Shown here in pieces: positions 1 through 64,000 of a stretch of 64,000 nt of DNA (the first letter of the stretch is position 1; each line of letters begins with the position of its first letter). The DNA lies in contig NZ_VCNK01000001.1 in NCBI RefSeq assembly GCF_006265095.1, positions 186,001 to 250,000 on the forward strand, given 5' to 3'. Made by a program: the position numbers and the translations under genes. A model generated the notes under the pieces. The model had not been told where the DNA came from. It worked only from the letters and a program-made list of their open reading frames with translations, and made no database searches. Source of the stretch: Phaeobacter sp. B1627. Lineage in GTDB: Bacteria; Pseudomonadota; Alphaproteobacteria; Rhodobacterales; Rhodobacteraceae.

Positions 1-825
1 GAGCAGGACGGCACCGAGATTCGCGCCATTCCCGCGCCGACAGGCGGCAGCCGCAAGTTCTGTGACCGGATGAATGCCTTCGCCCAGAAGGAAGGTCTGC
101 CGGGGATGGGCTATATCTTCTGGCGCGACCAGGGCAATGGCATGGAAGCCGCAGGCCCGCTGGCCAAGAATATCGGTCCCGAGCGGACGGAGGCGATCCG
201 CCAGCAGCTCGGCCTTGGTGTTGGCGATGCGGCTTTCTTCCTCGGCGGCAAGCCCAAGGCGTTTGAGAGCGTGGCAGGCCGCGCCCGCAACGTCATCGGT
301 GAGGAGCTGGGTCTGACCGACAAGGACCGGTTTGCCTTTGCCTGGATCGTGGATTTCCCGATCTACGAAGCGGACGAGGAAACCGGAAAGATCGATTTTG
401 AACACAACCCGTTTTCCATGCCGCAGGGCGGGATGGAGGCGCTGAATGGCGACCCGCTGGCGGTGCGTGGCTTTCAGTACGATCTGGCCTGCAACGGATA
501 TGAGCTGGTCTCGGGGGCGATCCGAAACCACAAACCGGAGATCATGTTCAAGGCCTTCGAGATCGCAGGCTATGGCAAGGATGAGGTCGAGAAACGCTTT
601 GGCGGCATGGTCAACGCGTTTCAATATGGCGCCCCGCCGCACGGGGGCTGCGCCGCCGGGATTGACCGGATGGTGATGTTGCTGGCGGATGAGGCGAATA
701 TCCGTGAGGTGATCATGTTCCCGATGAACCAGCGCGCCGAGGATCTGATGATGTCCGCGCCGTCGGAGCCATTGTCAGAACAGTTGATGGAACTGGGCTT
801 GCGCGTCATTCCGCAGGACGGTTGA
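1..825 (+). CDS. aspS: Aspartyl-tRNA synthetase, C-terminal part (5' end outside window)
   Basis: Charges tRNA-Asp in the cytoplasm (class II synthetase). The frame is open from base 1, so about the last 274 codons are here; the N-terminal anticodon-binding domain and start of the catalytic core lie upstream. Visible are '[12 protein letters not shown]' in the bacterial insertion domain region and, near the end, class II motif 3 '[13 protein letters not shown]' with its invariant Arg, followed by '[16 protein letters not shown]', typical of bacterial AspRS. Whether it is the discriminating or non-discriminating form cannot be told from this part. A terminator hairpin follows within about 45 bases, so it probably ends its transcript. 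Confidence 0.97.
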
Positions 826-868
826 TCCTGCGCGACCGGCGTTGGCTGTTGCCTATGAAATCTTTGAA

Positions 869-896
869 AGGGCCGCCCTTGGGGTGGCTCTTTTTT
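869..896 (+). terminator. Rho-independent terminator after aspS
   Basis: GGGCCGCC pairs with GGTGGCTC (8 bp with two G-U pairs) around a short loop and is followed by six T. It lies about 45 bases after the aspS stop codon. Confidence 0.75.
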
Positions 897-1145
897 CTAT
901 GGTCTGCTTTTGGACGATCGCCTTTTGTGTGGTTGCTTCTGGTATGATTTCTGGGCCTGGGGAAGCCATGATTGGTGGATCCAAAAGGGCCATTTTCGAT
1001 CCTGCATCGGCCGCGGGCTGAGCCTGACGCCGGTGATCCGGAGCGCGGGGATCTGAGCCCGTGGTTCTGAGGGCAGAGCAAAGAAGCAGACGCAAGGCAC
1101 AGAGCGACAAGGCAGCCAGCGGCAGGGCGCCAACTGCAAGACATA

Positions 1146-1175
1146 CAGAGGCAGGGCACGCAGAGGCAAGGCATA
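1146..1175. repeat. 15-bp tandem repeat, 2 copies plus degenerate flanks
   Basis: CAGAGGCAGGGCACG is followed directly by CAGAGGCAAGGCATA. Looser GGCA-rich units continue upstream to about 1090. It lies between the convergent genes aspS and the response regulator. Confidence 0.7.
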
Positions 1176-1573
1176 CGGGCGGCGCGGCCACTCCGGGGCG
1201 GGTGGGATATGGCACAGCGACCGGAGGTTTCCCGCCACAGCAGTTGTTGCAGTCCGACCGTGATCCTGGCCCTGATCCCGGCGCCGACCTCGACCCTGAT
1301 CCAGACCCGATTTCTGTCCAGATTCCGCTTCAGACCCTGGCACTGGGGTCATCAACAAGACGCCAATTCGGCCTCTGAACTGCGATGCCGGGCGCCTTGC
1401 TTCAGGCGCCGGGCGGCACCTTCGCGCGGCCCTTTCTCGACGTCAGCTGAACCAACGGCGGGTCCGGTTCGCCGGATCAGGGACCTCTTGCCGTCTGCGA
1501 GCCATCATCCGGGCCTGGACCACCAGCACGAGGGCAAGGGTTGTGAGCGTGATCAGAAGACTTTGGAGCACGG

Positions 1574-2293
1574 TCAGATCGCGATCTTTCGGTCCAGCCG
1601 CTCTTGCACCAGATCGGCAATATGGGCGGTGTCGACTGCGATCGGTCCCCCGGTTTGCCGGGTCTTGGCGAGACGTGCGGCAGCTGTGGCCAGAGGCGCG
1701 TCGCCGACGCTGCGGGCGACACCGCCCAGGAACTGGGCGAGATAATCAAGGGATTTTTCATCTGTCGCCTCGCCAAGAACATCTGCGGCATGGGCCATGT
1801 CATCGCGAAATGCGAGGATGTCCGGCACAACCGCCTCATCCGTGAGAGAGCGCGGCCCAAGAGGTTGGCGATCTGCGGGAAGGTTTGACAAGATGGCATT
1901 CTGGAACGCCGCCAAAGAGGTGATCGGTTTGGCGAGGAAACCGTCGGCGCCAGCCTCCAGGGCAGTCGTCTCGGCGTTTTCGTCACCTGAAACCCCCAGA
2001 ATGACCGAGACCCGCGGCGTCGTCATGGCGAGGCTCGCGATGAGCTCCGCGCCAGACCCGTCCGGCAGGCCCAGATCGATGATGACCACCGAGGGGCGGT
2101 ACACCTGCAGGTGGCGGCGCGCTGATTTCAAACTGTCTGCCCGGCGAATGCGCGCACCGCTGCGCAGACACAGAAGACGCATCGCTTCGCATGCGTAGCG
2201 GCTGTCCTCCACCACCAGGATAGTTAAACCCAAAAGGGGACGTCGACCATTGCCCAACCGTGTTGCGGAGGCAAAAAGATCCGAATCATCCAT
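1574..2293 (-). CDS. Orphan response regulator (REC domain plus unassigned C-terminal helical region)
   Basis: 239 aa. Residues about 22-140 form a receiver domain: acidic pair E29-D30, phosphoacceptor D73 in 'VVIIDLGLPDGSG', and the conserved Lys in 'GFLAKPITS' (K122). The remaining 100 residues look helical and match no DNA-binding or enzymatic output domain that I recognise; I see no HPt histidine motif. It is therefore probably a single-domain type regulator acting by protein contact. No histidine kinase is adjacent. The gene is divergent from methylmalonyl-CoA epimerase, with 186 bases between them for both promoters. Confidence 0.85.
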   Translation of the reverse strand: MDDSDLFASATRLGNGRRPLLGLTILVVEDSRYACEAMRLLCLRSGARIRRADSLKSARRHLQVYRPSVVIIDLGLPDGSGAELIASLAMTTPRVSVILGVSGDENAETTALEAGADGFLAKPITSLAAFQNAILSNLPADRQPLGPRSLTDEAVVPDILAFRDDMAHAADVLGEATDEKSLDYLAQFLGGVARSVGDAPLATAAARLAKTRQTGGPIAVDTAHIADLVQERLDRKIAI

Positions 2294-2479
2294 GTTCTGA
2301 TCCTCACTGATTACATGGGACGACGCTATGGATTCTGGGCTAACAATAGCTTAATGCGGCATACTGTGGCGTTGAGCCGCGCCGGAACACAGCTTTTACG
2401 TGTGAGGTCGGGCTTGCAAGAAACGTAGGGTTTTGATCTTTACGGTGTAATTTCGTTACAAGCCCAAAAGGAGCCCGCG

Positions 2480-2884
2480 ATGATCGGACGACTAAACCAT
2501 GTGGCCATAGCCGTGCCGGATCTCGACGCTGCTGTTGCGCAATACCGGGATGCCTTGGGGGCGACGGTCGGTGCGCCGCAGGACGAGCCGGATCATGGCG
2601 TCACAGTGGTGTTCATCGAATTGCCCAATACCAAGATCGAATTGCTGTATCCATTGGGAGAGACCTCGCCGATTCAGGGGTTTCTCGACAAAAACCCCTC
2701 GGGTGGCATCCATCATGTCTGTTATGAGGTCGATGATATTCTTGCGGCGCGCGATCATCTGCAGGCCCAGGGGGCGCGGGTTTTGGGCTCGGGAGAGCCG
2801 AAGATCGGGGCACATGGCAAACCTGTATTGTTCCTCCATCCCAAGGATTTCAATGGCTGTCTGGTCGAGCTGGAACAGGTTTGA
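2480..2884 (+). CDS. mce: Methylmalonyl-CoA epimerase (VOC fold)
   Basis: 134 aa, normal family length. Interconverts (2R)- and (2S)-methylmalonyl-CoA, feeding B12-dependent methylmalonyl-CoA mutase in propionate assimilation. Two glyoxalase/VOC repeats are visible: 'LNHVAIAVPDLDAAVAQYRD' at the N terminus and 'GGIHHVCYEVDDI' in the second half, with metal-binding His in both and the C-terminal Glu in 'GCLVELEQV'. AAAAGGAG seven bases before the ATG supports this start. A DUF1467 gene follows 67 bases later. The GTPase MeaB of the same pathway lies about 30 kb away in this window. Confidence 0.95.
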   Translation: MIGRLNHVAIAVPDLDAAVAQYRDALGATVGAPQDEPDHGVTVVFIELPNTKIELLYPLGETSPIQGFLDKNPSGGIHHVCYEVDDILAARDHLQAQGARVLGSGEPKIGAHGKPVLFLHPKDFNGCLVELEQV

Positions 2885-2951
2885 CAACAGGCCTGTGCGG
2901 ATGGATCAGGAAGGTCCTGCAGATCGGCGGGCAGAGCAGAAGGAATAGAAT

Positions 2952-3227
2952 ATGGGCATCACCTCCGCACTGGTTTTATACGCCGTCATCTGGTTTCTGA
3001 CGTTTCTCATCGTGATCCCGATCCGGTTGGAGACCCAAGGCGATCGGGGAGAGATCGTGCCGGGCACGCATGCGGGCGCGCCGGAGCAACATTTCCTGAA
3101 GCAAAAGGCGTGGATTACGACCGGGGTCGCCGCCGTGATCTGGTTGATCCTTGCGGCGATCATCCTGTCTGGTGTTGTCAGTGTGAATGATTTCGACTGG
3201 TTTGACCGGATCCCTGATCCGGACTGA
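2952..3227 (+). CDS. DUF1467 family small membrane protein
   Basis: 91 aa with two predicted membrane helices (about 5-23 and 53-75) separated by a polar loop containing 'IRLETQGDRGEIVPGTHAGAPEQ', which I recognise as the DUF1467 signature. Function unknown. It lies directly after methylmalonyl-CoA epimerase in the same direction, an arrangement I associate with alphaproteobacteria, so the two may be cotranscribed. The acidic tail 'DWFDRIPDPD' is probably soluble. Confidence 0.85.
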   Translation: MGITSALVLYAVIWFLTFLIVIPIRLETQGDRGEIVPGTHAGAPEQHFLKQKAWITTGVAAVIWLILAAIILSGVVSVNDFDWFDRIPDPD

Positions 3228-3269
3228 AGGGTCTTGTCTCAACCGATACGAGGGCGATTGCGGCGGTGT

Positions 3270-3463
3270 GCTCCCGCCCGTCGTCGGATGCCTACTGCAT
3301 CCGCTCCCGTTGGGCCGGGCGCCGGGCCTGTCGGCCCGGCGCGGGCGCTCTGCTGATCAAAAGAGGGTCGCCGGGAGGGCGACCCGTGCCGCGCGCGTCA
3401 GCGCGCGGCCATGCCCAAGGCTCTTTGTGCCACATCTGTGATGTGGCACAGAGGCGCGGGAGC
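3270..3463. repeat. Modular hairpin element, family A copy 1
   Basis: Begins GCTCCCGCCCG and ends GCGCGGGAGC, so its ends are an imperfect inverted repeat. Inside, GTTGGGCCGGGCGCC is followed by a chain of four perfect or near-perfect hairpins: 3319-3342 (GCGCCGGGCC/GGCCCGGCGC), 3365-3385 (GGGTCGCC/GGCGACCC), 3391-3410 (CCGCGCGC/GCGCGCGG) and 3424-3453 (TGTGCCACATC/GATGTGGCACA). It fills the interval between convergent DUF1467 and EI24 genes. Similar copies are at 18064, 44893, 47967 and 62818. Confidence 0.75.
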
Positions 3464-3498
3464 CCCAGCCTGCGCGGGGACCGGACCGGGAATATCAG

Positions 3499-4203
3499 TC
3501 AGCGCTCTTGCCAGACTGCGTGAAAGATATGGGTGAATGTCGCGGCGCCGAGAATCGGGACCAGGAGATTCACCAGCGGCACTGAAAGTGGCATCGCCAT
3601 CAGGACGCCAGCCGCCCATATGGGTGCGATGTGGTGTCGGCGCAAGCGTTTTGCCTCTGCGAGCCCTACCCGCCGGGCGGCGGCAAGGGTGAAATACTCG
3701 CGTCCCAGCAAAAACCCGTTCAGCCCCCAAAAAATGAACAATGCAGCAGGTGCAAAGAGCACATAAAGCAGCAAGGCCAGCAGGTTGGCCGTGACCAGCA
3801 CGCCGAGAAAATTGATGGTATCTTTCACGCCCTCCCAGATCGACAACCCGGGAACCGGCGGCAGATGCGGATAGTATCGGGCTTCGACAGCCTCTGCGAC
3901 CTCGTCGAGAAACATTGAGGTGATGGCCGACGCCACCGGCACCATCAGAAACACCGACAAGACCATCATGAACAGAAAGGAGCCCACCGACAGCACGTCG
4001 TTGAGCCATGTCACCTCGCCAATCAGCGGCAAGGTGGTCTCCGGGCCGACAAGCCACTGGATGAGCATCAGCAGCCCCACATAGGCCGCAACCAGAAGCG
4101 CGAATGTCAGACCGACGCCCAACAGCAGGACCCGACGAAATCTCGGGTCCGTGATCTGGTTCAGGGCCCTGGCGAAGGCTGCAAAGATCATCTGTCCATC
4201 CAT
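3499..4203 (-). CDS. EI24 domain-containing integral membrane protein (CysZ-like)
   Basis: 234 aa with about five or six hydrophobic segments and the EI24/CysZ fold pattern: 'LNDVLSVGSFLFMMVLSVFL' then 'PVASAITSMFLDEVAEAVEARYYP' and the 'FLLGREYFTLAAARR' block that characterises the family. The best-known member, CysZ, is a sulfate permease, but EI24 proteins are diverse and nothing here shows the substrate. The start overlaps the end of the upstream nitroreductase gene by 16 bases, so the two are probably translated from one mRNA. An ATG four codons downstream (4191) is an alternative start. Confidence 0.85.
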   Translation of the reverse strand: MDGQMIFAAFARALNQITDPRFRRVLLLGVGLTFALLVAAYVGLLMLIQWLVGPETTLPLIGEVTWLNDVLSVGSFLFMMVLSVFLMVPVASAITSMFLDEVAEAVEARYYPHLPPVPGLSIWEGVKDTINFLGVLVTANLLALLLYVLFAPAALFIFWGLNGFLLGREYFTLAAARRVGLAEAKRLRRHHIAPIWAAGVLMAMPLSVPLVNLLVPILGAATFTHIFHAVWQER

Positions 4204-4766
4204 GTGGTCAGCGCGTCGATATCCGGGCGCGGACGCTCCGGCGGTACTGCGCCTTCGGTGGCGATATGGATCAACCCGGCGATGCGCTCGTTCGGCGCGA
4301 GGTCAAAGGCGGCTTCGCAGAACCCCCGGTCGTGGCTCATCCAGCCGGACAGCCAGTTTGCGCCCCAGCCGGCGGCCAGAGCGGCATTGACCAGAGCCAG
4401 ACAGACGGCACCGGCGGAATAGGTCATCTCCAGCGCCGGGACCTTGGGGCTGTCGCGCTGTATCTCGACCACAACCACTGCCAGCTGACCGAGATCGAAC
4501 TGGCCGCGCGCCTTGGCAATATCCTGTTCCGATTTCCCCAGCCGAACCCCGGCTTCCTCGGTCAGATCCCCCAGCCGTGCCATCGCGGCCTTTTCCACGA
4601 CGATAAACCGCCAGGGTTCCAGCTTGCCATGATCGGGCGTTCGCGCGGCGGCGGTGAGCAGGGGTATCAGCTCGGCACGACCAGGCGCCGGGGCCACAAG
4701 GGTCTTGGCGGGGCGCGACCGTCGTGTCAGCAGAAAATCAAGAGCAGCGTCATTGCGGATCGGCAT
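4188..4766 (-). CDS. Nitroreductase family protein
   Basis: 192 aa FMN-dependent NAD(P)H oxidoreductase family. 'FLLTRRSRPAKTLVAPAPG' is the N-terminal FMN-binding segment, 'RTPDHGKLEPWRFIVVE' and 'GWGANWLSGWMSH' are further family blocks, and 'ERIAGLIHIATEG' ends the fold. It resembles the YdjA/NfnB-like group; the substrate is unknown. The frame is open upstream to 4994, but the ATG at 4766 has an AGAGG Shine-Dalgarno and gives the expected family start, whereas the upstream residues are low-complexity. It overlaps the EI24 gene downstream. Confidence 0.9.
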   Translation of the reverse strand: MPIRNDAALDFLLTRRSRPAKTLVAPAPGRAELIPLLTAAARTPDHGKLEPWRFIVVEKAAMARLGDLTEEAGVRLGKSEQDIAKARGQFDLGQLAVVVVEIQRDSPKVPALEMTYSAGAVCLALVNAALAAGWGANWLSGWMSHDRGFCEAAFDLAPNERIAGLIHIATEGAVPPERPRPDIDALTTWMDR

Positions 4767-4940
4767 ATGTAAAACCTCTTTACATCTTTGCTGTCCTATG
4801 TCGGGCAGCGGAGGGCGGAGTTCAAGGGGAAGGCGCCTGGCTTTGTGCTTGGAAGCGCGCCCAAGGGGGGCAGGGCTGGGAAAACGCCTGACGCAGGTGT
4901 ATGCAGCTCTGATGAAACTGTCCATGCGGGGTTGCGCACA

Positions 4941-4962
4941 GGGCCTGAACTGGGCCTGCACT
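4941..4962. repeat. 11-bp tandem repeat, 2 copies
   Basis: GGGCCTGAACT is followed by GGGCCTGCACT in the divergent spacer between the nitroreductase and DUF167 genes. It is the least striking of the arrays. Confidence 0.5.
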
Positions 4963-5053
4963 GGCGCCGCGCAGGCGCGGGCGAGGGGCGGCACACGTGC
5001 GGTACAGGCGCGCTGCAGATCCGGCGCGCAGGGACCGGAAGGAAAGGCACAGA

Positions 5054-5326
5054 ATGGGCAAACCCAAAACGCGCGATCTTGCGGACCTCAGCGACCTGGC
5101 TCGGACGGGCGCCGAGATCACCGTCCGGGTAACGCCCAAAGCGGCCTTCAACGCAGTGCAGCGGCAGGGGGACATCATTCGCGTTCTGGTGACGACAGTG
5201 CCCGAGGGCGGCAAGGCGACAGAGGATGTGCGGGCCTTGCTGGCGCGGGCTCTGGGGGTGCCGGGCTCGGCGCTGCAGTTGCGTCGGGGCGCGACGAGCC
5301 GTGACAAAACATTCGTATTGCTCTGA
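5054..5326 (+). CDS. DUF167 family protein (YggU-like)
   Basis: 90 aa, the family's usual size. 'ITVRVTPKAAFNAVQ' and 'VLVTTVPEGGKATEDVRALLARALGVPGSALQL' are the conserved strand-helix blocks, with 'RRGATSRDKTFVLL' at the end. Function unknown. The open frame extends upstream to 4997, but the ATG at 5054 has GGAAGGAAAGG before it and gives the canonical length. Confidence 0.9.
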   Translation: MGKPKTRDLADLSDLARTGAEITVRVTPKAAFNAVQRQGDIIRVLVTTVPEGGKATEDVRALLARALGVPGSALQLRRGATSRDKTFVLL

Positions 5327-5416
5327 CCTCATTCACCGTTGCGGCACGGGCGGCGCGGCAAGGCTCCGGGACCGGGTGACCTGCCCGAGGTGGTCGTCCG
5401 GAGGGGCGCGTTGGCC

Positions 5417-5659
5417 TCAGCCGTTTTGCTCCAGCACCAGCCGATAGACGCCTTCGGGCAGATCCAGCGCCGCTGCAAGATCCCGGACCTGTTCCGGCGA
5501 TAGCGTGAGGCGCTGCACAGTATTGGTGCGGGCGTCGAATTGTTCGACTGTGACGCATTCGGAGAATGCATTGATGATGACATCCTCATTGAGGGGGGCC
5601 TCGCCCTCGTCAACAAGGGTGATCACCGTGGAATCGAATTCATGCTCTATTGTAAACAT
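5417..5659 (-). CDS. Conserved-looking acidic hypothetical protein
   Basis: 80 aa, acidic, beginning 'MFTIEHEFDSTVITLVDEG', a sequence I associate with uncharacterised Rhodobacterales proteins; no named domain. 'TVQRLTLSPEQVRDLAAALDLPEGVYRL' looks like a helix-strand end. The open frame runs to 5755, but the extra N-terminal residues are Arg/Cys-rich and implausible, so the ATG at 5659 is preferred even though its Shine-Dalgarno is weak. It converges on DUF167 with only 90 bases between them. Confidence 0.65.
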   Translation of the reverse strand: MFTIEHEFDSTVITLVDEGEAPLNEDVIINAFSECVTVEQFDARTNTVQRLTLSPEQVRDLAAALDLPEGVYRLVLEQNG

Positions 5660-5802
5660 GACGTCAGGTTGCCACCTGTGGCGGAGGCCTGGCAAGCGGT
5701 GATCGCGATATCTGCAGCGACAGGCGACGCGATCGGGCGTCGGCTGATTGCACATATTGCAGAAACCGGTCTAGCCTGCCGCTGTCCTGATTGGAAAATA
5801 CC

Positions 5803-6462
5803 ATGCGCCGTTTGTTGATTCTCCTTGTCCTGTGTGTCGCGGGTTGTGCCTCAATCGGCCCGACCGACCCCAATTTCCGCGCCTTTGTCGCGGTGGCCCA
5901 GGACGTGGAACCGGTGGCCGAAGCGGAATGCCGCAAGCAGGATCCGAACCGCAGTTGCGATTTTCAGATCGAACTGGACCTCGACCCCGCTGCACCGCCG
6001 AATGCGTTTCAGTCCGTGGACCGCAATGGCCGCCCGGTGGTGATTTTCACGGCGGCGATGCTGGCGAGTTTTCGCAACCGTGACGAGATGGCCTTTGTCA
6101 TGAGCCACGAAGTCGCCCATCATATTCTCGGCCATCTGGATCAGCAAAGACGCAACGCGGTGCAGGGCGCGGTGTTTCTGGGCGAGCTGGTCTCGCTTGA
6201 GGGGGGCACACCGGAGGAGGTGGCCAATGCGCAATATGTCGGCGCCGTGGTGGGCGCGCGCAGTTATTCAAAGGCCTTCGAACTGGAAGCGGATGCAATG
6301 GGGACGCTGATCACCCATCTGGCGGGCTATCGCCCCAGTGTCGGGATCCGGTTCTTTGACGAAATCCCCGATCCGGGGGATGCCTTCATGGGCACCCACC
6401 CGGCCAATCCCGACCGCATTCTGGTGGTTCAGGAGACCATCCGAAAATATGGCCTGAACTGA
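5803..6462 (+). CDS. M48 family zinc metalloprotease, predicted lipoprotein
   Basis: 219 aa. An N-terminal signal ends in a lipobox-like 'CVAGC' (Cys15), so the protein is probably a periplasmic lipoprotein. The zinc-protease motif HEVAH is at 102-106 in 'FVMSHEVAHHILGHL', and the third ligand Glu lies in 'KAFELEADAMG' near residue 160; 'GTHPANPDRI' near the end also fits M48. This is the BepA/LoiP-like group involved in envelope protein quality control, though the exact role is inferred. A TTG twelve bases upstream is in frame, but the ATG at 5803 gives a proper signal peptide. The IMPACT-family gene follows after 9 bases. Confidence 0.9.
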   Translation: MRRLLILLVLCVAGCASIGPTDPNFRAFVAVAQDVEPVAEAECRKQDPNRSCDFQIELDLDPAAPPNAFQSVDRNGRPVVIFTAAMLASFRNRDEMAFVMSHEVAHHILGHLDQQRRNAVQGAVFLGELVSLEGGTPEEVANAQYVGAVVGARSYSKAFELEADAMGTLITHLAGYRPSVGIRFFDEIPDPGDAFMGTHPANPDRILVVQETIRKYGLN

Positions 6463-6471
6463 GGGGCGCGC

Positions 6472-6915
6472 ATGAGCAAGGACAAAGGCCCCGATGCTGG
6501 AGGTGTTCTGGGTGCTCCGGGTGTTCGGGGCGCTGCTGAGGAGGCCGGGCTGATCAAGCTGGGTGTCGTGCTGACGGATCGGGGCTCCAAATATGCGGTG
6601 TCCGGTGCCGGGGTGCGGAGCCGCGCCGAGGTGGACGCGGTATTGGCCCGCCTCAAGGAGGACCGCAGCTATGCGCGGGCGACGCATAATACCTGGGCCG
6701 CGATCCTGCCGACCGGCGGTCTGAAGGCCGATGACGGGGAGAGCGGCGCGGCGATGGTGATTTTGCGGATGATGGAGCGGGAAGGGCTGCAGGACCACGT
6801 GATCATCGTCACCCGCTGGTATGGCGGCAAAAAGCTCGGAGGCGACCGGTTCCGCCGGGTGCAGGATGCGGTCCGGGCCTATGTCGACGCGACAGCGGGG
6901 CATCGGGCGACTTGA
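6472..6915 (+). CDS. IMPACT/YigZ-family protein (UPF0029)
   Basis: 147 aa. 'SYARATHNTWAAILP', 'ADDGESGAAMVILRMM' and 'DHVIIVTRWYGGKKLGGDRFRRVQDAVRAY' are the family's hallmark blocks. Only the N-terminal YigZ domain is present. Family roles are debated (translation-control homologues in eukaryotes, a proline-dipeptidase claim in bacteria). The first 25 residues are odd: a run of four Gly-X-Y triplets encoded by a 9-bp repeat at 6502-6537. It lies 9 bases after the M48 protease gene. Confidence 0.88.
   Translation: MSKDKGPDAGGVLGAPGVRGAAEEAGLIKLGVVLTDRGSKYAVSGAGVRSRAEVDAVLARLKEDRSYARATHNTWAAILPTGGLKADDGESGAAMVILRMMEREGLQDHVIIVTRWYGGKKLGGDRFRRVQDAVRAYVDATAGHRAT
6502..6537. repeat. 9-bp tandem repeat, 4 copies, in frame
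   Basis: Units GGTGTTCTG, GGTGCTCCG, GGTGTTCGG and GGCGCTGCT encode GVL-GAP-GVR-GAA near the N terminus of the IMPACT-family protein. This looks like a slippage-born low-complexity N terminus ahead of the folded domain. Confidence 0.7.
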
Positions 6916-6996
6916 CCTGCATCAAGGTGCGGCGGCGATCCTTCGGGCAGGGTGATCCTGCGGGTTGATCTCAGCCGCCATGATCAGGAGCACGCC

Positions 6997-7272
6997 ATGA
7001 CAGATCCAGAGGTACTGAAGACGCATGCCAGTCTGTTCGATCGAATGGGGCAGGCGATGGGGCTGGACCTTGAGGAGGAGGCGGTCAAGGGGACCTTGCG
7101 GTTTGAGGAGATCGCCGAGGCAGTCCTGCGCTGCACGCGCTGCTCTTGTTCCAGGATCTGCGACCGCTATATGGCCGGACTGGAGGCCGAGATCACCCGC
7201 ACGCCGGACTACTGCCGCAATGCCGACCTGTTGGCCTATCTGAAGGAAGAGAACGCGGCGGCGGCACAATAG
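6997..7272 (+). CDS. DUF6455 family small cysteine-containing protein
   Basis: 91 aa. Matches my memory of DUF6455: an N-terminal helix 'FDRMGQAMGLDLEEEAVKG', then 'EAVLRCTRCSCSRICDRYMA' and 'PDYCRNADLLAYL'. Five Cys in the second half could bind metal or sense redox state, but this is inference. AGGAG six bases before the ATG at 6997 fixes the start although the frame is open further upstream. The 81-base gap from the IMPACT gene leaves cotranscription open. Confidence 0.78.
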   Translation: MTDPEVLKTHASLFDRMGQAMGLDLEEEAVKGTLRFEEIAEAVLRCTRCSCSRICDRYMAGLEAEITRTPDYCRNADLLAYLKEENAAAAQ

Positions 7273-7351
7273 CCTGTTAGCGCTGTGGGCACATGCCGGA
7301 GCGCGAGGGCAGTGAAGGTGCTTTGGTGCAGGGGCCCTCTGGGGCAGGGAC

Positions 7352-7415
7352 GATGAAGGCAGCGGTGGGGGCGACAGTGAAGGCAGCGGTGAAGGCAACT
7401 GTGAAGGCAGCAACG
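7352..7415. repeat. GTGAAGGCAGC tandem array, about 4 copies
   Basis: Units built on (G/A)TGAAGGCAGCGG recur at about 7352, 7377, 7389 and 7401, with spacing of 12-25 bases. They lie in the convergent spacer between DUF6455 and rimO, which has no visible terminator. Confidence 0.7.
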
Positions 7416-7467
7416 GAGGGCGCCGCACTCCGAGCCCGCGCACAGCAGCCTCGCCGCTCGTGAGGGG

Positions 7468-8880
7468 TCATCTACGCGCGCGGAGCACGCCCCACAGATC
7501 ATATTCCCCGGCCTCATCCACCTCCACCGTGACCAGATCGCCAACGCTCAGGCCCTCGGTGCCGTCGTCGATGAACAGGTTGCCGTCGATCTCCGGGGCG
7601 TCGGCCTTGGTGCGGCAGGTGGCTATGCCATCGGCGTCGATCTCGTCGACGATCACCTGACAGACCTGTCCGACCTTGGCCTGCAGCTTGGCCTCGGAAA
7701 TGGCCTGCGCCTTTGCCATGAAACGCTCCCAGCGGTCCTGTTTGACCTCTTCTGCCACATGGTCGGGCAGATCGTTGGACCGCGCGCCGGCGACGTTTTC
7801 GTATTTGAAACAGCCCACGCGGTCGAGCTGGGCCTCGTCCATCCAGTCCAGCAGGTGCTGGAATTCGGCTTCTGTTTCGCCGGGGTAGCCGACGATGAAG
7901 GTGGAGCGCAGGGTGATCTCGGGGCAGGTCGCGCGCCAGGCGCGGATCTCGTCCAGGGTCTTGGCGGCTGCGGCGGGACGGGCCATGCGCCGCAGCACAT
8001 CCGGATGCGCGTGCTGGAACGGAATGTCGAGATAGGGCAGCACGGCGTTTTCAGGGTCCGCCATCAGCGGGATCAGCTCGCGCACGCTCGGGTAGGGATA
8101 GACATAGTGCAGCCGCACCCACAGCTCCTCCGCCGGGGCCAGTTCCCCCAGGGCGCGGGTGAGGTCGGTGATATGGCTGCGGATTTCGCCGTCTTTCCAG
8201 GGGTTCACGTCATATTTTCGGTCCAGCCCATAGGCCGAGGTATCCTGGCTGATGACCAGCAACTCGCGCACGCCGGCCTGCACCAGCTTGTCAGCCTCGC
8301 GCAGCACCGCATGGCCGGGACGGGAGGCCAGACGGCCCCGCATGTCGGGAATGATGCAGAATTTGCACTTGTGATTGCAGCCTTCGGAAATCTTCAGATA
8401 GCTGAAATGGCGCGGCGTCAGCTTGACCCCGGCGGCGGGCAGCAGGTCCACGAAAGGATCCGGGCTGGGGGGCACGGCCGCATGGACCGCATCCAGCACC
8501 TGTTCGTATTGATGCGGGCCGGTGACCGCCAGAATGCGCGGGTGGTGTTCGCGGATATAGTCGGGTTCCGCGCCAAGACAGCCGGTCACGATGACCTTGC
8601 CGTTCTCCTTCAGCGCCTCGCCGATGGCATCGAGGCTTTCGGCCTTGGCACTGTCGAGAAAGCCGCAGGTGTTCACGATCACCGCATCGGCACCGGAATA
8701 GTCGGCCGAGATCCCATAGCCTTCGGCCCGCAGGCGGGTGAGGATACGTTCACTGTCCACCAGCGCCTTGGGGCAGCCGAGCGACACCATGCCGAGGGTC
8801 GGCTGATCGGGCCGGGGGGGCTCTGCGAAGGTGGGCTTTGGTGCAAGGTCGGGGCGGAGATCTGGCGGATTGCTGGTCAT
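7468..8880 (-). CDS. rimO: Ribosomal protein S12 methylthiotransferase RimO
   Basis: 470 aa radical-SAM enzyme that methylthiolates an Asp of ribosomal protein S12. The N-terminal MTTase domain contains '[17 protein letters not shown]' and '[14 protein letters not shown]', supplying Cys ligands for the auxiliary cluster; the radical-SAM motif is CNHKCKFC in '[17 protein letters not shown]'; a TRAM domain closes the protein ('[13 protein letters not shown]'). The 30-residue Pro-rich N-terminal extension is variable in the family. It is divergent from the AsmA-like gene. Confidence 0.97.
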
Positions 8881-8995
8881 GACCCGTCCTATAGACCGGG
8901 CGAGGCGCCAAGGGAATGGAGGATTTCGCGGGGCAAATATGCACAGAGATCAGGCCTCGGGCCGCTGAGGCGCCACGCGGGAGGGGAGAGGCCTG

Positions 8996-9017
8996 CATGA
9001 TGGGAGCATGATGGGAG
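8996..9017. repeat. 11-bp perfect tandem repeat, 2 copies
   Basis: CATGATGGGAG occurs twice in succession in the divergent rimO/asmA-like spacer. Confidence 0.8.
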
Positions 9018-9039
9018 CGCCATATGCGTCCGGGCGGGA

Positions 9040-9083
9040 CAGCGTGCGAACAGCGTGCGAACAGGGACCGAACAGGGACCGGA
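9040..9083. repeat. 11-bp tandem array, 4 copies
   Basis: CAGCGTGCGAA occurs twice, followed by CAGGGACCGAA and CAGGGACCGGA. The rest of the 8881-9250 spacer holds only the neighbouring repeat at 8996 and presumably the divergent promoters; I see no gene in it. Confidence 0.85.
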
Positions 9084-9250
9084 CAGGGGGCGCACTGAGG
9101 CTGGACTGGGACGGGAGGGCGTCGGGGCTGTTGCTGACGCGCGGTTTTGTGGCGCGGTATGGATTGATCCCCCGGGCGGGGCTTGTAATCTGGGGCAAAG
9201 GTCTGATTTTGGGCCGAGAACCTGCAGCATTCCCAAAAGGGGCCCCCCTC

Positions 9251-11206
9251 ATGCGCCTGATCCTTCGTATTTTGACCGCCGTTGTTCTGACTTTCATCGT
9301 TGCGGCTGTCGTGCTGGCGTTTTTGCCCGGGCAGAAACTGGCGGCCCTGGTCGGGCAGCAGATTGAAAAACAGACCGGGCGAGAGGTTCATTTTGGCGGG
9401 GACGTGCGGTTCTCGGTCTGGCCCGTTCTGGGGCTGCAGGCGGATGACGTGGCGCTGGCAAATGCCGATTGGGCGGGGCCGGAGCCGTTTCTGACCGCGG
9501 GGCGGCTGACCATCGGTGTCGATGCCGCTGATCTGATCCGGGGCCACATCCGGGTCACCGAGCTGACCGCAATCGTGCCCCATCTGAATCTGGAGACCCG
9601 CGAGGACGGCACTGGAAACTGGGTGTTCCAACCCGCCGCGCCTGCTGATGCGGAGCTTGGGGGCGGGGCGGAGCCTGGGGCTGAAGCGGAGCCTGCGACA
9701 TCGGCCTCCTTCGCGATCGAGGCGGTCGCTCTGAACGGAGGCAGCCTGCGATATGCACCCTTCGGGCAGCCCGCGACCGAAATGAAACAGGTCGACCTGA
9801 GCCTGCTTTGGCCGGACCCCACCGGCACAGCCACGCTGGACATGACGCTGCGCCCGGCGGGAAAACCGGTGCGCTTGGTGGGGGAGGTCGGCAGTTTCAT
9901 GCAGTTCCTGTCGGGCGAGGTGGTGTCGGTCGGGATGTCGGTGACGGCCGGGGGCGGCAAGGCCCGGCTCGACGGGCGGGCGGACCTGAGCGGGGCCTTT
10001 GAGGGCCGGGTGACCGGCGCGAGCGAGGATACGGCGGCCGTGATGGCGGCGCTGGGCGGCGGCACAATGGCGCTGCCGCGTGGTCTTGGTCAGTCGGTGC
10101 AGTTTGCGGCCGACACCACCTATACGCCGGACGGGCGCGTCGCGCTGCGCGACCTGAGCCTGTCGCTGGATCACAATTCATTTCAAGGGGCGGCGGATCT
10201 CGACACCGGGGCGGTGCCGCTGCGGGTGACCGCGAATTTGACGGCGGGCGTTCTGGATCTGACTGCGCTGGATGCGGCATCTGACAGGTCCGGCTCCGGT
10301 GCGGCCGGCAGCGGCGCGACGGGCTGGTCGACAGAGCCGATCGATGCCTCGGCGCTGGGGCTGTTTGACGGGCAGATCGGTCTGGATGTGCAGGGGGTGA
10401 AGACCTCGTCCCTGTCGATCGGGCCCAGCAAGCTGTCGCTGGCCGTCGAGCGCGCCCGTGCGGTGTTGTCGTTTCTGCCCGTGGAGGCCTTTGGCGGCGT
10501 GGTGAATGGGGAACTGGTTGCCAACAACCGCAATGGGCTGTCTGTCGCGGGCAAGCTGTCCTTTGCGGAGGTCCAGATGCAGGAGGCGCTGAGCCAGCTT
10601 GCGGGCTATGGCAAGCTCAATGGCGAGGCGCTCGGGACGCTGGAGTTTCTCGGGGCGGGGGCGTCGCTCGACCAGATCATGCGCTCGCTCAGCGGCAAGG
10701 GGACGGTGAAGATCGGCAAAGGGTTTTTTACCGGCTTCGATCTGCAGGCGATCATGAACCCCGACGGTGGCAACGGGGGCACTACGATCTTTGACGGGCT
10801 GAGCGCCAGCTATTCAATGGCTGCGGGCAGCCTGACGAACGAGGATTTTCTCGCCACCTTGCCCTCGCTGCGGGCAGAAGGCAGCGGCCGGGTGGGCCTT
10901 GGGGCGCAGGATCTGGATTATACCTTCACCCCGACCGCCTTTGCGACGGCGGAGGCGGCGGGGATTTCGGTGCCGGTGCGGATCTCCGGATCCTGGTTTG
11001 ATCCCAAGATCCGGCCGGATCTCAGCAAGTTGATAGAGCCCGAGCTGGAGGCGGCGGAAGAAAAAGCGAGGCAGGCGGTGCGGGACAAGCTGAGCGAGGA
11101 ACTGGGCGTGCCGGTGGAGACCGAAGAGGACCTGAATGAGGCGCTGAAGCGCCGGGTTGAGGAAGAGGCGCGCAAGCAGTTGCTGAAGTTTCTTGGCGGC
11201 AACTGA
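9251..11206 (+). CDS. AsmA family protein
   Basis: 651 aa. An N-terminal membrane anchor (about 3-24, 'LRILTAVVLTFIVAAVVLAFL') is followed by the AsmA N-terminal pattern 'FGGDVRFSVWPVLGLQADDVALANADW' and a long beta-rich periplasmic body. The C-terminal half has the family's 'GYGKLNGEALGTLEFLGAGASLDQIMRSLSGKGTVKIGKG' block and the tail ends in a charged coiled-coil (about 590-651). AsmA/TamB-like proteins bridge the envelope and are linked to phospholipid transport and outer-membrane assembly. The frame is open to 9008, but the ATG at 9251 begins the anchor. Confidence 0.92.
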   Translation: MRLILRILTAVVLTFIVAAVVLAFLPGQKLAALVGQQIEKQTGREVHFGGDVRFSVWPVLGLQADDVALANADWAGPEPFLTAGRLTIGVDAADLIRGHIRVTELTAIVPHLNLETREDGTGNWVFQPAAPADAELGGGAEPGAEAEPATSASFAIEAVALNGGSLRYAPFGQPATEMKQVDLSLLWPDPTGTATLDMTLRPAGKPVRLVGEVGSFMQFLSGEVVSVGMSVTAGGGKARLDGRADLSGAFEGRVTGASEDTAAVMAALGGGTMALPRGLGQSVQFAADTTYTPDGRVALRDLSLSLDHNSFQGAADLDTGAVPLRVTANLTAGVLDLTALDAASDRSGSGAAGSGATGWSTEPIDASALGLFDGQIGLDVQGVKTSSLSIGPSKLSLAVERARAVLSFLPVEAFGGVVNGELVANNRNGLSVAGKLSFAEVQMQEALSQLAGYGKLNGEALGTLEFLGAGASLDQIMRSLSGKGTVKIGKGFFTGFDLQAIMNPDGGNGGTTIFDGLSASYSMAAGSLTNEDFLATLPSLRAEGSGRVGLGAQDLDYTFTPTAFATAEAAGISVPVRISGSWFDPKIRPDLSKLIEPELEAAEEKARQAVRDKLSEELGVPVETEEDLNEALKRRVEEEARKQLLKFLGGN

Positions 11207-11218
11207 AATCTGACGCGG

Positions 11219-11263
11219 CAGGACTGGCAGGACTGGCAGCGCTGGCGGGACTGGCAGGACCGG
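11219..11263. repeat. 9-bp tandem array, 5 copies
   Basis: CAGGACTGG, CAGGACTGG, CAGCGCTGG, CGGGACTGG, CAGGACCGG, starting 12 bases after the asmA-like stop codon. Its last unit runs into the family B element at 11260. Confidence 0.85.
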
Positions 11264-11302
11264 GGCGCTGCCCCGGACCCCGAGGTATTTTTGAAAAGAT
11301 GA
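11260..11302 (+). repeat. Family B intergenic repeat, copy 1
   Basis: A CCGGGG/CCCCGG hairpin is followed by ACCCCGAGGTATTTTTGAA and AAGATGAA. The same core occurs inverted at 25634-25679. The hairpin followed by a T-run may act as a terminator for the asmA-like gene. Confidence 0.65.
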
Positions 11303-11401
11303 ATACAGGTGTCTGGTGCAGGCACGGGTATGTGGAGCAGGCTGGCCGACAGGCCTATAGGCGCGCGGTGCCCAGCGGTACCTAGGGGGCCGGAAAACGA
11401 C

Positions 11402-11439
11402 AACAGCCGCACCTGTGAGCAAAGGTGCGGCTGTTTTGG
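11402..11439. terminator. Bidirectional terminator between asmA-like and manB
   Basis: AACAGCCGCACCT pairs perfectly with AGGTGCGGCTGTT (13 bp) around an 8-base loop. TTTT follows on the plus side and AA-rich sequence precedes, so it could serve both convergent genes. Confidence 0.85.
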
Positions 11440-11487
11440 TTTGGCGCCAGAGCGGTATCAGCCAGCGCGTCGTCAGCCAGAATGGGA

Positions 11488-12984
11488 TCAGATGGTCTGG
11501 TCGTAGTCGCCCACCCCGGCTTCGGTGCGGATCACGGCATCAATGTCGGCGAAAATGGCGCGCATTTCGGCTTCGCTCTCGGAGCTTTCACAGACCACGA
11601 CCAAATTCGGCGTATTGGAGGAGGCGCGGACCAGCCCCCATGAGCCATTGTCGAGAATGACGCGGGCGCCGTTGACGGTCACGACCTCCTTGATGGCGCG
11701 ACCGGCGATGGTTTCGCCTGCGTCGTGTTTCTGCACCAGCTTGTCGACGAGCCGGGCGAGAATATCGTATTTCTCGGTGTCGGCCGCGTAGGGCGACATG
11801 GTGGGCGTTGACCAGGTCTTGGGCAGGGCCTTGCGCAGATCGGACATTTTCATGTCGGGGTTGCGGTCCAGCATCTTGCAGACCTCGACCGCGACGCGCA
11901 TGCCGCAGTCGTAGCCGCGGCCGATCGGTTCGGCCAGGAAGTAGTGGCCGGATTTCTCAAACCCCGCCAATGCGCCGAGTTCCTTGACCCGGCGTTTCAT
12001 GTGGCTGTGACCGGTCTTCCAGTAATCGGCCTTGACGCCGTTTTTCTTCAGCTCGGGATCCGAGGCATAGAGACCGGTGGATTTGACATCTGCCACGAAG
12101 GTGGCGTTCGGGTAGATCTTGGACAGGTCGCGGGCCATGATGACGCCAACCTTGTCGGCAAAGATTTCCTCGCCCTCGTCATCGACCACGCCGCAGCGGT
12201 CCCCGTCGCCGTCAAACCCAAGGGCCAGATCGGCGCCGGAGGCCTTTACGCTGGCGGCCATGTCATGCAGCATTTCCATGGCTTCGGGGTTGGGGTTGTA
12301 ATGGGGGAAGGTGTAGTCGAGTTCCGTGTGGCTGGGCACCACTTCGACGCCGATTCGTTCAAAGATTTCCGGCGCGAAAGCGGCCGCCGTGCCATTGCCG
12401 GTGGCGCAGACCACCTTGAGCGGGCGGGACATTTTGAAATCGCCCACCAGATCGTCGATATAGGCCTCCTTGACGCCGTCGACGAATTCATAGGATCCGC
12501 CGTCGCGTTTGACGCCTTCGCCGTTCAGCACGATGTCGCGCAGCTCGCTCATTTCGTCGGGGCCATGGGTCAGCGGCCGGTCAAAGCCCATCTTGACGCC
12601 GGTCCAGCCGTTCGGGTTATGCGAGGCGGTGACCATGGCGACGGCGGGCACATCGAGGTGAAACTGGGAGAAGTAGGCCATGGGAGACAGCGCCGGGCCG
12701 ATGTCCATCACCTTGATCCCGGCCTGCATCAGGCCGAGCATCAGTGCGTTCTTGATGGAGAGCGAATAGTCACGATAGTCATTGCCGACCGCGATCACCG
12801 GCGCAATGCCGCGTTTGATCATCTGGGTGCCGAGGCCCAGGCCAAGGGCGGTCATGCCGGGCAGGTTGATTTCCTCGGGATATTTCCAGCGTGCATCATA
12901 TTCGCGAAAGCCTGTCGGCTTGATCATCGCATCGCGCAGGAAGCTCCAGGTGTTGGGGGTCACCTCGGGGAGGGGTTTGGTCAT
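11488..12984 (-). CDS. manB: Phosphomannomutase/phosphoglucomutase
   Basis: 498 aa alpha-D-phosphohexomutase interconverting hexose 6- and 1-phosphates and feeding sugar nucleotides for polysaccharide. The phosphoserine loop is 'TASHNPNGWTGVK' (S121), the metal-binding loop 'GFDGDGDRCG' (D258, D260, D262), and the sugar-specificity loop 'EKSGHYF'. The C-terminal phosphate-binding domain contains 'RASSNTPNLVVVCES'. Mannose versus glucose preference cannot be decided by eye. It is the last gene of kpsT-kpsE-kdsA-manB, 23 bases after kdsA, which suggests a polysaccharide role. Confidence 0.92.
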   Translation of the reverse strand: MTKPLPEVTPNTWSFLRDAMIKPTGFREYDARWKYPEEINLPGMTALGLGLGTQMIKRGIAPVIAVGNDYRDYSLSIKNALMLGLMQAGIKVMDIGPALSPMAYFSQFHLDVPAVAMVTASHNPNGWTGVKMGFDRPLTHGPDEMSELRDIVLNGEGVKRDGGSYEFVDGVKEAYIDDLVGDFKMSRPLKVVCATGNGTAAAFAPEIFERIGVEVVPSHTELDYTFPHYNPNPEAMEMLHDMAASVKASGADLALGFDGDGDRCGVVDDEGEEIFADKVGVIMARDLSKIYPNATFVADVKSTGLYASDPELKKNGVKADYWKTGHSHMKRRVKELGALAGFEKSGHYFLAEPIGRGYDCGMRVAVEVCKMLDRNPDMKMSDLRKALPKTWSTPTMSPYAADTEKYDILARLVDKLVQKHDAGETIAGRAIKEVVTVNGARVILDNGSWGLVRASSNTPNLVVVCESSESEAEMRAIFADIDAVIRTEAGVGDYDQTI

Positions 12985-13007
12985 GAGAAATACGCGTCCT
13001 TCGAAAA

Positions 13008-13841
13008 TTAAATCCGGATGGGGTTGGCTTTTGCAAGCGCATCAAACCCCATCAATGTATCAATCAATTGCGGCATCTGATCGAGGTAAACCATATTCGG
13101 CCCGTCAGAGGGCGCGGAGTCGGGATCCTGATGGGTTTCGATGAAAACTGCGGCAATCCCGAGGGACACGGCTGCCCGTGCCATCACCGGCGCAAATTCG
13201 CGCTGCCCGCCGGTGGAGCCGCCCTGACCGCCCGGCTGCTGCACCGAATGGGTCGCATCCATCACCACGGGATAGCCGGTCTGCGCCATGCGGGGCAGGG
13301 CACGCATATCGGCCACCAGCGCATTATACCCGAAGGACGTGCCCCGCTCGGTCAGCAGGATCTTCTCGTTGCCGGTGCTTGCGACCTTGGCGACCACATT
13401 GTCCATGTCCCACGGGGCGAGGAACTGACCCTTCTTGATGTTCACGGCCTTGCCGGTGTTGCCCGCAGCCAGCAGCATGTCGGTCTGGCGGCACAGGAAG
13501 GCCGGGATCTGCAGGATGTCGACCACATCGCCCGCGATGGCGCACTGGGCCTCGGTGTGGACATCAGTCAGGACCGGCACGCCAAAGAGATCGCGCACCC
13601 CGGCCAGAACAGCGAGCCCCTGGTCAATGCCAAGCCCCCGTTTGCCCGAAAGCGACGTGCGATTGGCCTTGTCATATGAGGCCTTGAAGACGAACTGGGC
13701 GCCCGCTGCATCGCAGGCTTCTTTCAGTTTGCCTGCGATCATCTGCGCGTGATCGGCGCTTTCCAGCTGGCAGGGGCCGGCGATGAGGGTCAGGGGACAC
13801 TCATTGCCGATGGTGAGACCGTTGATATCGATTTTTTTCAT
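13008..13841 (-). CDS. kdsA: 3-deoxy-8-phosphooctulonate (Kdo-8-P) synthase
   Basis: 277 aa. Condenses phosphoenolpyruvate and arabinose 5-phosphate to Kdo-8-phosphate for LPS inner core and for the Kdo linker of ABC-exported capsules. Family blocks: 'LIAGPCQLESADHAQ', 'VFKASYDKANRTS', 'VPVLTDVHTEAQC', 'FLCRQTDMLLAAG', 'MDATHSVQQPGG'. The ATG at 13841 is chosen over the upstream frame start at 13916 because 'MKKIDINGLTIGNECPLTLIAGPC' is the expected N terminus. It starts 4 bases after the kpsE-like stop codon, so it is almost certainly cotranscribed with the export genes. Confidence 0.96.
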   Translation of the reverse strand: MKKIDINGLTIGNECPLTLIAGPCQLESADHAQMIAGKLKEACDAAGAQFVFKASYDKANRTSLSGKRGLGIDQGLAVLAGVRDLFGVPVLTDVHTEAQCAIAGDVVDILQIPAFLCRQTDMLLAAGNTGKAVNIKKGQFLAPWDMDNVVAKVASTGNEKILLTERGTSFGYNALVADMRALPRMAQTGYPVVMDATHSVQQPGGQGGSTGGQREFAPVMARAAVSLGIAAVFIETHQDPDSAPSDGPNMVYLDQMPQLIDTLMGFDALAKANPIRI

Positions 13842-13845
13842 GAAC

Positions 13846-15603
13846 CTACGAAGAGACCTGTTCCCGGAGAATGGATGCCGTGAGGGCACACAACAGGTAG
13901 ATACCGGAAAAGACAAGGAATGCCAAAATCGTATTTTCGAATTTGCGCGGGTAGGAGGGCGTGTCGGCGGGAACCGGCTCCACCGCGGTGGTGAGGTAGC
14001 GCACCTGTCGGTTTGCCTCCATCCGGGTCTGTTCCACCTGCTGCAGCGCCGATTGCAGCATCATGTCGCGGGTGGCGAGGTCGGCCTGCGCCATCTGGAT
14101 CTGCACGCTGAGCGCGGCCAGCGAGTTTTCGCCCTGCGAGGCATCGGTCATCCGCTCGTTCAGCTGAGCGATCAGCGCCTCCAGACGTTTGATATCGGCG
14201 GCCGTGCCCTCGACTTTGGCCTGATTGGGACGGGTGTTGTCCTGCAGGGCCGCCAGCTCCAGTCGCTTCTGCTGCAGTTGCAGCTCAAACGTGTTGATCT
14301 GGGAGCGCAGGGACACGATGACGCCCTCGGGGTCCAGAACCGTGCCCTGCTGCTGCAGATCGACGAGCTGCGCCTGGGCATCGCGGCGCTGCTGTTCGGC
14401 CAGTTGCAACGCGCTTTCTGCATCGCCCACCTGATCGGCCCGTTTCTGCTCCGAGAGGTGGTTCACCTTTTCCTGGGCATAGGAAATCAGGCGGCGCGAG
14501 AATTCGGCGGCCATGTCGGGTTCGGCGGCCGAGACCTCCATGCGGACGACGCCTTCGGTCGGATCGTAGCCGATTTTCACGTTGCGTTTGTAGATCGAGT
14601 AGGCGTCATCATTGGTGGCGCTGGGGTCCAGACGTTGGATCGGATCGATCCAGTCCTGCGTGAAATGCGCGCGAAACCCTGCCTCGTCGTCGAGGCGGAT
14701 CATGGCTTCTTTGGATTGGAGATAGGCCTGAACCGCGATCGAATCCTGACTGGTGGCAAACTGGGTTCCGCTCAGCAGGCCGCCAAACCCGGAGGCGCCG
14801 GAGCTGTCGGCTTTGAGAACCAGAAATTCGGACTGCGATGAATACATCGGCGTCGCGACGGAATAGTAGTAATAGCCGGCAATGATCGAGGGGATCAGCA
14901 CGAACGCGCCCAAACGCGCGCCCAACAGGGCCATCTTGCGACGGCGACGGCGGGCAATATCGAGCTGGATCGACCGGATTTCGCGGTTGCGGCGCTCGGC
15001 CGGGCTGAGGGGATCTGCAACGGTCAGGCTCTGTTTGCCGGAGGGAACAGTCTGCGGCAGGGTTTGCGGGGCCGACTGCGCGGCGGGAACCTGTGCGCGA
15101 TCCTTCACGGGGGTGGAGGCGACGGTCGCCTTTTGTCCCTGCGGAACGACCAGCTCGAGCATGTTGGCCCGTTTGAACGGGTCAATGCCGCGGTGGCGCA
15201 GCAGGCGCACGGCGTCAAAATCCGAGGTGGCGGGCAAGTCATTGGTCTGGGCAACCCGGCGGGCCAGACGCAGTTGGCGCCCCGTCAGCCCCTCGCGTTT
15301 GATGGCCTCTATTTCCTCGGCCGCCGTAAGTTCGGAGGCAGGGGTGACCTGACCAGCGCGCGCAGTCGCTGCCTTGCCGCCGGAAGGTCGCGGAGCCTGC
15401 GTCATCTCGGCCCGTCTGGCGGCGGCTGACGGGGCTTGCGGGGCCGCTTGCGCGGGTGGCTGCATGGTGCCTGCCGCCGATGATCCCTGGGATGAGTCCT
15501 GAGACGTCTCAGGGGGGGGCACCGGGCGTGCCGCGGCAGGCTCGCCCGCGGCGGTCGGGCTGCGGCGTATGCGGAATTTCTTAGCCTTGGGTTTCGTAGT
15601 CAT
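13846..15603 (-). CDS. Capsule polysaccharide export inner-membrane protein, KpsE/PCP-type
   Basis: 585 aa. A long N-terminal cytoplasmic region (about 1-220) is rich in Pro, Ala, Gln and Ser and varied in composition. A membrane helix lies near 'LLGARLGAFVLIPSIIAGYY', followed by the polysaccharide co-polymerase entry 'TPMYSSQSEFLVLKA', a periplasmic coiled-coil with Gln/Ala-rich heptads, and a C-terminal helix 'NTILAFLVFSGIYLLCALTA'. KpsE-type proteins bridge the ABC exporter to the outer-membrane channel. Translation probably starts at 15603, overlapping the end of the kpsT-like gene by 23 bases. The N-terminal extension is much longer than in E. coli KpsE. Confidence 0.85.
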   Translation of the reverse strand: MTTKPKAKKFRIRRSPTAAGEPAAARPVPPPETSQDSSQGSSAAGTMQPPAQAAPQAPSAAARRAEMTQAPRPSGGKAATARAGQVTPASELTAAEEIEAIKREGLTGRQLRLARRVAQTNDLPATSDFDAVRLLRHRGIDPFKRANMLELVVPQGQKATVASTPVKDRAQVPAAQSAPQTLPQTVPSGKQSLTVADPLSPAERRNREIRSIQLDIARRRRRKMALLGARLGAFVLIPSIIAGYYYYSVATPMYSSQSEFLVLKADSSGASGFGGLLSGTQFATSQDSIAVQAYLQSKEAMIRLDDEAGFRAHFTQDWIDPIQRLDPSATNDDAYSIYKRNVKIGYDPTEGVVRMEVSAAEPDMAAEFSRRLISYAQEKVNHLSEQKRADQVGDAESALQLAEQQRRDAQAQLVDLQQQGTVLDPEGVIVSLRSQINTFELQLQQKRLELAALQDNTRPNQAKVEGTAADIKRLEALIAQLNERMTDASQGENSLAALSVQIQMAQADLATRDMMLQSALQQVEQTRMEANRQVRYLTTAVEPVPADTPSYPRKFENTILAFLVFSGIYLLCALTASILREQVSS

Positions 15604-16240
15604 AGAGCTGCTTCGCTTCTTCCAAGGTTTCAAACATATGGAGCTGACCGCCCATCAGGACAGCAGCGGCATTGGCAAATTTTTCCAGCGTGCGCGGCTG
15701 GTGCGAGACGATGACGATCGTGGTGGTGGCCAGGCGCTCCTGCAGGATGGTGCCTGCTTTTCGGTTGAACTCCACATCGGTGGAACTCGGCATGCCCTCG
15801 TCAATCAGATAAATGTCAAAATCGAGCGCCAGCATCAGCGCAAAGGAAAACCGCGACTTCATGCCCGAGGAATAGGTGCCGAGCGGTTGGTCAAAATACT
15901 CGCCCAATCCACAAAGCCACCGGCAATAGGATTCGACATAATCCGGATCGAGACCGTAGAGGCGGGCAATATAACGGCTGTTCTCCATCGCCGACAGTCG
16001 TCCGACGACCCCGCCCATGAACCCCAGCGGAAAGGAGATCTTGCACTCCCGGTGAATTGTTCCCTCATCCGGTTGTTCAAGGCCGGCCATCATATTGATC
16101 AGCGTTGTCTTGCCGGTGCCATTGGGCGCAAGGATGCCAAGCGACGTCCCCAGGTCCACCCTGAAGGAGACCTGATCCAGGATCACCTTGCGCTGGGTCC
16201 CGGTCCAAAATGATTTGCTGACGTTTACGAATTCCAACAT
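15581..16240 (-). CDS. Polysaccharide ABC exporter ATPase, KpsT/Wzt-type
   Basis: 219 aa ATPase that powers export of a lipid-linked polysaccharide across the inner membrane. Walker A is 'APNGTGKTTLINM', the signature is the KpsT-like 'YSSGMKSRFSFAL', and Walker B is 'FDIYLIDEGMPS'. No permease (KpsM) gene is beside it, which is unusual. It is the first gene of the minus-strand operon. A 10-bp tandem array at 16256 lies immediately upstream of its ribosome-binding region. Confidence 0.9.
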   Translation of the reverse strand: MLEFVNVSKSFWTGTQRKVILDQVSFRVDLGTSLGILAPNGTGKTTLINMMAGLEQPDEGTIHRECKISFPLGFMGGVVGRLSAMENSRYIARLYGLDPDYVESYCRWLCGLGEYFDQPLGTYSSGMKSRFSFALMLALDFDIYLIDEGMPSSTDVEFNRKAGTILQERLATTTIVIVSHQPRTLEKFANAAAVLMGGQLHMFETLEEAKQLYDYETQG

Positions 16241-16621
16241 CGCCTTATCGGTTTACTGTCTCTTGCTGTCTCTTGCCGTGTCTTATCGTCCCGGGGGAGA
16301 ATACAGCGAGCCCATTCCCCGGCATGTTCGCCCGCATTCTCTGCTTTGCCCCACTCAGGACTGAAAAACTATATCTGCCCGATCAGAGGTATTTGTATCA
16401 CACCTGTCTTTTGCGCCGCGGGTCTGGTCAGACGGGGCCGTCGTCGCGTGGTGCCCGCATTGCGAGGGCTAACACGGGATCGTTAACGACTTACGCGTTG
16501 ATTTGGGCGCAAATATGTCGAATTTGAGCAAATCTGTGCGGATCCGGGCAAGCGTGGAGGAGGGCAGATATCCTCCAACGGGATCACGGGACAAGAATAG
16601 GCGGTTTGAGCGGAAACGACA
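16241..16621. other. Divergent promoter interval, kpsT-like / UDG-family gene
   Basis: 381 bases with no supportable gene. Besides the array at 16256 it includes an AT-richer patch around 16470-16540 containing GTTAACGAC and TTGATTTGGGCGCAAATATG, probably promoter territory. I could not place defined -35/-10 boxes with confidence. Confidence 0.45.
16256..16285. repeat. 10-bp tandem array, 3 copies
   Basis: CTGTCTCTTG twice, then CCGTGTCTTA, ending 16 bases from the kpsT-like start codon, inside its presumed 5' untranslated region. Confidence 0.8.
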
Positions 16622-17215
16622 ATGGGCGAGATCTCGGAATTAAAACAACAGATTGTTGCTTGCCGCCACTGCGCGGAGCGGTTTGGCTCGACGCAAACCG
16701 CGCATGAGCCGCGTCCGGTTGTCTGGTTCGAAGCTGGGGCGCGGGTGTTGATTGCCGGGCAGGCGCCGGGGCAAAGGGTGTATAAAAGTGGTAAACCGTT
16801 CACCGATCCCTCCGGCGCCCGGCTGCGTGCCTGGCTGGGGATGAGCGAGGCGGACTTCTATGATACCGGGCGTGTGGCGATCGTGCCGATGGCGTTTTGT
16901 TTTCCCGGCTACGACGCCAAGGGCGCGGATTTGCCGCCGCCGCGCGATTGCGGGCGTCTGTGGCATGACCGGGTCATGACGATGCTCAAAGCTGTGCGCC
17001 TGCGGATCGTGGTGGGGGGCCATGCGCATCGCTATCATCTTGGTACCCGCAGCGGGGTGACCGAGACCGTCGCCGGATGGCGGGTGCGGGCGCCGGAGGT
17101 CTTTGCCTTGCCTCATCCGTCCTGGCGCAATACGGCTTGGTTGAAACGCAACCCCTGGTTCGAGGCGGACCTGTTGCCGGAACTGCGCGCCCGGGTGAAA
17201 GAGGTGATGAAATGA
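16622..17215 (+). CDS. Uracil-DNA glycosylase family protein
   Basis: 197 aa. N-terminal 'IVACRHCAERF', then motif A-like 'LIAGQAPGQRVYKSGKPFTD', 'RLRAWLGMSEADFYDTGRVAIVPMAFCFPG', and motif B-like 'FALPHPSWRN'. This is the broad UDG superfamily group annotated as uracil-DNA glycosylase family; activity on uracil is not proven by the motifs. The N-terminal Cys pair alone is not enough for the four-Cys iron-sulfur site of families 4 and 5. Its stop codon overlaps the SseB start (ATGA), so the two are translationally coupled. Confidence 0.85.
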   Translation: MGEISELKQQIVACRHCAERFGSTQTAHEPRPVVWFEAGARVLIAGQAPGQRVYKSGKPFTDPSGARLRAWLGMSEADFYDTGRVAIVPMAFCFPGYDAKGADLPPPRDCGRLWHDRVMTMLKAVRLRIVVGGHAHRYHLGTRSGVTETVAGWRVRAPEVFALPHPSWRNTAWLKRNPWFEADLLPELRARVKEVMK

Positions 17216-18003
17216 CCGAACTGACTGTCCTGGATCAGGCCCATGCGGCCATGGAGGCTGCCCCTGCCGACGATGCGCTGCGCCTGCGCTTCTTCGAGCG
17301 GCTGGCGGACAGTGAGCTGTTCCTTCTTCTGGACAAGGAGCCTGAGGGGGACCGGATCAGCCCGGAGGTTTTTGACACCGGTGACGGGCAATATGTGCTG
17401 GTCTTTGACCGGGAGGAACGGCTGGCGGAGTTCGCCGGTCGTATCGTGCCCTATGCGGCGCTCTCCGGGCGGGGGGTTGCGCAGATGCTGGCGGGGCAGG
17501 GCATCGGCCTCGGGGTGAACCTGGAGGTCGCCCCCTCGTCGATCCTGATCCCGGATACGGCGTTGGGGTGGCTCGCGGAAACGCTGGCGCATGCTCCGGA
17601 TGAGGTTGAGACCGGAATTGCCGAATTGCGACCGCCAAACGGGTTGCCGGAAGCGCTTCTCACGGCTCTGGACGCCAAGCTGGCGACTGCGGCAGGGCTC
17701 GCTCAGAGCGCCTATCTGGTGGCGGTGATCTATGAGAGCGGCGGCCAGGGGCATCTTTTGGCCTTCATCGGCGCGGAAGATGGGGCGCGGGCCGCTTTGG
17801 CAAAAGCGGTGGGGGAGGCGCTGACCTTTTCCGGCATCGAGGCTGGTGCCCTGGATGTCGGTTTTTTCGCCACATCCGACAGGATGGCTGCACGGCTCGC
17901 ACGGGTGGGACTACGCTTTGATCTGCCGCAGAGGCAGGCCGGGCAGGTCTACGCACCGCAGGCGCCGGGATCCGATCCCGACAAGCCGCCACGCCTGAAA
18001 TAG
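17212..18003 (+). CDS. SseB family protein
   Basis: 263 aa. The N-terminal half carries the SseB pattern: 'DALRLRFFERLADSELFLLLDKEP', 'QYVLVFDREERLAEFAG' and 'VNLEVAPSSILIPDTALGWLAETL'. The family is poorly characterised. The start is the ATG overlapping the UDG-family stop codon; the open frame extends upstream only because it runs through that gene. The hydrophilic tail 'QAPGSDPDKPPRLK' is probably disordered. Confidence 0.85.
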   Translation: MTELTVLDQAHAAMEAAPADDALRLRFFERLADSELFLLLDKEPEGDRISPEVFDTGDGQYVLVFDREERLAEFAGRIVPYAALSGRGVAQMLAGQGIGLGVNLEVAPSSILIPDTALGWLAETLAHAPDEVETGIAELRPPNGLPEALLTALDAKLATAAGLAQSAYLVAVIYESGGQGHLLAFIGAEDGARAALAKAVGEALTFSGIEAGALDVGFFATSDRMAARLARVGLRFDLPQRQAGQVYAPQAPGSDPDKPPRLK

Positions 18004-18063
18004 ATCGACCTCTTCTGTTGCGGTTTCTGCCGTTAAAGTCTCTCCCGTTTCGCTGGCCGAAGC

Positions 18064-18237
18064 GCTCCCGCCCGTCCCTCTGACCGCTTCTGCGAAGCGC
18101 TCAGGGGCCGGTTGGGCATGGCGCCGGGCCTTGGAAAGGCCCGGCGCCGCATCCTGCCCCCGCGAGGGGGCAGGATGCCCGGCCCAAGGCCGCCAAGGGG
18201 GATCGCCGCAAGGCGATGCACCTGCGGGCGCGGGAGC
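18064..18237. repeat. Modular hairpin element, family A copy 2
   Basis: Ends GCTCCCGCCCG ... GCGCGGGAGC, an imperfect inverted repeat. Internal parts: GCGCTCAGGGGCCGGTTGGGC, then hairpins GGCGCCGGGCC/GGCCCGGCGCC (about 18121-18147) and GCATCCTGCCCCC/GGGGGCAGGATGC (about 18149-18179). It fills the convergent gap (18004-18331) between the SseB and YghU-type genes; nothing else is visible in that gap. Confidence 0.75.
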
Positions 18238-18331
18238 TCTCCCGTTGTCTGAGTCTGATCCGTGGGCCTTATCCGCCGAGAATCGCGCCGGATAGTCACG
18301 GCGCAAACCTGGGGCGCATTCCCGGAGGGAG

Positions 18332-19210
18332 CTATTCTGCTTCCACTGGTTCCAGTTTGTCCTGGGTGCGGGTGTCAAAGTCAGAGGCCGCGTGGCGCTC
18401 GCGCAGCTGTGCGGACAGTTCGCCGAAGGAGCGGTTCACCATGCGACCGCGCTGTACAGCCGGGCGCGCATCGATGGCTTTGGCCCAACGCATCACATGC
18501 TCGTAGCTTTCGACATCCAGGAACTCTGCGGCGTCGTAAAGACGACCAAGAACCAACTGGCCATACCAGGGCCAGATCGCCATATCGGCGATGGAGTAGT
18601 CTTCGCCCGCGATATAGGTTTTTTCCGCCAGCTCCCGGTTCAGAACATCCAGCTGACGCTTGGCCTCCATCGAGAACCGGTTGATCGCATATTCGAACTT
18701 CTCCGGCGCATAGGCATAGAAATGGCCAAAGCCGCCGCCGAGGTAGGGCGCAGAGCCCATTTGCCAGAACACCCAGTTCAGCACCTCAGTGCGGGCAGGA
18801 CCGTCCTTGGGCAGAAAGTGGCCAAATTTCTCTGCAAGATGCATCAGAATGGAGGCGCTCTCAAACACCCGCACCGGGGCGTCGCCGGAGCGGTCCTGCA
18901 GCGCGGGGATCTTTGAATTCGGGTTGATTCCGACAAAACCAGAGCCGAACTGATCGCCCTCTCCAATATTGATGAGCCAGGCATCATACTCGGCTTCCTT
19001 GACGCCGAGGGCCAGAAGCTCCTCCAGCATCACGGTGACCTTGACGCCGTTGGGGGTCGCCAGGGAGTAGAGTTGGAGCGGATGCTCTCCGACGGGCAGC
19101 TCCTTGTCCTGGGTGGCGCCGGCAATGGGGCGGTTGATGGCGGCGAACCGGCCGCCGCTGTCCTGCTCCCAGGTCCAGACCTTCGGAGGTGTATAGGTCG
19201 TATCGCTCAT
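18332..19210 (-). CDS. yghU: Glutathione-dependent disulfide-bond oxidoreductase, YghU-type GST
   Basis: 292 aa, matching YghU length. 'PKVWTWEQDSGGRFAAINRPIAG' is the typical N-terminal extension; the thioredoxin-fold part contains 'YSLATPNGVKVTVMLEELL' and 'NPNSKIPALQDR'; the helical GST domain contains 'QMGSAPYLGGGFGHFYAYAPEK' and 'YSIADMAIWPWY'. Known relatives bind two glutathiones and reduce disulfides and peroxides. GAAGAAGAGG upstream supports the start. Confidence 0.93.
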   Translation of the reverse strand: MSDTTYTPPKVWTWEQDSGGRFAAINRPIAGATQDKELPVGEHPLQLYSLATPNGVKVTVMLEELLALGVKEAEYDAWLINIGEGDQFGSGFVGINPNSKIPALQDRSGDAPVRVFESASILMHLAEKFGHFLPKDGPARTEVLNWVFWQMGSAPYLGGGFGHFYAYAPEKFEYAINRFSMEAKRQLDVLNRELAEKTYIAGEDYSIADMAIWPWYGQLVLGRLYDAAEFLDVESYEHVMRWAKAIDARPAVQRGRMVNRSFGELSAQLRERHAASDFDTRTQDKLEPVEAE

Positions 19211-19492
19211 GGGGGGCCTCTTCTTCTTTCCGTGTCAGAATTCTGTGATGCTGCCATTTTGGAAACGGCGCGTCCTTTTCAGGTAGGGACGATAGCCAAA
19301 ATTCCAATGACTGGAAGGTCTGTCGGGTAAATTTTCCTGCTCGCGGCGCGCGCAGGGCGCCGCACTGGCAGAAAACACGCGAAAACACGCCCTGACCGCC
19401 CCGGCTTTGGCGACACGCTGGCTTGTGTGGTTTTCATTTCCGCAGGGGCCGTTATGTATGGGGGAGACCCCTCAAACCTGACTGGATCCCAC

Positions 19493-20254
19493 ATGCCCAA
19501 CAGCGACAAGCCCCCCCTTCTGGCGGTTCTGATCGACGCGGACAATATCTCGGCCAAATACGGCGAGGCCATGTTCGAGGAGATCGCCTCGCTCGGTGAG
19601 GCCAGCATCCGGCGCATCTACGGTGATTTCTCCGGCGGCGGACCGCAGGGCTGGAGCAAGGATCGCCTGGCAGCCCTGGCGATCGTTCCGCATCAGCAAT
19701 TCGCAAATACCACCGGCAAGAACGCGTCGGATATTGCGCTGGTCATCGACGCGATGGACATTCTGCATTCCGGCCGGTTCGACGGCTTCGTCCTGATTTC
19801 GTCGGACAGCGATTTTACCCGACTGGCGAGCCGCATCCGGGAACAGGGGCTGGATGTATACGGCATGGGGATGCGCAAGACTCCGGCGGCCTTTGTGCGG
19901 GCCTGCAAGCGGTTCATCTATGTGGAAAACCTGCTCAAAGAGGCCGCCCCTGCCAAACCGCGCGGCGCTGCGAAACCCAAGGTGACAGAGCAGACCGCTG
20001 CTCCGCAGGACGATCAGGCTCCGGCTGAACTGGAAGATCCGCAGAAACTGGTGCTGCGGGCGATGGACACGATCAGTCAGGAAGACGAATGGTTCTCGCT
20101 CGGGCAAATCGGGCAGTATATCACCGCAGCCTCTCCGGATTTCGACACCCGCAGTTACGGCAAGCAAAAACTGTCTGACCTGATCGCGACCATGAAAATC
20201 CTCGAAACCAAACGCGGCGAAGGCAATCAGATCGTTGTGCGAAGGCTCGACTGA
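19493..20254 (+). CDS. NYN-domain protein with C-terminal OST-HTH/LOTUS domain
   Basis: 253 aa. The NYN (PIN-like) ribonuclease fold is clear: 'LLAVLIDADNIS' (D15, D17), 'GKNASDIALVIDAMD' and 'GFVLISSDSDFTRLA' supply the acidic cluster. A Pro/Ala-rich linker (about 160-185) leads to a LOTUS-like winged helix, 'DEWFSLGQIGQYI...YGKQKLSDLIATMKI', which in other proteins binds RNA. A role in RNA cleavage or turnover is inferred. The start is uncertain: an in-frame ATG at 19454 would add 13 residues, and neither has a strong Shine-Dalgarno. The DUF4260 gene overlaps its stop by one base. Confidence 0.88.
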   Translation: MPNSDKPPLLAVLIDADNISAKYGEAMFEEIASLGEASIRRIYGDFSGGGPQGWSKDRLAALAIVPHQQFANTTGKNASDIALVIDAMDILHSGRFDGFVLISSDSDFTRLASRIREQGLDVYGMGMRKTPAAFVRACKRFIYVENLLKEAAPAKPRGAAKPKVTEQTAAPQDDQAPAELEDPQKLVLRAMDTISQEDEWFSLGQIGQYITAASPDFDTRSYGKQKLSDLIATMKILETKRGEGNQIVVRRLD

Positions 20255-20640
20255 TGGAGCGTGCGAGGGCATTGGTGCTGTGGCAAAAGGCCGAAGGGGC
20301 TGTGTTGTGTGCGGTCGGGATCTGGCTTTTTTCCGGGGCGGAGGCCGTCCTGCCGCTCTGGGCGGCGATATTGGTGTTCCTCGCGCCCGATCTGAGCTTT
20401 CTCGCCTATGTGGCGGGCCGCCGAGTCGGCGCCTTTTGTTACAATCTGGTCCATCTCTATGCGTTTGGCGCGTTGGCGCTGGCGATCGGGCATCTGCAGG
20501 ATGTGCCGCTGCTGTGGGAACTCGGGGCCCTCTGGCTGGCGCATTCGGGTGTCGACCGCATGCTGGGATATGGGCTCAAGTCACCGCAAGGCTTTGAATT
20601 TACGCATCTTGGCCGGGTTGGGCGCAACCGGGACGCCTGA
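20254..20640 (+). CDS. DUF4260 family membrane protein
   Basis: 128 aa with about four hydrophobic helices. 'LVFLAPDLSFLAYVAGRRVGAFCYNLVHLY' and 'LWLAHSGVDRMLGYGLKSPQGFEFTHLG' are the DUF4260 blocks. Function unknown. The ATG shares its A with the NYN gene's TGA, so translation is coupled; this ties an unknown membrane protein to a predicted RNase. Confidence 0.87.
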   Translation: MERARALVLWQKAEGAVLCAVGIWLFSGAEAVLPLWAAILVFLAPDLSFLAYVAGRRVGAFCYNLVHLYAFGALALAIGHLQDVPLLWELGALWLAHSGVDRMLGYGLKSPQGFEFTHLGRVGRNRDA

Positions 20641-20848
20641 TGCCCGCGCGCCGGGCCCCCACAATCCGCCACCTCACACTGCGGTCACGCAGGCTCCGCC
20701 CGCAACACAGAGCCGTGAGAGCCGGTTCGCAAATCGCCCGGGGCCGGTATCTTCATCCCCGGCTCCTGCGGTTGGCGCAGGGCCCTTCAGTAGATGACGT
20801 GCGGCGCACCAAGGGGGTCCCATGGGCACGCAACGAGAGGATTTTCCG

Positions 20849-21367
20849 ATGAAACACTTTGCTTTGGCTGCGGTGATGGCTTTGTCCTTCGGCGGGGCGG
20901 CCCTTGCGGGCGAGCAGTATGTCGATGAAACCGGTTTTGCCGTATCGGGTTACGACGTGGTGGCCTATCGCGCGCTGCCGCAGGCGCCGGTCGGTCATGC
21001 GCAGCCGGCGGCCGTTCCGGGGCAGGCGGATATCACCGCGACCCACAACGGAGCGACCTTTGCCTTCGCAAGCGAGGAAAACCGCGCCGCCTTCCTGGAA
21101 GATCCGGACTATTATCTGCCGCAATACGATGGGCATTGCGCCTATGGTGTGGCCAAGGGCGGCAAGGTGCCGGGCAATCCGAACCTGTGGCGCATTGTCG
21201 ATGACAAGCTCTATCTGAATATCACCAAGAACGTGGTGGGGTTCTGGGAGGAGGATATTCCCGGCAACCTGAACCTGTCTCAGGGCAACTGGCCGAGCCT
21301 CGATCCGCAACCCGCGTCGACAAGGACCATTCCGGATTTTTCATCCCCGGCCCCTGAAAAAGGCTGA
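20849..21367 (+). CDS. YHS domain-containing exported protein
   Basis: 172 aa. A Sec signal peptide 'MKHFALAAVMALSFGGAALAG' is followed by the YHS start 'FAVSGYDVVAYRALPQAPVGH'. 'FASEENRAAFLEDPDYYLPQYDGHCAYGVAKG' and 'LYLNITKNVVGFWEEDIPGNL' also fit this exported YHS group. YHS modules are often metal-associated, but no metal is established here. GAGAGG upstream supports the ATG at 20849 rather than the frame start at 20822. It converges on gcrA across a shared terminator. Confidence 0.88.
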   Translation: MKHFALAAVMALSFGGAALAGEQYVDETGFAVSGYDVVAYRALPQAPVGHAQPAAVPGQADITATHNGATFAFASEENRAAFLEDPDYYLPQYDGHCAYGVAKGGKVPGNPNLWRIVDDKLYLNITKNVVGFWEEDIPGNLNLSQGNWPSLDPQPASTRTIPDFSSPAPEKG

Positions 21368-21424
21368 GCAGAGGCCTGTGTCTCTTCATGACAGGGACGG
21401 GGCTTGCAGGTTCAAAAATAAAAA

Positions 21425-21456
21425 GCCCCGGGCCAATCGCTGGTCCGGGGTCTTTT
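21425..21456. terminator. Bidirectional terminator between YHS gene and gcrA
   Basis: CCCCGGGCCA pairs with TGGTCCGGGG (10 bp, one G-U). TCTTTT follows on the plus strand and AAAATAAAAAG precedes, giving a T-run for the minus strand as well. Confidence 0.85.
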
Positions 21457-21497
21457 GGTCAAGAGACGAGCGGGGCGGGCTGCCCGGCCAACACGGC

Positions 21498-22094
21498 TCA
21501 GCGTTTGCGTTCGCGCCGCGAGCTCATTGGCTGGAACGCCACGCCGACATGGGCATCGCAATAGGGTTTGCCCTGCTGCACCGGCAGACCACAGAACCAG
21601 AAATCCTCTGTCGCGGGATCGCCGACCGGCCATTTGCACGTGCGCTCTGTCAATTCCATCAAGGTCAGGCGTTTGGCCTTCTTCTCGATCTCATTGACCT
21701 TGGCAAGTGCCTCGGGGCTGATTTCATTGGCCGAGGGCTGCGGCGGGAGCGGTTGGCCTGCCGGAATGATCTGCTTGCGCGCAGGCACCGAAGGTTTGGC
21801 TTCGGCGGCTGTTGCGGAGGGAGCGGTCGCCGCAGGCTCCGGGGTCGGGGGGCGTGCCGGTTCCGTCTTCGGCTGCGCCTTTGGTTTTGGCGCGGGCTTC
21901 GGCGCGGGCTTTTCCTTCGGCTCGGCTGCCGCTTTTGCGCTGCCGGTGGTGCGGTTGGACAGACCGAGACGATGGACCTTGCCGATGACCGCATTGCGGG
22001 TCACGCCACCGAGTTCTTTTGCGATCTGACTGGCCGACTGGCCTTCGCCCCACATTTTCTTGAGCAGTTCGACGCGCTCGTCTGTCCAGGACAT
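21498..22094 (-). CDS. gcrA: GcrA cell-cycle regulator
   Basis: 198 aa. The N terminus 'MSWTDERVELLKKMWGEGQSASQIAKELGGVTRNAVIGKVHRLGLSNR' is the GcrA helix-turn-helix that works with RNA polymerase sigma-70 at promoters carrying CcrM-methylated GANTC sites. A Pro/Ala/Lys-rich linker follows, and the C-terminal domain 'ERTCKWPVGDPATEDFWFCGLP' binds the polymerase in relatives. The ATG at 22094 has GAAAGG upstream; the frame start at 22154 would add unrelated residues. I see no GANTC site in its own upstream interval. Confidence 0.96.
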   Translation of the reverse strand: MSWTDERVELLKKMWGEGQSASQIAKELGGVTRNAVIGKVHRLGLSNRTTGSAKAAAEPKEKPAPKPAPKPKAQPKTEPARPPTPEPAATAPSATAAEAKPSVPARKQIIPAGQPLPPQPSANEISPEALAKVNEIEKKAKRLTLMELTERTCKWPVGDPATEDFWFCGLPVQQGKPYCDAHVGVAFQPMSSRRERKR

Positions 22095-22284
22095 TAGGTG
22101 CCTTTCAAAGCTAATAGCGGCCTCAAGAAACCTGTGGCCGCCATCGAATTCCAAGTTCTCGCCCTATATTAATTACTGGCGGGCGAGATACAAGTCATGA
22201 ACGCGGGTGCTGTTGGGGAAGATCAGCAGCTTGCATCCGACTGTTCAGCCTATATGCATGCAATATATTAAAAAAGAGGGTGGC

Positions 22285-23109
22285 ATGTCCGACAACAGCA
22301 CAGAGGCGAGCTTTCACATTGCAGTTGGGGAGCGTCGGTTCGGTCGCGTGAACTGGCTGGGTCTCAGGACGCTGGCGGGGCGCGAGGTGACGCGCTTCCT
22401 GGTGGTCTATACGCAGACCTTGCTGGCGCCGATGGTCACGGCCGCGTTGTTTCTGCTCATCTTCAACATCGCGATCGGCCCGCAGCGGGGCGATGTGATG
22501 GGCGTAAGCTTCATGTCCTTTCTGGCGCCGGGGATCATGATGATGACGGTGATCCAGAATGCATTCGCCAACAGTTCGTCCTCGATCGTGATTTCAAAGG
22601 TGCAGGGCAATATTGTCGATACGCTCATGCCGCCCTTGTCCGGGCTGGAAATTCTCCTTGGGTATCTGGCGGGTGCCGTGGTGCGGGGCACGCTGGTTGC
22701 CTTGGGAATCGGGCTGGGTCTGGTCCTGTTTCTCGGTCTGGTGCCTGCCCATCCGCTGATCGCGCTGGGTTTCATCGTTCTGGGCGCGGCCTTCCTCGGC
22801 GGGGTGGGCATTGTGGCGGGGGTTTTTGCGGAAAAATTCGACCAGATGGCGGCAATCACCAACTTCATCGTGACACCGCTCGCGTTCTTGTCAGGCACGT
22901 TCTATTCGGTCGAGGCGTTGCCACCGGTCCTGCATGCGATTTCGCACGTGAACCCGGTGTTCTATCTGATCGACGGGGTGCGCTATGGCATGATCGGCGT
23001 GTCTGACAGCAACCCGGCCGTGGGCGCGCTGATTTGCGTGGCGGCCACGGTTTCGGTTGCAGCCGTCGCCTGGCAGATGCTGCGTACTGGATATCGGTTG
23101 AAGGACTGA
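22285..23109 (+). CDS. ABC-2 type transporter permease without adjacent ATPase
   Basis: 274 aa with six hydrophobic segments. 'GREVTRFLVVYTQTLLAPMVTAALFLLIF', 'FLAPGIMMMTVIQNAFANSSSSIVISKVQGNIVDTLMPPLS' and 'FLSGTFYSVEALPPVLHAISHVNPVFYLIDGVRYGMIG' mark the YadH/NodJ-like drug or polysaccharide exporter group. No ATP-binding subunit is adjacent; the nearest unpaired exporter ATPase in the window is the kpsT-like gene 6 kb away. AGAGGG before the ATG at 22285 decides the start. Confidence 0.9.
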   Translation: MSDNSTEASFHIAVGERRFGRVNWLGLRTLAGREVTRFLVVYTQTLLAPMVTAALFLLIFNIAIGPQRGDVMGVSFMSFLAPGIMMMTVIQNAFANSSSSIVISKVQGNIVDTLMPPLSGLEILLGYLAGAVVRGTLVALGIGLGLVLFLGLVPAHPLIALGFIVLGAAFLGGVGIVAGVFAEKFDQMAAITNFIVTPLAFLSGTFYSVEALPPVLHAISHVNPVFYLIDGVRYGMIGVSDSNPAVGALICVAATVSVAAVAWQMLRTGYRLKD

Positions 23110-23113
23110 CCGC

Positions 23114-24028
23114 TCAGGGCGCCGGGCGGCGTTGGGTGACGGTTGGTCGTTTGCCATTCACCGTCTCGCGCCAGGCCAAAAGCCCGGCTCCGGACAGAAT
23201 GATACCCGCGCCCAACAGGGTGATCACATCCGGGATCACCGCAAAGATCGCCGCATCGTACAGGGCTGCAAACACCAGTGTGGCATAGGAAAAAGGCGCG
23301 ACATAGGACGCATCGGCCCGCGCCATTCCATTGATGAAGCAGGCCTGCGCGCAGGCCATGAACGCCCCGAGCGCCGCCAGGGCACCCCATTGTGGCAAAG
23401 TCGGCATCTGCCAGACTGCGAGGGCGGCCAGGCTGGCGATGATCATGCCGATCAGGTTGTTCACCCAGAGCACCTGCAGCGGCGGCTCGCGCCCGGCAAG
23501 TTTCTTGATGAAAATCAGCTCCGCCCCCATCGCCAGCGCAGCCCCTAGGGCCAGCAGCGCCGCGGGTTGAAAGCTCTCCGGGGTGGGGCGCAGCAGGACC
23601 ATCGCTCCGCCCAGCGCAATGACCGCCGCCAGCCAGCGCCAGGGGCCGACCTTTTCCCCCAGGAGCGGGATCGCCAGCATCATACCGATCACCGGGTTGA
23701 GAAAGGAAATCGCCGTCGCATCCGCCAGTGGAATGAAGGCAACAGAGGCAAACATCAGCGTCACGCCACCCCAGCCGAAGGTGGATCTGCCGATATGGAG
23801 CGGCAGGTTGGGCGCGCGGATCTGCTGCCGCCGGGCCGCAACGGCCATGGAAATCCCGATGAAGGCAAACACAAACCGGCCCTGGCTGATCTGCAGCGCA
23901 TGCAAGGGCGGCCCCAGAGTATCGGTCCCGAGCGATTTTGCCAGCAATGTGGTGGCGGCAATGAATACCGTAGCCAGCAGGATCAGCGCTGCGGCCAAGG
24001 GAGGATTCTGTTGGGTCTCATGCGTCAT
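23114..24028 (-). CDS. EamA/DMT-family transporter
   Basis: 304 aa with about ten hydrophobic helices in two EamA repeats, e.g. 'FIPLADATAISFLNPVIGMMLAIPLLGEKVGPWRWLAAVIALGGAMVLL' and, in the second half, 'ASYVAPFSYATLVFAALYDAAIFAVIPDVITLLGAGIILSGAGLLAWRE'. It is an inner-membrane metabolite exporter by family; the substrate is unknown. It converges on the ABC-2 permease gene with only 4 bases between stop codons. The start at 24028 removes a 14-residue Arg/Cys-rich extension. Confidence 0.9.
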   Translation of the reverse strand: MTHETQQNPPLAAALILLATVFIAATTLLAKSLGTDTLGPPLHALQISQGRFVFAFIGISMAVAARRQQIRAPNLPLHIGRSTFGWGGVTLMFASVAFIPLADATAISFLNPVIGMMLAIPLLGEKVGPWRWLAAVIALGGAMVLLRPTPESFQPAALLALGAALAMGAELIFIKKLAGREPPLQVLWVNNLIGMIIASLAALAVWQMPTLPQWGALAALGAFMACAQACFINGMARADASYVAPFSYATLVFAALYDAAIFAVIPDVITLLGAGIILSGAGLLAWRETVNGKRPTVTQRRPAP

Positions 24029-24443
24029 GACAGCAGCGGTGCGACAGCAGGGCCGCAAAGGCAAGGCCAAACACCGCGCCGCGTGCCGGAGTTTTCAGGC
24101 AGTATCAGATGCAGATGCGCCTTTTTGAGTGGTCGGATGTGCCAAAGGGGGTTTTCACCGCCCGATTCCTCCGTTATGGACGCTCACTATGATCAAACAC
24201 GCATCTCTCATGTCTGCGCGACGCCGACGCCAATGTGCCTGAACCACTGCTGAACGCAGTGCCATTGACGCAGTGCTTTTGATCCTGCCCGCCCGCTCCT
24301 GACATCCCTTGATCCCAGACAGGCGCGGCGTATCCTTCCAACCTCACTTCCCGTCTCTGTTGTGCGATTGTTGACCAAAGCCCCGCAGTGGGGCACAGAT
24401 TTGGTTCTGACCTTCCGCAAAGACCCTGCAAAGGATGATCCCG
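24029..24443. promoter_or_regulatory. Divergent upstream region of eamA-like and argD with hairpins in the argD leader
   Basis: 415 bases without a convincing gene. Two structures stand out. At 24245-24280, CACTGC can pair with either of two GCAGTG copies, the second followed by CTTTT. At 24374-24405, ACCAAAGCCCC pairs with GGGGC and TTTGGT around a five-base bulge, 39 bases before the argD start. These could be leader structures, but no leader peptide or known riboswitch is evident. Confidence 0.35.
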
Positions 24444-25631
24444 ATGATCTCTTCCATTCTGCCGACTTACACGCGTGCGCCCCTGAATTTCGTCAAAGGC
24501 GAGGGGTCCTGGCTGATCGAGGCGGATGGCCGACGGTTCCTGGACCTGGGCTCCGGTATCGCGGTGAATTCTCTCGGTCATGCCCATCCCGCCCTGATCG
24601 AGGCACTGACCTCTCAGGCCCAAAACCTCTGGCATGTGTCAAACCTCTATGAAATCCCGCAGCAACAGGCGCTCGCGGACAAGCTGGTGGCGGAAACCTT
24701 CGCTGACACGGTCTTTTTCACCAACTCCGGAACCGAGGCCTGTGAACTGGCCGTCAAGATGGCGCGCAAATACCACTATGAGGCAGGCCATCCCGACCGG
24801 ATCGAAATCCTCACCTTCGAGGGCTCCTTTCACGGTCGCTCGTCGGCAGGGATAGCAGCGGCAGGATCGGAGAAAATGACCAAGGGATTTGGCCCCTTGT
24901 TGCCGGGGTTTGTGCATCTGCCGTGGAATGATCTCGATGCGGTCGAAGCCGCCATCGACGAGAAAACCGCCGCGATTCTGGTCGAACCGGTGCAGGGCGA
25001 AGGTGGTATCCGGCCAATGCCGGACCAGAACCTCAAGGAGCTGCGGGCGCTGTGTGATGCCCATGGGATCCTGTTGATCCTGGACGAGGTTCAATGTGGT
25101 GTGGGCCGGACGGGGCGCCTTTTTGCCCATGAATGGGCGGGCATCACGCCGGATATCATGATGGTGGCCAAGGGCATCGGCGGCGGGTTTCCGCTGGGGG
25201 CGGTGCTTGCAACGGAACGGGCCGCCTCGGGGATGACGGCGGGCACCCATGGGTCGACCTATGGTGGCAACCCGCTGGGCTGCGCCGTTGGCAATGCGGT
25301 GATGGAGATCGTGACCGGACCGGATTTCCTCGACGACGTGAACCGCAAAGCCGGTCTCCTGCGGCAAAAGCTCGAAGGCGTGGTCGCCTCGCATCCGGAG
25401 GTATTCGAAGAGGTCCGCGGCGCGGGGCTGATGCTGGGCCTGAAATGCAAGGCGCTGAATACGGATGTGGTCAAGGCCGGCTATGACGCCGAAATCGCGA
25501 TGGTCCCGGCCGCCGACAATGTGATCCGTCTCCTGCCCGCACTGACCATTTCAGAGGCCGAGATCGAGGAAGCCTGCAGCCGGATCGACGCTGCCGCCAC
25601 TTCGGTGGAAACGGCATCCGCACCCGCCTGA
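24444..25631 (+). CDS. argD: Acetylornithine aminotransferase
   Basis: 395 aa PLP enzyme of arginine biosynthesis (N-acetylglutamate semialdehyde to N-acetylornithine). Class III aminotransferase blocks: 'FTNSGTEACELAVKMARKYHY', 'LVEPVQGEGGIRPM', 'LLILDEVQCGVGRTG' and the Schiff-base lysine in 'MMVAKGIGGGFPLGA'. Two in-frame ATGs are 9 bases apart; the second (24444) sits at the right distance from AAAGGA. Followed by argF in the same direction, with a family B repeat in the 78-base gap. Confidence 0.95.
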   Translation: MISSILPTYTRAPLNFVKGEGSWLIEADGRRFLDLGSGIAVNSLGHAHPALIEALTSQAQNLWHVSNLYEIPQQQALADKLVAETFADTVFFTNSGTEACELAVKMARKYHYEAGHPDRIEILTFEGSFHGRSSAGIAAAGSEKMTKGFGPLLPGFVHLPWNDLDAVEAAIDEKTAAILVEPVQGEGGIRPMPDQNLKELRALCDAHGILLILDEVQCGVGRTGRLFAHEWAGITPDIMMVAKGIGGGFPLGAVLATERAASGMTAGTHGSTYGGNPLGCAVGNAVMEIVTGPDFLDDVNRKAGLLRQKLEGVVASHPEVFEEVRGAGLMLGLKCKALNTDVVKAGYDAEIAMVPAADNVIRLLPALTISEAEIEEACSRIDAAATSVETASAPA

Positions 25632-25633
25632 AC

Positions 25634-25679
25634 TTCATCTTTTCTTCAATACCTCGGGGGTGCGGGGGCTGGCCCCCGC
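25634..25679 (-). repeat. Family B intergenic repeat, copy 2 (inverted)
   Basis: TTCATCTTTTCTTCAATACC then TCGGGGGTGC and a GCGGGGGC/GCCCCCGC hairpin. Read on the minus strand it carries CCCCGAGGTATT and GAAAAGATGAA, as in copy 1 at 11260. It fills most of the argD-argF spacer, inside a likely operon. Confidence 0.7.
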
Positions 25680-25709
25680 GACGCAGACTCCCAGAAAGCA
25701 ACTGACATC

Positions 25710-26636
25710 ATGACCCATTTTCTCGACATCCACAAAACCGATCCCTCCGACCTGCGCCAGATCATAGATCAGGCCGCGCAAATGAAAGCCGCCCGGACAG
25801 GAAGGCCAAAGGGCGCCCCCGATGACACGCAGCCGCTGGCGGGGCGCATGGTGGCCCTGATCTTTGAAAAACCATCGACCCGGACCCGGGTGTCCTTCGA
25901 TGTGGGCGTGCGTCAGATGGGGGGAGAGACCCTGGTGCTCTCCGGCAAGGACATGCAACTCGGCCATGGTGAAACCATCGCGGACACCGCCCGGGTCATG
26001 TCGCGCTATGTCGATCTGATCATGATCCGGACCTTTGACGAGACGGTGCTGACGGAAATGTCGGAATATTCCGATGTGCCGGTGATCAATGGGCTGACGG
26101 ACCGCACCCATCCCTGCCAGATCATGGCCGACATCCTGACCTACGAGGAACACCGCGGCCCCATAAAGGGCAAAAAGGTGGTCTGGACCGGCGATGGCAA
26201 CAATGTCTGCTCATCCTTTCTGCACGCGGCCGGGCAATTCGGCTTTGACCTCACCTTCACAGGCCCGGCCCAGCTTGATCCGGAGGAGGAATTCGTCGGT
26301 TTGGCGCGCAAGGCCGGCTCAACCATCACCATTGAGCGGGATGCTGCAAAAGCCGTCGCGGATGCGGATCTCGTCGTCGCGGATACCTGGGTGTCGATGC
26401 ATGACAGCCAGTCCTCGAAGGAGCGTCGCCATAACATGCTGCGGCCCTATCAGGTCAATGACGCCTTGATGGCCCATGCCAAACCAGACGCCCTGTTCAT
26501 GCATTGCCTGCCGGCCCACCGCGAGGAAGAGGTCACCTCGGCGGTGATGGACGGTCCGCAATCCGTGATCTTTGATGAGGCGGAAAACCGGCTGCATGCG
26601 CAAAAGGCGGTGATGCGCTGGTGTCTTGGCGTCTAG
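25710..26636 (+). CDS. argF: Ornithine carbamoyltransferase
   Basis: 308 aa. Makes citrulline from ornithine and carbamoyl phosphate. The carbamoyl-phosphate motif '[13 protein letters not shown]', '[11 protein letters not shown]', the ornithine-side 'DTWVSMHD' and '[12 protein letters not shown]' are all intact. It follows argD and is probably cotranscribed, although the hairpin-bearing repeat between them could reduce read-through. Confidence 0.97.
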
Positions 26637-26891
26637 CCTGCCGCCTGCGGAGTGACGCGCTGGCCGGTGTTTCCCGGCGCCTCTATCACGATGCCGCTTT
26701 TCTGCGCCGCCAGAGAGATCTGAACCGGCGGGGAGGGGGCCGGGTGAGCATTTGACCACCTGAGCCTTGACCCGGCCAAGGGCTATCCGCCTGGCACCAG
26801 CCGGGGCAGGGGAGTAGGAGCGGGGGGGCTGGTCAGCCGCTGCCTGCTCTGGCACCTTGCGCGCAAAGAAACGTCAGAGGATGGGGGTGTC

Positions 26892-27911
26892 ATGGGGGAT
26901 GGGCGGATCAGTGTTCTGGGAGACCCCGCCACTGCGGGCTTCTGTGCGGGCCTGTGGGCGGTGGCCGGGCATCACGTGAGCTGGCATGCGCCCGCGCCCC
27001 TGCGCCACCAATTCCTGCATCACGGTCTGGAGCTGATTGATGCCAATGGGCTGGATGCACGGGTCGGACCGGATGTGTTGTGCTGTCCGGCAGAGCCCAC
27101 AACCCTCGGACAGGCTGACATGGTCATCCTCTGTGACTGTCCTCCCGCCGATTGCCCGGACATGGCAGCGCTGCTGTCACGTCACTGCCGGCCGCAGGTC
27201 CCGGTTCTCAGCCTGCGGTCGCGTCCTTGTGTGGACGACCCGTTGGCGGGCGGCCTGGGGGGATGGTCGCTACGCCCGGGCCTGATCCCCTGGGAGGTGC
27301 ATGCCGACGCCGGATATGTCCGCGCAGACAGGGCCCTGCGGTTCAGGCGCCACGGCTCCGGGCCGGTTGTGGTTGCCGCCGGAGGTCACTCTGCGCTGTC
27401 GCAGGGGCTGGATGTGCCCTGCCTCGAGGTGACGGAGCAGGCGGATGTCTCCGGCCGGATCTGGGGGCGCATCCTGACGGATCTGGCGCAGCTGCCGCCA
27501 CCCGAGACAAGTCCCGCCCCGACCGGCGGGCAGCGGGACCCACAGTGGCGGGGGCTTGTGGCGGACCAGCTGCAGGAGGCTCTGATGGTGCTGCATCAGG
27601 CAGGCATCCGGCCGGTGCCACCCTCTGGTCTGCCGCTATGGATGCGCCTGCGGATCCTGCGGATGCGATTTGTGCCCGACGATCTGGTTTGGCGTCTGGG
27701 AGTTTGGACAGACCGGACCGCAGGCCCTGCCATCGCGCAGACGGCGATGGCGTCTGGCTGGGACGAGTTGCTGCGCCCTCTTCTGGACCTCGGGCGGCGC
27801 CTTGGCGTTTCGATGCCTATCCATAAGGCCATGGCCGCACAGGCGGCATCGCTGCCCGCTGTTCAACTGGAGGGCGACAATCCTGCCGCTTTACCCGGTG
27901 ATCGCCCGTAG
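26892..27911 (+). CDS. Divergent ketopantoate reductase-like (PanE/ApbA-like) protein
   Basis: 339 aa. It starts like a Rossmann dehydrogenase ('GRISVLGDPATAGFCAGLWAVAGHHVSWHAP'), but the GxGxxG dinucleotide loop is degenerate. The middle 'GWSLRPGLIPWEVHADAGYV' and the C-terminal helical part ending 'LLDLGRRLGVSMPIHKAMAAQ' are reminiscent of PanE-type proteins. The assignment is tentative and the protein may have lost NADPH binding. It lies 255 bases after argF, and its last 21 bases overlap the 3' end of pit on the other strand. Confidence 0.6.
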   Translation: MGDGRISVLGDPATAGFCAGLWAVAGHHVSWHAPAPLRHQFLHHGLELIDANGLDARVGPDVLCCPAEPTTLGQADMVILCDCPPADCPDMAALLSRHCRPQVPVLSLRSRPCVDDPLAGGLGGWSLRPGLIPWEVHADAGYVRADRALRFRRHGSGPVVVAAGGHSALSQGLDVPCLEVTEQADVSGRIWGRILTDLAQLPPPETSPAPTGGQRDPQWRGLVADQLQEALMVLHQAGIRPVPPSGLPLWMRLRILRMRFVPDDLVWRLGVWTDRTAGPAIAQTAMASGWDELLRPLLDLGRRLGVSMPIHKAMAAQAASLPAVQLEGDNPAALPGDRP

Positions 27912-29369
27912 CAGGACGTAAAGTCCCGCCGATACCGCAGCGGAGAGGGGCACGGTGATCAGCCAGGCTGCGAGAATGGTCAAAACATGGCTCCGGCGCA
28001 CCAGACGGCGGCGGCGGCGGTCCTCTTTTGGCTGGCCGGGACGGATGGGCTTTTGACCGCTCCGCTGGGCCTGGGCGGCCAGATGCTCGCGGAAGAAGCC
28101 GACGCCAAAGACCGCTCCGACCGCCACATGGGTCGAGGAGACCGGCAGGCCGAGCCAGCTGGCGACAATGACCGTCATCGCCGCCGCAGTGGACACGCAA
28201 TAGGCCCGCACAGGGTTGAGTTTGGTAATTTGGCTGCCTACCAGCTTGATCAGCCGCGGACCGAACAGAAGCACCCCCATCGCCATGCCAAGCGCGCCGA
28301 TCAGCAACACCCAGAACGGCACCGCGACCGCCACAAAGGGCATCACATCCGAGTGGCTCTGGCCGAGGACCTGCACGATGGTGGCCAGCGGGCCGATGGC
28401 ATTGGCCACATCGTTGGCCCCATGGGCAAAGGACATCAGAATGGCCGCGATCACCAGCGGCAGGCGGAACAGCGCCTTGATCGCGCCCTTCTGCTGCGCA
28501 AGCTCTGCGGCTCTGCGGTGGATCACGGGGCGGGCGACGGCAAACGACAGCGCGCCAGAAATCACACCGATGGCGAGGGCCACGCGCGGCGTTGCCGAGT
28601 AGAGCGTGTCCGGCAGCTTCAGGGTGAAGAACATGCCGAATGCGCCGCCCATCACCCCCAGAAACACCGGAACCCAATGACGAGCGGCCGTCAGCTTGTC
28701 CGGCTGATCGCTGATCAAACGCTGGATCAGGGCGAGCAACCCCATTGCCAAGGCCGCGCCGATCAGCGGCGTTATCGTCCAGCTGAGGGCAATTCCCCCG
28801 AAGGTCAGCCAGTCCACGGCGGCAAAGCCTGCGGCGGCGGTCGTTGCGCCAATGATCGCACCGATAATGCTCTGCGTGGTCGAGACCGGAGCACCCATCC
28901 AGGTGGCAAGGTTGACCCAGAGCGCAGAGGCCGCCATCGCCGCCATCATGGCCTGAATGATCACATCAGGCGCGCTGACGCTGGCGGGGTCGATCAGGCG
29001 GCGCGATACGGTCGCGACCACCTCGCTGCCACCGAGCATCGCGCCGGCGGTCTCGGCAAGAGCGGCGGCAATCAGCGCAGCCCCCATCGGCAGCGCTTTG
29101 GCGCCGACGGCCGGGCCCATATTGTTGGCCACATCATTGGCACCGATGTTCAGGGCGAGATAGGCGCCAAAGACCGCAGCTGCAGTCGCCATGACCGTGG
29201 TGGGCGCGGCACCGAGGGCCCATGCGGCAGCAAGCCCCGCAAGGAACATGAACGCCAGTGCGACCCCAATGCCGCAGAGCGGGCGCACCACATAGCCCGC
29301 GACCCGCTCTGTCTGGCTGAGGCGGGCGAGATCCTTGTCAAGGGACCGCCAGTTTGCTCTGTCGGACAT
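27891..29369 (-). CDS. pit: Inorganic phosphate transporter, PiT family
   Basis: 492 aa with many membrane helices. Both PHO4 signature repeats are present: 'NIGANDVANNMGPAVGAKALPMG' in the N-terminal half and 'FAHGANDVANAIGPLATIV' in the second, plus 'GAPVSTTQSIIGAIIG' and 'LPVSSTHVAVGAVFG'. It imports phosphate as a metal-phosphate symporter by family. A basic cytoplasmic loop 'PKEDRRRRRLVRRSH' precedes the last helix. It is the last of three minus-strand genes (hrpB, nudix, pit). Confidence 0.93.
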   Translation of the reverse strand: MSDRANWRSLDKDLARLSQTERVAGYVVRPLCGIGVALAFMFLAGLAAAWALGAAPTTVMATAAAVFGAYLALNIGANDVANNMGPAVGAKALPMGAALIAAALAETAGAMLGGSEVVATVSRRLIDPASVSAPDVIIQAMMAAMAASALWVNLATWMGAPVSTTQSIIGAIIGATTAAAGFAAVDWLTFGGIALSWTITPLIGAALAMGLLALIQRLISDQPDKLTAARHWVPVFLGVMGGAFGMFFTLKLPDTLYSATPRVALAIGVISGALSFAVARPVIHRRAAELAQQKGAIKALFRLPLVIAAILMSFAHGANDVANAIGPLATIVQVLGQSHSDVMPFVAVAVPFWVLLIGALGMAMGVLLFGPRLIKLVGSQITKLNPVRAYCVSTAAAMTVIVASWLGLPVSSTHVAVGAVFGVGFFREHLAAQAQRSGQKPIRPGQPKEDRRRRRLVRRSHVLTILAAWLITVPLSAAVSAGLYVLLRAITG

Positions 29370-29470
29370 GTGAGAGACTCCCGGCGTTCAGAGACCTGAG
29401 GGACCAAAGGGTGCAGGCCCCCGGTGTCCGAACAGTATCGCCCAAGGATGTGACACGCAGACCAAAGGCG

Positions 29471-30016
29471 TCAGAACCGGCTCAGCAGGTCGCGAAGCTG
29501 CGGCTCGTCCACCAGGCCTGCGGCCTCTTTCGCCGGCATCCAGCGGCGGGTGCGTTGGTGCATTTCCGGAAACTCATCGAGAATTTCAATGACCTCGAGC
29601 CCGTAGACCAGGGTTTCAAGAGGTTCCAGAGTGCCGTTGTCCAGCCGTTTGTCATATTGGTAGCGGCCAAGGGGCATATCCTCGAACCGGCCTCGGCGCA
29701 CGCCTGCTTCTTCCCAGGCTTCCTGCGCGGCGCTTTCGGCGCTGGTCTTTCCGGCCATTGGCCAGCCCTTGGGCAGCACCCAGCGACCGGTGTCGCGGCT
29801 GGTGATCAGCAGCACTTCGCGCTCGCCTGCCGGTCGGTCTTGTGACTGGCCGTCCTGTGACTGGCCGTCCTGTTTCTGACTGTGCGGTGTTTGGCTGTGC
29901 TGTGTTTGGCCATCCTGTGTCTGGCGATAACACAGCGCGGCAACTTGCAGCCGGCGCGGGCGCGACAGCATGGGCTGGATCGTATGGGACCAAATCTTGT
30001 GCAGGACCTGTTGCAT
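29471..30016 (-). CDS. Nudix hydrolase with inserted pentapeptide repeats
   Basis: 181 aa. 'RRLQVAALCYR' and 'REVLLITSRDTGRWVLPKGWP' lead to the Nudix box 'GKTSAESAAQEAWEEAGV', close to the diphosphoinositol-polyphosphate phosphohydrolase-like type; the substrate is unknown. Between the first strand and 'EREVLLIT' a Gln-rich stretch of six five-residue repeats (DGQTQ, HSQTP, HSQKQ, DGQSQ and so on) is encoded by a 15-bp tandem array. It falls where a tight beta-turn would be, so it may form a flexible loop. The start at 30016 matches the family N terminus; its Shine-Dalgarno is weak. Confidence 0.87.
   Translation of the reverse strand: MQQVLHKIWSHTIQPMLSRPRRLQVAALCYRQTQDGQTQHSQTPHSQKQDGQSQDGQSQDRPAGEREVLLITSRDTGRWVLPKGWPMAGKTSAESAAQEAWEEAGVRRGRFEDMPLGRYQYDKRLDNGTLEPLETLVYGLEVIEILDEFPEMHQRTRRWMPAKEAAGLVDEPQLRDLLSRF
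29840..29929. repeat. 15-bp tandem array, 6 copies, in frame inside the Nudix gene
   Basis: On the plus strand the units include CTGTGACTGGCCGTC, CTGTTTCTGACTGTG, CGGTGTTTGGCTGTG and CTGTGTTTGGCCATC. On the coding (minus) strand each unit gives one five-residue block of the form D/H-G/S-Q-T/S-Q/P/K, and the frame is kept. Confidence 0.9.
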
Positions 30017-30205
30017 GGCGGGTGGCGTTCGGCCCTTGCGGGGCCGATTTTCCTTCTTTGGGAGAGTGTGCTCGATTGAAGCACGGGAAATATGGAAAAA
30101 CCCCCACATTTGCAACGTTTTTGTATGCTGGGCGACGGAAACTGCCCGATATTCGGACGCCTGTGTGTGAAAATGTGCGTTATCAGCCCGTTGGACTGCA
30201 GGGCG

Positions 30206-32695
30206 TCAGCGTCTTGGGCGTGCGCGCAGGGTTGCTTCGGCCTGGGTGGGGTCTTCGGGCCAGGGATGTTTGGGATATTGCGCGCGCATGTCCTTGCGCA
30301 CATCCGCATAGGATCCGGCCCAGAACCCCGGCAGATCGCGGGTGATCTGGATCGGGCGGCGGGCGGGAGACAGCAAGGTCACCTTGAGCGCCACCCCCGC
30401 GACGGTCGGATGGCGGGTGACGCCGAACAGCTCCTGCAGGCGGACTTCGATCCCCGGGATCTCGCCATCGTAGTCGATCGCGATCCGGCGCCCGAGCGGG
30501 GTGATGAAATGGGCGGGGACTTCGCGATCCAAAAGCTCCGTCTGGTGCCAGCTCAGGGCGGCCCGCAGCGCGGGCAGCAGATCAAAGGATTTCCAGGCCT
30601 CGGCGCTGCGCACCCCGGAGATCATCGGCAGCAGCCACTCGTCGAGATGGGCCAGCAGACCTTCTGGTGAGAAATCGGGCAGGTCATGGCCATCGGCGCG
30701 CAGCAGCTCGACCCGGGCCGCCAGCCGCGCCGCAGCGCCAGTGAGGCGCAGTCCGAGATCGCGAACCCCGTCCAGCATGGCGACGGCCACATCCTCTGCC
30801 GGGACGTCGCGCCAGATCCGGTCGTCGAGCACGAGCGCGCCGAAACATTCCTGTTGCCGGGCCAGCACCCGACGATCCCGTTTGGACCATTCGCACAGGC
30901 TGCGCCAGCTGATCTGATCGGAAAAGAGGCTGCGGATTTCCGCCAGGGTGATCTGCGCCGCCAGACGAATTCTGGCCTCGCGGGGGTTGCCGTCGCTGTC
31001 GGTGACCACAAGGTAGGGCGCGCCTGCAAGCGGGTCTCCGTTGTCGAGCACCGCCCCTTTGCCGCCGGCCAGGACGTAGCGGGCATCATCGCCCTTGCGC
31101 CGTTGAGCGACCCGGTCCGGGTAGGCCAGAGCGGCCATGGCGGCGGGCGAGAGGTCGGCGGCGGTGGCGGCGGGGCGGGCGTTGGCGCTCCGGGCATCTG
31201 TTGTGGGCCCGCCGCGCTGCGCACGGAGGCGTTTGGCTTCTGCCGTGATGGTGTGAATGGCGGGCTGTGCGACCTGATAGGGCCGGCGGGCGCGAAAGGC
31301 AGACAGATCGCGCAGGGCTTCGAGGCGCAGGCCAAGATCGACGGGGGCGCCGCGCAAGGGATCGCGGTCCGCCATCAGCGCCGCCAGCGTCGCACTGCGG
31401 GGGCCGGCAATGGCCAGCATATGCGCCAATCGCGGGTGCAAGGGCAGGCGCGCCAGGGTGCGGCCGTGATCGGTGATCCGCCCGCCCGGATCCAGCGCCC
31501 CCAGCATCTGCAGCAATGCGCGGGCCTCGGCGAAACTACCGGACGGTGGCGGTGTCAGCAGCGGCAGATCCGCAGGCTCTGCCCCCCAGAGCGCAAGCTC
31601 AAGCGCCAGCCCGGTGAGGTCGGCGGCCTCGATTTCGGCGGGGGGAAAGGCGGCCAGGGCACCTTCTTCCCCACGCGACCAGAGCCGGTAGCATGTGCCG
31701 GTGGACACGCGTCCCGCCCGACCCCGGCGTTGGGTCGCTTCGGCGCGGGTGACGCGTTCGGTGACCAGCCGCGACATTCCCGATCCGGGATCAAAGCGCG
31801 CGCGCCGGGCCTGTCCCATGTCGACGACGACGCGAATGTCCTCGATGGTCAGAGAGGTCTCGGCGATGGCTGTGGCCAATACGACCTTGCGGCCATCGGG
31901 CTCCGGGCGGATGGCGGCGCGTTGTTCGGAAAAGGGCAGGGCTCCGAACAACGGCCGGATGTGGCAATGGGCGGGCAGTCTCCGTTCCAGCGCGGCGGCC
32001 GCGCGCCGGATTTCGCCTTCGCCGGGCAGGAACACCAACAGCCCGCCGCCGTCCTCGCGGGTTTCCGCCTCGGCCTGAGTGACCAGATCCACCAGCGCAT
32101 CCAGACGCCGTGCCCCGGGGCCCAGAGGCCTATCGAGCCAGCGGGTCTCGACCTCAAAGCTCCGGCCCTCGGAGGTGATGATCGGCGCCTGCATCAATTC
32201 GGCGACCGGTCCGGCATCAAGCGTGGCGGACATGGCCAGCAGGATCAGATCCTCGCGCAGGGCGCCCACGACCTCGAGGCAAAAGGCAAGGCCGAGGTCG
32301 CCATTCAGCGAGCGTTCGTGAAATTCATCGAAGATGACAGCGCCAATGCTGGGCAGGTCAGGCGCGGACTGCAGCATCCGGGTCAGGATGCCCTCGGTGA
32401 CCACTTCGATGCGGGTCGCCTCAGAGGTCTTGGCCTCGCCCCGCACCCGGTAGCCGACGGTCTGACCGACGTTTTCGTTCAGCGTCGAGGCCATTCGCTC
32501 GGCGGCAGTCCGGGCCGCGAGGCGGCGCGGCTCCAGCATCAGGATCCGGCCCGTGGTCAGGCCGGCGTCCAGCATGGCCAGCGGCACACGTGTGGTTTTG
32601 CCCGCGCCCGGCGGGGCCTGCAGCACGGCGCGGCCATGGCCTCTGAGGGCGTTGATCAGGTCAGGAAGCGCGTCATCAATGGGGAGCCGTGTCAT
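30206..32695 (-). CDS. hrpB: ATP-dependent helicase HrpB
   Basis: 829 aa DEAH/RHA-type helicase. Walker A is 'APPGAGKTTRVPLAML', motif Ia 'LMLEPRRLAARTAAERMA', motif II 'DEFHERSLNGDLGLAF', motif III 'LLAMSATLD', motif VI 'QRRGRAGRVSTGTCYRLW'. The HrpB-specific C-terminal domain follows, ending 'PIQITRDLPGFWAGSYADVRKDMRAQYPKHPWPEDP'. Its physiological role is unclear. A GTG start at 32803 is possible, but the ATG at 32695 gives the usual N terminus. Divergent from meaB. Confidence 0.95.
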   Translation of the reverse strand: MTRLPIDDALPDLINALRGHGRAVLQAPPGAGKTTRVPLAMLDAGLTTGRILMLEPRRLAARTAAERMASTLNENVGQTVGYRVRGEAKTSEATRIEVVTEGILTRMLQSAPDLPSIGAVIFDEFHERSLNGDLGLAFCLEVVGALREDLILLAMSATLDAGPVAELMQAPIITSEGRSFEVETRWLDRPLGPGARRLDALVDLVTQAEAETREDGGGLLVFLPGEGEIRRAAAALERRLPAHCHIRPLFGALPFSEQRAAIRPEPDGRKVVLATAIAETSLTIEDIRVVVDMGQARRARFDPGSGMSRLVTERVTRAEATQRRGRAGRVSTGTCYRLWSRGEEGALAAFPPAEIEAADLTGLALELALWGAEPADLPLLTPPPSGSFAEARALLQMLGALDPGGRITDHGRTLARLPLHPRLAHMLAIAGPRSATLAALMADRDPLRGAPVDLGLRLEALRDLSAFRARRPYQVAQPAIHTITAEAKRLRAQRGGPTTDARSANARPAATAADLSPAAMAALAYPDRVAQRRKGDDARYVLAGGKGAVLDNGDPLAGAPYLVVTDSDGNPREARIRLAAQITLAEIRSLFSDQISWRSLCEWSKRDRRVLARQQECFGALVLDDRIWRDVPAEDVAVAMLDGVRDLGLRLTGAAARLAARVELLRADGHDLPDFSPEGLLAHLDEWLLPMISGVRSAEAWKSFDLLPALRAALSWHQTELLDREVPAHFITPLGRRIAIDYDGEIPGIEVRLQELFGVTRHPTVAGVALKVTLLSPARRPIQITRDLPGFWAGSYADVRKDMRAQYPKHPWPEDPTQAEATLRARPRR

Positions 32696-32905
32696 GGCGG
32701 AGCTTATCGCCAATCGGGGCGTCGGCGTCCAGAGCAACTGCGGCTGCCGCGCGCGGGCAATACCGGCCTCGGCGTAGCGGACTGGGCAGATCGGACTGGT
32801 CACGCGGGGGGTCAGAACCCATGGCGCCGGAGTTTCCGACCCGCGCCTCTGGACAAAAGCGCCTTGCCTGCGCCATCAAGACGCAAGCAGGACAAAAGGC
32901 GCGCT

Positions 32906-33880
32906 ATGGACATTGCACATCTGAGTGACCGGATCTTGAACGCGGACCGTCGGGCGCTGGCGCGGGCGATCACCCTCGTGGAAAGTGCGCGCGCCGATCA
33001 CCGTGTGGCGGCGGATGATCTGTTGTCCCGGCTTGCCGCCAGCGGCCGTCAGTCGCTGCGGATCGGTCTGTCCGGGACACCGGGCGTCGGCAAGTCCACA
33101 TTCATCGAGGCCTTCGGAATGATGCTGATTGCCAAAGGGTTGCGGGTGGCGGTGCTGGCCGTGGATCCAAGCTCCGCACGCTCCGGCGGCTCCATTCTGG
33201 GTGACAAGACACGAATGGAGCGGCTGAGCCGGGAGCGCAGCGCCTTCATCCGGCCCAGCCCGAGCCAGAGCCATCTCGGGGGGGTCGCACGACGAACCCG
33301 GGATGCCGTGGCGCTCTGTGAGGCGGCGGGGTTTGACGTGGTTCTGATCGAGACGGTGGGGGTGGGGCAGTCGGAAACCGTGGTCTCGGAGCTGTCGGAC
33401 CTGTTCCTGTTGCTTCTGGCGCCTGCCGGTGGGGATGAATTGCAGGGGGTGAAGCGCGGCATCATGGAGATCGCGGACCTGATTCTTGTGAACAAGGCCG
33501 ATGGCGATCTGAAGGCGACAGCGACCCGGACCTGCGCCGATTACGCAGGGGCGCTGCGGCTGTTGCGCAAGCGCCCGCAGGATCCCGAGGGCTTTCCCAA
33601 GGCGCTGACTGTTTCGGCGCTGGAGGAGGCCGGGCTGGAGCAGAGTTGGGAGGAGATCCAGGCGCTCGCCAACTGGCGGCGCGAGAGTGGCCATTGGGAC
33701 CGCAACCGGGCAGCGCAGGCGCAATATTGGTTTGCCGAGGAGGTGCGTCAGGCCTTGCTGGCGCGGTTGGAAACCCCGTGGGCCAGGTCCCGGATGGCCG
33801 AACTGTCGTCGGCTGTGGCCGATGGGCGCCAGACGCCGCAGGCCGCCGCCCGGGACCTGTTGGCCGGTTTGGGGGTCTGA
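32906..33880 (+). CDS. meaB: Methylmalonyl-CoA mutase-associated GTPase MeaB
   Basis: 324 aa G3E-family GTPase that protects and reloads B12-dependent methylmalonyl-CoA mutase. P-loop 'GLSGTPGVGKSTFIEAF', Mg-binding 'LAVDPSSARSGGSILGDKTRM', 'IETVGVGQSETVV' and the guanine-specificity motif 'VNKADG' are present. The frame is open for a very long way upstream, but only because of high GC antisense to hrpB; AAAAGG before the ATG at 32906 and the family N terminus fix the start. No mutase gene is in the window. Confidence 0.95.
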   Translation: MDIAHLSDRILNADRRALARAITLVESARADHRVAADDLLSRLAASGRQSLRIGLSGTPGVGKSTFIEAFGMMLIAKGLRVAVLAVDPSSARSGGSILGDKTRMERLSRERSAFIRPSPSQSHLGGVARRTRDAVALCEAAGFDVVLIETVGVGQSETVVSELSDLFLLLLAPAGGDELQGVKRGIMEIADLILVNKADGDLKATATRTCADYAGALRLLRKRPQDPEGFPKALTVSALEEAGLEQSWEEIQALANWRRESGHWDRNRAAQAQYWFAEEVRQALLARLETPWARSRMAELSSAVADGRQTPQAAARDLLAGLGV

Positions 33881-34195
33881 AAGCCGGCTGAGGTTCCGAC
33901 CCTTCGGCGGTGACTGGCGACCATGGGGGGCTTGGAAAACCTGTGGTTGCGGCACGGAAATCCTGTATGACAGGGCCAGCCGGTGGAAGATGGGTCTGGG
34001 ATGTCATGGGAATATGGGCGAGCGCGCCACAAAAGCGTCGCATATGGCTTGACCATCCCGATGATTCCTCCTAAACGCATCCAACCAGTTTTCGGGCGCA
34101 GCCAATGGCAGCGCCCTTGTAATTTGGCGACTGATTCGAGTGGGCCAGGCAGGCCCCGCGAGGATCGGGACGCCGCAGATACGAAGGATAACACC
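33881..34195. other. meaB-rpmB spacer
   Basis: 315 bases without a gene. It contains the likely rpmB promoter and a roughly 110-base rpmB leader; I see no obvious terminator for meaB. Confidence 0.5.
34049..34077 (+). promoter_or_regulatory. Candidate sigma-70 promoter for rpmB
   Basis: TTGACC, a 17-base spacer, then TAAACG. This predicts a start site near 34084 and a leader of about 110 bases to the rpmB ATG. Confidence 0.4.
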
Positions 34196-34486
34196 ATGTC
34201 GCGCCGTTGCGAACTGACCGGAAAAGGCCCGATGACTGGCAACAATGTCAGCCACGCTAAAAACAGAACCAGACGGCGGTTTTTGCCGAACCTGAACGAT
34301 GTCACCCTGCAGTCCGAGACACTCGGTCGTGGCGTGAAGCTGCGCATTTCCGCAGCGGCTCTGCGTTCGGTGGATCACCGTGGCGGTCTGGATGCTTTCC
34401 TGGCGAAAGCCAAAGACGACGAACTGTCTGACAGCGCTCTGAAAATCAAAAAAGAGATCGCCAAGGCGCAGGCCGTACAGGCCTGA
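34196..34486 (+). CDS. rpmB: 50S ribosomal protein L28
   Basis: 96 aa, the usual alphaproteobacterial length. '[33 protein letters not shown]' is the L28 N terminus, with a single Cys of the often four-Cys zinc motif. GAAGGATAACACC before the ATG is a good ribosome-binding site. It is monocistronic here, with a terminator about 30 bases after the stop. Confidence 0.98.
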
Positions 34487-34516
34487 TCTCTTTCGGCCCT
34501 GCCTGAAGATCTTTTG

Positions 34517-34548
34517 GACCGCCGTGCGTGTAACGCCTGGCGGTCTTT
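34517..34548 (+). terminator. Terminator after rpmB
   Basis: GACCGCC pairs with GGCGGTC around a 15-base loop and is followed by TTTG. The stem is sound but the T-run is short. Confidence 0.55.
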
Positions 34549-34630
34549 GCGTCTGCGTGCTGAGCTTTTGTCTAGGTCGGCCACGCCCTAGGTTCGGCCC
34601 CAGATAAAACCCGTCCGTGTTCAAAGCCCA

Positions 34631-34687
34631 GCCTCAAGAAACCAGCCGCGCGAAACTGGCCTCAGGAAACCGGCCTCACGAAAACAG
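34631..34687. repeat. 13-15-bp tandem array, 4 copies
   Basis: GCCTCAAGAAACCAG, CCGCGCGAAACTG, GCCTCAGGAAACCG, GCCTCACGAAAACAG. It lies between rpmB and the secreted Cys protein gene, upstream of the latter's start. Confidence 0.7.
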
Positions 34688-34758
34688 AGCGACACTTTGC
34701 CCCGGCCCCATCGCTTGGGACTTGAGGCCTGAGCCGCTTCCTGTGATATCTGGCGGCG

Positions 34759-35103
34759 ATGATCCTGTTTCGACGCTATATCGGCCTCATTCTTGCGGCA
34801 GCGATTCTGGTCACCGGTCACAGCGCCCTGGCCGGCCGGTTTGCGCGGGACGCAACCGGGCAGGTTGTCCTGTGCACGGGCAGTGGCCCGGTCAGCGTCC
34901 GTGTCGACGAAGACGGCAACCCCACGGGGCCACCGCATTTCTGCCCGGACTGTATCACCCATCTCCTTGACCTGGTTCAGGATCGAACCGCAGCGCCAGC
35001 CCCCTGTGGCGCCCTGCGGCAGGCGATATACCCGGCTCCGCGCGCGCAGTGGTGCGTCGCGTCTGAGCGCTCGGCCCGCGCGCGCGCGCCGCCGCAGGTT
35101 TGA
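34759..35103 (+). CDS. Exported cysteine-containing protein beside copper chaperone gene
   Basis: 114 aa. Signal peptide 'LILAAAILVTGHSALAG' then 'DATGQVVLCTGSGPVSVRVDEDGNPTGPPHFCPDCITHL'. The 'VLCTG...PHFCPDC' pattern resembles DUF2946-like proteins that I associate with copper loci; I am not certain of the family. The three Cys and one His could bind Cu. The PCu(A)C chaperone gene follows 72 bases downstream. The C-terminal Arg/Ala-rich tail looks degenerate. Confidence 0.7.
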   Translation: MILFRRYIGLILAAAILVTGHSALAGRFARDATGQVVLCTGSGPVSVRVDEDGNPTGPPHFCPDCITHLLDLVQDRTAAPAPCGALRQAIYPAPRAQWCVASERSARARAPPQV

Positions 35104-35175
35104 TCCCACAGGTTTTCGATCTGAACGGCACCTCTGTGCCGGGTCAACACTCCCCATTTCTCAAGGAGACATCCG

Positions 35176-35691
35176 ATGTCTTTCAAATCCTTCGTTCTGT
35201 CCGCTGTGACCACTCTTGCTCTTGCCACGTCCGCCTCGGCCGAAATGGCACATATGATGGTCGCGGACGCCTATGCGCGCGCATCAAACAAGATGGCGGG
35301 CGCGGCTTTCATGGAAATTATCAACCACACAGGCGTCGATGACCGCCTGATCGACGTCCGGTCCGACGTGGCCAAGCGTGTTCAGCTCCACACCCACAAG
35401 GAAGACGCCAATGGGGTGATGAAGATGATGCATGTGGAGGCGGGCTTTGCCATTGCGGCCGGTGAAACGCACCTCCTGCAGCGGGGCGGCGATCACGTGA
35501 TGTTCATGGGCCTCACCCGCGAACTGAAGGACGGCGACATGGTCAATGTGACGCTGGTCTTTGACAAAGCGGGAGAGGTTGCCGTTCAGATCCCCGTCGA
35601 TATGGAGCGTCAACCGGATGCGGCGCATGGTGGCCACGGCTCTCATGACGCCCACGACGGTCATGAGGATCACAGCAGCCATTCCAACTGA
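35176..35691 (+). CDS. Periplasmic copper chaperone PCu(A)C
   Basis: 171 aa. Signal peptide 'SFVLSAVTTLALATSASA', then the PCu(A)C fold with Cu(I)-binding pattern: 'VQLHTHKEDANGVMKMM' and 'GETHLLQRGGDHVMFMGL' supply the His/Met ligands. The tail is a His-rich string (HGGHGSHDAHDGHEDHSSH), as in relatives where it adds Cu(II) sites. The family delivers copper to the Cu-A centre of cytochrome c oxidase together with Sco; no sco gene is visible here. GGAGAC upstream supports the ATG. Confidence 0.93.
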   Translation: MSFKSFVLSAVTTLALATSASAEMAHMMVADAYARASNKMAGAAFMEIINHTGVDDRLIDVRSDVAKRVQLHTHKEDANGVMKMMHVEAGFAIAAGETHLLQRGGDHVMFMGLTRELKDGDMVNVTLVFDKAGEVAVQIPVDMERQPDAAHGGHGSHDAHDGHEDHSSHSN

Positions 35692-35715
35692 CGGGACCAC
35701 GGAATTCAATACTGC

Positions 35716-35748
35716 ACAGCCCTGCGGGATCGTGGGGCTGTTTGCTTT
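35716..35748 (+). terminator. Terminator after the copper chaperone gene
   Basis: ACAGCCC pairs with GGGCTGT around a 12-base loop, followed by TTGCTTT. The rest of the gap to lysR (to 35970) holds no gene; a run of nine G lies near 35900. Confidence 0.65.
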
Positions 35749-35970
35749 GGCGGCCTCTGTGTCGACCGACCTCAGGACCGACAGCGCCGGGAGGTCGGAA
35801 TATCATATCGGAGGCCCCTCCTATGCGCAAAGGCCGGGCACGGAGGACTTGCAAGACATGGGACTTTGATGGCTGTCTCGACGGGCTGGAGGCTGCCGCG
35901 GGGGGGGGCTGCACCGTAAACTGGCTGCGAGATGAATTGGCGCGAGATTCGGGGCGCGAGATTCCGGCTG

Positions 35971-36936
35971 TCAGCTGTCGATCACGCACAATTCTCCGGC
36001 AAGCCAGGGCAGCCGGTTGATGGCCGGTGTGATCATCTGACTTTGCACCAGACGCCGCATGGTTCCGGCGACTTCTACGGGGACTGTATCGGGCCAGTCG
36101 GATTGGGAAAAAAGCGATATCCGCCGCGAGAAACCGGTGAACGGCAGCGCAAAGACGTCGATATCATCATGGAAACGCAGCGCCCGCATATAGCCGAGCG
36201 GTGTGGTGATGGCCCAACCGATCCGGCGCGCGACCATTGCCATCAGGGCAAGATGTGACCCGATTTCAAACCGGTCGTCAAAATCGACCTTGTTGCGGTT
36301 GAGGTGAGATTCGATCTGTTGCGAGATCAGTTGATCCCGGGCGTAGCGCAGCAGCGGCAGGTGGTTCAGCTGGTTGCCCATATCGTCCGGATCGGTAATG
36401 CAGCCGCGCGGCGCGACAAGTATGAAGGGATCCTCGACCAGCGGATATTCGGTCACCGTGTTGCGCAACTCGCCAGTCGAGGCGGCAATTCCGATATGCA
36501 GCTCTTTATTTTCCATCCCCCGGTAAATGTCGTGGCTGGAGGCGGTGACCATTTTGAAGCGGCATTTGGTGAGGCTATCGGCAAGAATGGTGGCCAGCCG
36601 GGGGGTCAGATCGTTGTCGAAATCATCGATCAGCCCCAGAGACAGGGCCGGGAGGTGCGACAGGTCCATGACCGTCAATTCGCTCTGGGCCAAGCGCAGT
36701 TCGCTCAGCACCGCTTGTGTCCGTGTCAGAAAATTGCGCCCTGCAGCCGTCAGAACCATCGGTCTGCGACCGTGATCGACTAGATCAGACCCGAGCGCTT
36801 TTTCAAGATTTCGAAGTTGTTGACTTACAGCAGGCTGGCTGAGGCCAGTGATATATGCCGCCTGCGCGACAGATCCGGATTTCGCCAATGCTTCAAATAC
36901 TTCGAGCCCCCGAAGTGTGACGCCTTTCATAAGCAT
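35971..36936 (-). CDS. LysR-family transcriptional regulator
   Basis: 321 aa. N-terminal winged HTH 'GLEVFEALAKSGSVAQAAYITGLSQPAVSQQLRNLEKALG' (residues about 8-48) and a periplasmic-binding-like effector domain, e.g. 'LSLGLIDDFDNDLTPRLATILADSL' and 'GIAASTGELRNTVTEYPLVEDPFILVAP'. Target and ligand are unknown: its neighbours are a copper operon (convergent) and a small exported protein. TTGGAG seven bases before the ATG at 36936 selects that start over the frame start at 37032. The upstream DNA is unusually AT-rich. Confidence 0.92.
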   Translation of the reverse strand: MLMKGVTLRGLEVFEALAKSGSVAQAAYITGLSQPAVSQQLRNLEKALGSDLVDHGRRPMVLTAAGRNFLTRTQAVLSELRLAQSELTVMDLSHLPALSLGLIDDFDNDLTPRLATILADSLTKCRFKMVTASSHDIYRGMENKELHIGIAASTGELRNTVTEYPLVEDPFILVAPRGCITDPDDMGNQLNHLPLLRYARDQLISQQIESHLNRNKVDFDDRFEIGSHLALMAMVARRIGWAITTPLGYMRALRFHDDIDVFALPFTGFSRRISLFSQSDWPDTVPVEVAGTMRRLVQSQMITPAINRLPWLAGELCVIDS

Positions 36937-37182
36937 GTATAGGCTCCAAAAAATTATAATTGCAAACTCCGTCACATGAAACTTATGCCGGGGTGAGTTG
37001 TTGCACTCGGAACCATGTGGGTTTCCCCACAAACATACAATAATACTTGATCTTTATTTTTATTTTATTGGTTTGAAAAGAGAAAATTCGTATTCTGGAA
37101 AATTTGGCTGCCAAATTTGGCTTTCCAAAATGGAATTATGCGAATGCCCGAAAAATTAACTATTTAGATTCGGTCGGGTCCC
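36937..37182. promoter_or_regulatory. AT-rich upstream region of lysR-type gene
   Basis: About 245 bases, with 37035-37165 conspicuously AT-rich compared with everything around it. It includes a TGTGGG-TTTC-CCCACA hairpin (37016-37031) and a repeated ATTTGGCT flanked by GGAAA/TTTCC (about 37102-37131). It is a likely promoter and regulator-binding region, or a fragment of foreign DNA. No gene is visible. Confidence 0.45.
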
Positions 37183-37217
37183 ACCGCAATTTCAGCCGCA
37201 ATTTCAGCCGCAAATAC
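37183..37217. repeat. 12-bp tandem array, about 3 copies, spanning a stop codon
   Basis: ACCGCAATTTC, AGCCGCAATTTC, AGCCGCAAATAC. The minus-strand stop codon of the adjacent small exported protein (37204-37206) lies within the array, so each TTTCAGC unit carries a stop triplet on the minus strand. Confidence 0.75.
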
Positions 37218-37536
37218 GCTCCGCATCGGTGCCGAATACCTGATATTTTCGCCACAGCGCTTCGTCCCGGTTTCTGACAGACTGGCGGGCCTCCTGGGCG
37301 CGGTGGGGATCTTCAAACCAGGAGGCTACTGTGCGCTGTTCCGAGCGGGTCAGCCGTTGCTCGGCAACCTGTCCGATACAGTGGCAGAGGCGCGTCTGAG
37401 CCGCGCCGCGCGAGGAGCTGAGACAGGCGCGCTCGATCGTGCCGGCTTCGGCGATGGAGGAGGTCAGCGCGGCGGTGAGGCAGGCGCAGATGCACAGAAC
37501 ACGAGATGAACGAAACACGGGACCAACACTCTCCAT
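37204..37536 (-). CDS. Conserved exported cysteine protein (often labelled 'arginine transporter' in Rhodobacterales)
   Basis: 110 aa. A hydrophobic N-terminal signal 'RVLCICACLTAALTSSIAEA' precedes 'GTIERACLSSSRGAAQTRLCHCIGQVAEQRLTRSEQRTVASWFEDPHRAQEARQS'. I recognise this small family from Rhodobacterales; the common label arginine transporter is not supported by anything in the sequence, which has no transport helices. Four Cys in the mature part could form two disulfides. The start at 37536 is the best signal-peptide start; no strong Shine-Dalgarno was seen. Confidence 0.75.
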   Translation of the reverse strand: MESVGPVFRSSRVLCICACLTAALTSSIAEAGTIERACLSSSRGAAQTRLCHCIGQVAEQRLTRSEQRTVASWFEDPHRAQEARQSVRNRDEALWRKYQVFGTDAERICG

Positions 37537-37720
37537 ATTGCAAGACGCGCAACCGCGCCGGATTTGGCGCCCATATTCCATATTTCGAAGGGTGAATTCA
37601 ATGCTCGGGGCCGGTGTCGGCCCTGCTGTGCCGCAGGGTCACCACCGGGATGCCTTTTGTAGAGCACGAAGCGCATGATCCACCTTGACCAAAGGCAAAA
37701 TCCCAATCATATGCGCTTGC

Positions 37721-39520
37721 ATGACAGAGCTCTCAAAGATCCGCAATTTCTCCATCGTCGCTCACATCGACCACGGTAAATCCACGCTTGCTGACCGCCT
37801 GATCCAGTCGACAGGGACGGTGCAGGATCGCGACATGAAAGAGCAATTGCTCGACGCGATGGATATCGAGAGGGAGCGGGGCATCACCATCAAGGCGAAC
37901 ACCGTCCGTATCGACTACGAAGCCGACGATGGTGAGCACTATGTGCTGAACCTCATCGATACGCCCGGTCACGTCGACTTTGCCTATGAGGTGTCGCGGT
38001 CCATGCGTGCGGTTGAGGGCTCCCTGCTGGTGGTCGACTCGACGCAGGGTGTGGAGGCGCAGACCCTGGCCAACGTGTATCAGGCCATCGACGCCGATCA
38101 TGAAATCGTTCCTGTCCTGAACAAGATCGACCTGCCAGCATCGGAATGCGACCGGGTGGCCGAGCAGATCGAAGATGTCATTGGCATCGATGCGTCGGAT
38201 GCGATCCGGGTCTCGGCAAAGACCGGCATCGGCATCAAGGAAACGCTCGAAGCGATTGTCACACGCCTGCCTGCGCCGACCGGCGAACGCGATGCCCCGC
38301 TTCGGGCGATGCTGGTCGATAGCTGGTATGACGCCTATCTCGGTGTGATCGTGCTGGTGCGGATTATGGACGGCGTTCTGAAAAAGAACGATCAAATCAA
38401 GATGATGCAGACCGGTGCGCGCTACGGTGTCGACCGTATCGGCGTGTTTCGCCCCGCGATGCAGGTGGTCGACGAATTGGGGCCGGGCGAAATCGGCTTC
38501 ATCACCGCGTCGATCAAGCAGGTGCGCGACACCAAGGTGGGGGACACGATCACCCACGAACGCAAAGGCGCCGAAACAGCCCTGCCGGGCTTCAAGCCCT
38601 CTGTGCCGGTGGTCTTCTGTGGCCTCTTCCCGGTCGACAGTTCCGAGTTCGAGGACCTGCGGGATGCGATCGAGAAACTGGCCCTGAACGATGCGTCTTT
38701 CTCCTACGAGATGGAGACGTCGGCGGCGCTGGGGTTCGGTTTCCGCTGCGGCTTCCTCGGGCTCTTGCATCTCGAAGTGATCCGCGACCGGATCGAGCGC
38801 GAATATAATATCGACCTGATTACGACGGCCCCGTCGGTGGTGTATCACCTCTTCATGAAAGACGGGGAGATGCTGGAATTGCACAACCCGGCCGACATGC
38901 CGGATCTGTCAAAGGTGGATCACCTCGAAGAGCCTCGGATCAAGGCGACCATCCTGGTTCCGGACGACTATCTGGGCGATGTGCTGAAGCTGTGCCAGGA
39001 CCGCCGCGGTATTCAGATGGACCTGTCCTATGCCGGGTCTCGCGCCATGGTTGTGTACGATCTGCCGCTGAACGAGGTGGTTTTTGACTTTTATGACCGG
39101 TTGAAGTCGGTCACCAAGGGCTATGCGTCTTTTGACTATCAGATGATTGGCTACCGCGAGGACAATCTGGTCAAGATGTCGGTTCTGGTGAACGATGAAC
39201 CGGTGGATGCGCTTTCGACCATGGTACACCGGGACCGGGCAGAGCAGCGCGGCCGGGCGATGTGCGAAAAGCTCAAGGATCTGATCCCGCGCCATATGTT
39301 CAAGATCCCGATCCAGGCCGCCATTGGTGGCAAGGTGATCGCACGGGAAACGCTGTCGGCATTGCGCAAGGATGTGACCGCCAAATGCTACGGTGGCGAT
39401 GCAACCCGAAAGCGCAAGCTGCTGGACAAGCAGAAAGCGGGTAAAAAGAAGATGCGCCAATTCGGCCGGGTCGAGATCCCGCAAGAAGCCTTTATCTCGG
39501 CGTTGAAAATGGATGATTAA
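37721..39520 (+). CDS. lepA: Elongation factor 4 (LepA)
   Basis: 599 aa translational GTPase acting on stalled or slow ribosomes. G1 '[15 protein letters not shown]', G2/G3 '[11 protein letters not shown]' and '[15 protein letters not shown]', G4 'NKIDLPAS' and the LepA-specific C-terminal domain '[36 protein letters not shown]' are intact. No Shine-Dalgarno precedes the ATG. TTGACC at 37685 lies about 36 bases before it, so the mRNA may be nearly leaderless. The often-linked signal peptidase gene is not here. Confidence 0.97.
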
Positions 39521-39526
39521 GTAGGA

Positions 39527-39551
39527 GGCCCGCATCAGCGGGCTTCGTTTT
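39527..39551 (+). terminator. Terminator after lepA
   Basis: GCCCGC-ATCA-GCGGGC hairpin followed by TTCGTTTT, 8 bases after the lepA stop codon. Confidence 0.8.
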
Positions 39552-40152
39552 ATCATCTGATCAAAAAAACGATTATTTCGTTTCCTCGGGAGTCGAATTG
39601 TCGGGATGCGGCGTGTCGAGAGCAGCAGGAGTGAAATTCTCCTCCGCTCGCGGGATCATGCCTGAATCAGATCGGCCCTGAATCAGATCGGCCCTGAATG
39701 AGATTGAGCATGAGTGGGATTTGACGCGAATTGACCGGAAATGAGCGGGCGTCCGCATCAATTCGGTCCTGCGGGGGGATTCTACGCGGTAATACGATCC
39801 TGGGTGGGTCCGGTGAGGCATTCGGAGTGGCCGGGCGGCTTTTCTATCTTTTAACTGGTCTCACCGGTGGTCTGCGGATTTGAGAAAAAATGCGGGGTGA
39901 ACAATCGCGCGCGCTGGCGGAGCGGGGGCCGCGCTCCACATCTGGCGTTTTGAAATGTAAGGCGGCCGCTGTCGTTTTGGCAAAGAGGCTCACAGGACCG
40001 GCCCCGTCCTCCTTGCGACTTTGAATAGCCCGGGCGGTTCGGCGGGGGACAAAATCCGCCATCCCGCGCCGCGCTGCCAATATTCGGAAAACCCCACCTG
40101 TGCGTCATCTCTCGCGGGAAATGGGGGGGAGGCGCTTGCTGCGGAGCCTTGA
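39552..40152. other. Gene-poor interval after lepA
   Basis: About 600 bases. Apart from the array at 39660 I find no supportable gene. Minus-strand open frames at 39573-39821 and 39844-40108 are Arg/Pro/Ser-rich, have no ribosome-binding site, and resemble nothing I know. It could hold decayed coding DNA. Confidence 0.5.
39660..39722. repeat. 15-16-bp tandem array, 3 clear and 1 weak copies
   Basis: GCCTGAATCAGATCG, GCCCTGAATCAGATCG, GCCCTGAATGAGATTG, then a weak AGCATGAGTGGGATTT, in the convergent spacer between lepA and the entericidin gene. Confidence 0.8.
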
Positions 40153-40290
40153 TCAGAGAGAGTTCTGAACGTTCTGCGCCGTGTTGGAGATTGCTTGTCC
40201 GGCCTGTTGCAGGTCGCGACCCGCCCCCTTGGTGGTTTCACAGGCTGCGAGACTCAGGATCATTAATCCAAAAAGAAGCGGGCGGATCAT
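40153..40290 (-). CDS. Entericidin-family small lipoprotein
   Basis: 45 aa. 'MIRPLLFGLMILSLAACETTKGAGRDLQQAGQAISNTAQNVQNSL' can be read in parts: a short signal with lipobox 'LSLAAC' (Cys17), then the entericidin pattern 'TTKGAGRDLQQAGQAISNTA'. Entericidins are tiny membrane lipoproteins of unclear role, in E. coli an antidote/toxin pair; here only one gene is present. GGAGA ten bases before the ATG supports the start, though the open frame continues to 40377. Confidence 0.88.
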   Translation of the reverse strand: MIRPLLFGLMILSLAACETTKGAGRDLQQAGQAISNTAQNVQNSL

Positions 40291-40706
40291 GGGCGGTGTT
40301 TCTCCGTTATGGGATCGGTCGGGCACCCGAAGCTGCTCCGTGTTCGCATAAATCTCTGATTGGCCGGAAAATGGCAAGCGGGATCAGTACAGATCCCCTG
40401 GTGTGATTTCGCGGTCGCAGCGACGTTTTGGCGATGCTTTATCGCCCAAAGGTTGTATGAGTGAGGTAGCATTTATGTGGGTTGGTGGCGCGGGACCGGT
40501 TGGTCGCGAAAGACAGGAGTGAAAGGTCAGGGCGTTGTACCAGCACGCCAGAGGCCGAAAAGCCGGGCGACATGCTGGCCGAAAAGCCGGGCCATATAGG
40601 GCCCGGGTCGGGGCCCTGGAAACAGACCCGCGTCGCAGGGCAGAATGCCCGGGAAAACACCCACACGACGATTGGAATGCTACTGGAGTGCTACGGGAGG
40701 TTGCAC
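40291..40706. other. Divergent spacer, entericidin / TraR-like gene
   Basis: 416 bases with no supportable gene. It contains a 24-bp duplication at 40553-40600, GC-rich palindromes (GGGCCC near 40600-40615) and presumably the promoters of both flanking genes. Confidence 0.5.
40553..40600. repeat. 24-bp tandem repeat, 2 copies
   Basis: Both units start GGCCGAAAAGCCGGGC; the last eight bases differ (GACATGCT versus CATATAGG). Confidence 0.75.
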
Positions 40707-40967
40707 ATGGATTATGTCCTTCAAAGGGAACGTCTTGAGACACGTCTCAGCGCGCTGTCCGCAGGGGTCCTTGCCGGGCAGGGGATTGCAGCATTGACGG
40801 AGGGGTCTGCGACCAACCGGGGGACACGTCTCGGCGCGATCCTGACGGCGCTCGACCGGCTGGAGACAGGCGAATATAGCTATTGCCGGATCTGTGGAGC
40901 GGATATTTCCGCCGATCATCTGATTGCCCATCCGGAGACCCCGTTCTGCGAATCCTGCTTTGGATGA
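40707..40967 (+). CDS. TraR/DksA-type C4 zinc-finger protein
   Basis: 86 aa. A short helical N terminus, then 'LDRLETGEYSYCRICGADISADHLIAHPETPFCESCF', the DksA/TraR zinc finger with all four Cys (CxxC ... CxxC). It lacks the long coiled-coil of DksA itself, so it is closer to TraR-like small members that bind RNA polymerase. GGGAGG six bases before the ATG at 40707 sets the start; the longer open frame upstream is rejected. Confidence 0.88.
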   Translation: MDYVLQRERLETRLSALSAGVLAGQGIAALTEGSATNRGTRLGAILTALDRLETGEYSYCRICGADISADHLIAHPETPFCESCFG

Positions 40968-41292
40968 CAGGCTCTGCCTGACAGCGTGAGGTCGGGGGCA
41001 AGTTCAGATAGCCCGGGTCCAGGGAGCCCAAGTTCAGGGTGGGCGAGACCAGGGAGTCCAAGCGATCGGGCGGCTCAGCGCGTCTCCGGGTGAGGCAGCG
41101 TGACCATGTGCCGCCCGGCGCAGCAGAGGTGGCGATATCCCAGCGATAAATCGACGGTGGCTGCAGGGAGAGCGGCATTTCACAGGTGCGCCAGGGGCAC
41201 ATTGCGTGGCATTGCATCAAAGGGGGCGTTGCCGTGCCGGGCACAATGTGGCAGAACCGCGTGCAAATGCCTGAACATATAGAGTTTAGCAG
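40968..41292. other. Spacer before PCMT-like gene
   Basis: 325 bases without a gene. A roughly 22-bp imperfect repeat (GTCCAGGGAGCCCAAG and GACCAGGGAGTCCAAG) occurs at about 41018 and 41047. I see no clear promoter. Confidence 0.45.
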
Positions 41293-41946
41293 ATGACTGA
41301 TTTCTCCGAGCGCCGCCGAATGATGGTAGACACCCAGATCCGACCGGCTGATGTGACCAAATACCCGATTATCGAAGCGCTTCTGGCTGTCCCGCGCGAG
41401 AATTTCGTGCCCGACTCTCAGGCCGAAGTGGCATATGCCGATCAATGCGTCTCGTTGGGGCAGGATCGGGTTGTGCCCGAGCCGCGCACGCTGGCCAAGA
41501 TGCTGGATGCGCTGGATGTCCGCGCGGACGAGCTGGTGCTGGACGTGGCCTGCGGTCTGGGCTACTCGACCTCGGTCATTGCGCGACTGGCGCAGATGGT
41601 GATCGGCGTCGAAGAGGACGAGACATTCGCATCAGATGCACAGCAGTCGCTGTCCGACAGCAATGCCGACAATGCCATCGTGCATCAGGGGCCGCTGGTG
41701 GACGGGGCGGCCGAGCACGGCCCATATGATGTGATCATCATCGAAGGGGCAGTTGAAGTTGTGCCTGAGGGCCTTCTGGCGCAGCTCAAGGACGGCGGCC
41801 GGATCGCGGCGTTGTTCATGTCCGGCGCATTGGGAGAGGTCAGGATCGGCTACAAGAGCGGTGATCGAATCTCCTGGCGTTTTGAATTCAATGCAGGCGC
41901 GCCGGTGTTGCCTGGTTTTGCCAAAGCGGCTGAATTCGCGCTCTAG
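41293..41946 (+). CDS. Protein-L-isoaspartate O-methyltransferase-like protein
   Basis: 217 aa. The overall PCMT layout is kept: N-terminal 'RRMMVDTQIRPADVTKYPIIEALLAVPRENFVP', SAM-binding 'LVLDVACGLGYSTSVIARLA' and 'VIGVEEDE'. However the active-site block, normally GQTIS.P, reads 'GQDRVVPEP', without the conserved Thr-Ile-Ser. Repair of isoaspartate is therefore doubtful. It sits directly upstream of tolC and the PopZ-like gene in the same direction. Confidence 0.83.
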   Translation: MTDFSERRRMMVDTQIRPADVTKYPIIEALLAVPRENFVPDSQAEVAYADQCVSLGQDRVVPEPRTLAKMLDALDVRADELVLDVACGLGYSTSVIARLAQMVIGVEEDETFASDAQQSLSDSNADNAIVHQGPLVDGAAEHGPYDVIIIEGAVEVVPEGLLAQLKDGGRIAALFMSGALGEVRIGYKSGDRISWRFEFNAGAPVLPGFAKAAEFAL

Positions 41947-42090
41947 CTGCCTCCGAAAGTGTCGTGTGCCCGTGTTTTTGAGTGGTAATTCAAGGCTGCC
42001 CCTTTTCAACTTCATGTGACATTCACATATGTCAGTCGCAATGACACCGTAAAATGGGTCCGAAGACCCCAAACAGACTGAGGCGACAGT

Positions 42091-43512
42091 ATGCGAGGAC
42101 AACTAATTTCGAAACGGATCAAGGCTTTTGCGGCGCTTGGCGTTCTGACCGCTGCTGCGGTTAACGCGTCCTTGGTTCGGGCCGATAATGTGACCGACGC
42201 GATGATCGGGGCGTATAATTCAAGCGGGCTGCTGGAACAGAACCGGGCGCTGCTGCGGGTGGCGGACGAGGGAGTCGCGGTTTCCGTGGCGGGGTTGCGG
42301 CCTGTTGTCTCGACCGCCCTGTCGATTGCGCGGGACTACAACCGGACTGGCCTAGATGCCGCCGGTGCACGATCCAGCCATAGTACCGGTGCTTCTGTCA
42401 GCCTCAGCCTCAACTGGCTCCTGTTTGACAACGGGGCAACTCAACTGGATACCAAGGCGGCACAGGAGACCGTTCTGGCCACCCGCCAGACCCTGCTCGA
42501 TGTGGAGCAGCAGGTTCTGTTCGCCGCGGTCCAGGCCTATGTCAACGTGCTGACACAGCAGGACACGGTGGCCTTGCGGCAGAATAACCTGCGTCTTCTG
42601 CAGGAAGAGCTGCGCGCCGCGAACGACCGGTTCGAAGTGGGGGAAGTCACCCGCACGGACGTGGCGCTGGCCGAAAGCCAGGTGGCCGAGGCACGTGCTA
42701 ATCTGACCGACGCACAGGGCGATCTGCTCGCGGCGCGGGCGACCTATGAAGAAGTGGTCGGACGCGCCCCCGGTGCTGTCAATGCCTACCCACCGCTGCC
42801 ACGCCGGTCGGCAAACCTTGATGCGGCTCAAGCACTTGCGCTGCGCGGTCATCCGAGCCTGCGGGCCCAGCAGCATGCGGTCAAAGCGGCTCAGTTGACG
42901 GCTGATAGCGCGCTGCGGGACATGGGGCCTTCGGTCAGCTTTTCTGCCAGCGCATCGCATGGCGATGTGCACGGCAGCAATGCGGAGAGCGACAACTTTG
43001 ATCTGGGCCTGACATTGTCCCAGACCATTTATGCGGGCGGCGCGCTTGCGGCGGCCCGTCGGATTGACTTGGCGCGGCTCGATGCCGAACGGGGGGCCTT
43101 GTTGTCCACACAGCGCAGTATCACCAGCAACACCGCAAGCGCCTATACCGCCTTCGAGACCTCGGCTGCGAGCCTGGTGTCGTCGAACGAACGGGTACGG
43201 GCCGCGCAGGTCGCTTTTGATGGGGTCCGCGAAGAGGCAACCCTGGGGTCCCGGACCACATTGGACGTCTTGCAGGCCGAACAAGAACTGCTGGACGCAC
43301 AGACCGCACGCCTGCAGGCGCGGGCAACTCAGGCGCTGGCGGCCTATGATCTGCTGCAGGCGCAGGGGCTGTTGACGGCTGAGAACCTCAATCTGGCGGT
43401 CGAACGCTACGACCCTGAAATCTATTACAATCAGGTACGGTCTGCCCCTGCCTTCGTGACCAAACGGGGTCAGGATCTGGATCGTGTGCTCAAGGCACTG
43501 GGAAAGAACTGA
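42091..43512 (+). CDS. tolC: TolC family outer-membrane efflux/secretion channel
   Basis: 473 aa. N-terminal signal ending near 'NASLVRADN', then two OEP repeats, e.g. 'LNWLLFDNGATQLDTKAAQETVLATRQTLLDVEQQVLFAAVQAYVNVL' and 'GLTLSQTIYAGGALAAARRIDLARLDAER', with 'RFEVGEVTRTDVALAESQVAEARANL' and 'TLGSRTTLDVLQAEQELLDAQ' as the mirrored coiled-coil hairpins. It serves type I secretion or RND pumps; no inner-membrane partner is adjacent. Upstream gap to the PCMT-like gene is 144 bases. Confidence 0.94.
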   Translation: MRGQLISKRIKAFAALGVLTAAAVNASLVRADNVTDAMIGAYNSSGLLEQNRALLRVADEGVAVSVAGLRPVVSTALSIARDYNRTGLDAAGARSSHSTGASVSLSLNWLLFDNGATQLDTKAAQETVLATRQTLLDVEQQVLFAAVQAYVNVLTQQDTVALRQNNLRLLQEELRAANDRFEVGEVTRTDVALAESQVAEARANLTDAQGDLLAARATYEEVVGRAPGAVNAYPPLPRRSANLDAAQALALRGHPSLRAQQHAVKAAQLTADSALRDMGPSVSFSASASHGDVHGSNAESDNFDLGLTLSQTIYAGGALAAARRIDLARLDAERGALLSTQRSITSNTASAYTAFETSAASLVSSNERVRAAQVAFDGVREEATLGSRTTLDVLQAEQELLDAQTARLQARATQALAAYDLLQAQGLLTAENLNLAVERYDPEIYYNQVRSAPAFVTKRGQDLDRVLKALGKN

Positions 43513-43587
43513 TAATCCTAGGTTACTGTTGTGTGAATGGTGCAAGCTGGCTAAGCTTGCCGCAAGAGGTGAGCTTGGCCATAAAAA

Positions 43588-44802
43588 ATGTCTGAACCCG
43601 TTACACATGCAGAAATCGAAGACGTCCTGTCGTCGATCCGTCGTCTCGTGAGTGAGACAGGGCGGTCTGACGGCGAAACCGGCGCGGCCAAAGCCTCGCC
43701 TTCCGCCAGCTCTCGCCTGGTGCTGACACCGGCCCTGCGGGTCCCGGCGCAGGAGGATATCTCCGAAACGGCAGAGCCCCCAGAGAAAGACCTGACTGCT
43801 GCTGCAGCCCGTGCAGCTGCGGTAGGGCCGCTCGATTCTGTGCAGAATTCTGTGCAGAACTCCGGGGAGGCTGCGGAGTCTATAGCGCAAAGCAAGCCAC
43901 GGACTTTGATGGCAAAGAGGCCTGCGGGGGCGTCGGAAAACGACCTGGCCAGCAGCCCGGCCGCTGATGATACGACCCCCTTGGTGCCTGAAACGTCGCC
44001 AGCGTCTGATGCCCGGATTTCGCACGGATCGCGGGGCAGGGATGCTCCGCAGGCTGCCACAATTCATGATTTGCACGCCTCAGTAAAGTCATCCCCGACA
44101 CAGTCCGCCCCAGAACAGTCTGAATCGGTGGAGAGGCAGATCTCGCCCGAACCGCTGGAGGTCAACGAAGATCGGATTGCCTCGGATGAGGCCCCGTGGC
44201 GCGACCCCAATGCGCGGCTCTATGATGCCGCGCAATCCGACGCCGCGGCGGCTCAGGCCGACGCCGCGCAGCAAGACCGGGATCAGGCGGTCTCCGCTGC
44301 GGCGACTGTGGAGGCAGAAGAAGAGGCACAAGCACCGCGTGAACGCCTGTCCCGTGTGGCAGCTGTCGTGCGTAGAATTGCCGAGCTGGAAACGGCGGAA
44401 CGGGCCGAGGCGAGCCAGCGCGCTGACCCAGCGGTCGGGCCCAAGGTGCCGGAGATGAACGAGGATGAGATCGAAGCGGTTCCGCCGAGCGGGCCTGCGG
44501 TCGAGACCATCCAGTGGGAAGATCATGTATCGGCTGGCGACAGCGCTGCGGCAACCGTGGCAGAGGATGACCAGACGCTGGAAAATGCGCAGGCCCTCGC
44601 GCAAGAGGCGGCGGAAGATGTTGCCCTTGAGGCACTGGACGCAGAGGATGGGTTCCTCGACGAGGACAGCCTGCGGGATCTGGTGGCAGATATTGTCCGG
44701 GAGGAGCTGCAGGGGCCTCTGGGGGAGCGGATCACCCGAAATGTGCGCAAGCTGGTGCGGCGCGAAATCCAACGGGCACTTGCCGCGCAGGATCTGATCT
44801 GA
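43588..44802 (+). CDS. DUF2497/PopZ-like protein
   Basis: 404 aa, very acidic. The N terminus 'IEDVLSSIRRLVSETG' and the C terminus 'LRDLVADIVREELQGPLGERITRNVRKLVRREIQRAL' match the ends of PopZ, the polar organiser of Caulobacter, while the middle 300 residues are disordered and rich in Ala, Glu, Ser and Pro. A pole-organising role is inferred. A 12-bp perfect duplication adds 'SVQNSVQN' in frame near residue 85. The longer acidic linker exceeds that of Caulobacter PopZ. Confidence 0.82.
   Translation: MSEPVTHAEIEDVLSSIRRLVSETGRSDGETGAAKASPSASSRLVLTPALRVPAQEDISETAEPPEKDLTAAAARAAAVGPLDSVQNSVQNSGEAAESIAQSKPRTLMAKRPAGASENDLASSPAADDTTPLVPETSPASDARISHGSRGRDAPQAATIHDLHASVKSSPTQSAPEQSESVERQISPEPLEVNEDRIASDEAPWRDPNARLYDAAQSDAAAAQADAAQQDRDQAVSAAATVEAEEEAQAPRERLSRVAAVVRRIAELETAERAEASQRADPAVGPKVPEMNEDEIEAVPPSGPAVETIQWEDHVSAGDSAAATVAEDDQTLENAQALAQEAAEDVALEALDAEDGFLDEDSLRDLVADIVREELQGPLGERITRNVRKLVRREIQRALAAQDLI
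43835..43858. repeat. 12-bp perfect tandem repeat, 2 copies, in frame
   Basis: ATTCTGTGCAGA twice inside the PopZ-like gene, encoding part of 'SVQNSVQN' in the disordered linker. Confidence 0.8.
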
Positions 44803-44892
44803 CCTCAGCTGCGTCTATATCCCTGTGCTTTCGGGCGAAGATATGGGAATTGCGCCGTTTTTCCGACTGATAGATTGCAATCCGCACCGGGT

Positions 44893-45024
44893 GTTCTCCC
44901 GCCCACGAGCCGTGCTTTCCACAGAAAGCCCGCCCTGCGGTTGGGCCGGGCAGCGGGCAGGCCCGCTGCCAGTTGCGCCCGGCTTCTGATCTGGTCGCGG
45001 ATGCCCTGACACCTGCGGCGGAGC
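44893..45024. repeat. Modular hairpin element, family A copy 3 (degenerate)
   Basis: Begins TTCTCCCGCCCA. The core GGTTGGGCCGGGCAGCGGGC is followed by GCAGCGGGC/GCCCGCTGC (about 44951-44970). The right end is a weak match (GGCGGAGC). It lies between the convergent PopZ-like and cobQ genes, a 238-base gap with nothing else visible. Confidence 0.6.
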
Positions 45025-45040
45025 CTACGCGACCTGTGAC

Positions 45041-46495
45041 CTATGCGAGCGGTTCGGCCAGTTGCAGCAGGCGGTCGATATCCAGGTAGCGTTCCAGGTG
45101 ATCGGCCAATGCGTCGAGGGTGTCGTCAACGCCCGCGCCATACTGCGCCGAGGCCTTGTGCCCAAGCTCCGCCAGAAAACCAGCGCGAAAGGCGTCCGAT
45201 GTGAAAAGCCCATGGAGGTATGAACCGCGCACCCGGCCGTCCGCCGAGACGGCGCCTTCGTCGCGGCCCTCCAATGTAAGCCAGGCACCTGCGCAGTCGG
45301 GGCCGGTGGTCTGCCCCATGTGGATTTCGTAGCCGTCCACCGGCAGATCACCCTGTATCGTGCGCGCAGAACTCAGTGTGACACGCTTGTCGCCGCCCAT
45401 GACGGTATGAACGTCGAGCAGCCCCAAGCCCTCGACCTTGCCCGGGCGTCCGTCGACACCTTTGGGGTCATCGATGGTTTTTCCGAGCATCTGATAGCCG
45501 CCACACAGGCCAAGAATGTGACCGCCCCGTCGGTGATGGGCGAGGATATCGATGTCCCAACCCTGGGCCCGCAGATAGGCCAGATCGCCAATGGTGGATT
45601 TTGATCCGGGGATCAGGATGAGATCCGCATCGCCGGGCAGGGCGCGTCCGGGAGGCACGATCTCGACCGAGACCTCCGGCTCTGCCGCCAGCGGGTCGAG
45701 ATCGTCGAAATTGGCCATGCGCTCCAGTTGCGGCACCACAATTTTGCACGCACCGCCTGGGCGGGAGGCAATATCCATCATATCCTCCGCCGGCAGCTTC
45801 CAGGCCTCCCAGAACCACGGGATCACACCGAGCGAAGGCCAGCCGGTCCGGGCCGCAATATCGTCGCGGCCGTTGTCAAAGAGGCTCAGGTCGCCGCGAA
45901 ATCTATTGACGGCGAAGCCCCGGATGCGGGCGCGGTCAGCCGCATCCAAAACCGTATGGGTGCCCACGATCTGGGCGATGACACCGCCCCGGTGGATGTC
46001 GCCGATCAGAATGACCGGGACATCGGCTGCTTCGGCAAACCCCATATTCGCAATGTCGCCGTGGCGAAGATTGGTCTCGGCGGGGGAGCCTGCTCCTTCG
46101 ATCAGGATGATGTCGTATTGTGCTGCCAGCCTGTGAAAACTCTCCAGCACAGCGTCGAGAAGCCCGGCTTTGTCGCGCATGAAGGATCCGGCCGCGCGGG
46201 TGCCGCGGCGCTTGCCCTGTACGATGATCTGGGCGCCTGTGTCGGTTTCCGGCTTGAGCAGGACGGGGTTCATGTCGGTGTGAGGGGCGAGGCCTGCGGC
46301 CCGCGCCTGTAGCGCCTGGGCGCGACCGATCTCGCCGCCATCGGCGGTGACGGCAGCGTTGTTGGACATGTTCTGCGGTTTGAACGGCGCGACGGACAGG
46401 CCACGCCTGAGCAAAGCCCGCGCAAGGCCGGCTACGATCATCGATTTTCCGACATTGCTGCCGGTGCCTTGGATCATGATCGCTCTTGCCGCCAT
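45041..46495 (-). CDS. cobQ: Cobyric acid synthase
   Basis: 484 aa. Amidates adenosylcobyrinic acid a,c-diamide at four side chains using glutamine in cobalamin synthesis. The N-terminal ATPase domain has '[24 protein letters not shown]' and '[23 protein letters not shown]'; the C-terminal class I-like glutaminase domain has the nucleophile Cys in '[14 protein letters not shown]' and the His in 'GSYLHGLF'. No other cobalamin gene is adjacent and I see no B12 riboswitch upstream. Confidence 0.96.
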
Positions 46496-46679
46496 GGCTG
46501 TTCCTTCCGCTGCCTGCTGGATATTGCGCGACAGTTGCAGCGCTCAGAGGCCAAGGTCAATCGCGCAAACGATCTCTGGCGGAGCGGGAGCGGGCCGGGG
46601 GCTTGGGTCAAACACGTCCGCAGGTAGGTGAAATCAGAAAGAAGCTGGGCCAACATGGAAAAATCGCAGGCCAAAACAG

Positions 46680-46711
46680 AAAAACGCGCCCCCCAGGACG
46701 CGTTTTTCTTT
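46680..46711 (-). terminator. Terminator for DUF6280 gene
   Basis: AAAACGCG pairs with CGCGTTTT around a loop of about 10 bases; both flanks give T-runs, so it works for the minus strand and possibly for the plus strand. Confidence 0.8.
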
Positions 46712-46739
46712 TGTCAGCTTGGCAGCTTGATTAATGCGC

Positions 46740-47057
46740 TCAGGCCGCCTCGGCCTGCGCAGCGGTCCGGCGTTCGCTTTCTTCGCGCGACAGCGCGACG
46801 GACGTCCGCACACCGCGGCCGACAAAGCCCATCAGGCCTTCGACCACACGTTCATTCGGATCGATCCCCGCGCAGGACAGCACTTCGCGCCCGTCGCGCG
46901 ACCGTGCCCAGCGGGCAATCTGTTCGGGACCATTCCCGTATTTCTTGTCATCAGCAATGGCGTCATCCAATGCAGCCAGTACCACGGCCGCAAAAAGTTT
47001 GCGGGCCCGGTTGCCCTGCTCGTTATTGTACGCGGTGCCGTCAACGAAATCTCGCAT
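46740..47057 (-). CDS. DUF6280 family protein
   Basis: 105 aa. 'MRDFVDGTAYNNEQGNRARKLFAAVVLAALDDAIADDKKYGNGPEQIARWARSRDGREVLSCAGIDPNERVVEGL' is highly conserved in Rhodobacterales as I recall it; function unknown. The Ala/Glu-rich tail is variable. Divergent from efp with 227 bases between. Confidence 0.88.
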   Translation of the reverse strand: MRDFVDGTAYNNEQGNRARKLFAAVVLAALDDAIADDKKYGNGPEQIARWARSRDGREVLSCAGIDPNERVVEGLMGFVGRGVRTSVALSREESERRTAAQAEAA

Positions 47058-47284
47058 CTCGTTTCCTTTGTTGTTCTTGCTATTGCAATTTCGGCGTGGC
47101 GCTCCTTATGACGGAACTGTGACGATTCGGGTAGCCCTTTGATGCATATCATTTATGCATCTTGTGCATGCCTATTTCGTGGTCACACCTGCCTTGAAAC
47201 ACGACATATCGTCATCTTGCCAGCCTTTCCTACGAAGGATATAGGGGTGTTCAAGCTGTCATCAACCACCCGAAAGAGTTTTGC

Positions 47285-47848
47285 ATGCCCAAGATCAATG
47301 GCAATGAGATCCGCCCCGGTAACGTTCTGGAGCACAACGACGGACTTTGGGCCGCGGTCAAGGTCGACCATGTGAAACCCGGCAAGGGCGGTGCCTTTGC
47401 GCAGGTCGAGATGCGGAATTTGCGAAACGGCTCCAAGCTGAACGAACGCTTTCGCTCTGCCGACAAGGTCGAACGTGTGCGCCTGGAGCAGAAGGATCAG
47501 CAGTTCCTCTATGAGAGCGACGGCATGTTAGTGTTCATGGATACCGAAACCTATGAGCAGATCGAGCTGCCGGCGGATCTGCTCGGTGACCGGCGGCCGT
47601 TCCTTCAGGACGGGATGACGATTGTCGTCGAATTCTATGATGCCGAGGCGCTGAACGCGACGGTCCCCCAGAAGGTCACCTGCAAGATCGTGGAGACCGA
47701 ACCGGTGGTGAAGGGGCAGACGGCTGCGAATTCCTTCAAGCCCGCCATCCTCGACAATGGGGTGAAGGTCATGGTGCCGCCCTTTGTCGGACAGGATGAG
47801 ATGATCGTGGTGAATACCGAGACCATGGAATATTCCGAGCGCGCCTGA
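47285..47848 (+). CDS. efp: Elongation factor P
   Basis: 187 aa. Relieves ribosome stalling at polyproline. Three beta-barrel domains; the tip of domain I is '[17 protein letters not shown]' with Lys34 at the position that is beta-lysylated in E. coli. The modifying enzyme is not in this window. Ends '[20 protein letters not shown]' as expected. Confidence 0.97.
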
Positions 47849-47892
47849 TCCGGACCCGCGTATACAGCCCCGCTGTAGGGTATCTTTTCCAG

Positions 47893-47922
47893 ACCCCGAC
47901 ACTTCGGTGCCGGGGTTATCTT
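47893..47922 (+). terminator. Terminator after efp
   Basis: ACCCCGACAC pairs with GTGCCGGGGT around a TTCG loop (one mismatch), followed by TATCTTG. A small TACAGC/GCTGTA hairpin precedes it at 47863-47877. Confidence 0.65.
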
Positions 47923-47966
47923 GTCAAAACCCGCCCCCTCCGGTGACAAATGGGCCACCAGGCCGC

Positions 47967-48085
47967 CGCATGTTCCTGCCGCTGCTCTGTCTGGCAGGGT
48001 AGCGGCTACGCGGGCGCACGCCGCGTCAGCGGCGCTCGGCCCAACGGGATGAGTGGCCGGAACGGCCTCGAAGACGGGCGGGAGC
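47967..48085 (-). repeat. Modular hairpin element, family A copy 4 (inverted)
   Basis: Read on the minus strand it begins GCTCCCGCCCGTC, then an internal hairpin, CCGTTGGGCCGAGCGCC, and further GC-rich hairpins, ending in a CCGCTG...TAGCGG-type stem. The first 60 bases align well with copy 1. It lies between the convergent efp and 48162-48722 genes. Confidence 0.7.
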
Positions 48086-48161
48086 CCCCCGCTCAGGCGA
48101 GGCCGGGCGTCATGTGTCATGTGATCCGGCAGGCCCAGGGTGTTGCAGGCGGATGGCGACG

Positions 48162-48722
48162 CTACCGGGGGATTTCGATCGAATGGCCGCAGCTGTCCAT
48201 CATTTTGCCGTAGGACGCCGTGAAGCCGCGCATGGAGGCGACATAGACCTGGGTACTGGCATGAAACGCGTCGAGCCCCCGCACTTCCATATGGTCAGCA
48301 ACCCGCATCCACAGCAGCATATTTCTGACGTCCTGCCACCGCGGGCTGGCGTTGGCCCAGGCGATGCCCTCGCTGTCGATCCCGCCATCGGCAACGCCAA
48401 AGAACACACCCTGCTGATCAAACACGAAGGCCACCCCCTGCGCATTGCCAATCTGCGTGCGATAGCCGCGCGGGGCGGATGTGGCGTAGGTGGGGGCGGG
48501 GTAGTCATGCGGGGGGCCTGCGTCCCCGTCACTGATTTCCAGCCAAATCACCGGCATGCCATCGCCGCCGGTGCTGGCGCGGCAATACCGCCGATAGCCA
48601 CCGTCGGTTCTCTGGTCGGAAATATTGACCCGCCAATCGCCGTATTCCCAATATTCATCTGCTCCGGCCTGAAAACCGGTCAGGGCCAGAATGGCGGCAA
48701 ATGCCATTGCGCGCAAAATCAT
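48162..48722 (-). CDS. Exported hypothetical protein
   Basis: 186 aa. Signal peptide 'LRAMAFAAILALTGFQAGA', then 'DEYWEYGDWRVNISDQRTDGGYRRYCRASTGGDG', a layout seen in secreted proteins with a 'YGDW.V' strand followed by a Cys. Two Cys (about residue 47 and near the end in 'KMMDSCGHSIEI') could pair. No family recognised. GAGGGA seven bases before the ATG at 48722 decides the start over 48749. Confidence 0.75.
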   Translation of the reverse strand: MILRAMAFAAILALTGFQAGADEYWEYGDWRVNISDQRTDGGYRRYCRASTGGDGMPVIWLEISDGDAGPPHDYPAPTYATSAPRGYRTQIGNAQGVAFVFDQQGVFFGVADGGIDSEGIAWANASPRWQDVRNMLLWMRVADHMEVRGLDAFHASTQVYVASMRGFTASYGKMMDSCGHSIEIPR

Positions 48723-48866
48723 GAATCTATCCCTCGTGTCCGAACTCATTCTGCCCAGATTCGGGCGAATATGCAGACACTAGCGCTGAGGCTTGAACAA
48801 ATCGCTATCAGAGGACAGGTCACAACGCCGGTCGCCCCCTCGCAGCACAAAGGCACAGACAGCCGC

Positions 48867-49643
48867 CTAGCCGGGATTTGGCCATGTCACGGTCGCCGCT
48901 CCGGCCTTCATCGGGCCTTTTGCCCGATCGTAGCGCAGATAGGCAATCGCCGCTCCACCGGACTGGGTGTACAGCGTGCCTGCCGCCTTGCCATTTGCCG
49001 TGATCTCGGCCCCGACCTCTGTGTGACCGTCCTCTGTGTGACCGTCCTCTGTGGGGCCGTCGATTTTGACCTGCTGCAGCCCTTTGCGGAGCTCTGTCTT
49101 GTGCTTCATCCGGGCGGTCACTTCCTGACCGACATAGCAGCCCTTGCGGAAATCCACCCCATGGAGCCGTTCAAAGCCCGCCTCGAGGATGTAGCTGTCG
49201 GGCGTCAATTCCACCCCTGTTTCCGGGATGCAATGGGCCACGCGTATGGCGTCCCAGTCGCTTCCGTCATCGCCAGACTCATCGCCATAGAGCCGCCAAC
49301 CGAGCGCCGCGTGGCGCGGATCGGCAAAGGCCCCCTCCGGTGGCGCACCCGTGCCCCGACGCAGCTTAAGGCCGGTGGCCTCGATCGTGACATCGGCCCG
49401 CAGACGGTACATGGAGAGCCGTTTCTGCACCCCATCCCCGAGGTCCTCCGCGACATCCAGCAGCACCGCGTCGCTGTCCGCGCAGGGAACCAGAAAGAAA
49501 TCCGCCAGATATTTTCCCTGCGGCGTCAGAAGGGCAGCGTAGACGAGACCTTGATCCAGCTTTTTGACATCATTCGTGACCAAGCCCTGCAGAAACGTGT
49601 GACTGTCGGGGCCACTGAGGCGAAGGATGCGGCGGTCGGACAT
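48867..49643 (-). CDS. ygfZ: Folate-binding YgfZ (GcvT-like) protein
   Basis: 258 aa. Iron-sulfur cluster-related folate-binding protein. The diagnostic motif is 'DFRKGCYVGQEVTARMKHK' (KGCYxGQE); the N terminus 'ILRLSGPDSHTFLQGLVTNDV' is also typical. Just after 'LRKGLQQVKIDG' there is a repeated TEDGH insert encoded by a 15-bp array. GGGAGAG upstream fixes the ATG at 49643 rather than 49694. Confidence 0.92.
   Translation of the reverse strand: MSDRRILRLSGPDSHTFLQGLVTNDVKKLDQGLVYAALLTPQGKYLADFFLVPCADSDAVLLDVAEDLGDGVQKRLSMYRLRADVTIEATGLKLRRGTGAPPEGAFADPRHAALGWRLYGDESGDDGSDWDAIRVAHCIPETGVELTPDSYILEAGFERLHGVDFRKGCYVGQEVTARMKHKTELRKGLQQVKIDGPTEDGHTEDGHTEVGAEITANGKAAGTLYTQSGGAAIAYLRYDRAKGPMKAGAATVTWPNPG
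49016..49060. repeat. 15-bp tandem array, 3 copies, in frame inside ygfZ
   Basis: CCTCTGTGTGACCGT twice, then CCTCTGTGGGGCCGT. On the coding strand it gives GPTEDGHTEDGHTE, lengthening a loop before the C-terminal barrel. Confidence 0.9.
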
Positions 49644-49679
49644 TTTGCTCTCCCTTTCGGATCGGACAGGGTGTCGGAC

Positions 49680-49701
49680 CCAAGATGTGACCAAGATGTG
49701 A
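49680..49701. repeat. 11-bp perfect tandem repeat, 2 copies
   Basis: CCAAGATGTGA twice, about 40 bases upstream of the ygfZ start codon, in the gap after the ABC exporter gene. Confidence 0.75.
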
Positions 49702-49778
49702 CTCCGGGCCCGGCAAAGTTCAAGCGCTCATCTGAGCAAGCAGTCCCCCAAACTGCAAGCCAGGTGTGAGCGAGACGG

Positions 49779-51641
49779 TCAGCCAAACATGCGACGGGCA
49801 AAGCGGCGCAGCAGGCCCGGCTGTTCCCCGTCCGGCTGTGACCCTCTCCCGCGTGCGACCTGCGCCTGAACGCCGTCGGTATCGACCAGGGTCTTGCCGT
49901 CCTGAAACTGCAACCGGTAGAGATCGGCGTATATGCCGCCCCGGGACAGAAGCTCCTCGTGGCGGCCCTCGTCCATCACCCTGCCACGTTCCATGACAAT
50001 GATCTTGTCGGCGGAGCGGATTGTGGACAGGCGGTGCGCGATCACCAGCGTAGTGCGGCCGCCCGACAATTTTTCCAGCGCCTTCTGCACCACCGTTTCT
50101 GATTGGGCATCGAGGGCCGAGGTCGCTTCATCCAGCAGCAGGATCGGCGTGTCGCGCAGGATTGCCCGCGCGATCACCACCCGTTGCCTCTGGCCGCCGG
50201 ACAGAGCAGAGCCACGTGGGCCGACCCGGGTTTCCAACCCCTCTGGCATCTTGTGCAGGAAATCGGAGACATGAGCCGCATCCAGCACCTCGCGCAGCCG
50301 GTCCTCGGTGACATCCGTTCGGCCCAGAAGGATGTTTTCCTTCAGCGTTTCGTCAAACAGCAGCGCATCTTGGGTGACGACGGAAAACAGATCCCGCAGC
50401 TCGCCGAGATCGATGTCGCGCACTTCGACGCCGTTCAGGGTGATCGACCCCTCCTGAGGGTCGACAAGCCGGGTCAACAAGTTGAAAATCGTGGATTTCC
50501 CGGCCCCCGATGCGCCGACCAGCGCGGTTGTCTGGCCCGCTTCGGCGTGCAGGGACAGATCCTGCAGGATCTGCGCTTCCCCATAGGACAGGTTCACCCC
50601 GGACAGGCGGATGTCCGGCAGGCCCTGTGGCGTCGGTTTCGGATCAGGCGGGGACAGCAGAGTGATTGGCGCTTCCATCAGCTCCTTGATCCGTTCCATG
50701 GCGGCGGCGGCGGCCTGCCAGATCCCCATGATGGAGGCCAGGCGGCGCATCGGGTCAAAGGCGAGACCGATGGCCGTGAAAAAGCTCATGAATTCGCCGA
50801 CGGTCTTTTCCCCTTCGATGATTTCACGGCCCCCGAACAGGATCACACACATGACCCCGACCCCCGCCATCAGGTCCACCAGGCCCGAGGTCGAGGAGGC
50901 CCCGAAGGCCGCCCGGATCTGCGCGCGCACAAAGGCCGATGTGGCGGCCCGGTAGCGGCCGGTCTGATAGGTTTCGAGGCGGTTCAGCTTGATCGGGACG
51001 ATGCCATGGAACACCTCGTCCAGCCGCGTGGCCTGCACCGCTCCGAGGTCGCGGGCCTGGCTGGCTTTTTTGCGCACGTAGCGCTGTACGATGGACAGCG
51101 GCAGCACCAGTGCCGGGACCCCAACCAGCATGATCGCGGTCCAGCGCCAGTCCACGCTGATCGCGACCCCGAGAACCGCCACCAACTGTGCCACGTCGCG
51201 GCCAGAGCCGGTGATCAGCGCCTGCCAGACCTGATTGATGGCCGCCACATCGGTCTGAACCCGTTGGATCAGAAATCCGGGCGGATGGTTTTGGTGAAAG
51301 CTCGCGTCCTGATGGATCAGCCGGTCCAGCATATCGGTCCGCATATGGGCCTCGGAGCGCTGGTTGATGGTTGCAAGGATCACTTTCTGGGTGACGGAGC
51401 TGATCCCGCGGAGCAGAAAAATGCCGAAAAACGCCAGGCTGACCCAGACCAGCGCGGTACTGCTGCCATCGACGAACACCAAATCGAACATCGGCTGCAT
51501 CATGTAGCTGAGCGCACCAACGGAGGCACCTTCCATCAGCATGAAGACAAGGGCGATCGACAAAAGCCCGATGTGGTGGCGCAGATATCCGCGCCAGAGC
51601 CAACGCATCAACACGCGGGAGGAGGTGTATTCAGTGCTCAT
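49779..51641 (-). CDS. ABC exporter with fused membrane and ATPase domains (MsbA-like)
   Basis: 620 aa half-transporter. Six membrane helices (about 15-300), then an ATPase domain with Walker A 'ALVGASGAGKSTIFNLL', signature 'LSGGQRQRVVIARAIL' and Walker B 'PILLLDEATSALD', H-loop 'VIAHRLST'. The closest type is MsbA/lipid or drug exporter; substrate unknown. A 35-residue tail follows the ATPase. It is divergent from the class V aminotransferase gene. Confidence 0.93.
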   Translation of the reverse strand: MSTEYTSSRVLMRWLWRGYLRHHIGLLSIALVFMLMEGASVGALSYMMQPMFDLVFVDGSSTALVWVSLAFFGIFLLRGISSVTQKVILATINQRSEAHMRTDMLDRLIHQDASFHQNHPPGFLIQRVQTDVAAINQVWQALITGSGRDVAQLVAVLGVAISVDWRWTAIMLVGVPALVLPLSIVQRYVRKKASQARDLGAVQATRLDEVFHGIVPIKLNRLETYQTGRYRAATSAFVRAQIRAAFGASSTSGLVDLMAGVGVMCVILFGGREIIEGEKTVGEFMSFFTAIGLAFDPMRRLASIMGIWQAAAAAMERIKELMEAPITLLSPPDPKPTPQGLPDIRLSGVNLSYGEAQILQDLSLHAEAGQTTALVGASGAGKSTIFNLLTRLVDPQEGSITLNGVEVRDIDLGELRDLFSVVTQDALLFDETLKENILLGRTDVTEDRLREVLDAAHVSDFLHKMPEGLETRVGPRGSALSGGQRQRVVIARAILRDTPILLLDEATSALDAQSETVVQKALEKLSGGRTTLVIAHRLSTIRSADKIIVMERGRVMDEGRHEELLSRGGIYADLYRLQFQDGKTLVDTDGVQAQVARGRGSQPDGEQPGLLRRFARRMFG

Positions 51642-51875
51642 TGCTGGTGTCCCCGGTGCCGTCTGGTGCTGTGTGATCGTAATTTATGCGACAAGTTCCG
51701 ACATTTAAGCAGCTCCTTCGCCGGGTGCAAGCAACGGGTTGGAGGCCTGCGGGGTGATTGACCTTGGCCCGCGCTTCGGTAGTCTGCGCGGACTTTGAAC
51801 TTATCCCATGCGGGGAAAGGCCGGGCGCACCTGCCCGTGGCTTGCCTGTATGGGGTCTTGTCAGGACATTCGAAT

Positions 51876-53093
51876 ATGCGCGATTCTGTGAAACTCTCGT
51901 CTGGGCGGTCATATCTGGCGATTCCGGGGCCTTCGGTGATGCCCGATCAGGTTCTGCAGGCCATGCACCGTGCGTCGCCCAATATTTACGCAGGTGAACT
52001 GGTCGACATGACCAACACCCTGCCGGGTGATTTGCGCAGGGTGGCGCGCACGGAGCATCACGTGGCGATCTATATCGCCAATGGGCACGGCGCCTGGGAG
52101 GCGGCGCTGTCGAACACGCTGCAGGAAGGTGACAAGGTCCTGGTTCCGGCATCGGGGCGGTTTGCCTTTGGCTGGAGCGAGATGGCCCAGGCCTTGGGGG
52201 TCGAAATCGAAGTGCTCGATTTTGGCATGCAGGCGCCCTTCGATATGGCCCGCGTGTCAGACCGGCTGCGCGCGGATACCGGCCATCAGATCAAGGCCGT
52301 TCTGGGCGTTCATGTGGATACATCGACCTCTATCCGTAACGATATCAGTGCATTGCGCGACGCTATGGATGCGGCGGGACACCCTGCATTGTTGATGGCG
52401 GATTGTATCGCCTCGCTGGGCTGTGACCGGTTCGAAATGGACGCCTGGGGCGTGGATGTGATGGTGACCGGTTGTCAGAAGGGGCTGATGGTGCCTGCGG
52501 GGATCTCGTTTGTGTTCTTCAATGACAAGGCGGCAGAGGCGCGATCCGGTCTGTCCCGCGTCAGCCGGTATTGGGATTGGGTCCCGCGGGCGCATCCGGA
52601 ATGGTTCTATCAGTTTTTTGGCGGCACGGCACCGACGCACCATCTATACGGGCTGCGCGCGGCGCTCGATCTGATCCATGCCGAGGGAATAGAGCAGGTC
52701 TGGGCCCGTCATGAAATTCTGGCGCGCGCGATCTGGGCCGCCTGTGATGTCTGGGCGGACGGCGGGGCGCTGGCCATGAATGTCGCGGATCCCGGCTTGC
52801 GCTCGCATGCGGTAACGGCCCTCAGGCTGCCGTCCCCCGGCGCGACCGACCTGCGCAGCTGGCTCGAAGACAACCTTGGTCTGACATTGGGAATAGGTCT
52901 CGGCATGGCAGACCCGAACACGCCGGAATGGCACGGGTTTTTCCGCCTTGGCCACATGGGGCATGTCAATGGCCACATGATCATGGGCCTTTTGGGCGGG
53001 ATCGATACCGGATTGAAGGCGCTGAACCTGCCACATGGCCGGGGGGCGCTGGATGCGGCGTCCAATGTGTTGTCGGGCGTCCATGCGCGCTAG
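51876..53093 (+). CDS. Class V PLP aminotransferase (serine/alanine-glyoxylate type)
   Basis: 405 aa. 'SGRSYLAIPGPSVMPDQVLQAM', 'YIANGHGAWEAALSNTL', 'VLGVHVDTSTSIRNDI' and the Schiff-base lysine in 'VMVTGCQKGLMVPAG' mark the serine-glyoxylate/alanine-glyoxylate group. The exact amino donor is uncertain. AGGA before the ATG at 51876 selects this start; the frame is open to 51795. Confidence 0.9.
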   Translation: MRDSVKLSSGRSYLAIPGPSVMPDQVLQAMHRASPNIYAGELVDMTNTLPGDLRRVARTEHHVAIYIANGHGAWEAALSNTLQEGDKVLVPASGRFAFGWSEMAQALGVEIEVLDFGMQAPFDMARVSDRLRADTGHQIKAVLGVHVDTSTSIRNDISALRDAMDAAGHPALLMADCIASLGCDRFEMDAWGVDVMVTGCQKGLMVPAGISFVFFNDKAAEARSGLSRVSRYWDWVPRAHPEWFYQFFGGTAPTHHLYGLRAALDLIHAEGIEQVWARHEILARAIWAACDVWADGGALAMNVADPGLRSHAVTALRLPSPGATDLRSWLEDNLGLTLGIGLGMADPNTPEWHGFFRLGHMGHVNGHMIMGLLGGIDTGLKALNLPHGRGALDAASNVLSGVHAR

Positions 53094-53167
53094 GGGCTGA
53101 CAGATCGAGGTGGCCATGCTCCGAAGCTTTGGCCATCTCGTGCGTGTGGAGTGGTCGGTTCGTCCAG

Positions 53168-53215
53168 GTTTCCCGCTGTGTTTTCCCCTGTGTTTTCCCC
53201 TGTGTTGCCGCCTGT
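53168..53215. repeat. 12-bp tandem array, 4 copies
   Basis: GTTTCCCGCTGT, GTTTTCCCCTGT, GTTTTCCCCTGT, GTTGCCGCCTGT, followed closely by a second unrelated array at 53234. Confidence 0.85.
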
Positions 53216-53233
53216 CGTTTGTCCGTTGAGCGT

Positions 53234-53333
53234 GGTCAAGAAGGTGCACGATCAAGAAGGTGCACGATCAAGTAGGCGAGCGGTCAAGCAGGCGCGGTCA
53301 ACAAGGATGGGCGGTCAACAAGGACGAGCGATC
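53234..53333. repeat. 14-17-bp tandem array, about 6 copies
   Basis: Units GTCAAGAAGGTGCAC, GATCAAGAAGGTGCAC, GATCAAGTAGGCGAGCG, GTCAAGCAGGCGCG, GTCAACAAGGATGGGCG, GTCAACAAGGACGAGCG. With the previous array it fills most of the 344-base convergent gap (53094-53437), which has no gene or clear terminator. Confidence 0.85.
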
Positions 53334-53437
53334 CCAAAGCGGAAGCAGTGATCACCCCGCGAGCATCTGAGACCGCCGGATCTCATGCCCGATTGTGACA
53401 GGCCTGTGTCCTGGACTCGCCGTCTGGCCGCTTCTGT

Positions 53438-53650
53438 CTAGATTTTTCGGTCGACCCGGCGCTCTGCAACCAGCAGGCGCGCCTCAAGCCGGTTTATCAT
53501 GTGGTTCATCACAATCGCGAACAGCAGGACGGGTACGATTCCGTAGAGCAGCCAAACCGCAAAGAAGATCCAAAGCAGGTTCACGGCGAGAAAGCTGAGC
53601 GTGGCACTGAGGGCTTCAGTATAATCCCGTTGTCCATTGATGTTCTTCAT
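53438..53650 (-). CDS. Small single- or double-pass membrane protein
   Basis: 70 aa. 'TLSFLAVNLLWIFFAVWLLYGIVPVLLFAIVMNHMI' forms one or two hydrophobic helices, followed by a basic tail 'RLEARLLVAERRVDRKI'. No family recognised. The very strong Shine-Dalgarno GGAGGGG five bases before the ATG at 53650 is the main support; the open frame itself extends to 54097. Confidence 0.75.
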   Translation of the reverse strand: MKNINGQRDYTEALSATLSFLAVNLLWIFFAVWLLYGIVPVLLFAIVMNHMINRLEARLLVAERRVDRKI

Positions 53651-53762
53651 ATCTCCCCTCCAGCCAGGCAGTTGGCGCCACGCTATATGCGGAGAGGTAA
53701 AGCACCGGTAAATCCCGTCCAATCTCCGGAGAATTTTTCCCCCGGAAACCAGATATTTTCCG

Positions 53763-54875
53763 TCACCTTTGCGATCTGGCCGCTGCAAGTGCGACCGGGA
53801 GCACGGCTTCGAACTTCTCCCGTGCGGCCTTCGGGCCGCAGCTGACGCGAATGCAGCGATTCTGCGGCGCGGCAAATGGCATCCGGACAAAGACGCCACG
53901 GGTGACCAGCTGATCCAGTACCGCCTTGGCAAAGGCGCCGTCACTGCCACAATCGATGGCGATAAAGTTTGTCGCGGAAGGCAGAGGCCGCAGGCCGTTC
54001 TCCCGCGCGATCCGTGCAATTTCATCGCGGGCCGTTGAGATCTCTGCCTGGATATGGGCGAGCCAGCTCTGGTCCTTGATCGCTTCGGTCGCGCCAATCT
54101 GCGCCGTACGGTTCATTCCGAAATGATTGCGCACCTTGTGGAAGCCTTCGATGACCTCTTGCGCGCCAAGGGCGTATCCGACGCGCGCGCCAGCCATGCC
54201 GTAGGCCTTTGACAGGGTGCGCATGCGGATCACGCGTGGGTCGGTGATCGCGACTGGCGCTGCAGTGCCCTCGGGGGCGCATTCCACATAGGCCTCATCC
54301 AGTACCAGCAGGCTGCCCTCGGGCAAATCGTCCAGTGCGGCCACGATATCGGCACCGCGATGCCAGCTTCCCATAGGGTTGTCGGGATTGGCGAGATATA
54401 CCAATTTCGCGCCGACCTCCTGCGCACGGGTCATCAGTGCCGCAATATCTTCGTGATCCTCGCGGTAGGGCACTGTGTGCAGCACCCCGCCAAAACCGGC
54501 CACGTGGTAGTTGAAGGTCGGGTAGGCGCCGAGCGAGGTCACGACCGCGTCGCCCGCACTGACATAGAGCCGGACCAGATAGCCGAGGAGCCCATCAATC
54601 CCCTCGCCAACCATGATATGAGCGGGCGCTACGTCATGCAGTGCGGAGAGCGCCTGTCGCAGATCGTGGCTTTCCGCATCGCCATATTTCCAGATCTCGC
54701 CTGCAGAGGCCGCCATTGCGGCTATCGCCTTGGGCGAGGGACCAAAGAGGTTCTCGTTGGCACCGAGACGTGCATCAAACGGCTTTCCACGTTCCCTCTC
54801 ATGGGTTTCGGGTCCCACGAATGGAACCGATGCGGGCAGGGATTGGGCGAGCGGGGTTTGGCGCATATCAGTCAT
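53763..54875 (-). CDS. Class I/II PLP aminotransferase, histidinol-phosphate aminotransferase-like
   Basis: 370 aa. 'ARLGANENLFGPSPKAIAAM', 'YLANPDNPMGSW', 'LLVLDEAYVECAP' and the lysine in 'RTLSKAYGMAGARVGYALG' are HisC-type blocks. Such genes away from his operons often act on other substrates, so I leave the symbol empty. The ATG at 54875 is chosen over 54911. Divergent from the crotonase gene. Confidence 0.88.
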   Translation of the reverse strand: MTDMRQTPLAQSLPASVPFVGPETHERERGKPFDARLGANENLFGPSPKAIAAMAASAGEIWKYGDAESHDLRQALSALHDVAPAHIMVGEGIDGLLGYLVRLYVSAGDAVVTSLGAYPTFNYHVAGFGGVLHTVPYREDHEDIAALMTRAQEVGAKLVYLANPDNPMGSWHRGADIVAALDDLPEGSLLVLDEAYVECAPEGTAAPVAITDPRVIRMRTLSKAYGMAGARVGYALGAQEVIEGFHKVRNHFGMNRTAQIGATEAIKDQSWLAHIQAEISTARDEIARIARENGLRPLPSATNFIAIDCGSDGAFAKAVLDQLVTRGVFVRMPFAAPQNRCIRVSCGPKAAREKFEAVLPVALAAARSQR

Positions 54876-55010
54876 GCGCCAAGACCTATCCGGCGGCGCA
54901 GCGGCGGGCAAGGGGCCACAATCATCGTCATGCCCTCGCGTCAGGCTGGAAAGGCATCGCGAAGCGCGGCAAGCTGCCCGGACCCATGCGATTTCGGAGG
55001 AGACGCACCC

Positions 55011-55832
55011 ATGGCAGAGAACTCAAATCCCGACGACACGCAGGGCGAGGGCCGCGTTTCTGTCGAATTTCGCGATCACGTGGCGCATGTCATGCTGACC
55101 CGCGCCGATAAAATGAATGCGGTCGACGGTGAAATGCTGAAGGCGATCATTGCCGCGGGCAAGTCGGTTGCGGCCTCCGATGCCCGTGCGGTGGTGCTGT
55201 CCGGAGCGGGCAAGAGCTTTTGCGCGGGCCTTGATGTCATGAGCTTTGCGGCTATGGGGCAGATGCGGGACAACGACTGGATCCTTCAACGTACCGAAGG
55301 CGACTCCAATGATTTTCAGGCCGTTGCGATGATCTGGCGCAATCTGGAAATCCCGGTGATCGCGGCCTTGCAGGGGGCGGTCTATGGCGCCGGTCTGCAG
55401 ATCGCGCTGGGGGCGGATATCCGCATCGCAGCGCCGGATGCGCGACTGGCCATCATGGAGATGAAATGGGGGCTGGTTCCCGATATGGGCGGCATGGCGC
55501 TGCTGCCACGATTGCTGCGCTCTGATGTGCTGCGCCAGCTGACATATACCGCCACGCCCGTCGCGGCGGAGCAGGCTGCCCTCTGGGGGCTGGTGACGGA
55601 GATCCACGACGCTCCCCTCGCGCGGGCTGAGGCGCTCGCGCTGGAGATCGCATCCAAAGGGCCAAGGGCGATCCGCGCCGCCAAGAGATTGATCAGCTAT
55701 GCAGAAAGCGGCGCATCGGAGGCCGAGGTGCTGTTGCGGGAGAGTGCGGAACAGGCGGAGCTGATCGGAAAGCCGGAGCAGACCGAAGTTGTCATGGCCA
55801 ATATGCAGAACCGGCGGCCCGTCTTTGAGTAG
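55011..55832 (+). CDS. Crotonase-family (enoyl-CoA hydratase/isomerase) protein with altered catalytic residues
   Basis: 273 aa. CoA-pocket blocks: 'VVLSGAGKSFCAGLDVMSF' and 'IAALQGAVYGAGLQIALGADIRIAAPDARLAIMEMKWGLVPDMGG'. The first catalytic Glu of hydratases (in GGCEL) is Gln here ('AGLQI'), while the second Glu ('IMEMKWGL') is kept and an Asp follows eight residues later ('PDMGG'). That Glu+Asp pair is like dienoyl-CoA isomerase. Simple hydratase activity is therefore doubtful. GGAGGAG before the ATG fixes the start. Confidence 0.88.
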   Translation: MAENSNPDDTQGEGRVSVEFRDHVAHVMLTRADKMNAVDGEMLKAIIAAGKSVAASDARAVVLSGAGKSFCAGLDVMSFAAMGQMRDNDWILQRTEGDSNDFQAVAMIWRNLEIPVIAALQGAVYGAGLQIALGADIRIAAPDARLAIMEMKWGLVPDMGGMALLPRLLRSDVLRQLTYTATPVAAEQAALWGLVTEIHDAPLARAEALALEIASKGPRAIRAAKRLISYAESGASEAEVLLRESAEQAELIGKPEQTEVVMANMQNRRPVFE

Positions 55833-55895
55833 GGGGCATTCGGTTCAGGTCGGCGCCACCGGGGCGCGCCGACCTGTGGCGACGACAGTCAACGG

Positions 55896-55952
55896 GCGCT
55901 GATCACGGGGCGCTGATTACAGGGGAGTTGATCACGGGGAGCTGAACACGGG
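55896..55952. repeat. 14-15-bp tandem array, 4 copies
   Basis: GCGCTGATCACGGG, GCGCTGATTACAGGG, GAGTTGATCACGGG, GAGCTGAACACGGG in the convergent gap between the crotonase and fda genes. Confidence 0.85.
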
Positions 55953-56053
55953 CGCGCGCGAACCCAAGAACGGCAGCGGCGGGGGACGGAAAGAGGGGCC
56001 AAGCCTGGCGGGGCGGCCCCTTCTCACACCGGGTCACCGCCCGATTGTCGCGC

Positions 56054-56956
56054 TCACAGCGAGGCGCGATAGATCTTGTCGATGTTTGAGCCAAGGGCCG
56101 CGTGGTATTGTGCATCGGACATCGCGGCGTTGAGCCCTTCGGTCAGGGCGCGGCTGAAGGACGCGATCATCGCTTTGTTCTTGGACAGGAGCGCGCAGGC
56201 CTCATCCGTCGAATATCCGCCCGAGAGCGCAACCACGCGCACGACCGCATCGTGCTCGGCAAGGCTGTCATAGAGTTCGGGAACGGTGGGGATGGTCAGC
56301 TTCAGCGCCACTTTGGTGCCTGCGGGCAAAGCATCCAGCTGAGCTTCGATTTCGGCCTTCAGGATGGTCTCGCAATCCGCCTTGGTGGCGGAGTGAATGT
56401 CGACTTCGGGTTCGATGATCGGCACCAGACCTGCCTGAGCAATCTGCAGTCCGATCTCGAATTGTTGAGCGACGATGCGTTTGATGCCGACCGCGTTGGC
56501 CTCCTTGATCACAGAGCGCATCTTGGTCCCGAAGACCCCGGCCGCGATCGCGCGATCAAGGAGCGTGTCAAGACCGGCAATCGGCTTCATCAGTTGGACA
56601 CCGTCGGCCTCATCCTCCAGGCCCTTGTCGACCTTCAGAAAGGGCACGACGCCACAATTGTCCCACAGAAACTGGGGAACCGGGGTGCCATCGATGGCGG
56701 CGTCCATTGTTTTCTCGAATAGAATCGCGCCAAGGATCTTGTCGCCGTTGAAATCCGGAGAGGTGATGATCCGGGTCCGCATCTTCTGGATCTCGGCGAA
56801 CATTTCCTCATCGCCGGAATAGGCATCCTCCGGCACGCCATAAAGACGCAGGGCTTTGGGGGTGGAGCCGCCGGATTGATCCAGCGCGGCAATGAACCCC
56901 TTTCCGTTTGCGATCCGGTCGAACTGTTGCTCATGGGTTGCGGTGTCTTTGACCAT
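56054..56956 (-). CDS. fda: Class I fructose-bisphosphate aldolase
   Basis: 300 aa. 'KGFIAALDQSGGSTPKALRLYG' is the class I FBA N terminus; 'LVPIIEPEVDIHS' and the Schiff-base region 'VALKLTIPTVPELY' follow, then 'VVALSGGYSTDEAC' for phosphate binding. Acts in glycolysis/gluconeogenesis. GGAGG ten bases before the ATG supports the start. Confidence 0.95.
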   Translation of the reverse strand: MVKDTATHEQQFDRIANGKGFIAALDQSGGSTPKALRLYGVPEDAYSGDEEMFAEIQKMRTRIITSPDFNGDKILGAILFEKTMDAAIDGTPVPQFLWDNCGVVPFLKVDKGLEDEADGVQLMKPIAGLDTLLDRAIAAGVFGTKMRSVIKEANAVGIKRIVAQQFEIGLQIAQAGLVPIIEPEVDIHSATKADCETILKAEIEAQLDALPAGTKVALKLTIPTVPELYDSLAEHDAVVRVVALSGGYSTDEACALLSKNKAMIASFSRALTEGLNAAMSDAQYHAALGSNIDKIYRASL

Positions 56957-57312
56957 GACGCGCGGCCTCCTTCGGAAATAAAAAAGTAGTATTGTCGCCT
57001 CTTCTATACCGGCGCTTGTGACAGAAACAACAAATGTATTCAGATGGTTGCGCTAACGTGAGGGGGTATGGTGCGGAAAGAGGGATTTGGCGTCACTGCC
57101 TGCTGGTTTCGGTGACACCAGTAAAGCCGCAGGCGATCTCCGGAGGGGCTGGCAATGGCATCCACGGGCCAGGCGATTGGGCGACAACAGAGGCTTTGCC
57201 GGGCGGTGGGAGACCGCATGCAGGGCTGGCCCTCCCGCCGTGTCACAGAGATCGCCGTGTCACAAAGATCGGGGTGCCAGAGGGGGGCTGGACAATCGGG
57301 CGCAGATTGCCG
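56957..57312. other. Spacer upstream of fda
   Basis: 356 bases without a gene: the fda promoter region (AT-rich near 56980-57050) and the 17-bp repeat at 57238. Confidence 0.5.
57238..57271. repeat. 17-bp tandem repeat, 2 copies
   Basis: CCGTGTCACAGAGATCG followed by CCGTGTCACAAAGATCG, between fda and the hypothetical gene at 57313. Confidence 0.8.
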
Positions 57313-57738
57313 TCAGGCAGCCGCGCATGCCGCCGAGCCGATAAAGTGCCGCAGGGCCGAGTGAGGGGATCGCGTTTCACGGGTGCGCCCTGCGAGGCGG
57401 ACAGTGTCGAACAACACCGTGATGGTCATATCCGTGAACGACAGGCTCCAGTATCGCGCATCCATGGCGGCCCATCGCGCGGCTTTTTCGCTGCCGCAGA
57501 TCTCGGTCACGTTCCAGGCGGACACCGGATAGGGAGAGTCGGAGAGTTCGTCCACATTCATTGGATCGACCCTGAACTCCAACACTTCGGAAAATTCGAG
57601 AATGGCCAGCCCGCCGCCGGAAATCGGGGCGATTTCGTAACACAGCAAGAGCGTGTCTCCGTCAAAGAACACTGCCGGAACTTCTTCTGTTCCGATGACC
57701 GGGAATTCCTCCCGAGGCTCCTTGCCGGTTTCTGGCAT
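57313..57738 (-). CDS. Hypothetical acidic protein
   Basis: 141 aa. Acidic, beta-rich first 110 residues: 'AVFFDGDTLLLCYEIAPISGGGLAILEFSEVLEFRVDPMNVDELSDSPYP' and 'YWSLSFTDMTITVLFDTVRL'. No family recognised, although the composition is that of a folded protein and differs from the Arg-rich shadow frames. The last 30 residues look like run-on past an ancestral stop. GTGGAGACG before the ATG is acceptable. Confidence 0.65.
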   Translation of the reverse strand: MPETGKEPREEFPVIGTEEVPAVFFDGDTLLLCYEIAPISGGGLAILEFSEVLEFRVDPMNVDELSDSPYPVSAWNVTEICGSEKAARWAAMDARYWSLSFTDMTITVLFDTVRLAGRTRETRSPHSALRHFIGSAACAAA

Positions 57739-57929
57739 ATCGTCGTCTCCACTGGCCGTCCTGGCCTGGCTTCGGTGGTCGTCTTGAATCGGACCCTAGA
57801 GAAAATGAACTGCCAAATTGCTAACGGGAACAAGAACAACGCAAAATGCCACGCAATTGCCGAGATCCCAGGGGGACCTCGGCGAAAGCCGCAGGACGGA
57901 GGGATGATCAGGCCGTCTCTCGTGAACAG

Positions 57930-57955
57930 AAAAGGGCGCCCTCGATGGGGCGCCC
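57930..57955 (-). terminator. Terminator after pyrG
   Basis: GGGCGCC pairs with GGCGCCC; on the minus strand the stem is followed by CTTTTCTG. It lies 75 bases after the pyrG stop. Confidence 0.7.
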
Positions 57956-58029
57956 AGCTGTATTGCAGCGAGATTGCAGCCGATCTCGGTCGGCGGATGC
58001 TGTGTGTCACGGGCCATGGCCTGCGCGGG

Positions 58030-59673
58030 TCAGACCAGACGGGATGTTTCCTTGGCCGCGCGGACAAAATCCTTGAACAAGGGATGCGGGTCCAGCGGTT
58101 TGGATTTCAGCTCCGGGTGGAACTGAACACCAATGAACCAAGGATGATCTGTCCATTCGACGATTTCCGGCAGGCTGCCATCGGGGCTCATTCCGGTGAA
58201 CTTGAGACCGCAGGCCTCAAGCTTTTCGCGGTAGGCGATGTCCACTTCATAGCGATGACGGTGACGCTCCTCGATCGCGGTGGTGCCATAGACCTCTGCC
58301 ACCTTCGAGCCTTCGGTCAGGGTCGCATCATACGCACCAAGGCGCATGGTGCCGCCCTTGTCGTCCTCGGCGCTGCGGTTGACCTTGTGGTTGCCCTGCA
58401 CCCATTCCTTGAGGTGATAGACCACCGGTTCGAACCGCTTCTTGCCGGCCTCGTGGTCGAATTCCTCCGAACCGGCCTCGGCGATTCCTGCAACATTGCG
58501 CGCGGCTTCGATGACCGCCATCTGCATGCCGAGGCAAATACCCAGATAGGGCACCTTGTGCTCGCGGGCGTATTGCGCCGCCTTGATCTTGCCCTCGGTG
58601 CCGCGTTCGCCAAAGCCGCCGGGCACCAGGATCGCATGAAACCCTTGGAGGTGCGGAGTGGCGTCTTCCTTGTCGAACAGCTCTGCATCGACCCATTCGA
58701 TGCGCACCTTCACCCGATTTGCCATGCCGCCATGGGTCAAGGCCTCGGCGATGGATTTATAGGCGTCCTCGAGCTGGATGTACTTGCCGACAATGGCGAT
58801 CTTGACCTCGCCTTCGGGGTTGTAGATGCGGTCTGCCACATCCTCCCAGCGGTCCAGAACCGGGCGCGGGGCAGGGGCTATGCCAAACGCGTCCAGCACC
58901 GCCTGATCAAGACCCTCGCGGTGATAGGCCAGCGGTGCCTCGTAGATCGATTTCAGATCCTGCGCGGCAATCACGCTGTCGGCGCGTACGTTGCAGAACA
59001 GCGCCAGCTTTTCGCGCTCCTTGACGGGAATCGGACCTTCGGAGCGGCACACGAGGATATCGGGCGCCAGGCCGATCGAGCGGAGCTCCTTCACCGAGTG
59101 CTGTGTCGGTTTCGTCTTCAGCTCGCCCGACGCCTTGATGTAGGGCAGCAGCGTCAGATGCATGAAGATACACTGGCCACGGGGCTTGTCCTGCGAAAAC
59201 TGGCGGATGGCCTCAAAGAAGGGCAGACCTTCGATATCGCCCACGGTGCCGCCGATCTCACACAGCATGAAATCGACCTCATCCTCTCCGATGGAGATGA
59301 AGTCTTTGATCTCATTGGTGACATGGGGGATCACCTGAATGGTTTTCCCGAGGTAGTCGCCGCGGCGTTCCTTTTCCAGCACGTTGGTGTAGATTCGCCC
59401 CGACGAGATGGAATCCGTATTGCGCGCCGGCACGCCGGTGAACCGCTCGTAGTGACCAAGGTCGAGATCGGTTTCAGCACCATCGTCGGTGACAAAGACC
59501 TCGCCGTGTTCAAAGGGGCTCATGGTGCCGGGATCGACGTTCAGATAGGGATCCAGCTTTCGCAATCGCACGGAGTAGCCCCGGGCCTGCAGCAGCGCGC
59601 CAAGAGCGGCAGACGCCAGCCCCTTGCCCAGTGATGAAACAACACCGCCAGTGATAAAAATGAAACGCGCCAT
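58030..59673 (-). CDS. pyrG: CTP synthase
   Basis: 547 aa. Makes CTP from UTP, ATP and glutamine. The amidoligase domain starts '[26 protein letters not shown]'; the class I glutaminase domain has nucleophile Cys in '[12 protein letters not shown]' and the His/Glu pair near '[14 protein letters not shown]'. The frame and length are canonical. secG lies upstream in the same direction, 198 bases away. Confidence 0.98.
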
Positions 59674-59871
59674 GTTTTCGGCTGCCCCCGTGAGATCGTG
59701 TCAGGTCCAAGTCGGTTCAGATACGATCCGGACTCCCGGATCGATGAGCTGCCCGGCGGTTCAAAAAACCGCAGCATCACGGGGCTTCACAGCTATCAGA
59801 TTCGCAACGCATGCGCAAGGGAACCGCAAGATGCTGTTACGGTTCCCGAAAGCTTGTCTAGGTTTTGTGGG

Positions 59872-60237
59872 TTAGTCGGCGCTGGGCACCAAGGGCGCGT
59901 TTTCGCTCTGGCTCGGCGGCAAAAGGTCGCTGCCCAAAGGCGAGGTCGGCGCGGCAGGTGTGCCATCGGCGGTCGGGACTGTCAGGCTGTCGGTGATCGA
60001 CGATCCGGCAGAATTGCGTGCGGCAAGAACCGTCAGCGTAATCGACGTGCCGATGAAGGCAATGGCCAGAAACCAGGTGATCTTGCTCAGCGCGGTTGCG
60101 GCCGCGCGCCCGGTCATGGCTCCGCCACCACCGCCACCACCCATGCCAAGGCCACCGCCCTCCGAGCGTTGCAGCAGAACAACGGCAATGATGCCGAGCG
60201 CCAGAAGAAGATGGATGATGAGAACGACGTTTTGCAT
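59872..60237 (-). CDS. secG: Preprotein translocase subunit SecG
   Basis: 121 aa. Two membrane helices, 'NVVLIIHLLLALGIIAVVLLQ' and 'ITWFLAIAFIGTSITLTVLA', flank the conserved 'RSEGGGLGMGGGG' loop. It is a small inner-membrane component of SecYEG. The Pro/Ser/Ala-rich C-terminal tail (about 75-121) is long and low-complexity, as in other alphaproteobacteria. The frame start at 60381 is rejected; the ATG at 60237 begins the first helix. Confidence 0.95.
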   Translation of the reverse strand: MQNVVLIIHLLLALGIIAVVLLQRSEGGGLGMGGGGGGGAMTGRAAATALSKITWFLAIAFIGTSITLTVLAARNSAGSSITDSLTVPTADGTPAAPTSPLGSDLLPPSQSENAPLVPSAD

Positions 60238-60353
60238 AGGACCCTGCGGCTGTTGGCTGAGTATCGGGCGGTTCATAGGCAAGATTGCCGGGCGGGGCAA
60301 GGGCGGAGTTGCAACCACGGCCTGCGGCGGCCACCGACCGGCGCAGGAACGGC

Positions 60354-60391
60354 CACAGGACCCGTCACAGGATATGTCCACAGGCGGTGTC
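60354..60391. repeat. 12-13-bp tandem array, 3 copies
   Basis: CACAGGACCCGT, CACAGGATATGTC, CACAGGCGGTGTC, in the secG upstream gap. Confidence 0.7.
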
Positions 60392-60408
60392 GGCCAACGC
60401 CGCGAACC

Positions 60409-60439
60409 GGGCGAAAGGGGGATGGGCGAAAGCGGGGGC
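60409..60439. repeat. 15-bp tandem repeat, 2 copies
   Basis: GGGCGAAAGGGGGAT then GGGCGAAAGCGGGGG, ending at the 3' end of the 60439-61005 gene. Confidence 0.65.
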
Positions 60440-61005
60440 TATTTGACCGGGCCGACAAACACGACCTTGAGCTTCACGGGTTTCAACAGGCCCATTTCCT
60501 GCGCCACCCAGGCGATATTGCCGGCCAGCCGCAGCTTGGCGCCACGCACCGTCAGATCCTTCGGAAGCCAGTCGAACCGAAAGTCAAATTTGTCCACGAG
60601 CTCGCCCTTGGCCATCAGTTTTTTGCCCTGTCGGGAGATTTCCCCGGTGAGGGTGGCCTCATAGAAGGCGCGGGCCAGATCGGGATTCGATTTGAACAAC
60701 AAGCGCGATTTGAAACAGGAATTCACCTGTTTTGCTGCGAAACTGCGAAACTCGCGGGCGTTCAGGATGGCGGCAGCGGCCTTTGACGTCGCCGCATGGG
60801 TCAAAGTGCCGCCACCGTTGATGCTCTTTTTCAGATGGAGGTGCGTGATCGGGTGGCTCATCTTGTGGAGCTTGTCGTTCAGCGCGTGCATTTCTGATTT
60901 GACCAGGGCGCGCGGCATGTCGCTGATCTCCCTGATCGCTTGCTGAGCGGCGCGGGCATTCTTGATGATTTCCCGTTGAAAATAATCGTCTATGGATATC
61001 GGCAT
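60439..61005 (-). CDS. Hypothetical basic protein, divergent from purA
   Basis: 188 aa. 'MPISIDDYFQREIIKNARAAQQAIREISDMPRALVKSEMHALNDKLHKMSHPITHLHLKKS' is helical and basic; the second half looks like an alpha/beta fold ('LVDKFDFRFDWLPKDLTVRGAKLRLAGNIAWVAQEMG'). No family or membrane helix recognised. CGGAG nine bases before the ATG at 61005 supports this start. It is separated from purA by 253 bases. Confidence 0.7.
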   Translation of the reverse strand: MPISIDDYFQREIIKNARAAQQAIREISDMPRALVKSEMHALNDKLHKMSHPITHLHLKKSINGGGTLTHAATSKAAAAILNAREFRSFAAKQVNSCFKSRLLFKSNPDLARAFYEATLTGEISRQGKKLMAKGELVDKFDFRFDWLPKDLTVRGAKLRLAGNIAWVAQEMGLLKPVKLKVVFVGPVK

Positions 61006-61258
61006 CGTAAAAGCTCCGGTCAAAATGGGACAGTAATCTGGGGTCCGGGACTGATATGGGGAAAACTCTGCGCGAGGCCAAAGGGCCGGGCAAGGGATAA
61101 TTCCGTGAAATCTCGCGCCCGGGAAGCCGGGGACGCGGACCCTGAACCACCGGCTTTGCCTCGGGCAAACTGGCGGTGAGGCTAAATTGCTGTTTCATCG
61201 CACGAAGGGCCTCGTTATACGGGGCTCTGGATTTGAACCCGCATGCAAAGGACCGGAT

Positions 61259-62554
61259 ATGGCCAATGTTGTCGTTGTCGGCGCCCAATGGGGCGATGAG
61301 GGAAAAGGCAAGATCGTTGACTGGCTCAGCGAACGTGCAGATGTAATCGCGCGGTTTCAGGGCGGTCACAATGCGGGCCACACGCTCGTTATCGATGGCA
61401 AGGTCTACAAGCTGCACGCGCTGCCCTCCGGTGTGGTGCGCGGGGGAAAGCTGTCGGTGATCGGCAATGGTGTGGTCCTTGACCCGTGGCATCTGCTGAA
61501 GGAGATCGCGACGGTGCGCGCGCAGGGGGTGGAGATCACGCCCGAAACCCTGATGATTGCGGAAAACACGCCCCTGATCATGCCGTTTCATGGCGAATTG
61601 GACCGCGCGCGTGAAGAGGCCGCGTCCAAGGGCACCAAGATCGGCACCACCGGTCGCGGTATTGGCCCGGCCTATGAAGATAAGGTGGGGCGCCGTGCGA
61701 TCCGTGTCGCGGATCTGGCCGATCACGCCACATTGGAGGCACGCGTGGACCGTGCGCTGCAGCATCACGACCCGCTGCGCAAGGGGTTGGGCGTTGAGGC
61801 GATCGACCGCGACGCTCTGATTGCCCTGCTGAAAGAGATCGCCACTGAAATTCTTCCGTTCGCGGCACCTGTCTGGAAGGTGATGAACGAGAAACGCAAG
61901 GCTGGGAAGCGCATCCTGTTCGAAGGCGCGCAGGGCGCGTTGCTGGACATCGATTTTGGCACCTATCCCTATGTGACGTCATCGAATGTGATCGCGGGCC
62001 AGGCCGCAACCGGGGTGGGCATCGGCCCGAATTCCATCGACTACGTGCTTGGGATCGTGAAGGCCTATACCACACGTGTGGGGGAGGGGCCGTTTCCGAC
62101 CGAGCTGGAAGATGAGGATGGCAACCGCCTTGGGACGCGGGGTCATGAATTTGGCACCACAACCGGGCGCAAGCGCCGCTGTGGCTGGTTCGATGCCTGC
62201 CTGGTGCGTCAGACCTGCGCGACGTCCGGGATCAACGGCATTTCGCTGACCAAGCTTGATGTTCTTGACGGATTTGAAACGCTGAAGATTTGCACCGGCT
62301 ATGAGCTGGACGGCGAACGGCTGGACTATCTGCCGACGGCGGCCGACCAGCAGGCGCGCTGTACCCCGATCTACGAAGAGATGGACGGGTGGAGCGAGTC
62401 GACGGAAGGGGCGCGATCCTGGGCGGAACTGCCGGCCAATGCGATCAAATATGTGCGGCGCGTCGAGGAGCTGATCGAGTGCCCCGTTGCCCTGCTGTCC
62501 ACCAGCCCGGAGCGGGACGACACGATTCTCGTGACCGACCCGTTTGCTGACTGA
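61259..62554 (+). CDS. purA: Adenylosuccinate synthetase
   Basis: 431 aa. Links IMP to aspartate with GTP in AMP synthesis. '[38 protein letters not shown]', '[14 protein letters not shown]' and '[23 protein letters not shown]' are canonical. AAAGGA before the ATG at 61259. It overlaps the DUF2842 start by one base. Confidence 0.98.
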
Positions 62555-62802
62555 TGGCCGAGTCTGAGGGGCTGAGCTATCGCGCCCGCAGGATCTGGGC
62601 GTTGGTTATCCTGCTGGTCGGGATGCCGCTCTATATTGTCGCGGCGGTGACGGTTCTGAGCTTTCTTGATCGCCCGCCCTTGTGGTTGGAGCTATTGATC
62701 TATGTGGCGCTGGGGGTGATCTGGGTCCTGCCCTTCAAATTTGTGTTCCGCGGGGTCGGCAAGGAAGATCCGGATGCCCTGCATGACGAGCATCGGAAAT
62801 AG
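62554..62802 (+). CDS. DUF2842 family membrane protein
   Basis: 82 aa with two membrane helices, 'RRIWALVILLVGMPLYIVAAVTVL' and 'LWLELLIYVALGVIWVLPFKFVF', and a 'GVGKEDPDALHDEHRK' tail, which I recognise as DUF2842. Function unknown. The ATG uses the last base of purA's TGA, so it is translated with purA. Confidence 0.9.
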   Translation: MAESEGLSYRARRIWALVILLVGMPLYIVAAVTVLSFLDRPPLWLELLIYVALGVIWVLPFKFVFRGVGKEDPDALHDEHRK

Positions 62803-62817
62803 GCGCGCGGGGAGGGG

Positions 62818-62927
62818 CTCCCGCCAAGGCTCCCAGCCCCGATGGGACTGATCCCCTTTGTTGGGCCCGGCGCGGCGCCCCTTTCAGGGGCGCCGCGCCG
62901 GTCGCTTTGGGCTTTGCCCAAAGCGAA
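62818..62927. repeat. Modular hairpin element, family A copy 5
   Basis: Begins GCTCCCGCCAAGG. The core TTTGTTGGGCCCGGCGCGGC leads into a 15-bp hairpin CCGGCGCGGCGCCCC/GGGGCGCCGCGCCGG (about 62867-62901) and a 10-bp one CGCTTTGGGC/GCCCAAAGCG (about 62903-62925). It is between the convergent DUF2842 and 63155 genes; no matching right end was found. Confidence 0.7.
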
Positions 62928-62980
62928 AACCCTCAATGATAGCAATGTCGTGGAGTGGTGGGCTTGGATTTGCACTCGGC

Positions 62981-63020
62981 ACCGAGACGGCTCTGACGGG
63001 ACGGAGACGGCTCTGACCGG
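62981..63020. repeat. 20-bp tandem repeat, 2 copies
   Basis: Two 20-bp units, both carrying GAGACGGCTCTGAC, in the same convergent gap as family A copy 5. Confidence 0.75.
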
Positions 63021-63106
63021 CGGCCGACGGGCGGGGCGGGGCCTCTGCCCACGCAGAACGCCGCCGCCCCGCAAGGGCTGCGTTCTGGGGCGCGGCGCGA
63101 CCCATA

Positions 63107-63151
63107 GCGGATCGGGAGGCGGCGGATCGGGACGCGGCGCACCGGGGCGCA
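63107..63151. repeat. 15-bp tandem array, 3 copies
   Basis: GCGGATCGGGAGGCG, GCGGATCGGGACGCG, GCGCACCGGGGCGCA, ending 4 bases before the 3' end of the 63155 gene. Confidence 0.8.
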
Positions 63152-63154
63152 GGC

Positions 63155-64000
63155 CTATCCGGCGGCCCGGTTGCCGGGACGAAAGCCGATTTGCGAGGAT
63201 ACGGAAAACCGGCCGTTCGACGCTTTCTTCAGTTTTCCTTCGCGCAAAAGCTGCCCGAACGAGCGCAGGCTGTCCTCACGATTGAAGTCATCCTGGCCTT
63301 CCAGCATCCTCACCTTGTTGATCAGTTGCGGACGGGAAAAGCTCTCGCGCCCTTCGACAAAGCTCATGTAGGATGCCGCAGCTTCCAGTAATTCCTGTAA
63401 TTCCACGGCGCCGTTTTCCGAGGCGTATCTGGCAAAGGCGCCATCTTGGGATCGCTGCTGCGGGACCTCCGCTTCATCGCCTTTCAGGATCGTGCTGGAG
63501 ACACGCCGCGGGCGCACCGGAGAGGCGCTCGGCGCGTTGACCACCTCGGTCTGTGCGGGAGGTGAAACAGAGACCTCCTCGGCGGTCGCGGCATCAATGC
63601 GCTGTTCTGCAACCAATTTCAGCGGAGCGAGGCGGGATCCTTGGTCGGTGCCGTCCGGGGAGCTGCGCGTTGTGGCCTCGGGGCGCGGGGATCGGTGGGG
63701 CTGCACCACGCTGGCCAGATCTTCGCGAAACGCCCGCGCCCGGGCCTCGCGGCGGGCATCGTCACCGCCGTCCTGGTCTGCTTGTGCGGCCGCGACGGCC
63801 GCTCGCAACTGATTGTATGTCGCGCGCGAGGTCGCGGCTTGTTCGTCGCTCAGCCGGTCATTGGCGGTGGCCATCAGGCGCGACAGGTCTCCGTCCGGGG
63901 AGCTGTCGGCCGAGATCAGACGCGCGCGTGCGCTTTGGTCAGACTGCGGGACAGCCGGTCTGGTGACGGCCTCAGTCGATGCGATCTGCCCCGATTTCAG
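63155..64000 (-). CDS. Rhodobacterales conserved hypothetical protein (5' end outside window)
   Basis: At least 281 codons, open to the window edge; an internal ATG at 63874 is in frame, but the upstream codons ('SADSSPDGDLSRLMATANDRL') read as the same protein. The middle is disordered and Pro/Ser/Arg-rich; the C-terminal part 'VELQELLEAAASYMSFVEGRESFSRPQLINKV' and 'FNREDSLRSFGQLLREGKLKKASNGRFSVS' is a compact helical domain I recall from uncharacterised Rhodobacterales proteins. Function unknown. Confidence 0.75.
   Translation of the reverse strand: MKSGQIASTEAVTRPAVPQSDQSARARLISADSSPDGDLSRLMATANDRLSDEQAATSRATYNQLRAAVAAAQADQDGGDDARREARARAFREDLASVVQPHRSPRPEATTRSSPDGTDQGSRLAPLKLVAEQRIDAATAEEVSVSPPAQTEVVNAPSASPVRPRRVSSTILKGDEAEVPQQRSQDGAFARYASENGAVELQELLEAAASYMSFVEGRESFSRPQLINKVRMLEGQDDFNREDSLRSFGQLLREGKLKKASNGRFSVSSQIGFRPGNRAAG

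Follow-up and report, generated by a model that had tools for sequence, protein, structure and literature searches.

Short tandem duplications are known mutations. In fission yeast, microhomology-mediated tandem duplications, like the flap-type duplications associated with FEN1/rad27, are short, often lie between microhomologies and occur at many unrelated sites; those of rad27 yeast mutants are often longer. The bacterial counterpart of flap processing is PolA. The arrays of Phaeobacter sp. B1627 described below are similarly short and many-sited, although the yeast systems are eukaryotic and PolA of B1627 is full length.

Bacterial minisatellites (VNTR) consist of tandem units as here, and their copy number differs between strains (PMC2884548). 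The tabulated portion of that E. coli study counts 12-18 minisatellites among its variable loci, with units of at least 20 bp and at least 90% identity. In contrast, array density in B1627 exceeds one per intergenic kb, most arrays have 2-4 copies with units mostly of 9-18 bp, and B1627 and its sister species (G010; congeners are cited by such labels) carry different arrays. Marine Beggiatoaceae contain TAACTGA direct repeats, described as abundant in intergenic DNA in 2-6 copies (PMC4679880). The likeness lies in abundant intergenic direct repeats in marine bacteria; however, Beggiatoaceae repeat one recurring heptamer, mostly just upstream of start codons, whereas in B1627 the unit changes from array to array and density peaks past stop codons. 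The section of a further report that deals with a phage-plasmid repressor of Tritonibacter mobilis (PMC10090143), a genus name attached to two of the congeners compared here, lists 19 mutations, 15 of them indels and 9 of these 15 at tandem repeats. That section concerns one repressor region in evolving lines, and its example is a homopolymer change rather than a 9-18-bp intergenic duplication. Among the matches listed in the open-licence PMC literature, we found no prior description of such arrays in Roseobacters or Alphaproteobacteria. In the present clade, units fall in a narrow range of lengths and are biased in sequence, and one region has few arrays.

Results

The window, the whole 64-kb stretch of B1627 DNA analyzed here, was originally noted to hold more than twenty short tandem arrays. 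Using Tandem Repeats Finder (TRF) with a minimum score of 30, we obtained 57 rows, or 51 once overlaps were merged, with a row within a few bases of 19 of the 24 sites initially listed, which bears out the abundance noted. Sites 1146, 40553, 60354, 60409 and 62981 scored below 30; imperfect repeats are visible there by eye, including two GAGACGGCTCTGAC copies at 62981. Three of the 24 sites lie inside predicted genes (6502, 29840 and 49016), and the one at 6502 (score 31) was indistinguishable from chance.

As a control, we shuffled codons in predicted genes and dinucleotides between genes. With arrays of period below 7 left out and scores of at least 40, the window held 21 intergenic arrays, compared to a mean of 0.5 and a maximum of 3 in 50 shuffles, a ~40-fold excess over sequence of matched composition. 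Coding arrays numbered 6, inside the shuffle range (mean 3.0, maximum 7). Thus, the excess is intergenic. Likewise, a 400-kb sample of the same genome contained 88 arrays compared to 2.4 in 10 shuffles, and the whole B1627 sample contained 150 arrays in 119.8 kb of intergenic DNA. Nor is the window peculiar in this respect, as the remaining stretches hold 129 arrays in 104.6 kb of intergenic DNA. Later counts left out any stretch that contained over 100 N or in which N made up over half of the bases. Across arrays, copies range from perfect to decayed: among 250 merged arrays scoring at least 40, coding arrays included, 42 showed 100% matches, 72 showed 90-99%, 94 showed 80-89% and 42 fell below 80%.

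Convergent intergenic regions of the window contain arrays at 1041..1071 (14-bp unit, 2.2 copies, TRF 41), 1261..1302 (12 bp, 3.5 copies, TRF 40), 7354..7411 beside rimO (12/24 bp, TRF 67 and 88), 53169..53220 (12/24 bp, TRF 67 and 69) and 55894..55957 (14 bp, 4.4 copies, TRF 75). The convergent array at 11217..11278 (9/27 bp, TRF 67 and 72) begins 10 bp past a stop codon, and its unit contains GGACTGGCAGGAC. The array at 53236..53276 (16 bp, 2.6 copies, TRF 75) has a unit unlike that of 53169..53220. Divergent regions hold arrays at 4941..4964 (11 bp, 2.2 copies, TRF 41) and 16256..16284 (10 bp, 2.9 copies, TRF 44), together with an exact 10-bp duplication at 19371..19390 (TRF 40) that aligns with one copy in G010. 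Another divergent region, flanked on one side by rimO (RimO NCBIfam match) and on the other by a gene that matches AsmA weakly, carries exact 11-bp copies at 8995..9018 (TRF 48, also found by the exact-duplication scan) and two overlapping 11-bp arrays at 9039..9088 (TRF 53 and 56). Co-directional regions contain decayed arrays at 34628..34687 (14 bp, 4.3 copies, TRF 64) and 40999..41039 (15 bp, 2.7 copies, TRF 47), and an exact 12-bp duplication at 43835..43859 (TRF 50) that the exact-duplication scan also returned. A 12-bp array of 2.5 perfect copies (37184..37213, TRF 60) lies upstream of lepA and a 16-bp array of 2.8 copies (39661..39704, TRF 81) downstream of it. Further arrays lie just upstream of a predicted gene (40673..40699, 11 bp, 2.5 copies, TRF 40), between predicted genes (57236..57271, 17 bp, 2.1 copies, TRF 65) and at 63107..63150 (15 bp, 2.9 copies, TRF 60), the last ending 4 bp from the stop codon of the predicted gene 63155-63874 (-). 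Two 15-bp arrays are coding: one of 5.9 copies at 29837..29925 (TRF 87) inside predicted gene 29471-30016 (-), and a frame-keeping one of 3.3 copies at 49012..49061 (TRF 79) inside predicted gene 48867-49643 (-).

We compared array densities using one genome per species, with G014 outside the density sample; the lepA tree was built without G009. Arrays per kb of intergenic DNA numbered 1.53 in the first 464 kb of B1627 and 1.25 over all its stretches, compared to 0.76 in the sister G010, 0.63 in G015, 0.62 in G001 and 0-0.40 in the other 13 sampled congeners. Pooled values for these 13 congeners and for 80 named loci were 0.14-0.22; the named loci held 56 arrays in 386.7 kb, and 44 of the 80 had none. 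Because gene calling inflated the intergenic share of certain congeners (G006, G013 and G017), we made two further counts. With gene models retrained on each stretch, limited to stretches of at least 12 kb and at most 20% intergenic, densities were 1.28 in B1627, 0.83 in G010, 0.96 in G015 (2 stretches), 0.49 in G001, 0.14 in the 13 other congeners and 0.18 in the named loci. A count free of gene calls (score at least 50, period not a multiple of 3) gave 79.5 arrays per Mb in B1627, 58.7 in G010, 32.3 in G001 and G015, 12.1 in the 13 congeners and 19.5 in the named loci. Similarly, exact intergenic duplications of at least 10 bp numbered 401 per Mb in B1627, 331 in G010, 71 in the other 15 congeners and 26 in the named loci, making them 15-20 times denser in B1627 than in named relatives. 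Exact duplications of 4-7 bp were near shuffle level in B1627 and relatives alike. The expectation that array density would exceed that of other relatives thus held in the intergenic, retrained and gene-call-free counts, and the excess is lineage-specific, belonging to B1627, G010 and, more weakly, G015 and G001.

Arrays were densest downstream of stop codons: convergent regions held 3.05 per kb, co-directional regions 1.24 and divergent regions 0.64. Among exact coding duplications of at least 10 bp, 13 of 16 were multiples of 3, compared to 20 of 48 in intergenic DNA. The rarity in divergent regions and the mostly in-frame coding events are as purifying selection predicts. In-frame coding duplications of at least 12 bp occurred at 21.3 per Mb in B1627, 12.0 in G010, 10.0 in other congeners and 15.1 in the named loci. 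This coding rate is hardly elevated in B1627 and not elevated in G010, so that duplication may take place in non-coding DNA alone.

We next compared 141 orthologous intergenic pairs of B1627 and G010. These contained 25 and 24 arrays, respectively, with none in common by a crude sharing test; individual arrays therefore turn over between sister species. At one pair (L028:3385), both sisters carry related units at one stop codon. Single-copy states were found in relatives: the unit of the exact 11-bp duplication at 49680..49702 (TRF 46) is single in G010 and G015, and beside this position G010 carries its own 17-bp array. Part of the 37184..37213 unit was found once in both relatives. A 22-bp duplication of G010 is conversely single in B1627. 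Of the coding arrays, 29837..29925 aligns largely with a gap in G010, and 49012..49061 with a gap in both G010 and G015. Elsewhere, divergence of the flanking sequence was too great to judge. The original interpretation, that duplication is local and frequent and that no transposed family is involved, is supported by a density above that of shuffles and relatives, by the differing arrays of the sisters and by the 42 perfect arrays among 250. A dispersed repeat family (REP/BIME or small dispersed repeats) is rejected, since units differ from site to site, as is a CRISPR array, since units abut head to tail with no spacers and differ in each array.

Units were mostly 9-18 bp in mostly 2-4 copies. 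It had been claimed that units share no sequence from place to place. Whole units do differ at each site, but words of 3-6 bases are shared above expectation, where expected counts were drawn from non-array intergenic DNA. CAG occurred in 114 of 150 B1627 units (75 expected), CAGTC in 20 (4.4), ACTGG in 19 (3.6) and CAGTCC in 12 (1.3); CCAGTC was also over-represented. The 63 units of G010 were enriched for CAG as well, with CAGTC in 7 (1.7 expected) and ACTGG in 6 (1.7), and more weakly CAGTCC in 2 (0.4). Enrichment of CAG, CAGTC and ACTGG persisted in both genomes when arrays overlapping stop codons were removed, while none of the 14 units of G015 contained CAGTC. In 33 duplications of B1627 and G010 with an extra match (m) of at most 2, the 26 CAG/CTG hits did not evidently favour any position around the junction, and a primer-boundary model was rejected. 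An m of at least 4 was found in 21 of 52 two-copy duplications of B1627 and 12 of 29 in G010, compared to about 2% without homology by a formula assuming equal base frequencies; large m may partly represent a partial third copy. In 23 of the 52 B1627 duplications, m was 0-1.

A zone of roughly 170 kb in B1627, picked after the counts were seen, was nearly array-free. B1627 arrays numbered 2 in this zone (75 pairs) and 23 elsewhere (66 pairs), while intergenic identity to G010 was 0.853 in the zone and 0.854 in other aligned regions. An origin-to-terminus gradient was rejected: with 26 B1627 peptides placed on congener G009 (dnaA at base 66 of a 3.2-Mb contig), dense stretches (about 0.18, 0.51, 0.64-0.67, 2.02-2.19 and 2.68 Mb) and sparse ones (2.62-2.87 Mb) did not follow a simple gradient. 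This map is incomplete, since a number of probes hit a different G009 contig, gave weak matches or could not be placed, the last including 3 of the sparse stretches, and gene order in G009 need not equal that of B1627.

Finally, we searched for repair genes. MutS, PolA, RecJ and XseA were present in B1627, G010 and nearly all searched relatives; PolA and XseA were not picked up in the 67%-complete G014. The near end-to-end family matches of MutS and PolA in B1627 and G010 argue against a mismatch-repair or Pol I mutator arising by loss or truncation of mutS or polA. A search for Ku that covered B1627 and 15 congeners, but not G016 or G017, found none, and its absence from these 16 genus members argues against duplication by NHEJ fill-in. 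SbcD scored above the family cut-off in G015 only, of 25 genomes. Among the MutS, Ku, PolA, RecJ, XseA and SbcD families, we found no gene whose loss would account for the excess. The unusually long open frame around xseA in B1627 seems to consist of an intact gene preceded by open sequence; that of G010 is equally long.

Discussion

The excess points to an unusual mutation source in B1627 and its closest sampled relatives. We consider it probable that a clade-specific duplication mutator left these arrays. Short tandem duplications, mostly of 9-18 bp, would arise independently at many places during replication or repair synthesis. The growing strand would slip, or be primed anew, some 10-17 bases further back, in part of the cases at microhomologies of at least 4 bp and in the others without any. 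A duplicated unit may then grow to several copies and later decay by substitution. Purifying selection would remove most events in coding frames and promoters, so that the remaining arrays would be intergenic, chiefly downstream of stop codons. Slippage or re-priming is the molecular step that we infer. Several points count against a mutator: the repair-gene search gave no responsible gene, m was 0-1 in 23 of 52 duplications, plain slippage predicts neither the array-poor zone nor the CAGTC/ACTGG bias, and the coding rates may mean that duplication is limited to non-coding DNA instead of being removed from genes by selection.

A bolder idea, which we put forward tentatively, is that a dedicated or accidental generator of 9-18-bp duplications, with a sequence preference centred on CAG (CAGTC/ACTGG), may be active across most of the chromosome sampled, largely spare the ~170-kb zone and continually rewrite intergenic DNA, chiefly 3' of genes. 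It is likewise possible, if somewhat unlikely, that a sequence-preferring enzyme primes, nicks, or breaks and fills at CAG-rich sites (CAGTC, CCAGTC, ACTGG). Copying would then cover the 10-17 bp that separate two nicks, or primer from template; the motif would be a signature of this machinery, which would not act in the array-poor zone. The words enriched in the 150 B1627 units, the like words in G010, their persistence without stop-codon-overlapping arrays and the narrow size class are all consistent with such an enzyme. However, CAGTC occurs in only 20 of the 150 units and is absent from those of G015, and CAG/CTG lacks an evident preferred junction place. Moreover, part of the word bias could reflect which sequences tolerate duplication, because the control words come from non-array intergenic DNA.

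We think it improbable that mutation is ordinary and that the clade fails to remove duplications because of weaker intergenic selection, for example through a small effective population size. Arrays do sit where constraint is expected to be weakest. Nevertheless, the excess falls in one size class, with 4-7 bp duplications near shuffle level and those of at least 10 bp at 15-20 times the named loci, and the array-poor zone combines normal substitution identity with 2 rather than 23 arrays. A raised duplication rate would explain the arrays better than relaxed removal. Less probable still is that arrays are functional, as terminators, rut sites, or sites for regulators or nucleoid proteins, and are kept by selection. 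Their placement downstream of stop codons and weak common motif would fit, as would arrays of both sisters in 10 common intergenic regions compared to 6.0 expected (P 0.02), an expectation built on hand-set weights for length, class and zone. Yet almost every site has a different unit, and the sisters had no array scored as common to both. On the transcript strand, neither an excess of C over G nor a pyrimidine skew was consistent among arrays, and their predicted folding was slightly weaker than background (-0.228 compared to -0.260 kcal/mol per nt, lengths not exactly matched), on which grounds a Rho-utilisation or terminator role was rejected. Chance, composition or assembly artefact is scarcely credible despite five weak sites of the 24 plus 6502 and window coding arrays no higher than in shuffles, given the shuffles, two gene-model trainings, the gene-model-free count, the control of 80 named loci and the like excess in the separate genome G010, and since arrays this short (mostly <100 bp) make assembly collapse or expansion unlikely, judging from sequence.

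A clade in which duplications form a major part of intergenic change provides a natural comparison for what normally restrains them, with B1627 and G010 on one side and G005, G007 and G009 on the other. For this clade, results from intergenic alignment, comparison of promoters and dating by indels may be misleading, and the arrays are candidate markers for strain typing.

Results

At a score of at least 30, TRF returned 57 rows in the window. The original prediction listed short tandem arrays at 24 coordinates, of which 19 coincided with a TRF row and 5 were imperfect repeats visible only by eye. Using genes predicted with our own codon-model caller, and counting arrays of score at least 40 and period at least 7, we observed 21 arrays in the intergenic DNA of the window, where 50 shuffles averaged 0.5 and never exceeded 3, and 6 in coding DNA, where the same shuffles averaged 3.0 and reached 7 at most. 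Thus, the array observation is real and bears on intergenic DNA. Twenty further 20-kb stretches of contigs C1 and C70 contained 88 intergenic arrays (score at least 40) versus 2.4 per shuffle (10 shuffles), so the predicted elevation over shuffled sequence held both in the window and beyond it. In the larger B1627 sample, 58 coding arrays were found compared to 18.4 in codon shuffles, at a density (0.163 per kb) like that of named relatives (0.174 per kb). The pooled B1627 stretches amount to about 0.73 of 4.35 Mb and include 119.8 kb of intergenic DNA. They yielded 150 intergenic arrays, the window contributing 21 and the other stretches 129, and arrays occupied 5.7% of intergenic bases; within this sample, the excess is genome-wide. 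L231 (G000:C120), from a short B1627 contig, was without any G or C, presumably masked, and was excluded from later counts.

Array density was 1.53 per intergenic kb in B1627 (first 464 kb), 0.76 in its sister species (G010), 0.63 and 0.62 in two allies (G015 and G001, respectively), and 0 to 0.40 in 13 other congeners, for which samples were unequal and some small. The 80 named loci around lepA held 56 arrays in 386.7 kb; 44 had none, and the densest reached 1.16 per kb, from 4 arrays. A stricter count, limited to stretches no more than 20% intergenic and with a gene model retrained on each, gave 1.28 per intergenic kb for B1627, 0.83 for G010, 0.96 for G015 (2 stretches, 4 arrays), 0.49 for G001, 0.14 for the 13 other congeners and 0.18 for the named loci, bearing out a density above that of the relatives sampled. 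A count free of gene calls (score at least 50, period not a multiple of three) gave 79.5, 58.7, 32.3, 12.1 and 19.5 per Mb for B1627, G010, G001 plus G015, the 13 others and the named loci, respectively; the B1627 total was 58, compared to 6 in one whole-sequence shuffle of the 729 kb. This last count agrees with the others. The excess is lineage-specific. The lepA tree has the order (G001,(G015,(B1627,G010))), with support of 85/83, 98/98 and 100/100; taken together with the densities, this indicates that array density climbs towards the B1627/G010 pair. The congener genus label g1 takes in Tritonibacter, and in this single-gene, midpoint-rooted tree Tritonibacter litoralis (G017, NZ_WIBF01000002.1) and T. 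multivorans CECT 7557 (G011, NZ_CYSD01000015.1) fall apart from the B1627 group. Gene order across window positions 38000-43758 differs from that of congener G009, in which lepA lies at 0.72 Mb and window DNA past about 41.2 kb maps to 2.10 Mb, on the opposite strand.

The lower size limit of TRF arrays is partly due to the score threshold, a problem that a count of exact duplications avoids. Exact intergenic tandem duplications with a unit of p bases were near the shuffle level at p=4 to 7 (modestly above it at 5 and 6) in B1627 and named relatives alike; those of p=8 were raised in both sets (7 versus 2.0 and 20 versus 7.1 shuffled). Duplications of 9 to 18 bp were frequent in B1627 (52 in 108.5 kb), and comprised 53 of 54 in a separate count begun at 9 bp. 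At 10 bp or more, B1627 had 48, compared to 8 in 362 kb of named relatives; per Mb of intergenic DNA, values were 401 in B1627, 331 in G010, 71 in the other 15 congeners and 26 in named relatives. The short tandem duplications therefore form a separate size class.

The original prediction that the units share no sequence is contradicted, at the level of short motifs, by a bias in their word content. Compared to non-array intergenic DNA, the 150 B1627 units were enriched for CAG (114 versus 75 expected), CAGTC (20 versus 4.4), ACTGG (19 versus 3.6), CCAGTC (10 versus 1.1) and CAGTCC (12 versus 1.3). Enriched words were first picked on 105 B1627 units and then tested on 63 G010 units, which showed CAGTC (7 versus 1.7), ACTGG (6 versus 1.7) and CCAGTC (4 versus 0.6), with CAGTCC weak (2 versus 0.4); the 300 draws set a P floor of 0.003. 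Enrichment of CAG, CAGTC and ACTGG persisted without arrays overlapping stop codons, and that of CCTGA in B1627 was lost upon their removal. CAGTC occurred in 2 of only 16 G001 units (0.3 expected) and in none of only 14 G015 units.

Across 141 orthologous intergenic pairs, B1627 carried 25 arrays and G010 24; a crude comparison, requiring periods no more than 3 apart and an 8-mer in common, scored none as present in both. In alignment, G010 and G015 each have one copy of CCAAGATGTGA where B1627 has two (window 49680), and a 22-bp unit found once in B1627 is duplicated in G010. Beside the position of that 11-bp B1627 duplication, in the short intergenic region at 49638-49784, the G010 ortholog has its own 7.6-copy array of a 17-bp unit. 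In convergent region L028:3385-3679, both sisters have arrays of related units at the same stop codon, and these units repeat the last bases of the adjacent gene, stop codon included (TCCTGATC as read along that gene); therefore, the absence of shared arrays is not absolute. Ten pairs had arrays in both species versus 6.0 expected (P 0.02, using weights assigned by hand to length, class and zone), and some intergenic regions may be prone to arrays.

An array-poor zone lies within C70:1-170,000 of a 489-kb contig (seven 20-kb stretches: L024, L193, L025, L194, L026, L195 and L027). Together these stretches held 2 arrays, whereas the other B1627 stretches, with gene orientation and GC used as strata, predict 23.3 (Poisson 2e-8, for a zone picked after the fact). 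In G010, the block corresponding to about the first 85 kb of the zone had 3 arrays (13.3 kb), its neighbor, which extends slightly beyond the zone, had 12 (15.2 kb), and the block corresponding to C70 from 200 kb onward had 24 (17.8 kb); thus, the two sisters have only the first part of the zone in common as a sparse region. For the zone and other aligned regions (75 and 66 pairs), array counts were 2 versus 23 in B1627 and 7 versus 17 in G010, and intergenic substitution identity between the species was alike (0.853 and 0.854). The tested 8 kb of L026 was found in 6 of 6 congeners searched, and ten proteins from four zone stretches matched ordinary metabolic, transport and regulatory families.

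Discussion

Hairpins were not supported as a cause by predicted folding, and neither transcript-strand skew nor CAG placed at junctions (looked for in 33 duplications) accounts for the arrays. A search of B1627 and congeners for candidate gene losses, in the MutS, Ku, PolA, RecJ, XseA and SbcD families, found none as cause.

Arrays were densest in convergent regions (3.05 per kb, versus 1.24 in co-directional and 0.64 in divergent regions), and covered 9-13% of bases up to 175 bp from the nearest stop codon. Around the nearest start, coverage was 2-6% up to 150 bp away, and on both sides it was lower farther out. Exact duplications of at least 10 bp were multiples of 3 in 13 of 16 coding versus 20 of 48 intergenic cases, and predicted window genes carry 15-bp-unit arrays at 29837 and 49012. 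Such placement and in-frame bias would be expected if a general process were subject to purifying selection. Alternatively, the process may be confined to non-coding DNA instead of purged from genes, a view compatible with the rate of in-frame coding duplications of at least 12 bp: per Mb, B1627 had 21.3, G010 had 12.0, the other congeners had 10.0 and the named loci had 15.1.

With respect to how duplications arise, the extra match (m, microhomology) at the ends of exact two-copy duplications was 0-1 in 23 of 52 B1627 cases and at least 4 in 21 of 52, a class that may include partial third copies; in G010, it was at least 4 in 12 of 29. Without a role for homology, about 2% of cases would be expected to have m of at least 4 (formula for equal base frequencies). 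These sequences suggest that slippage or re-priming, with microhomology used often but not always, makes the duplications, probably at a raised rate.

The excess of short tandem duplications is real, strong and lineage-limited, and its size class, motif bias and array-poor zone are not predicted by ordinary slippage. Short tandem duplication is a known kind of mutation, of which the B1627 clade shows a new variant.
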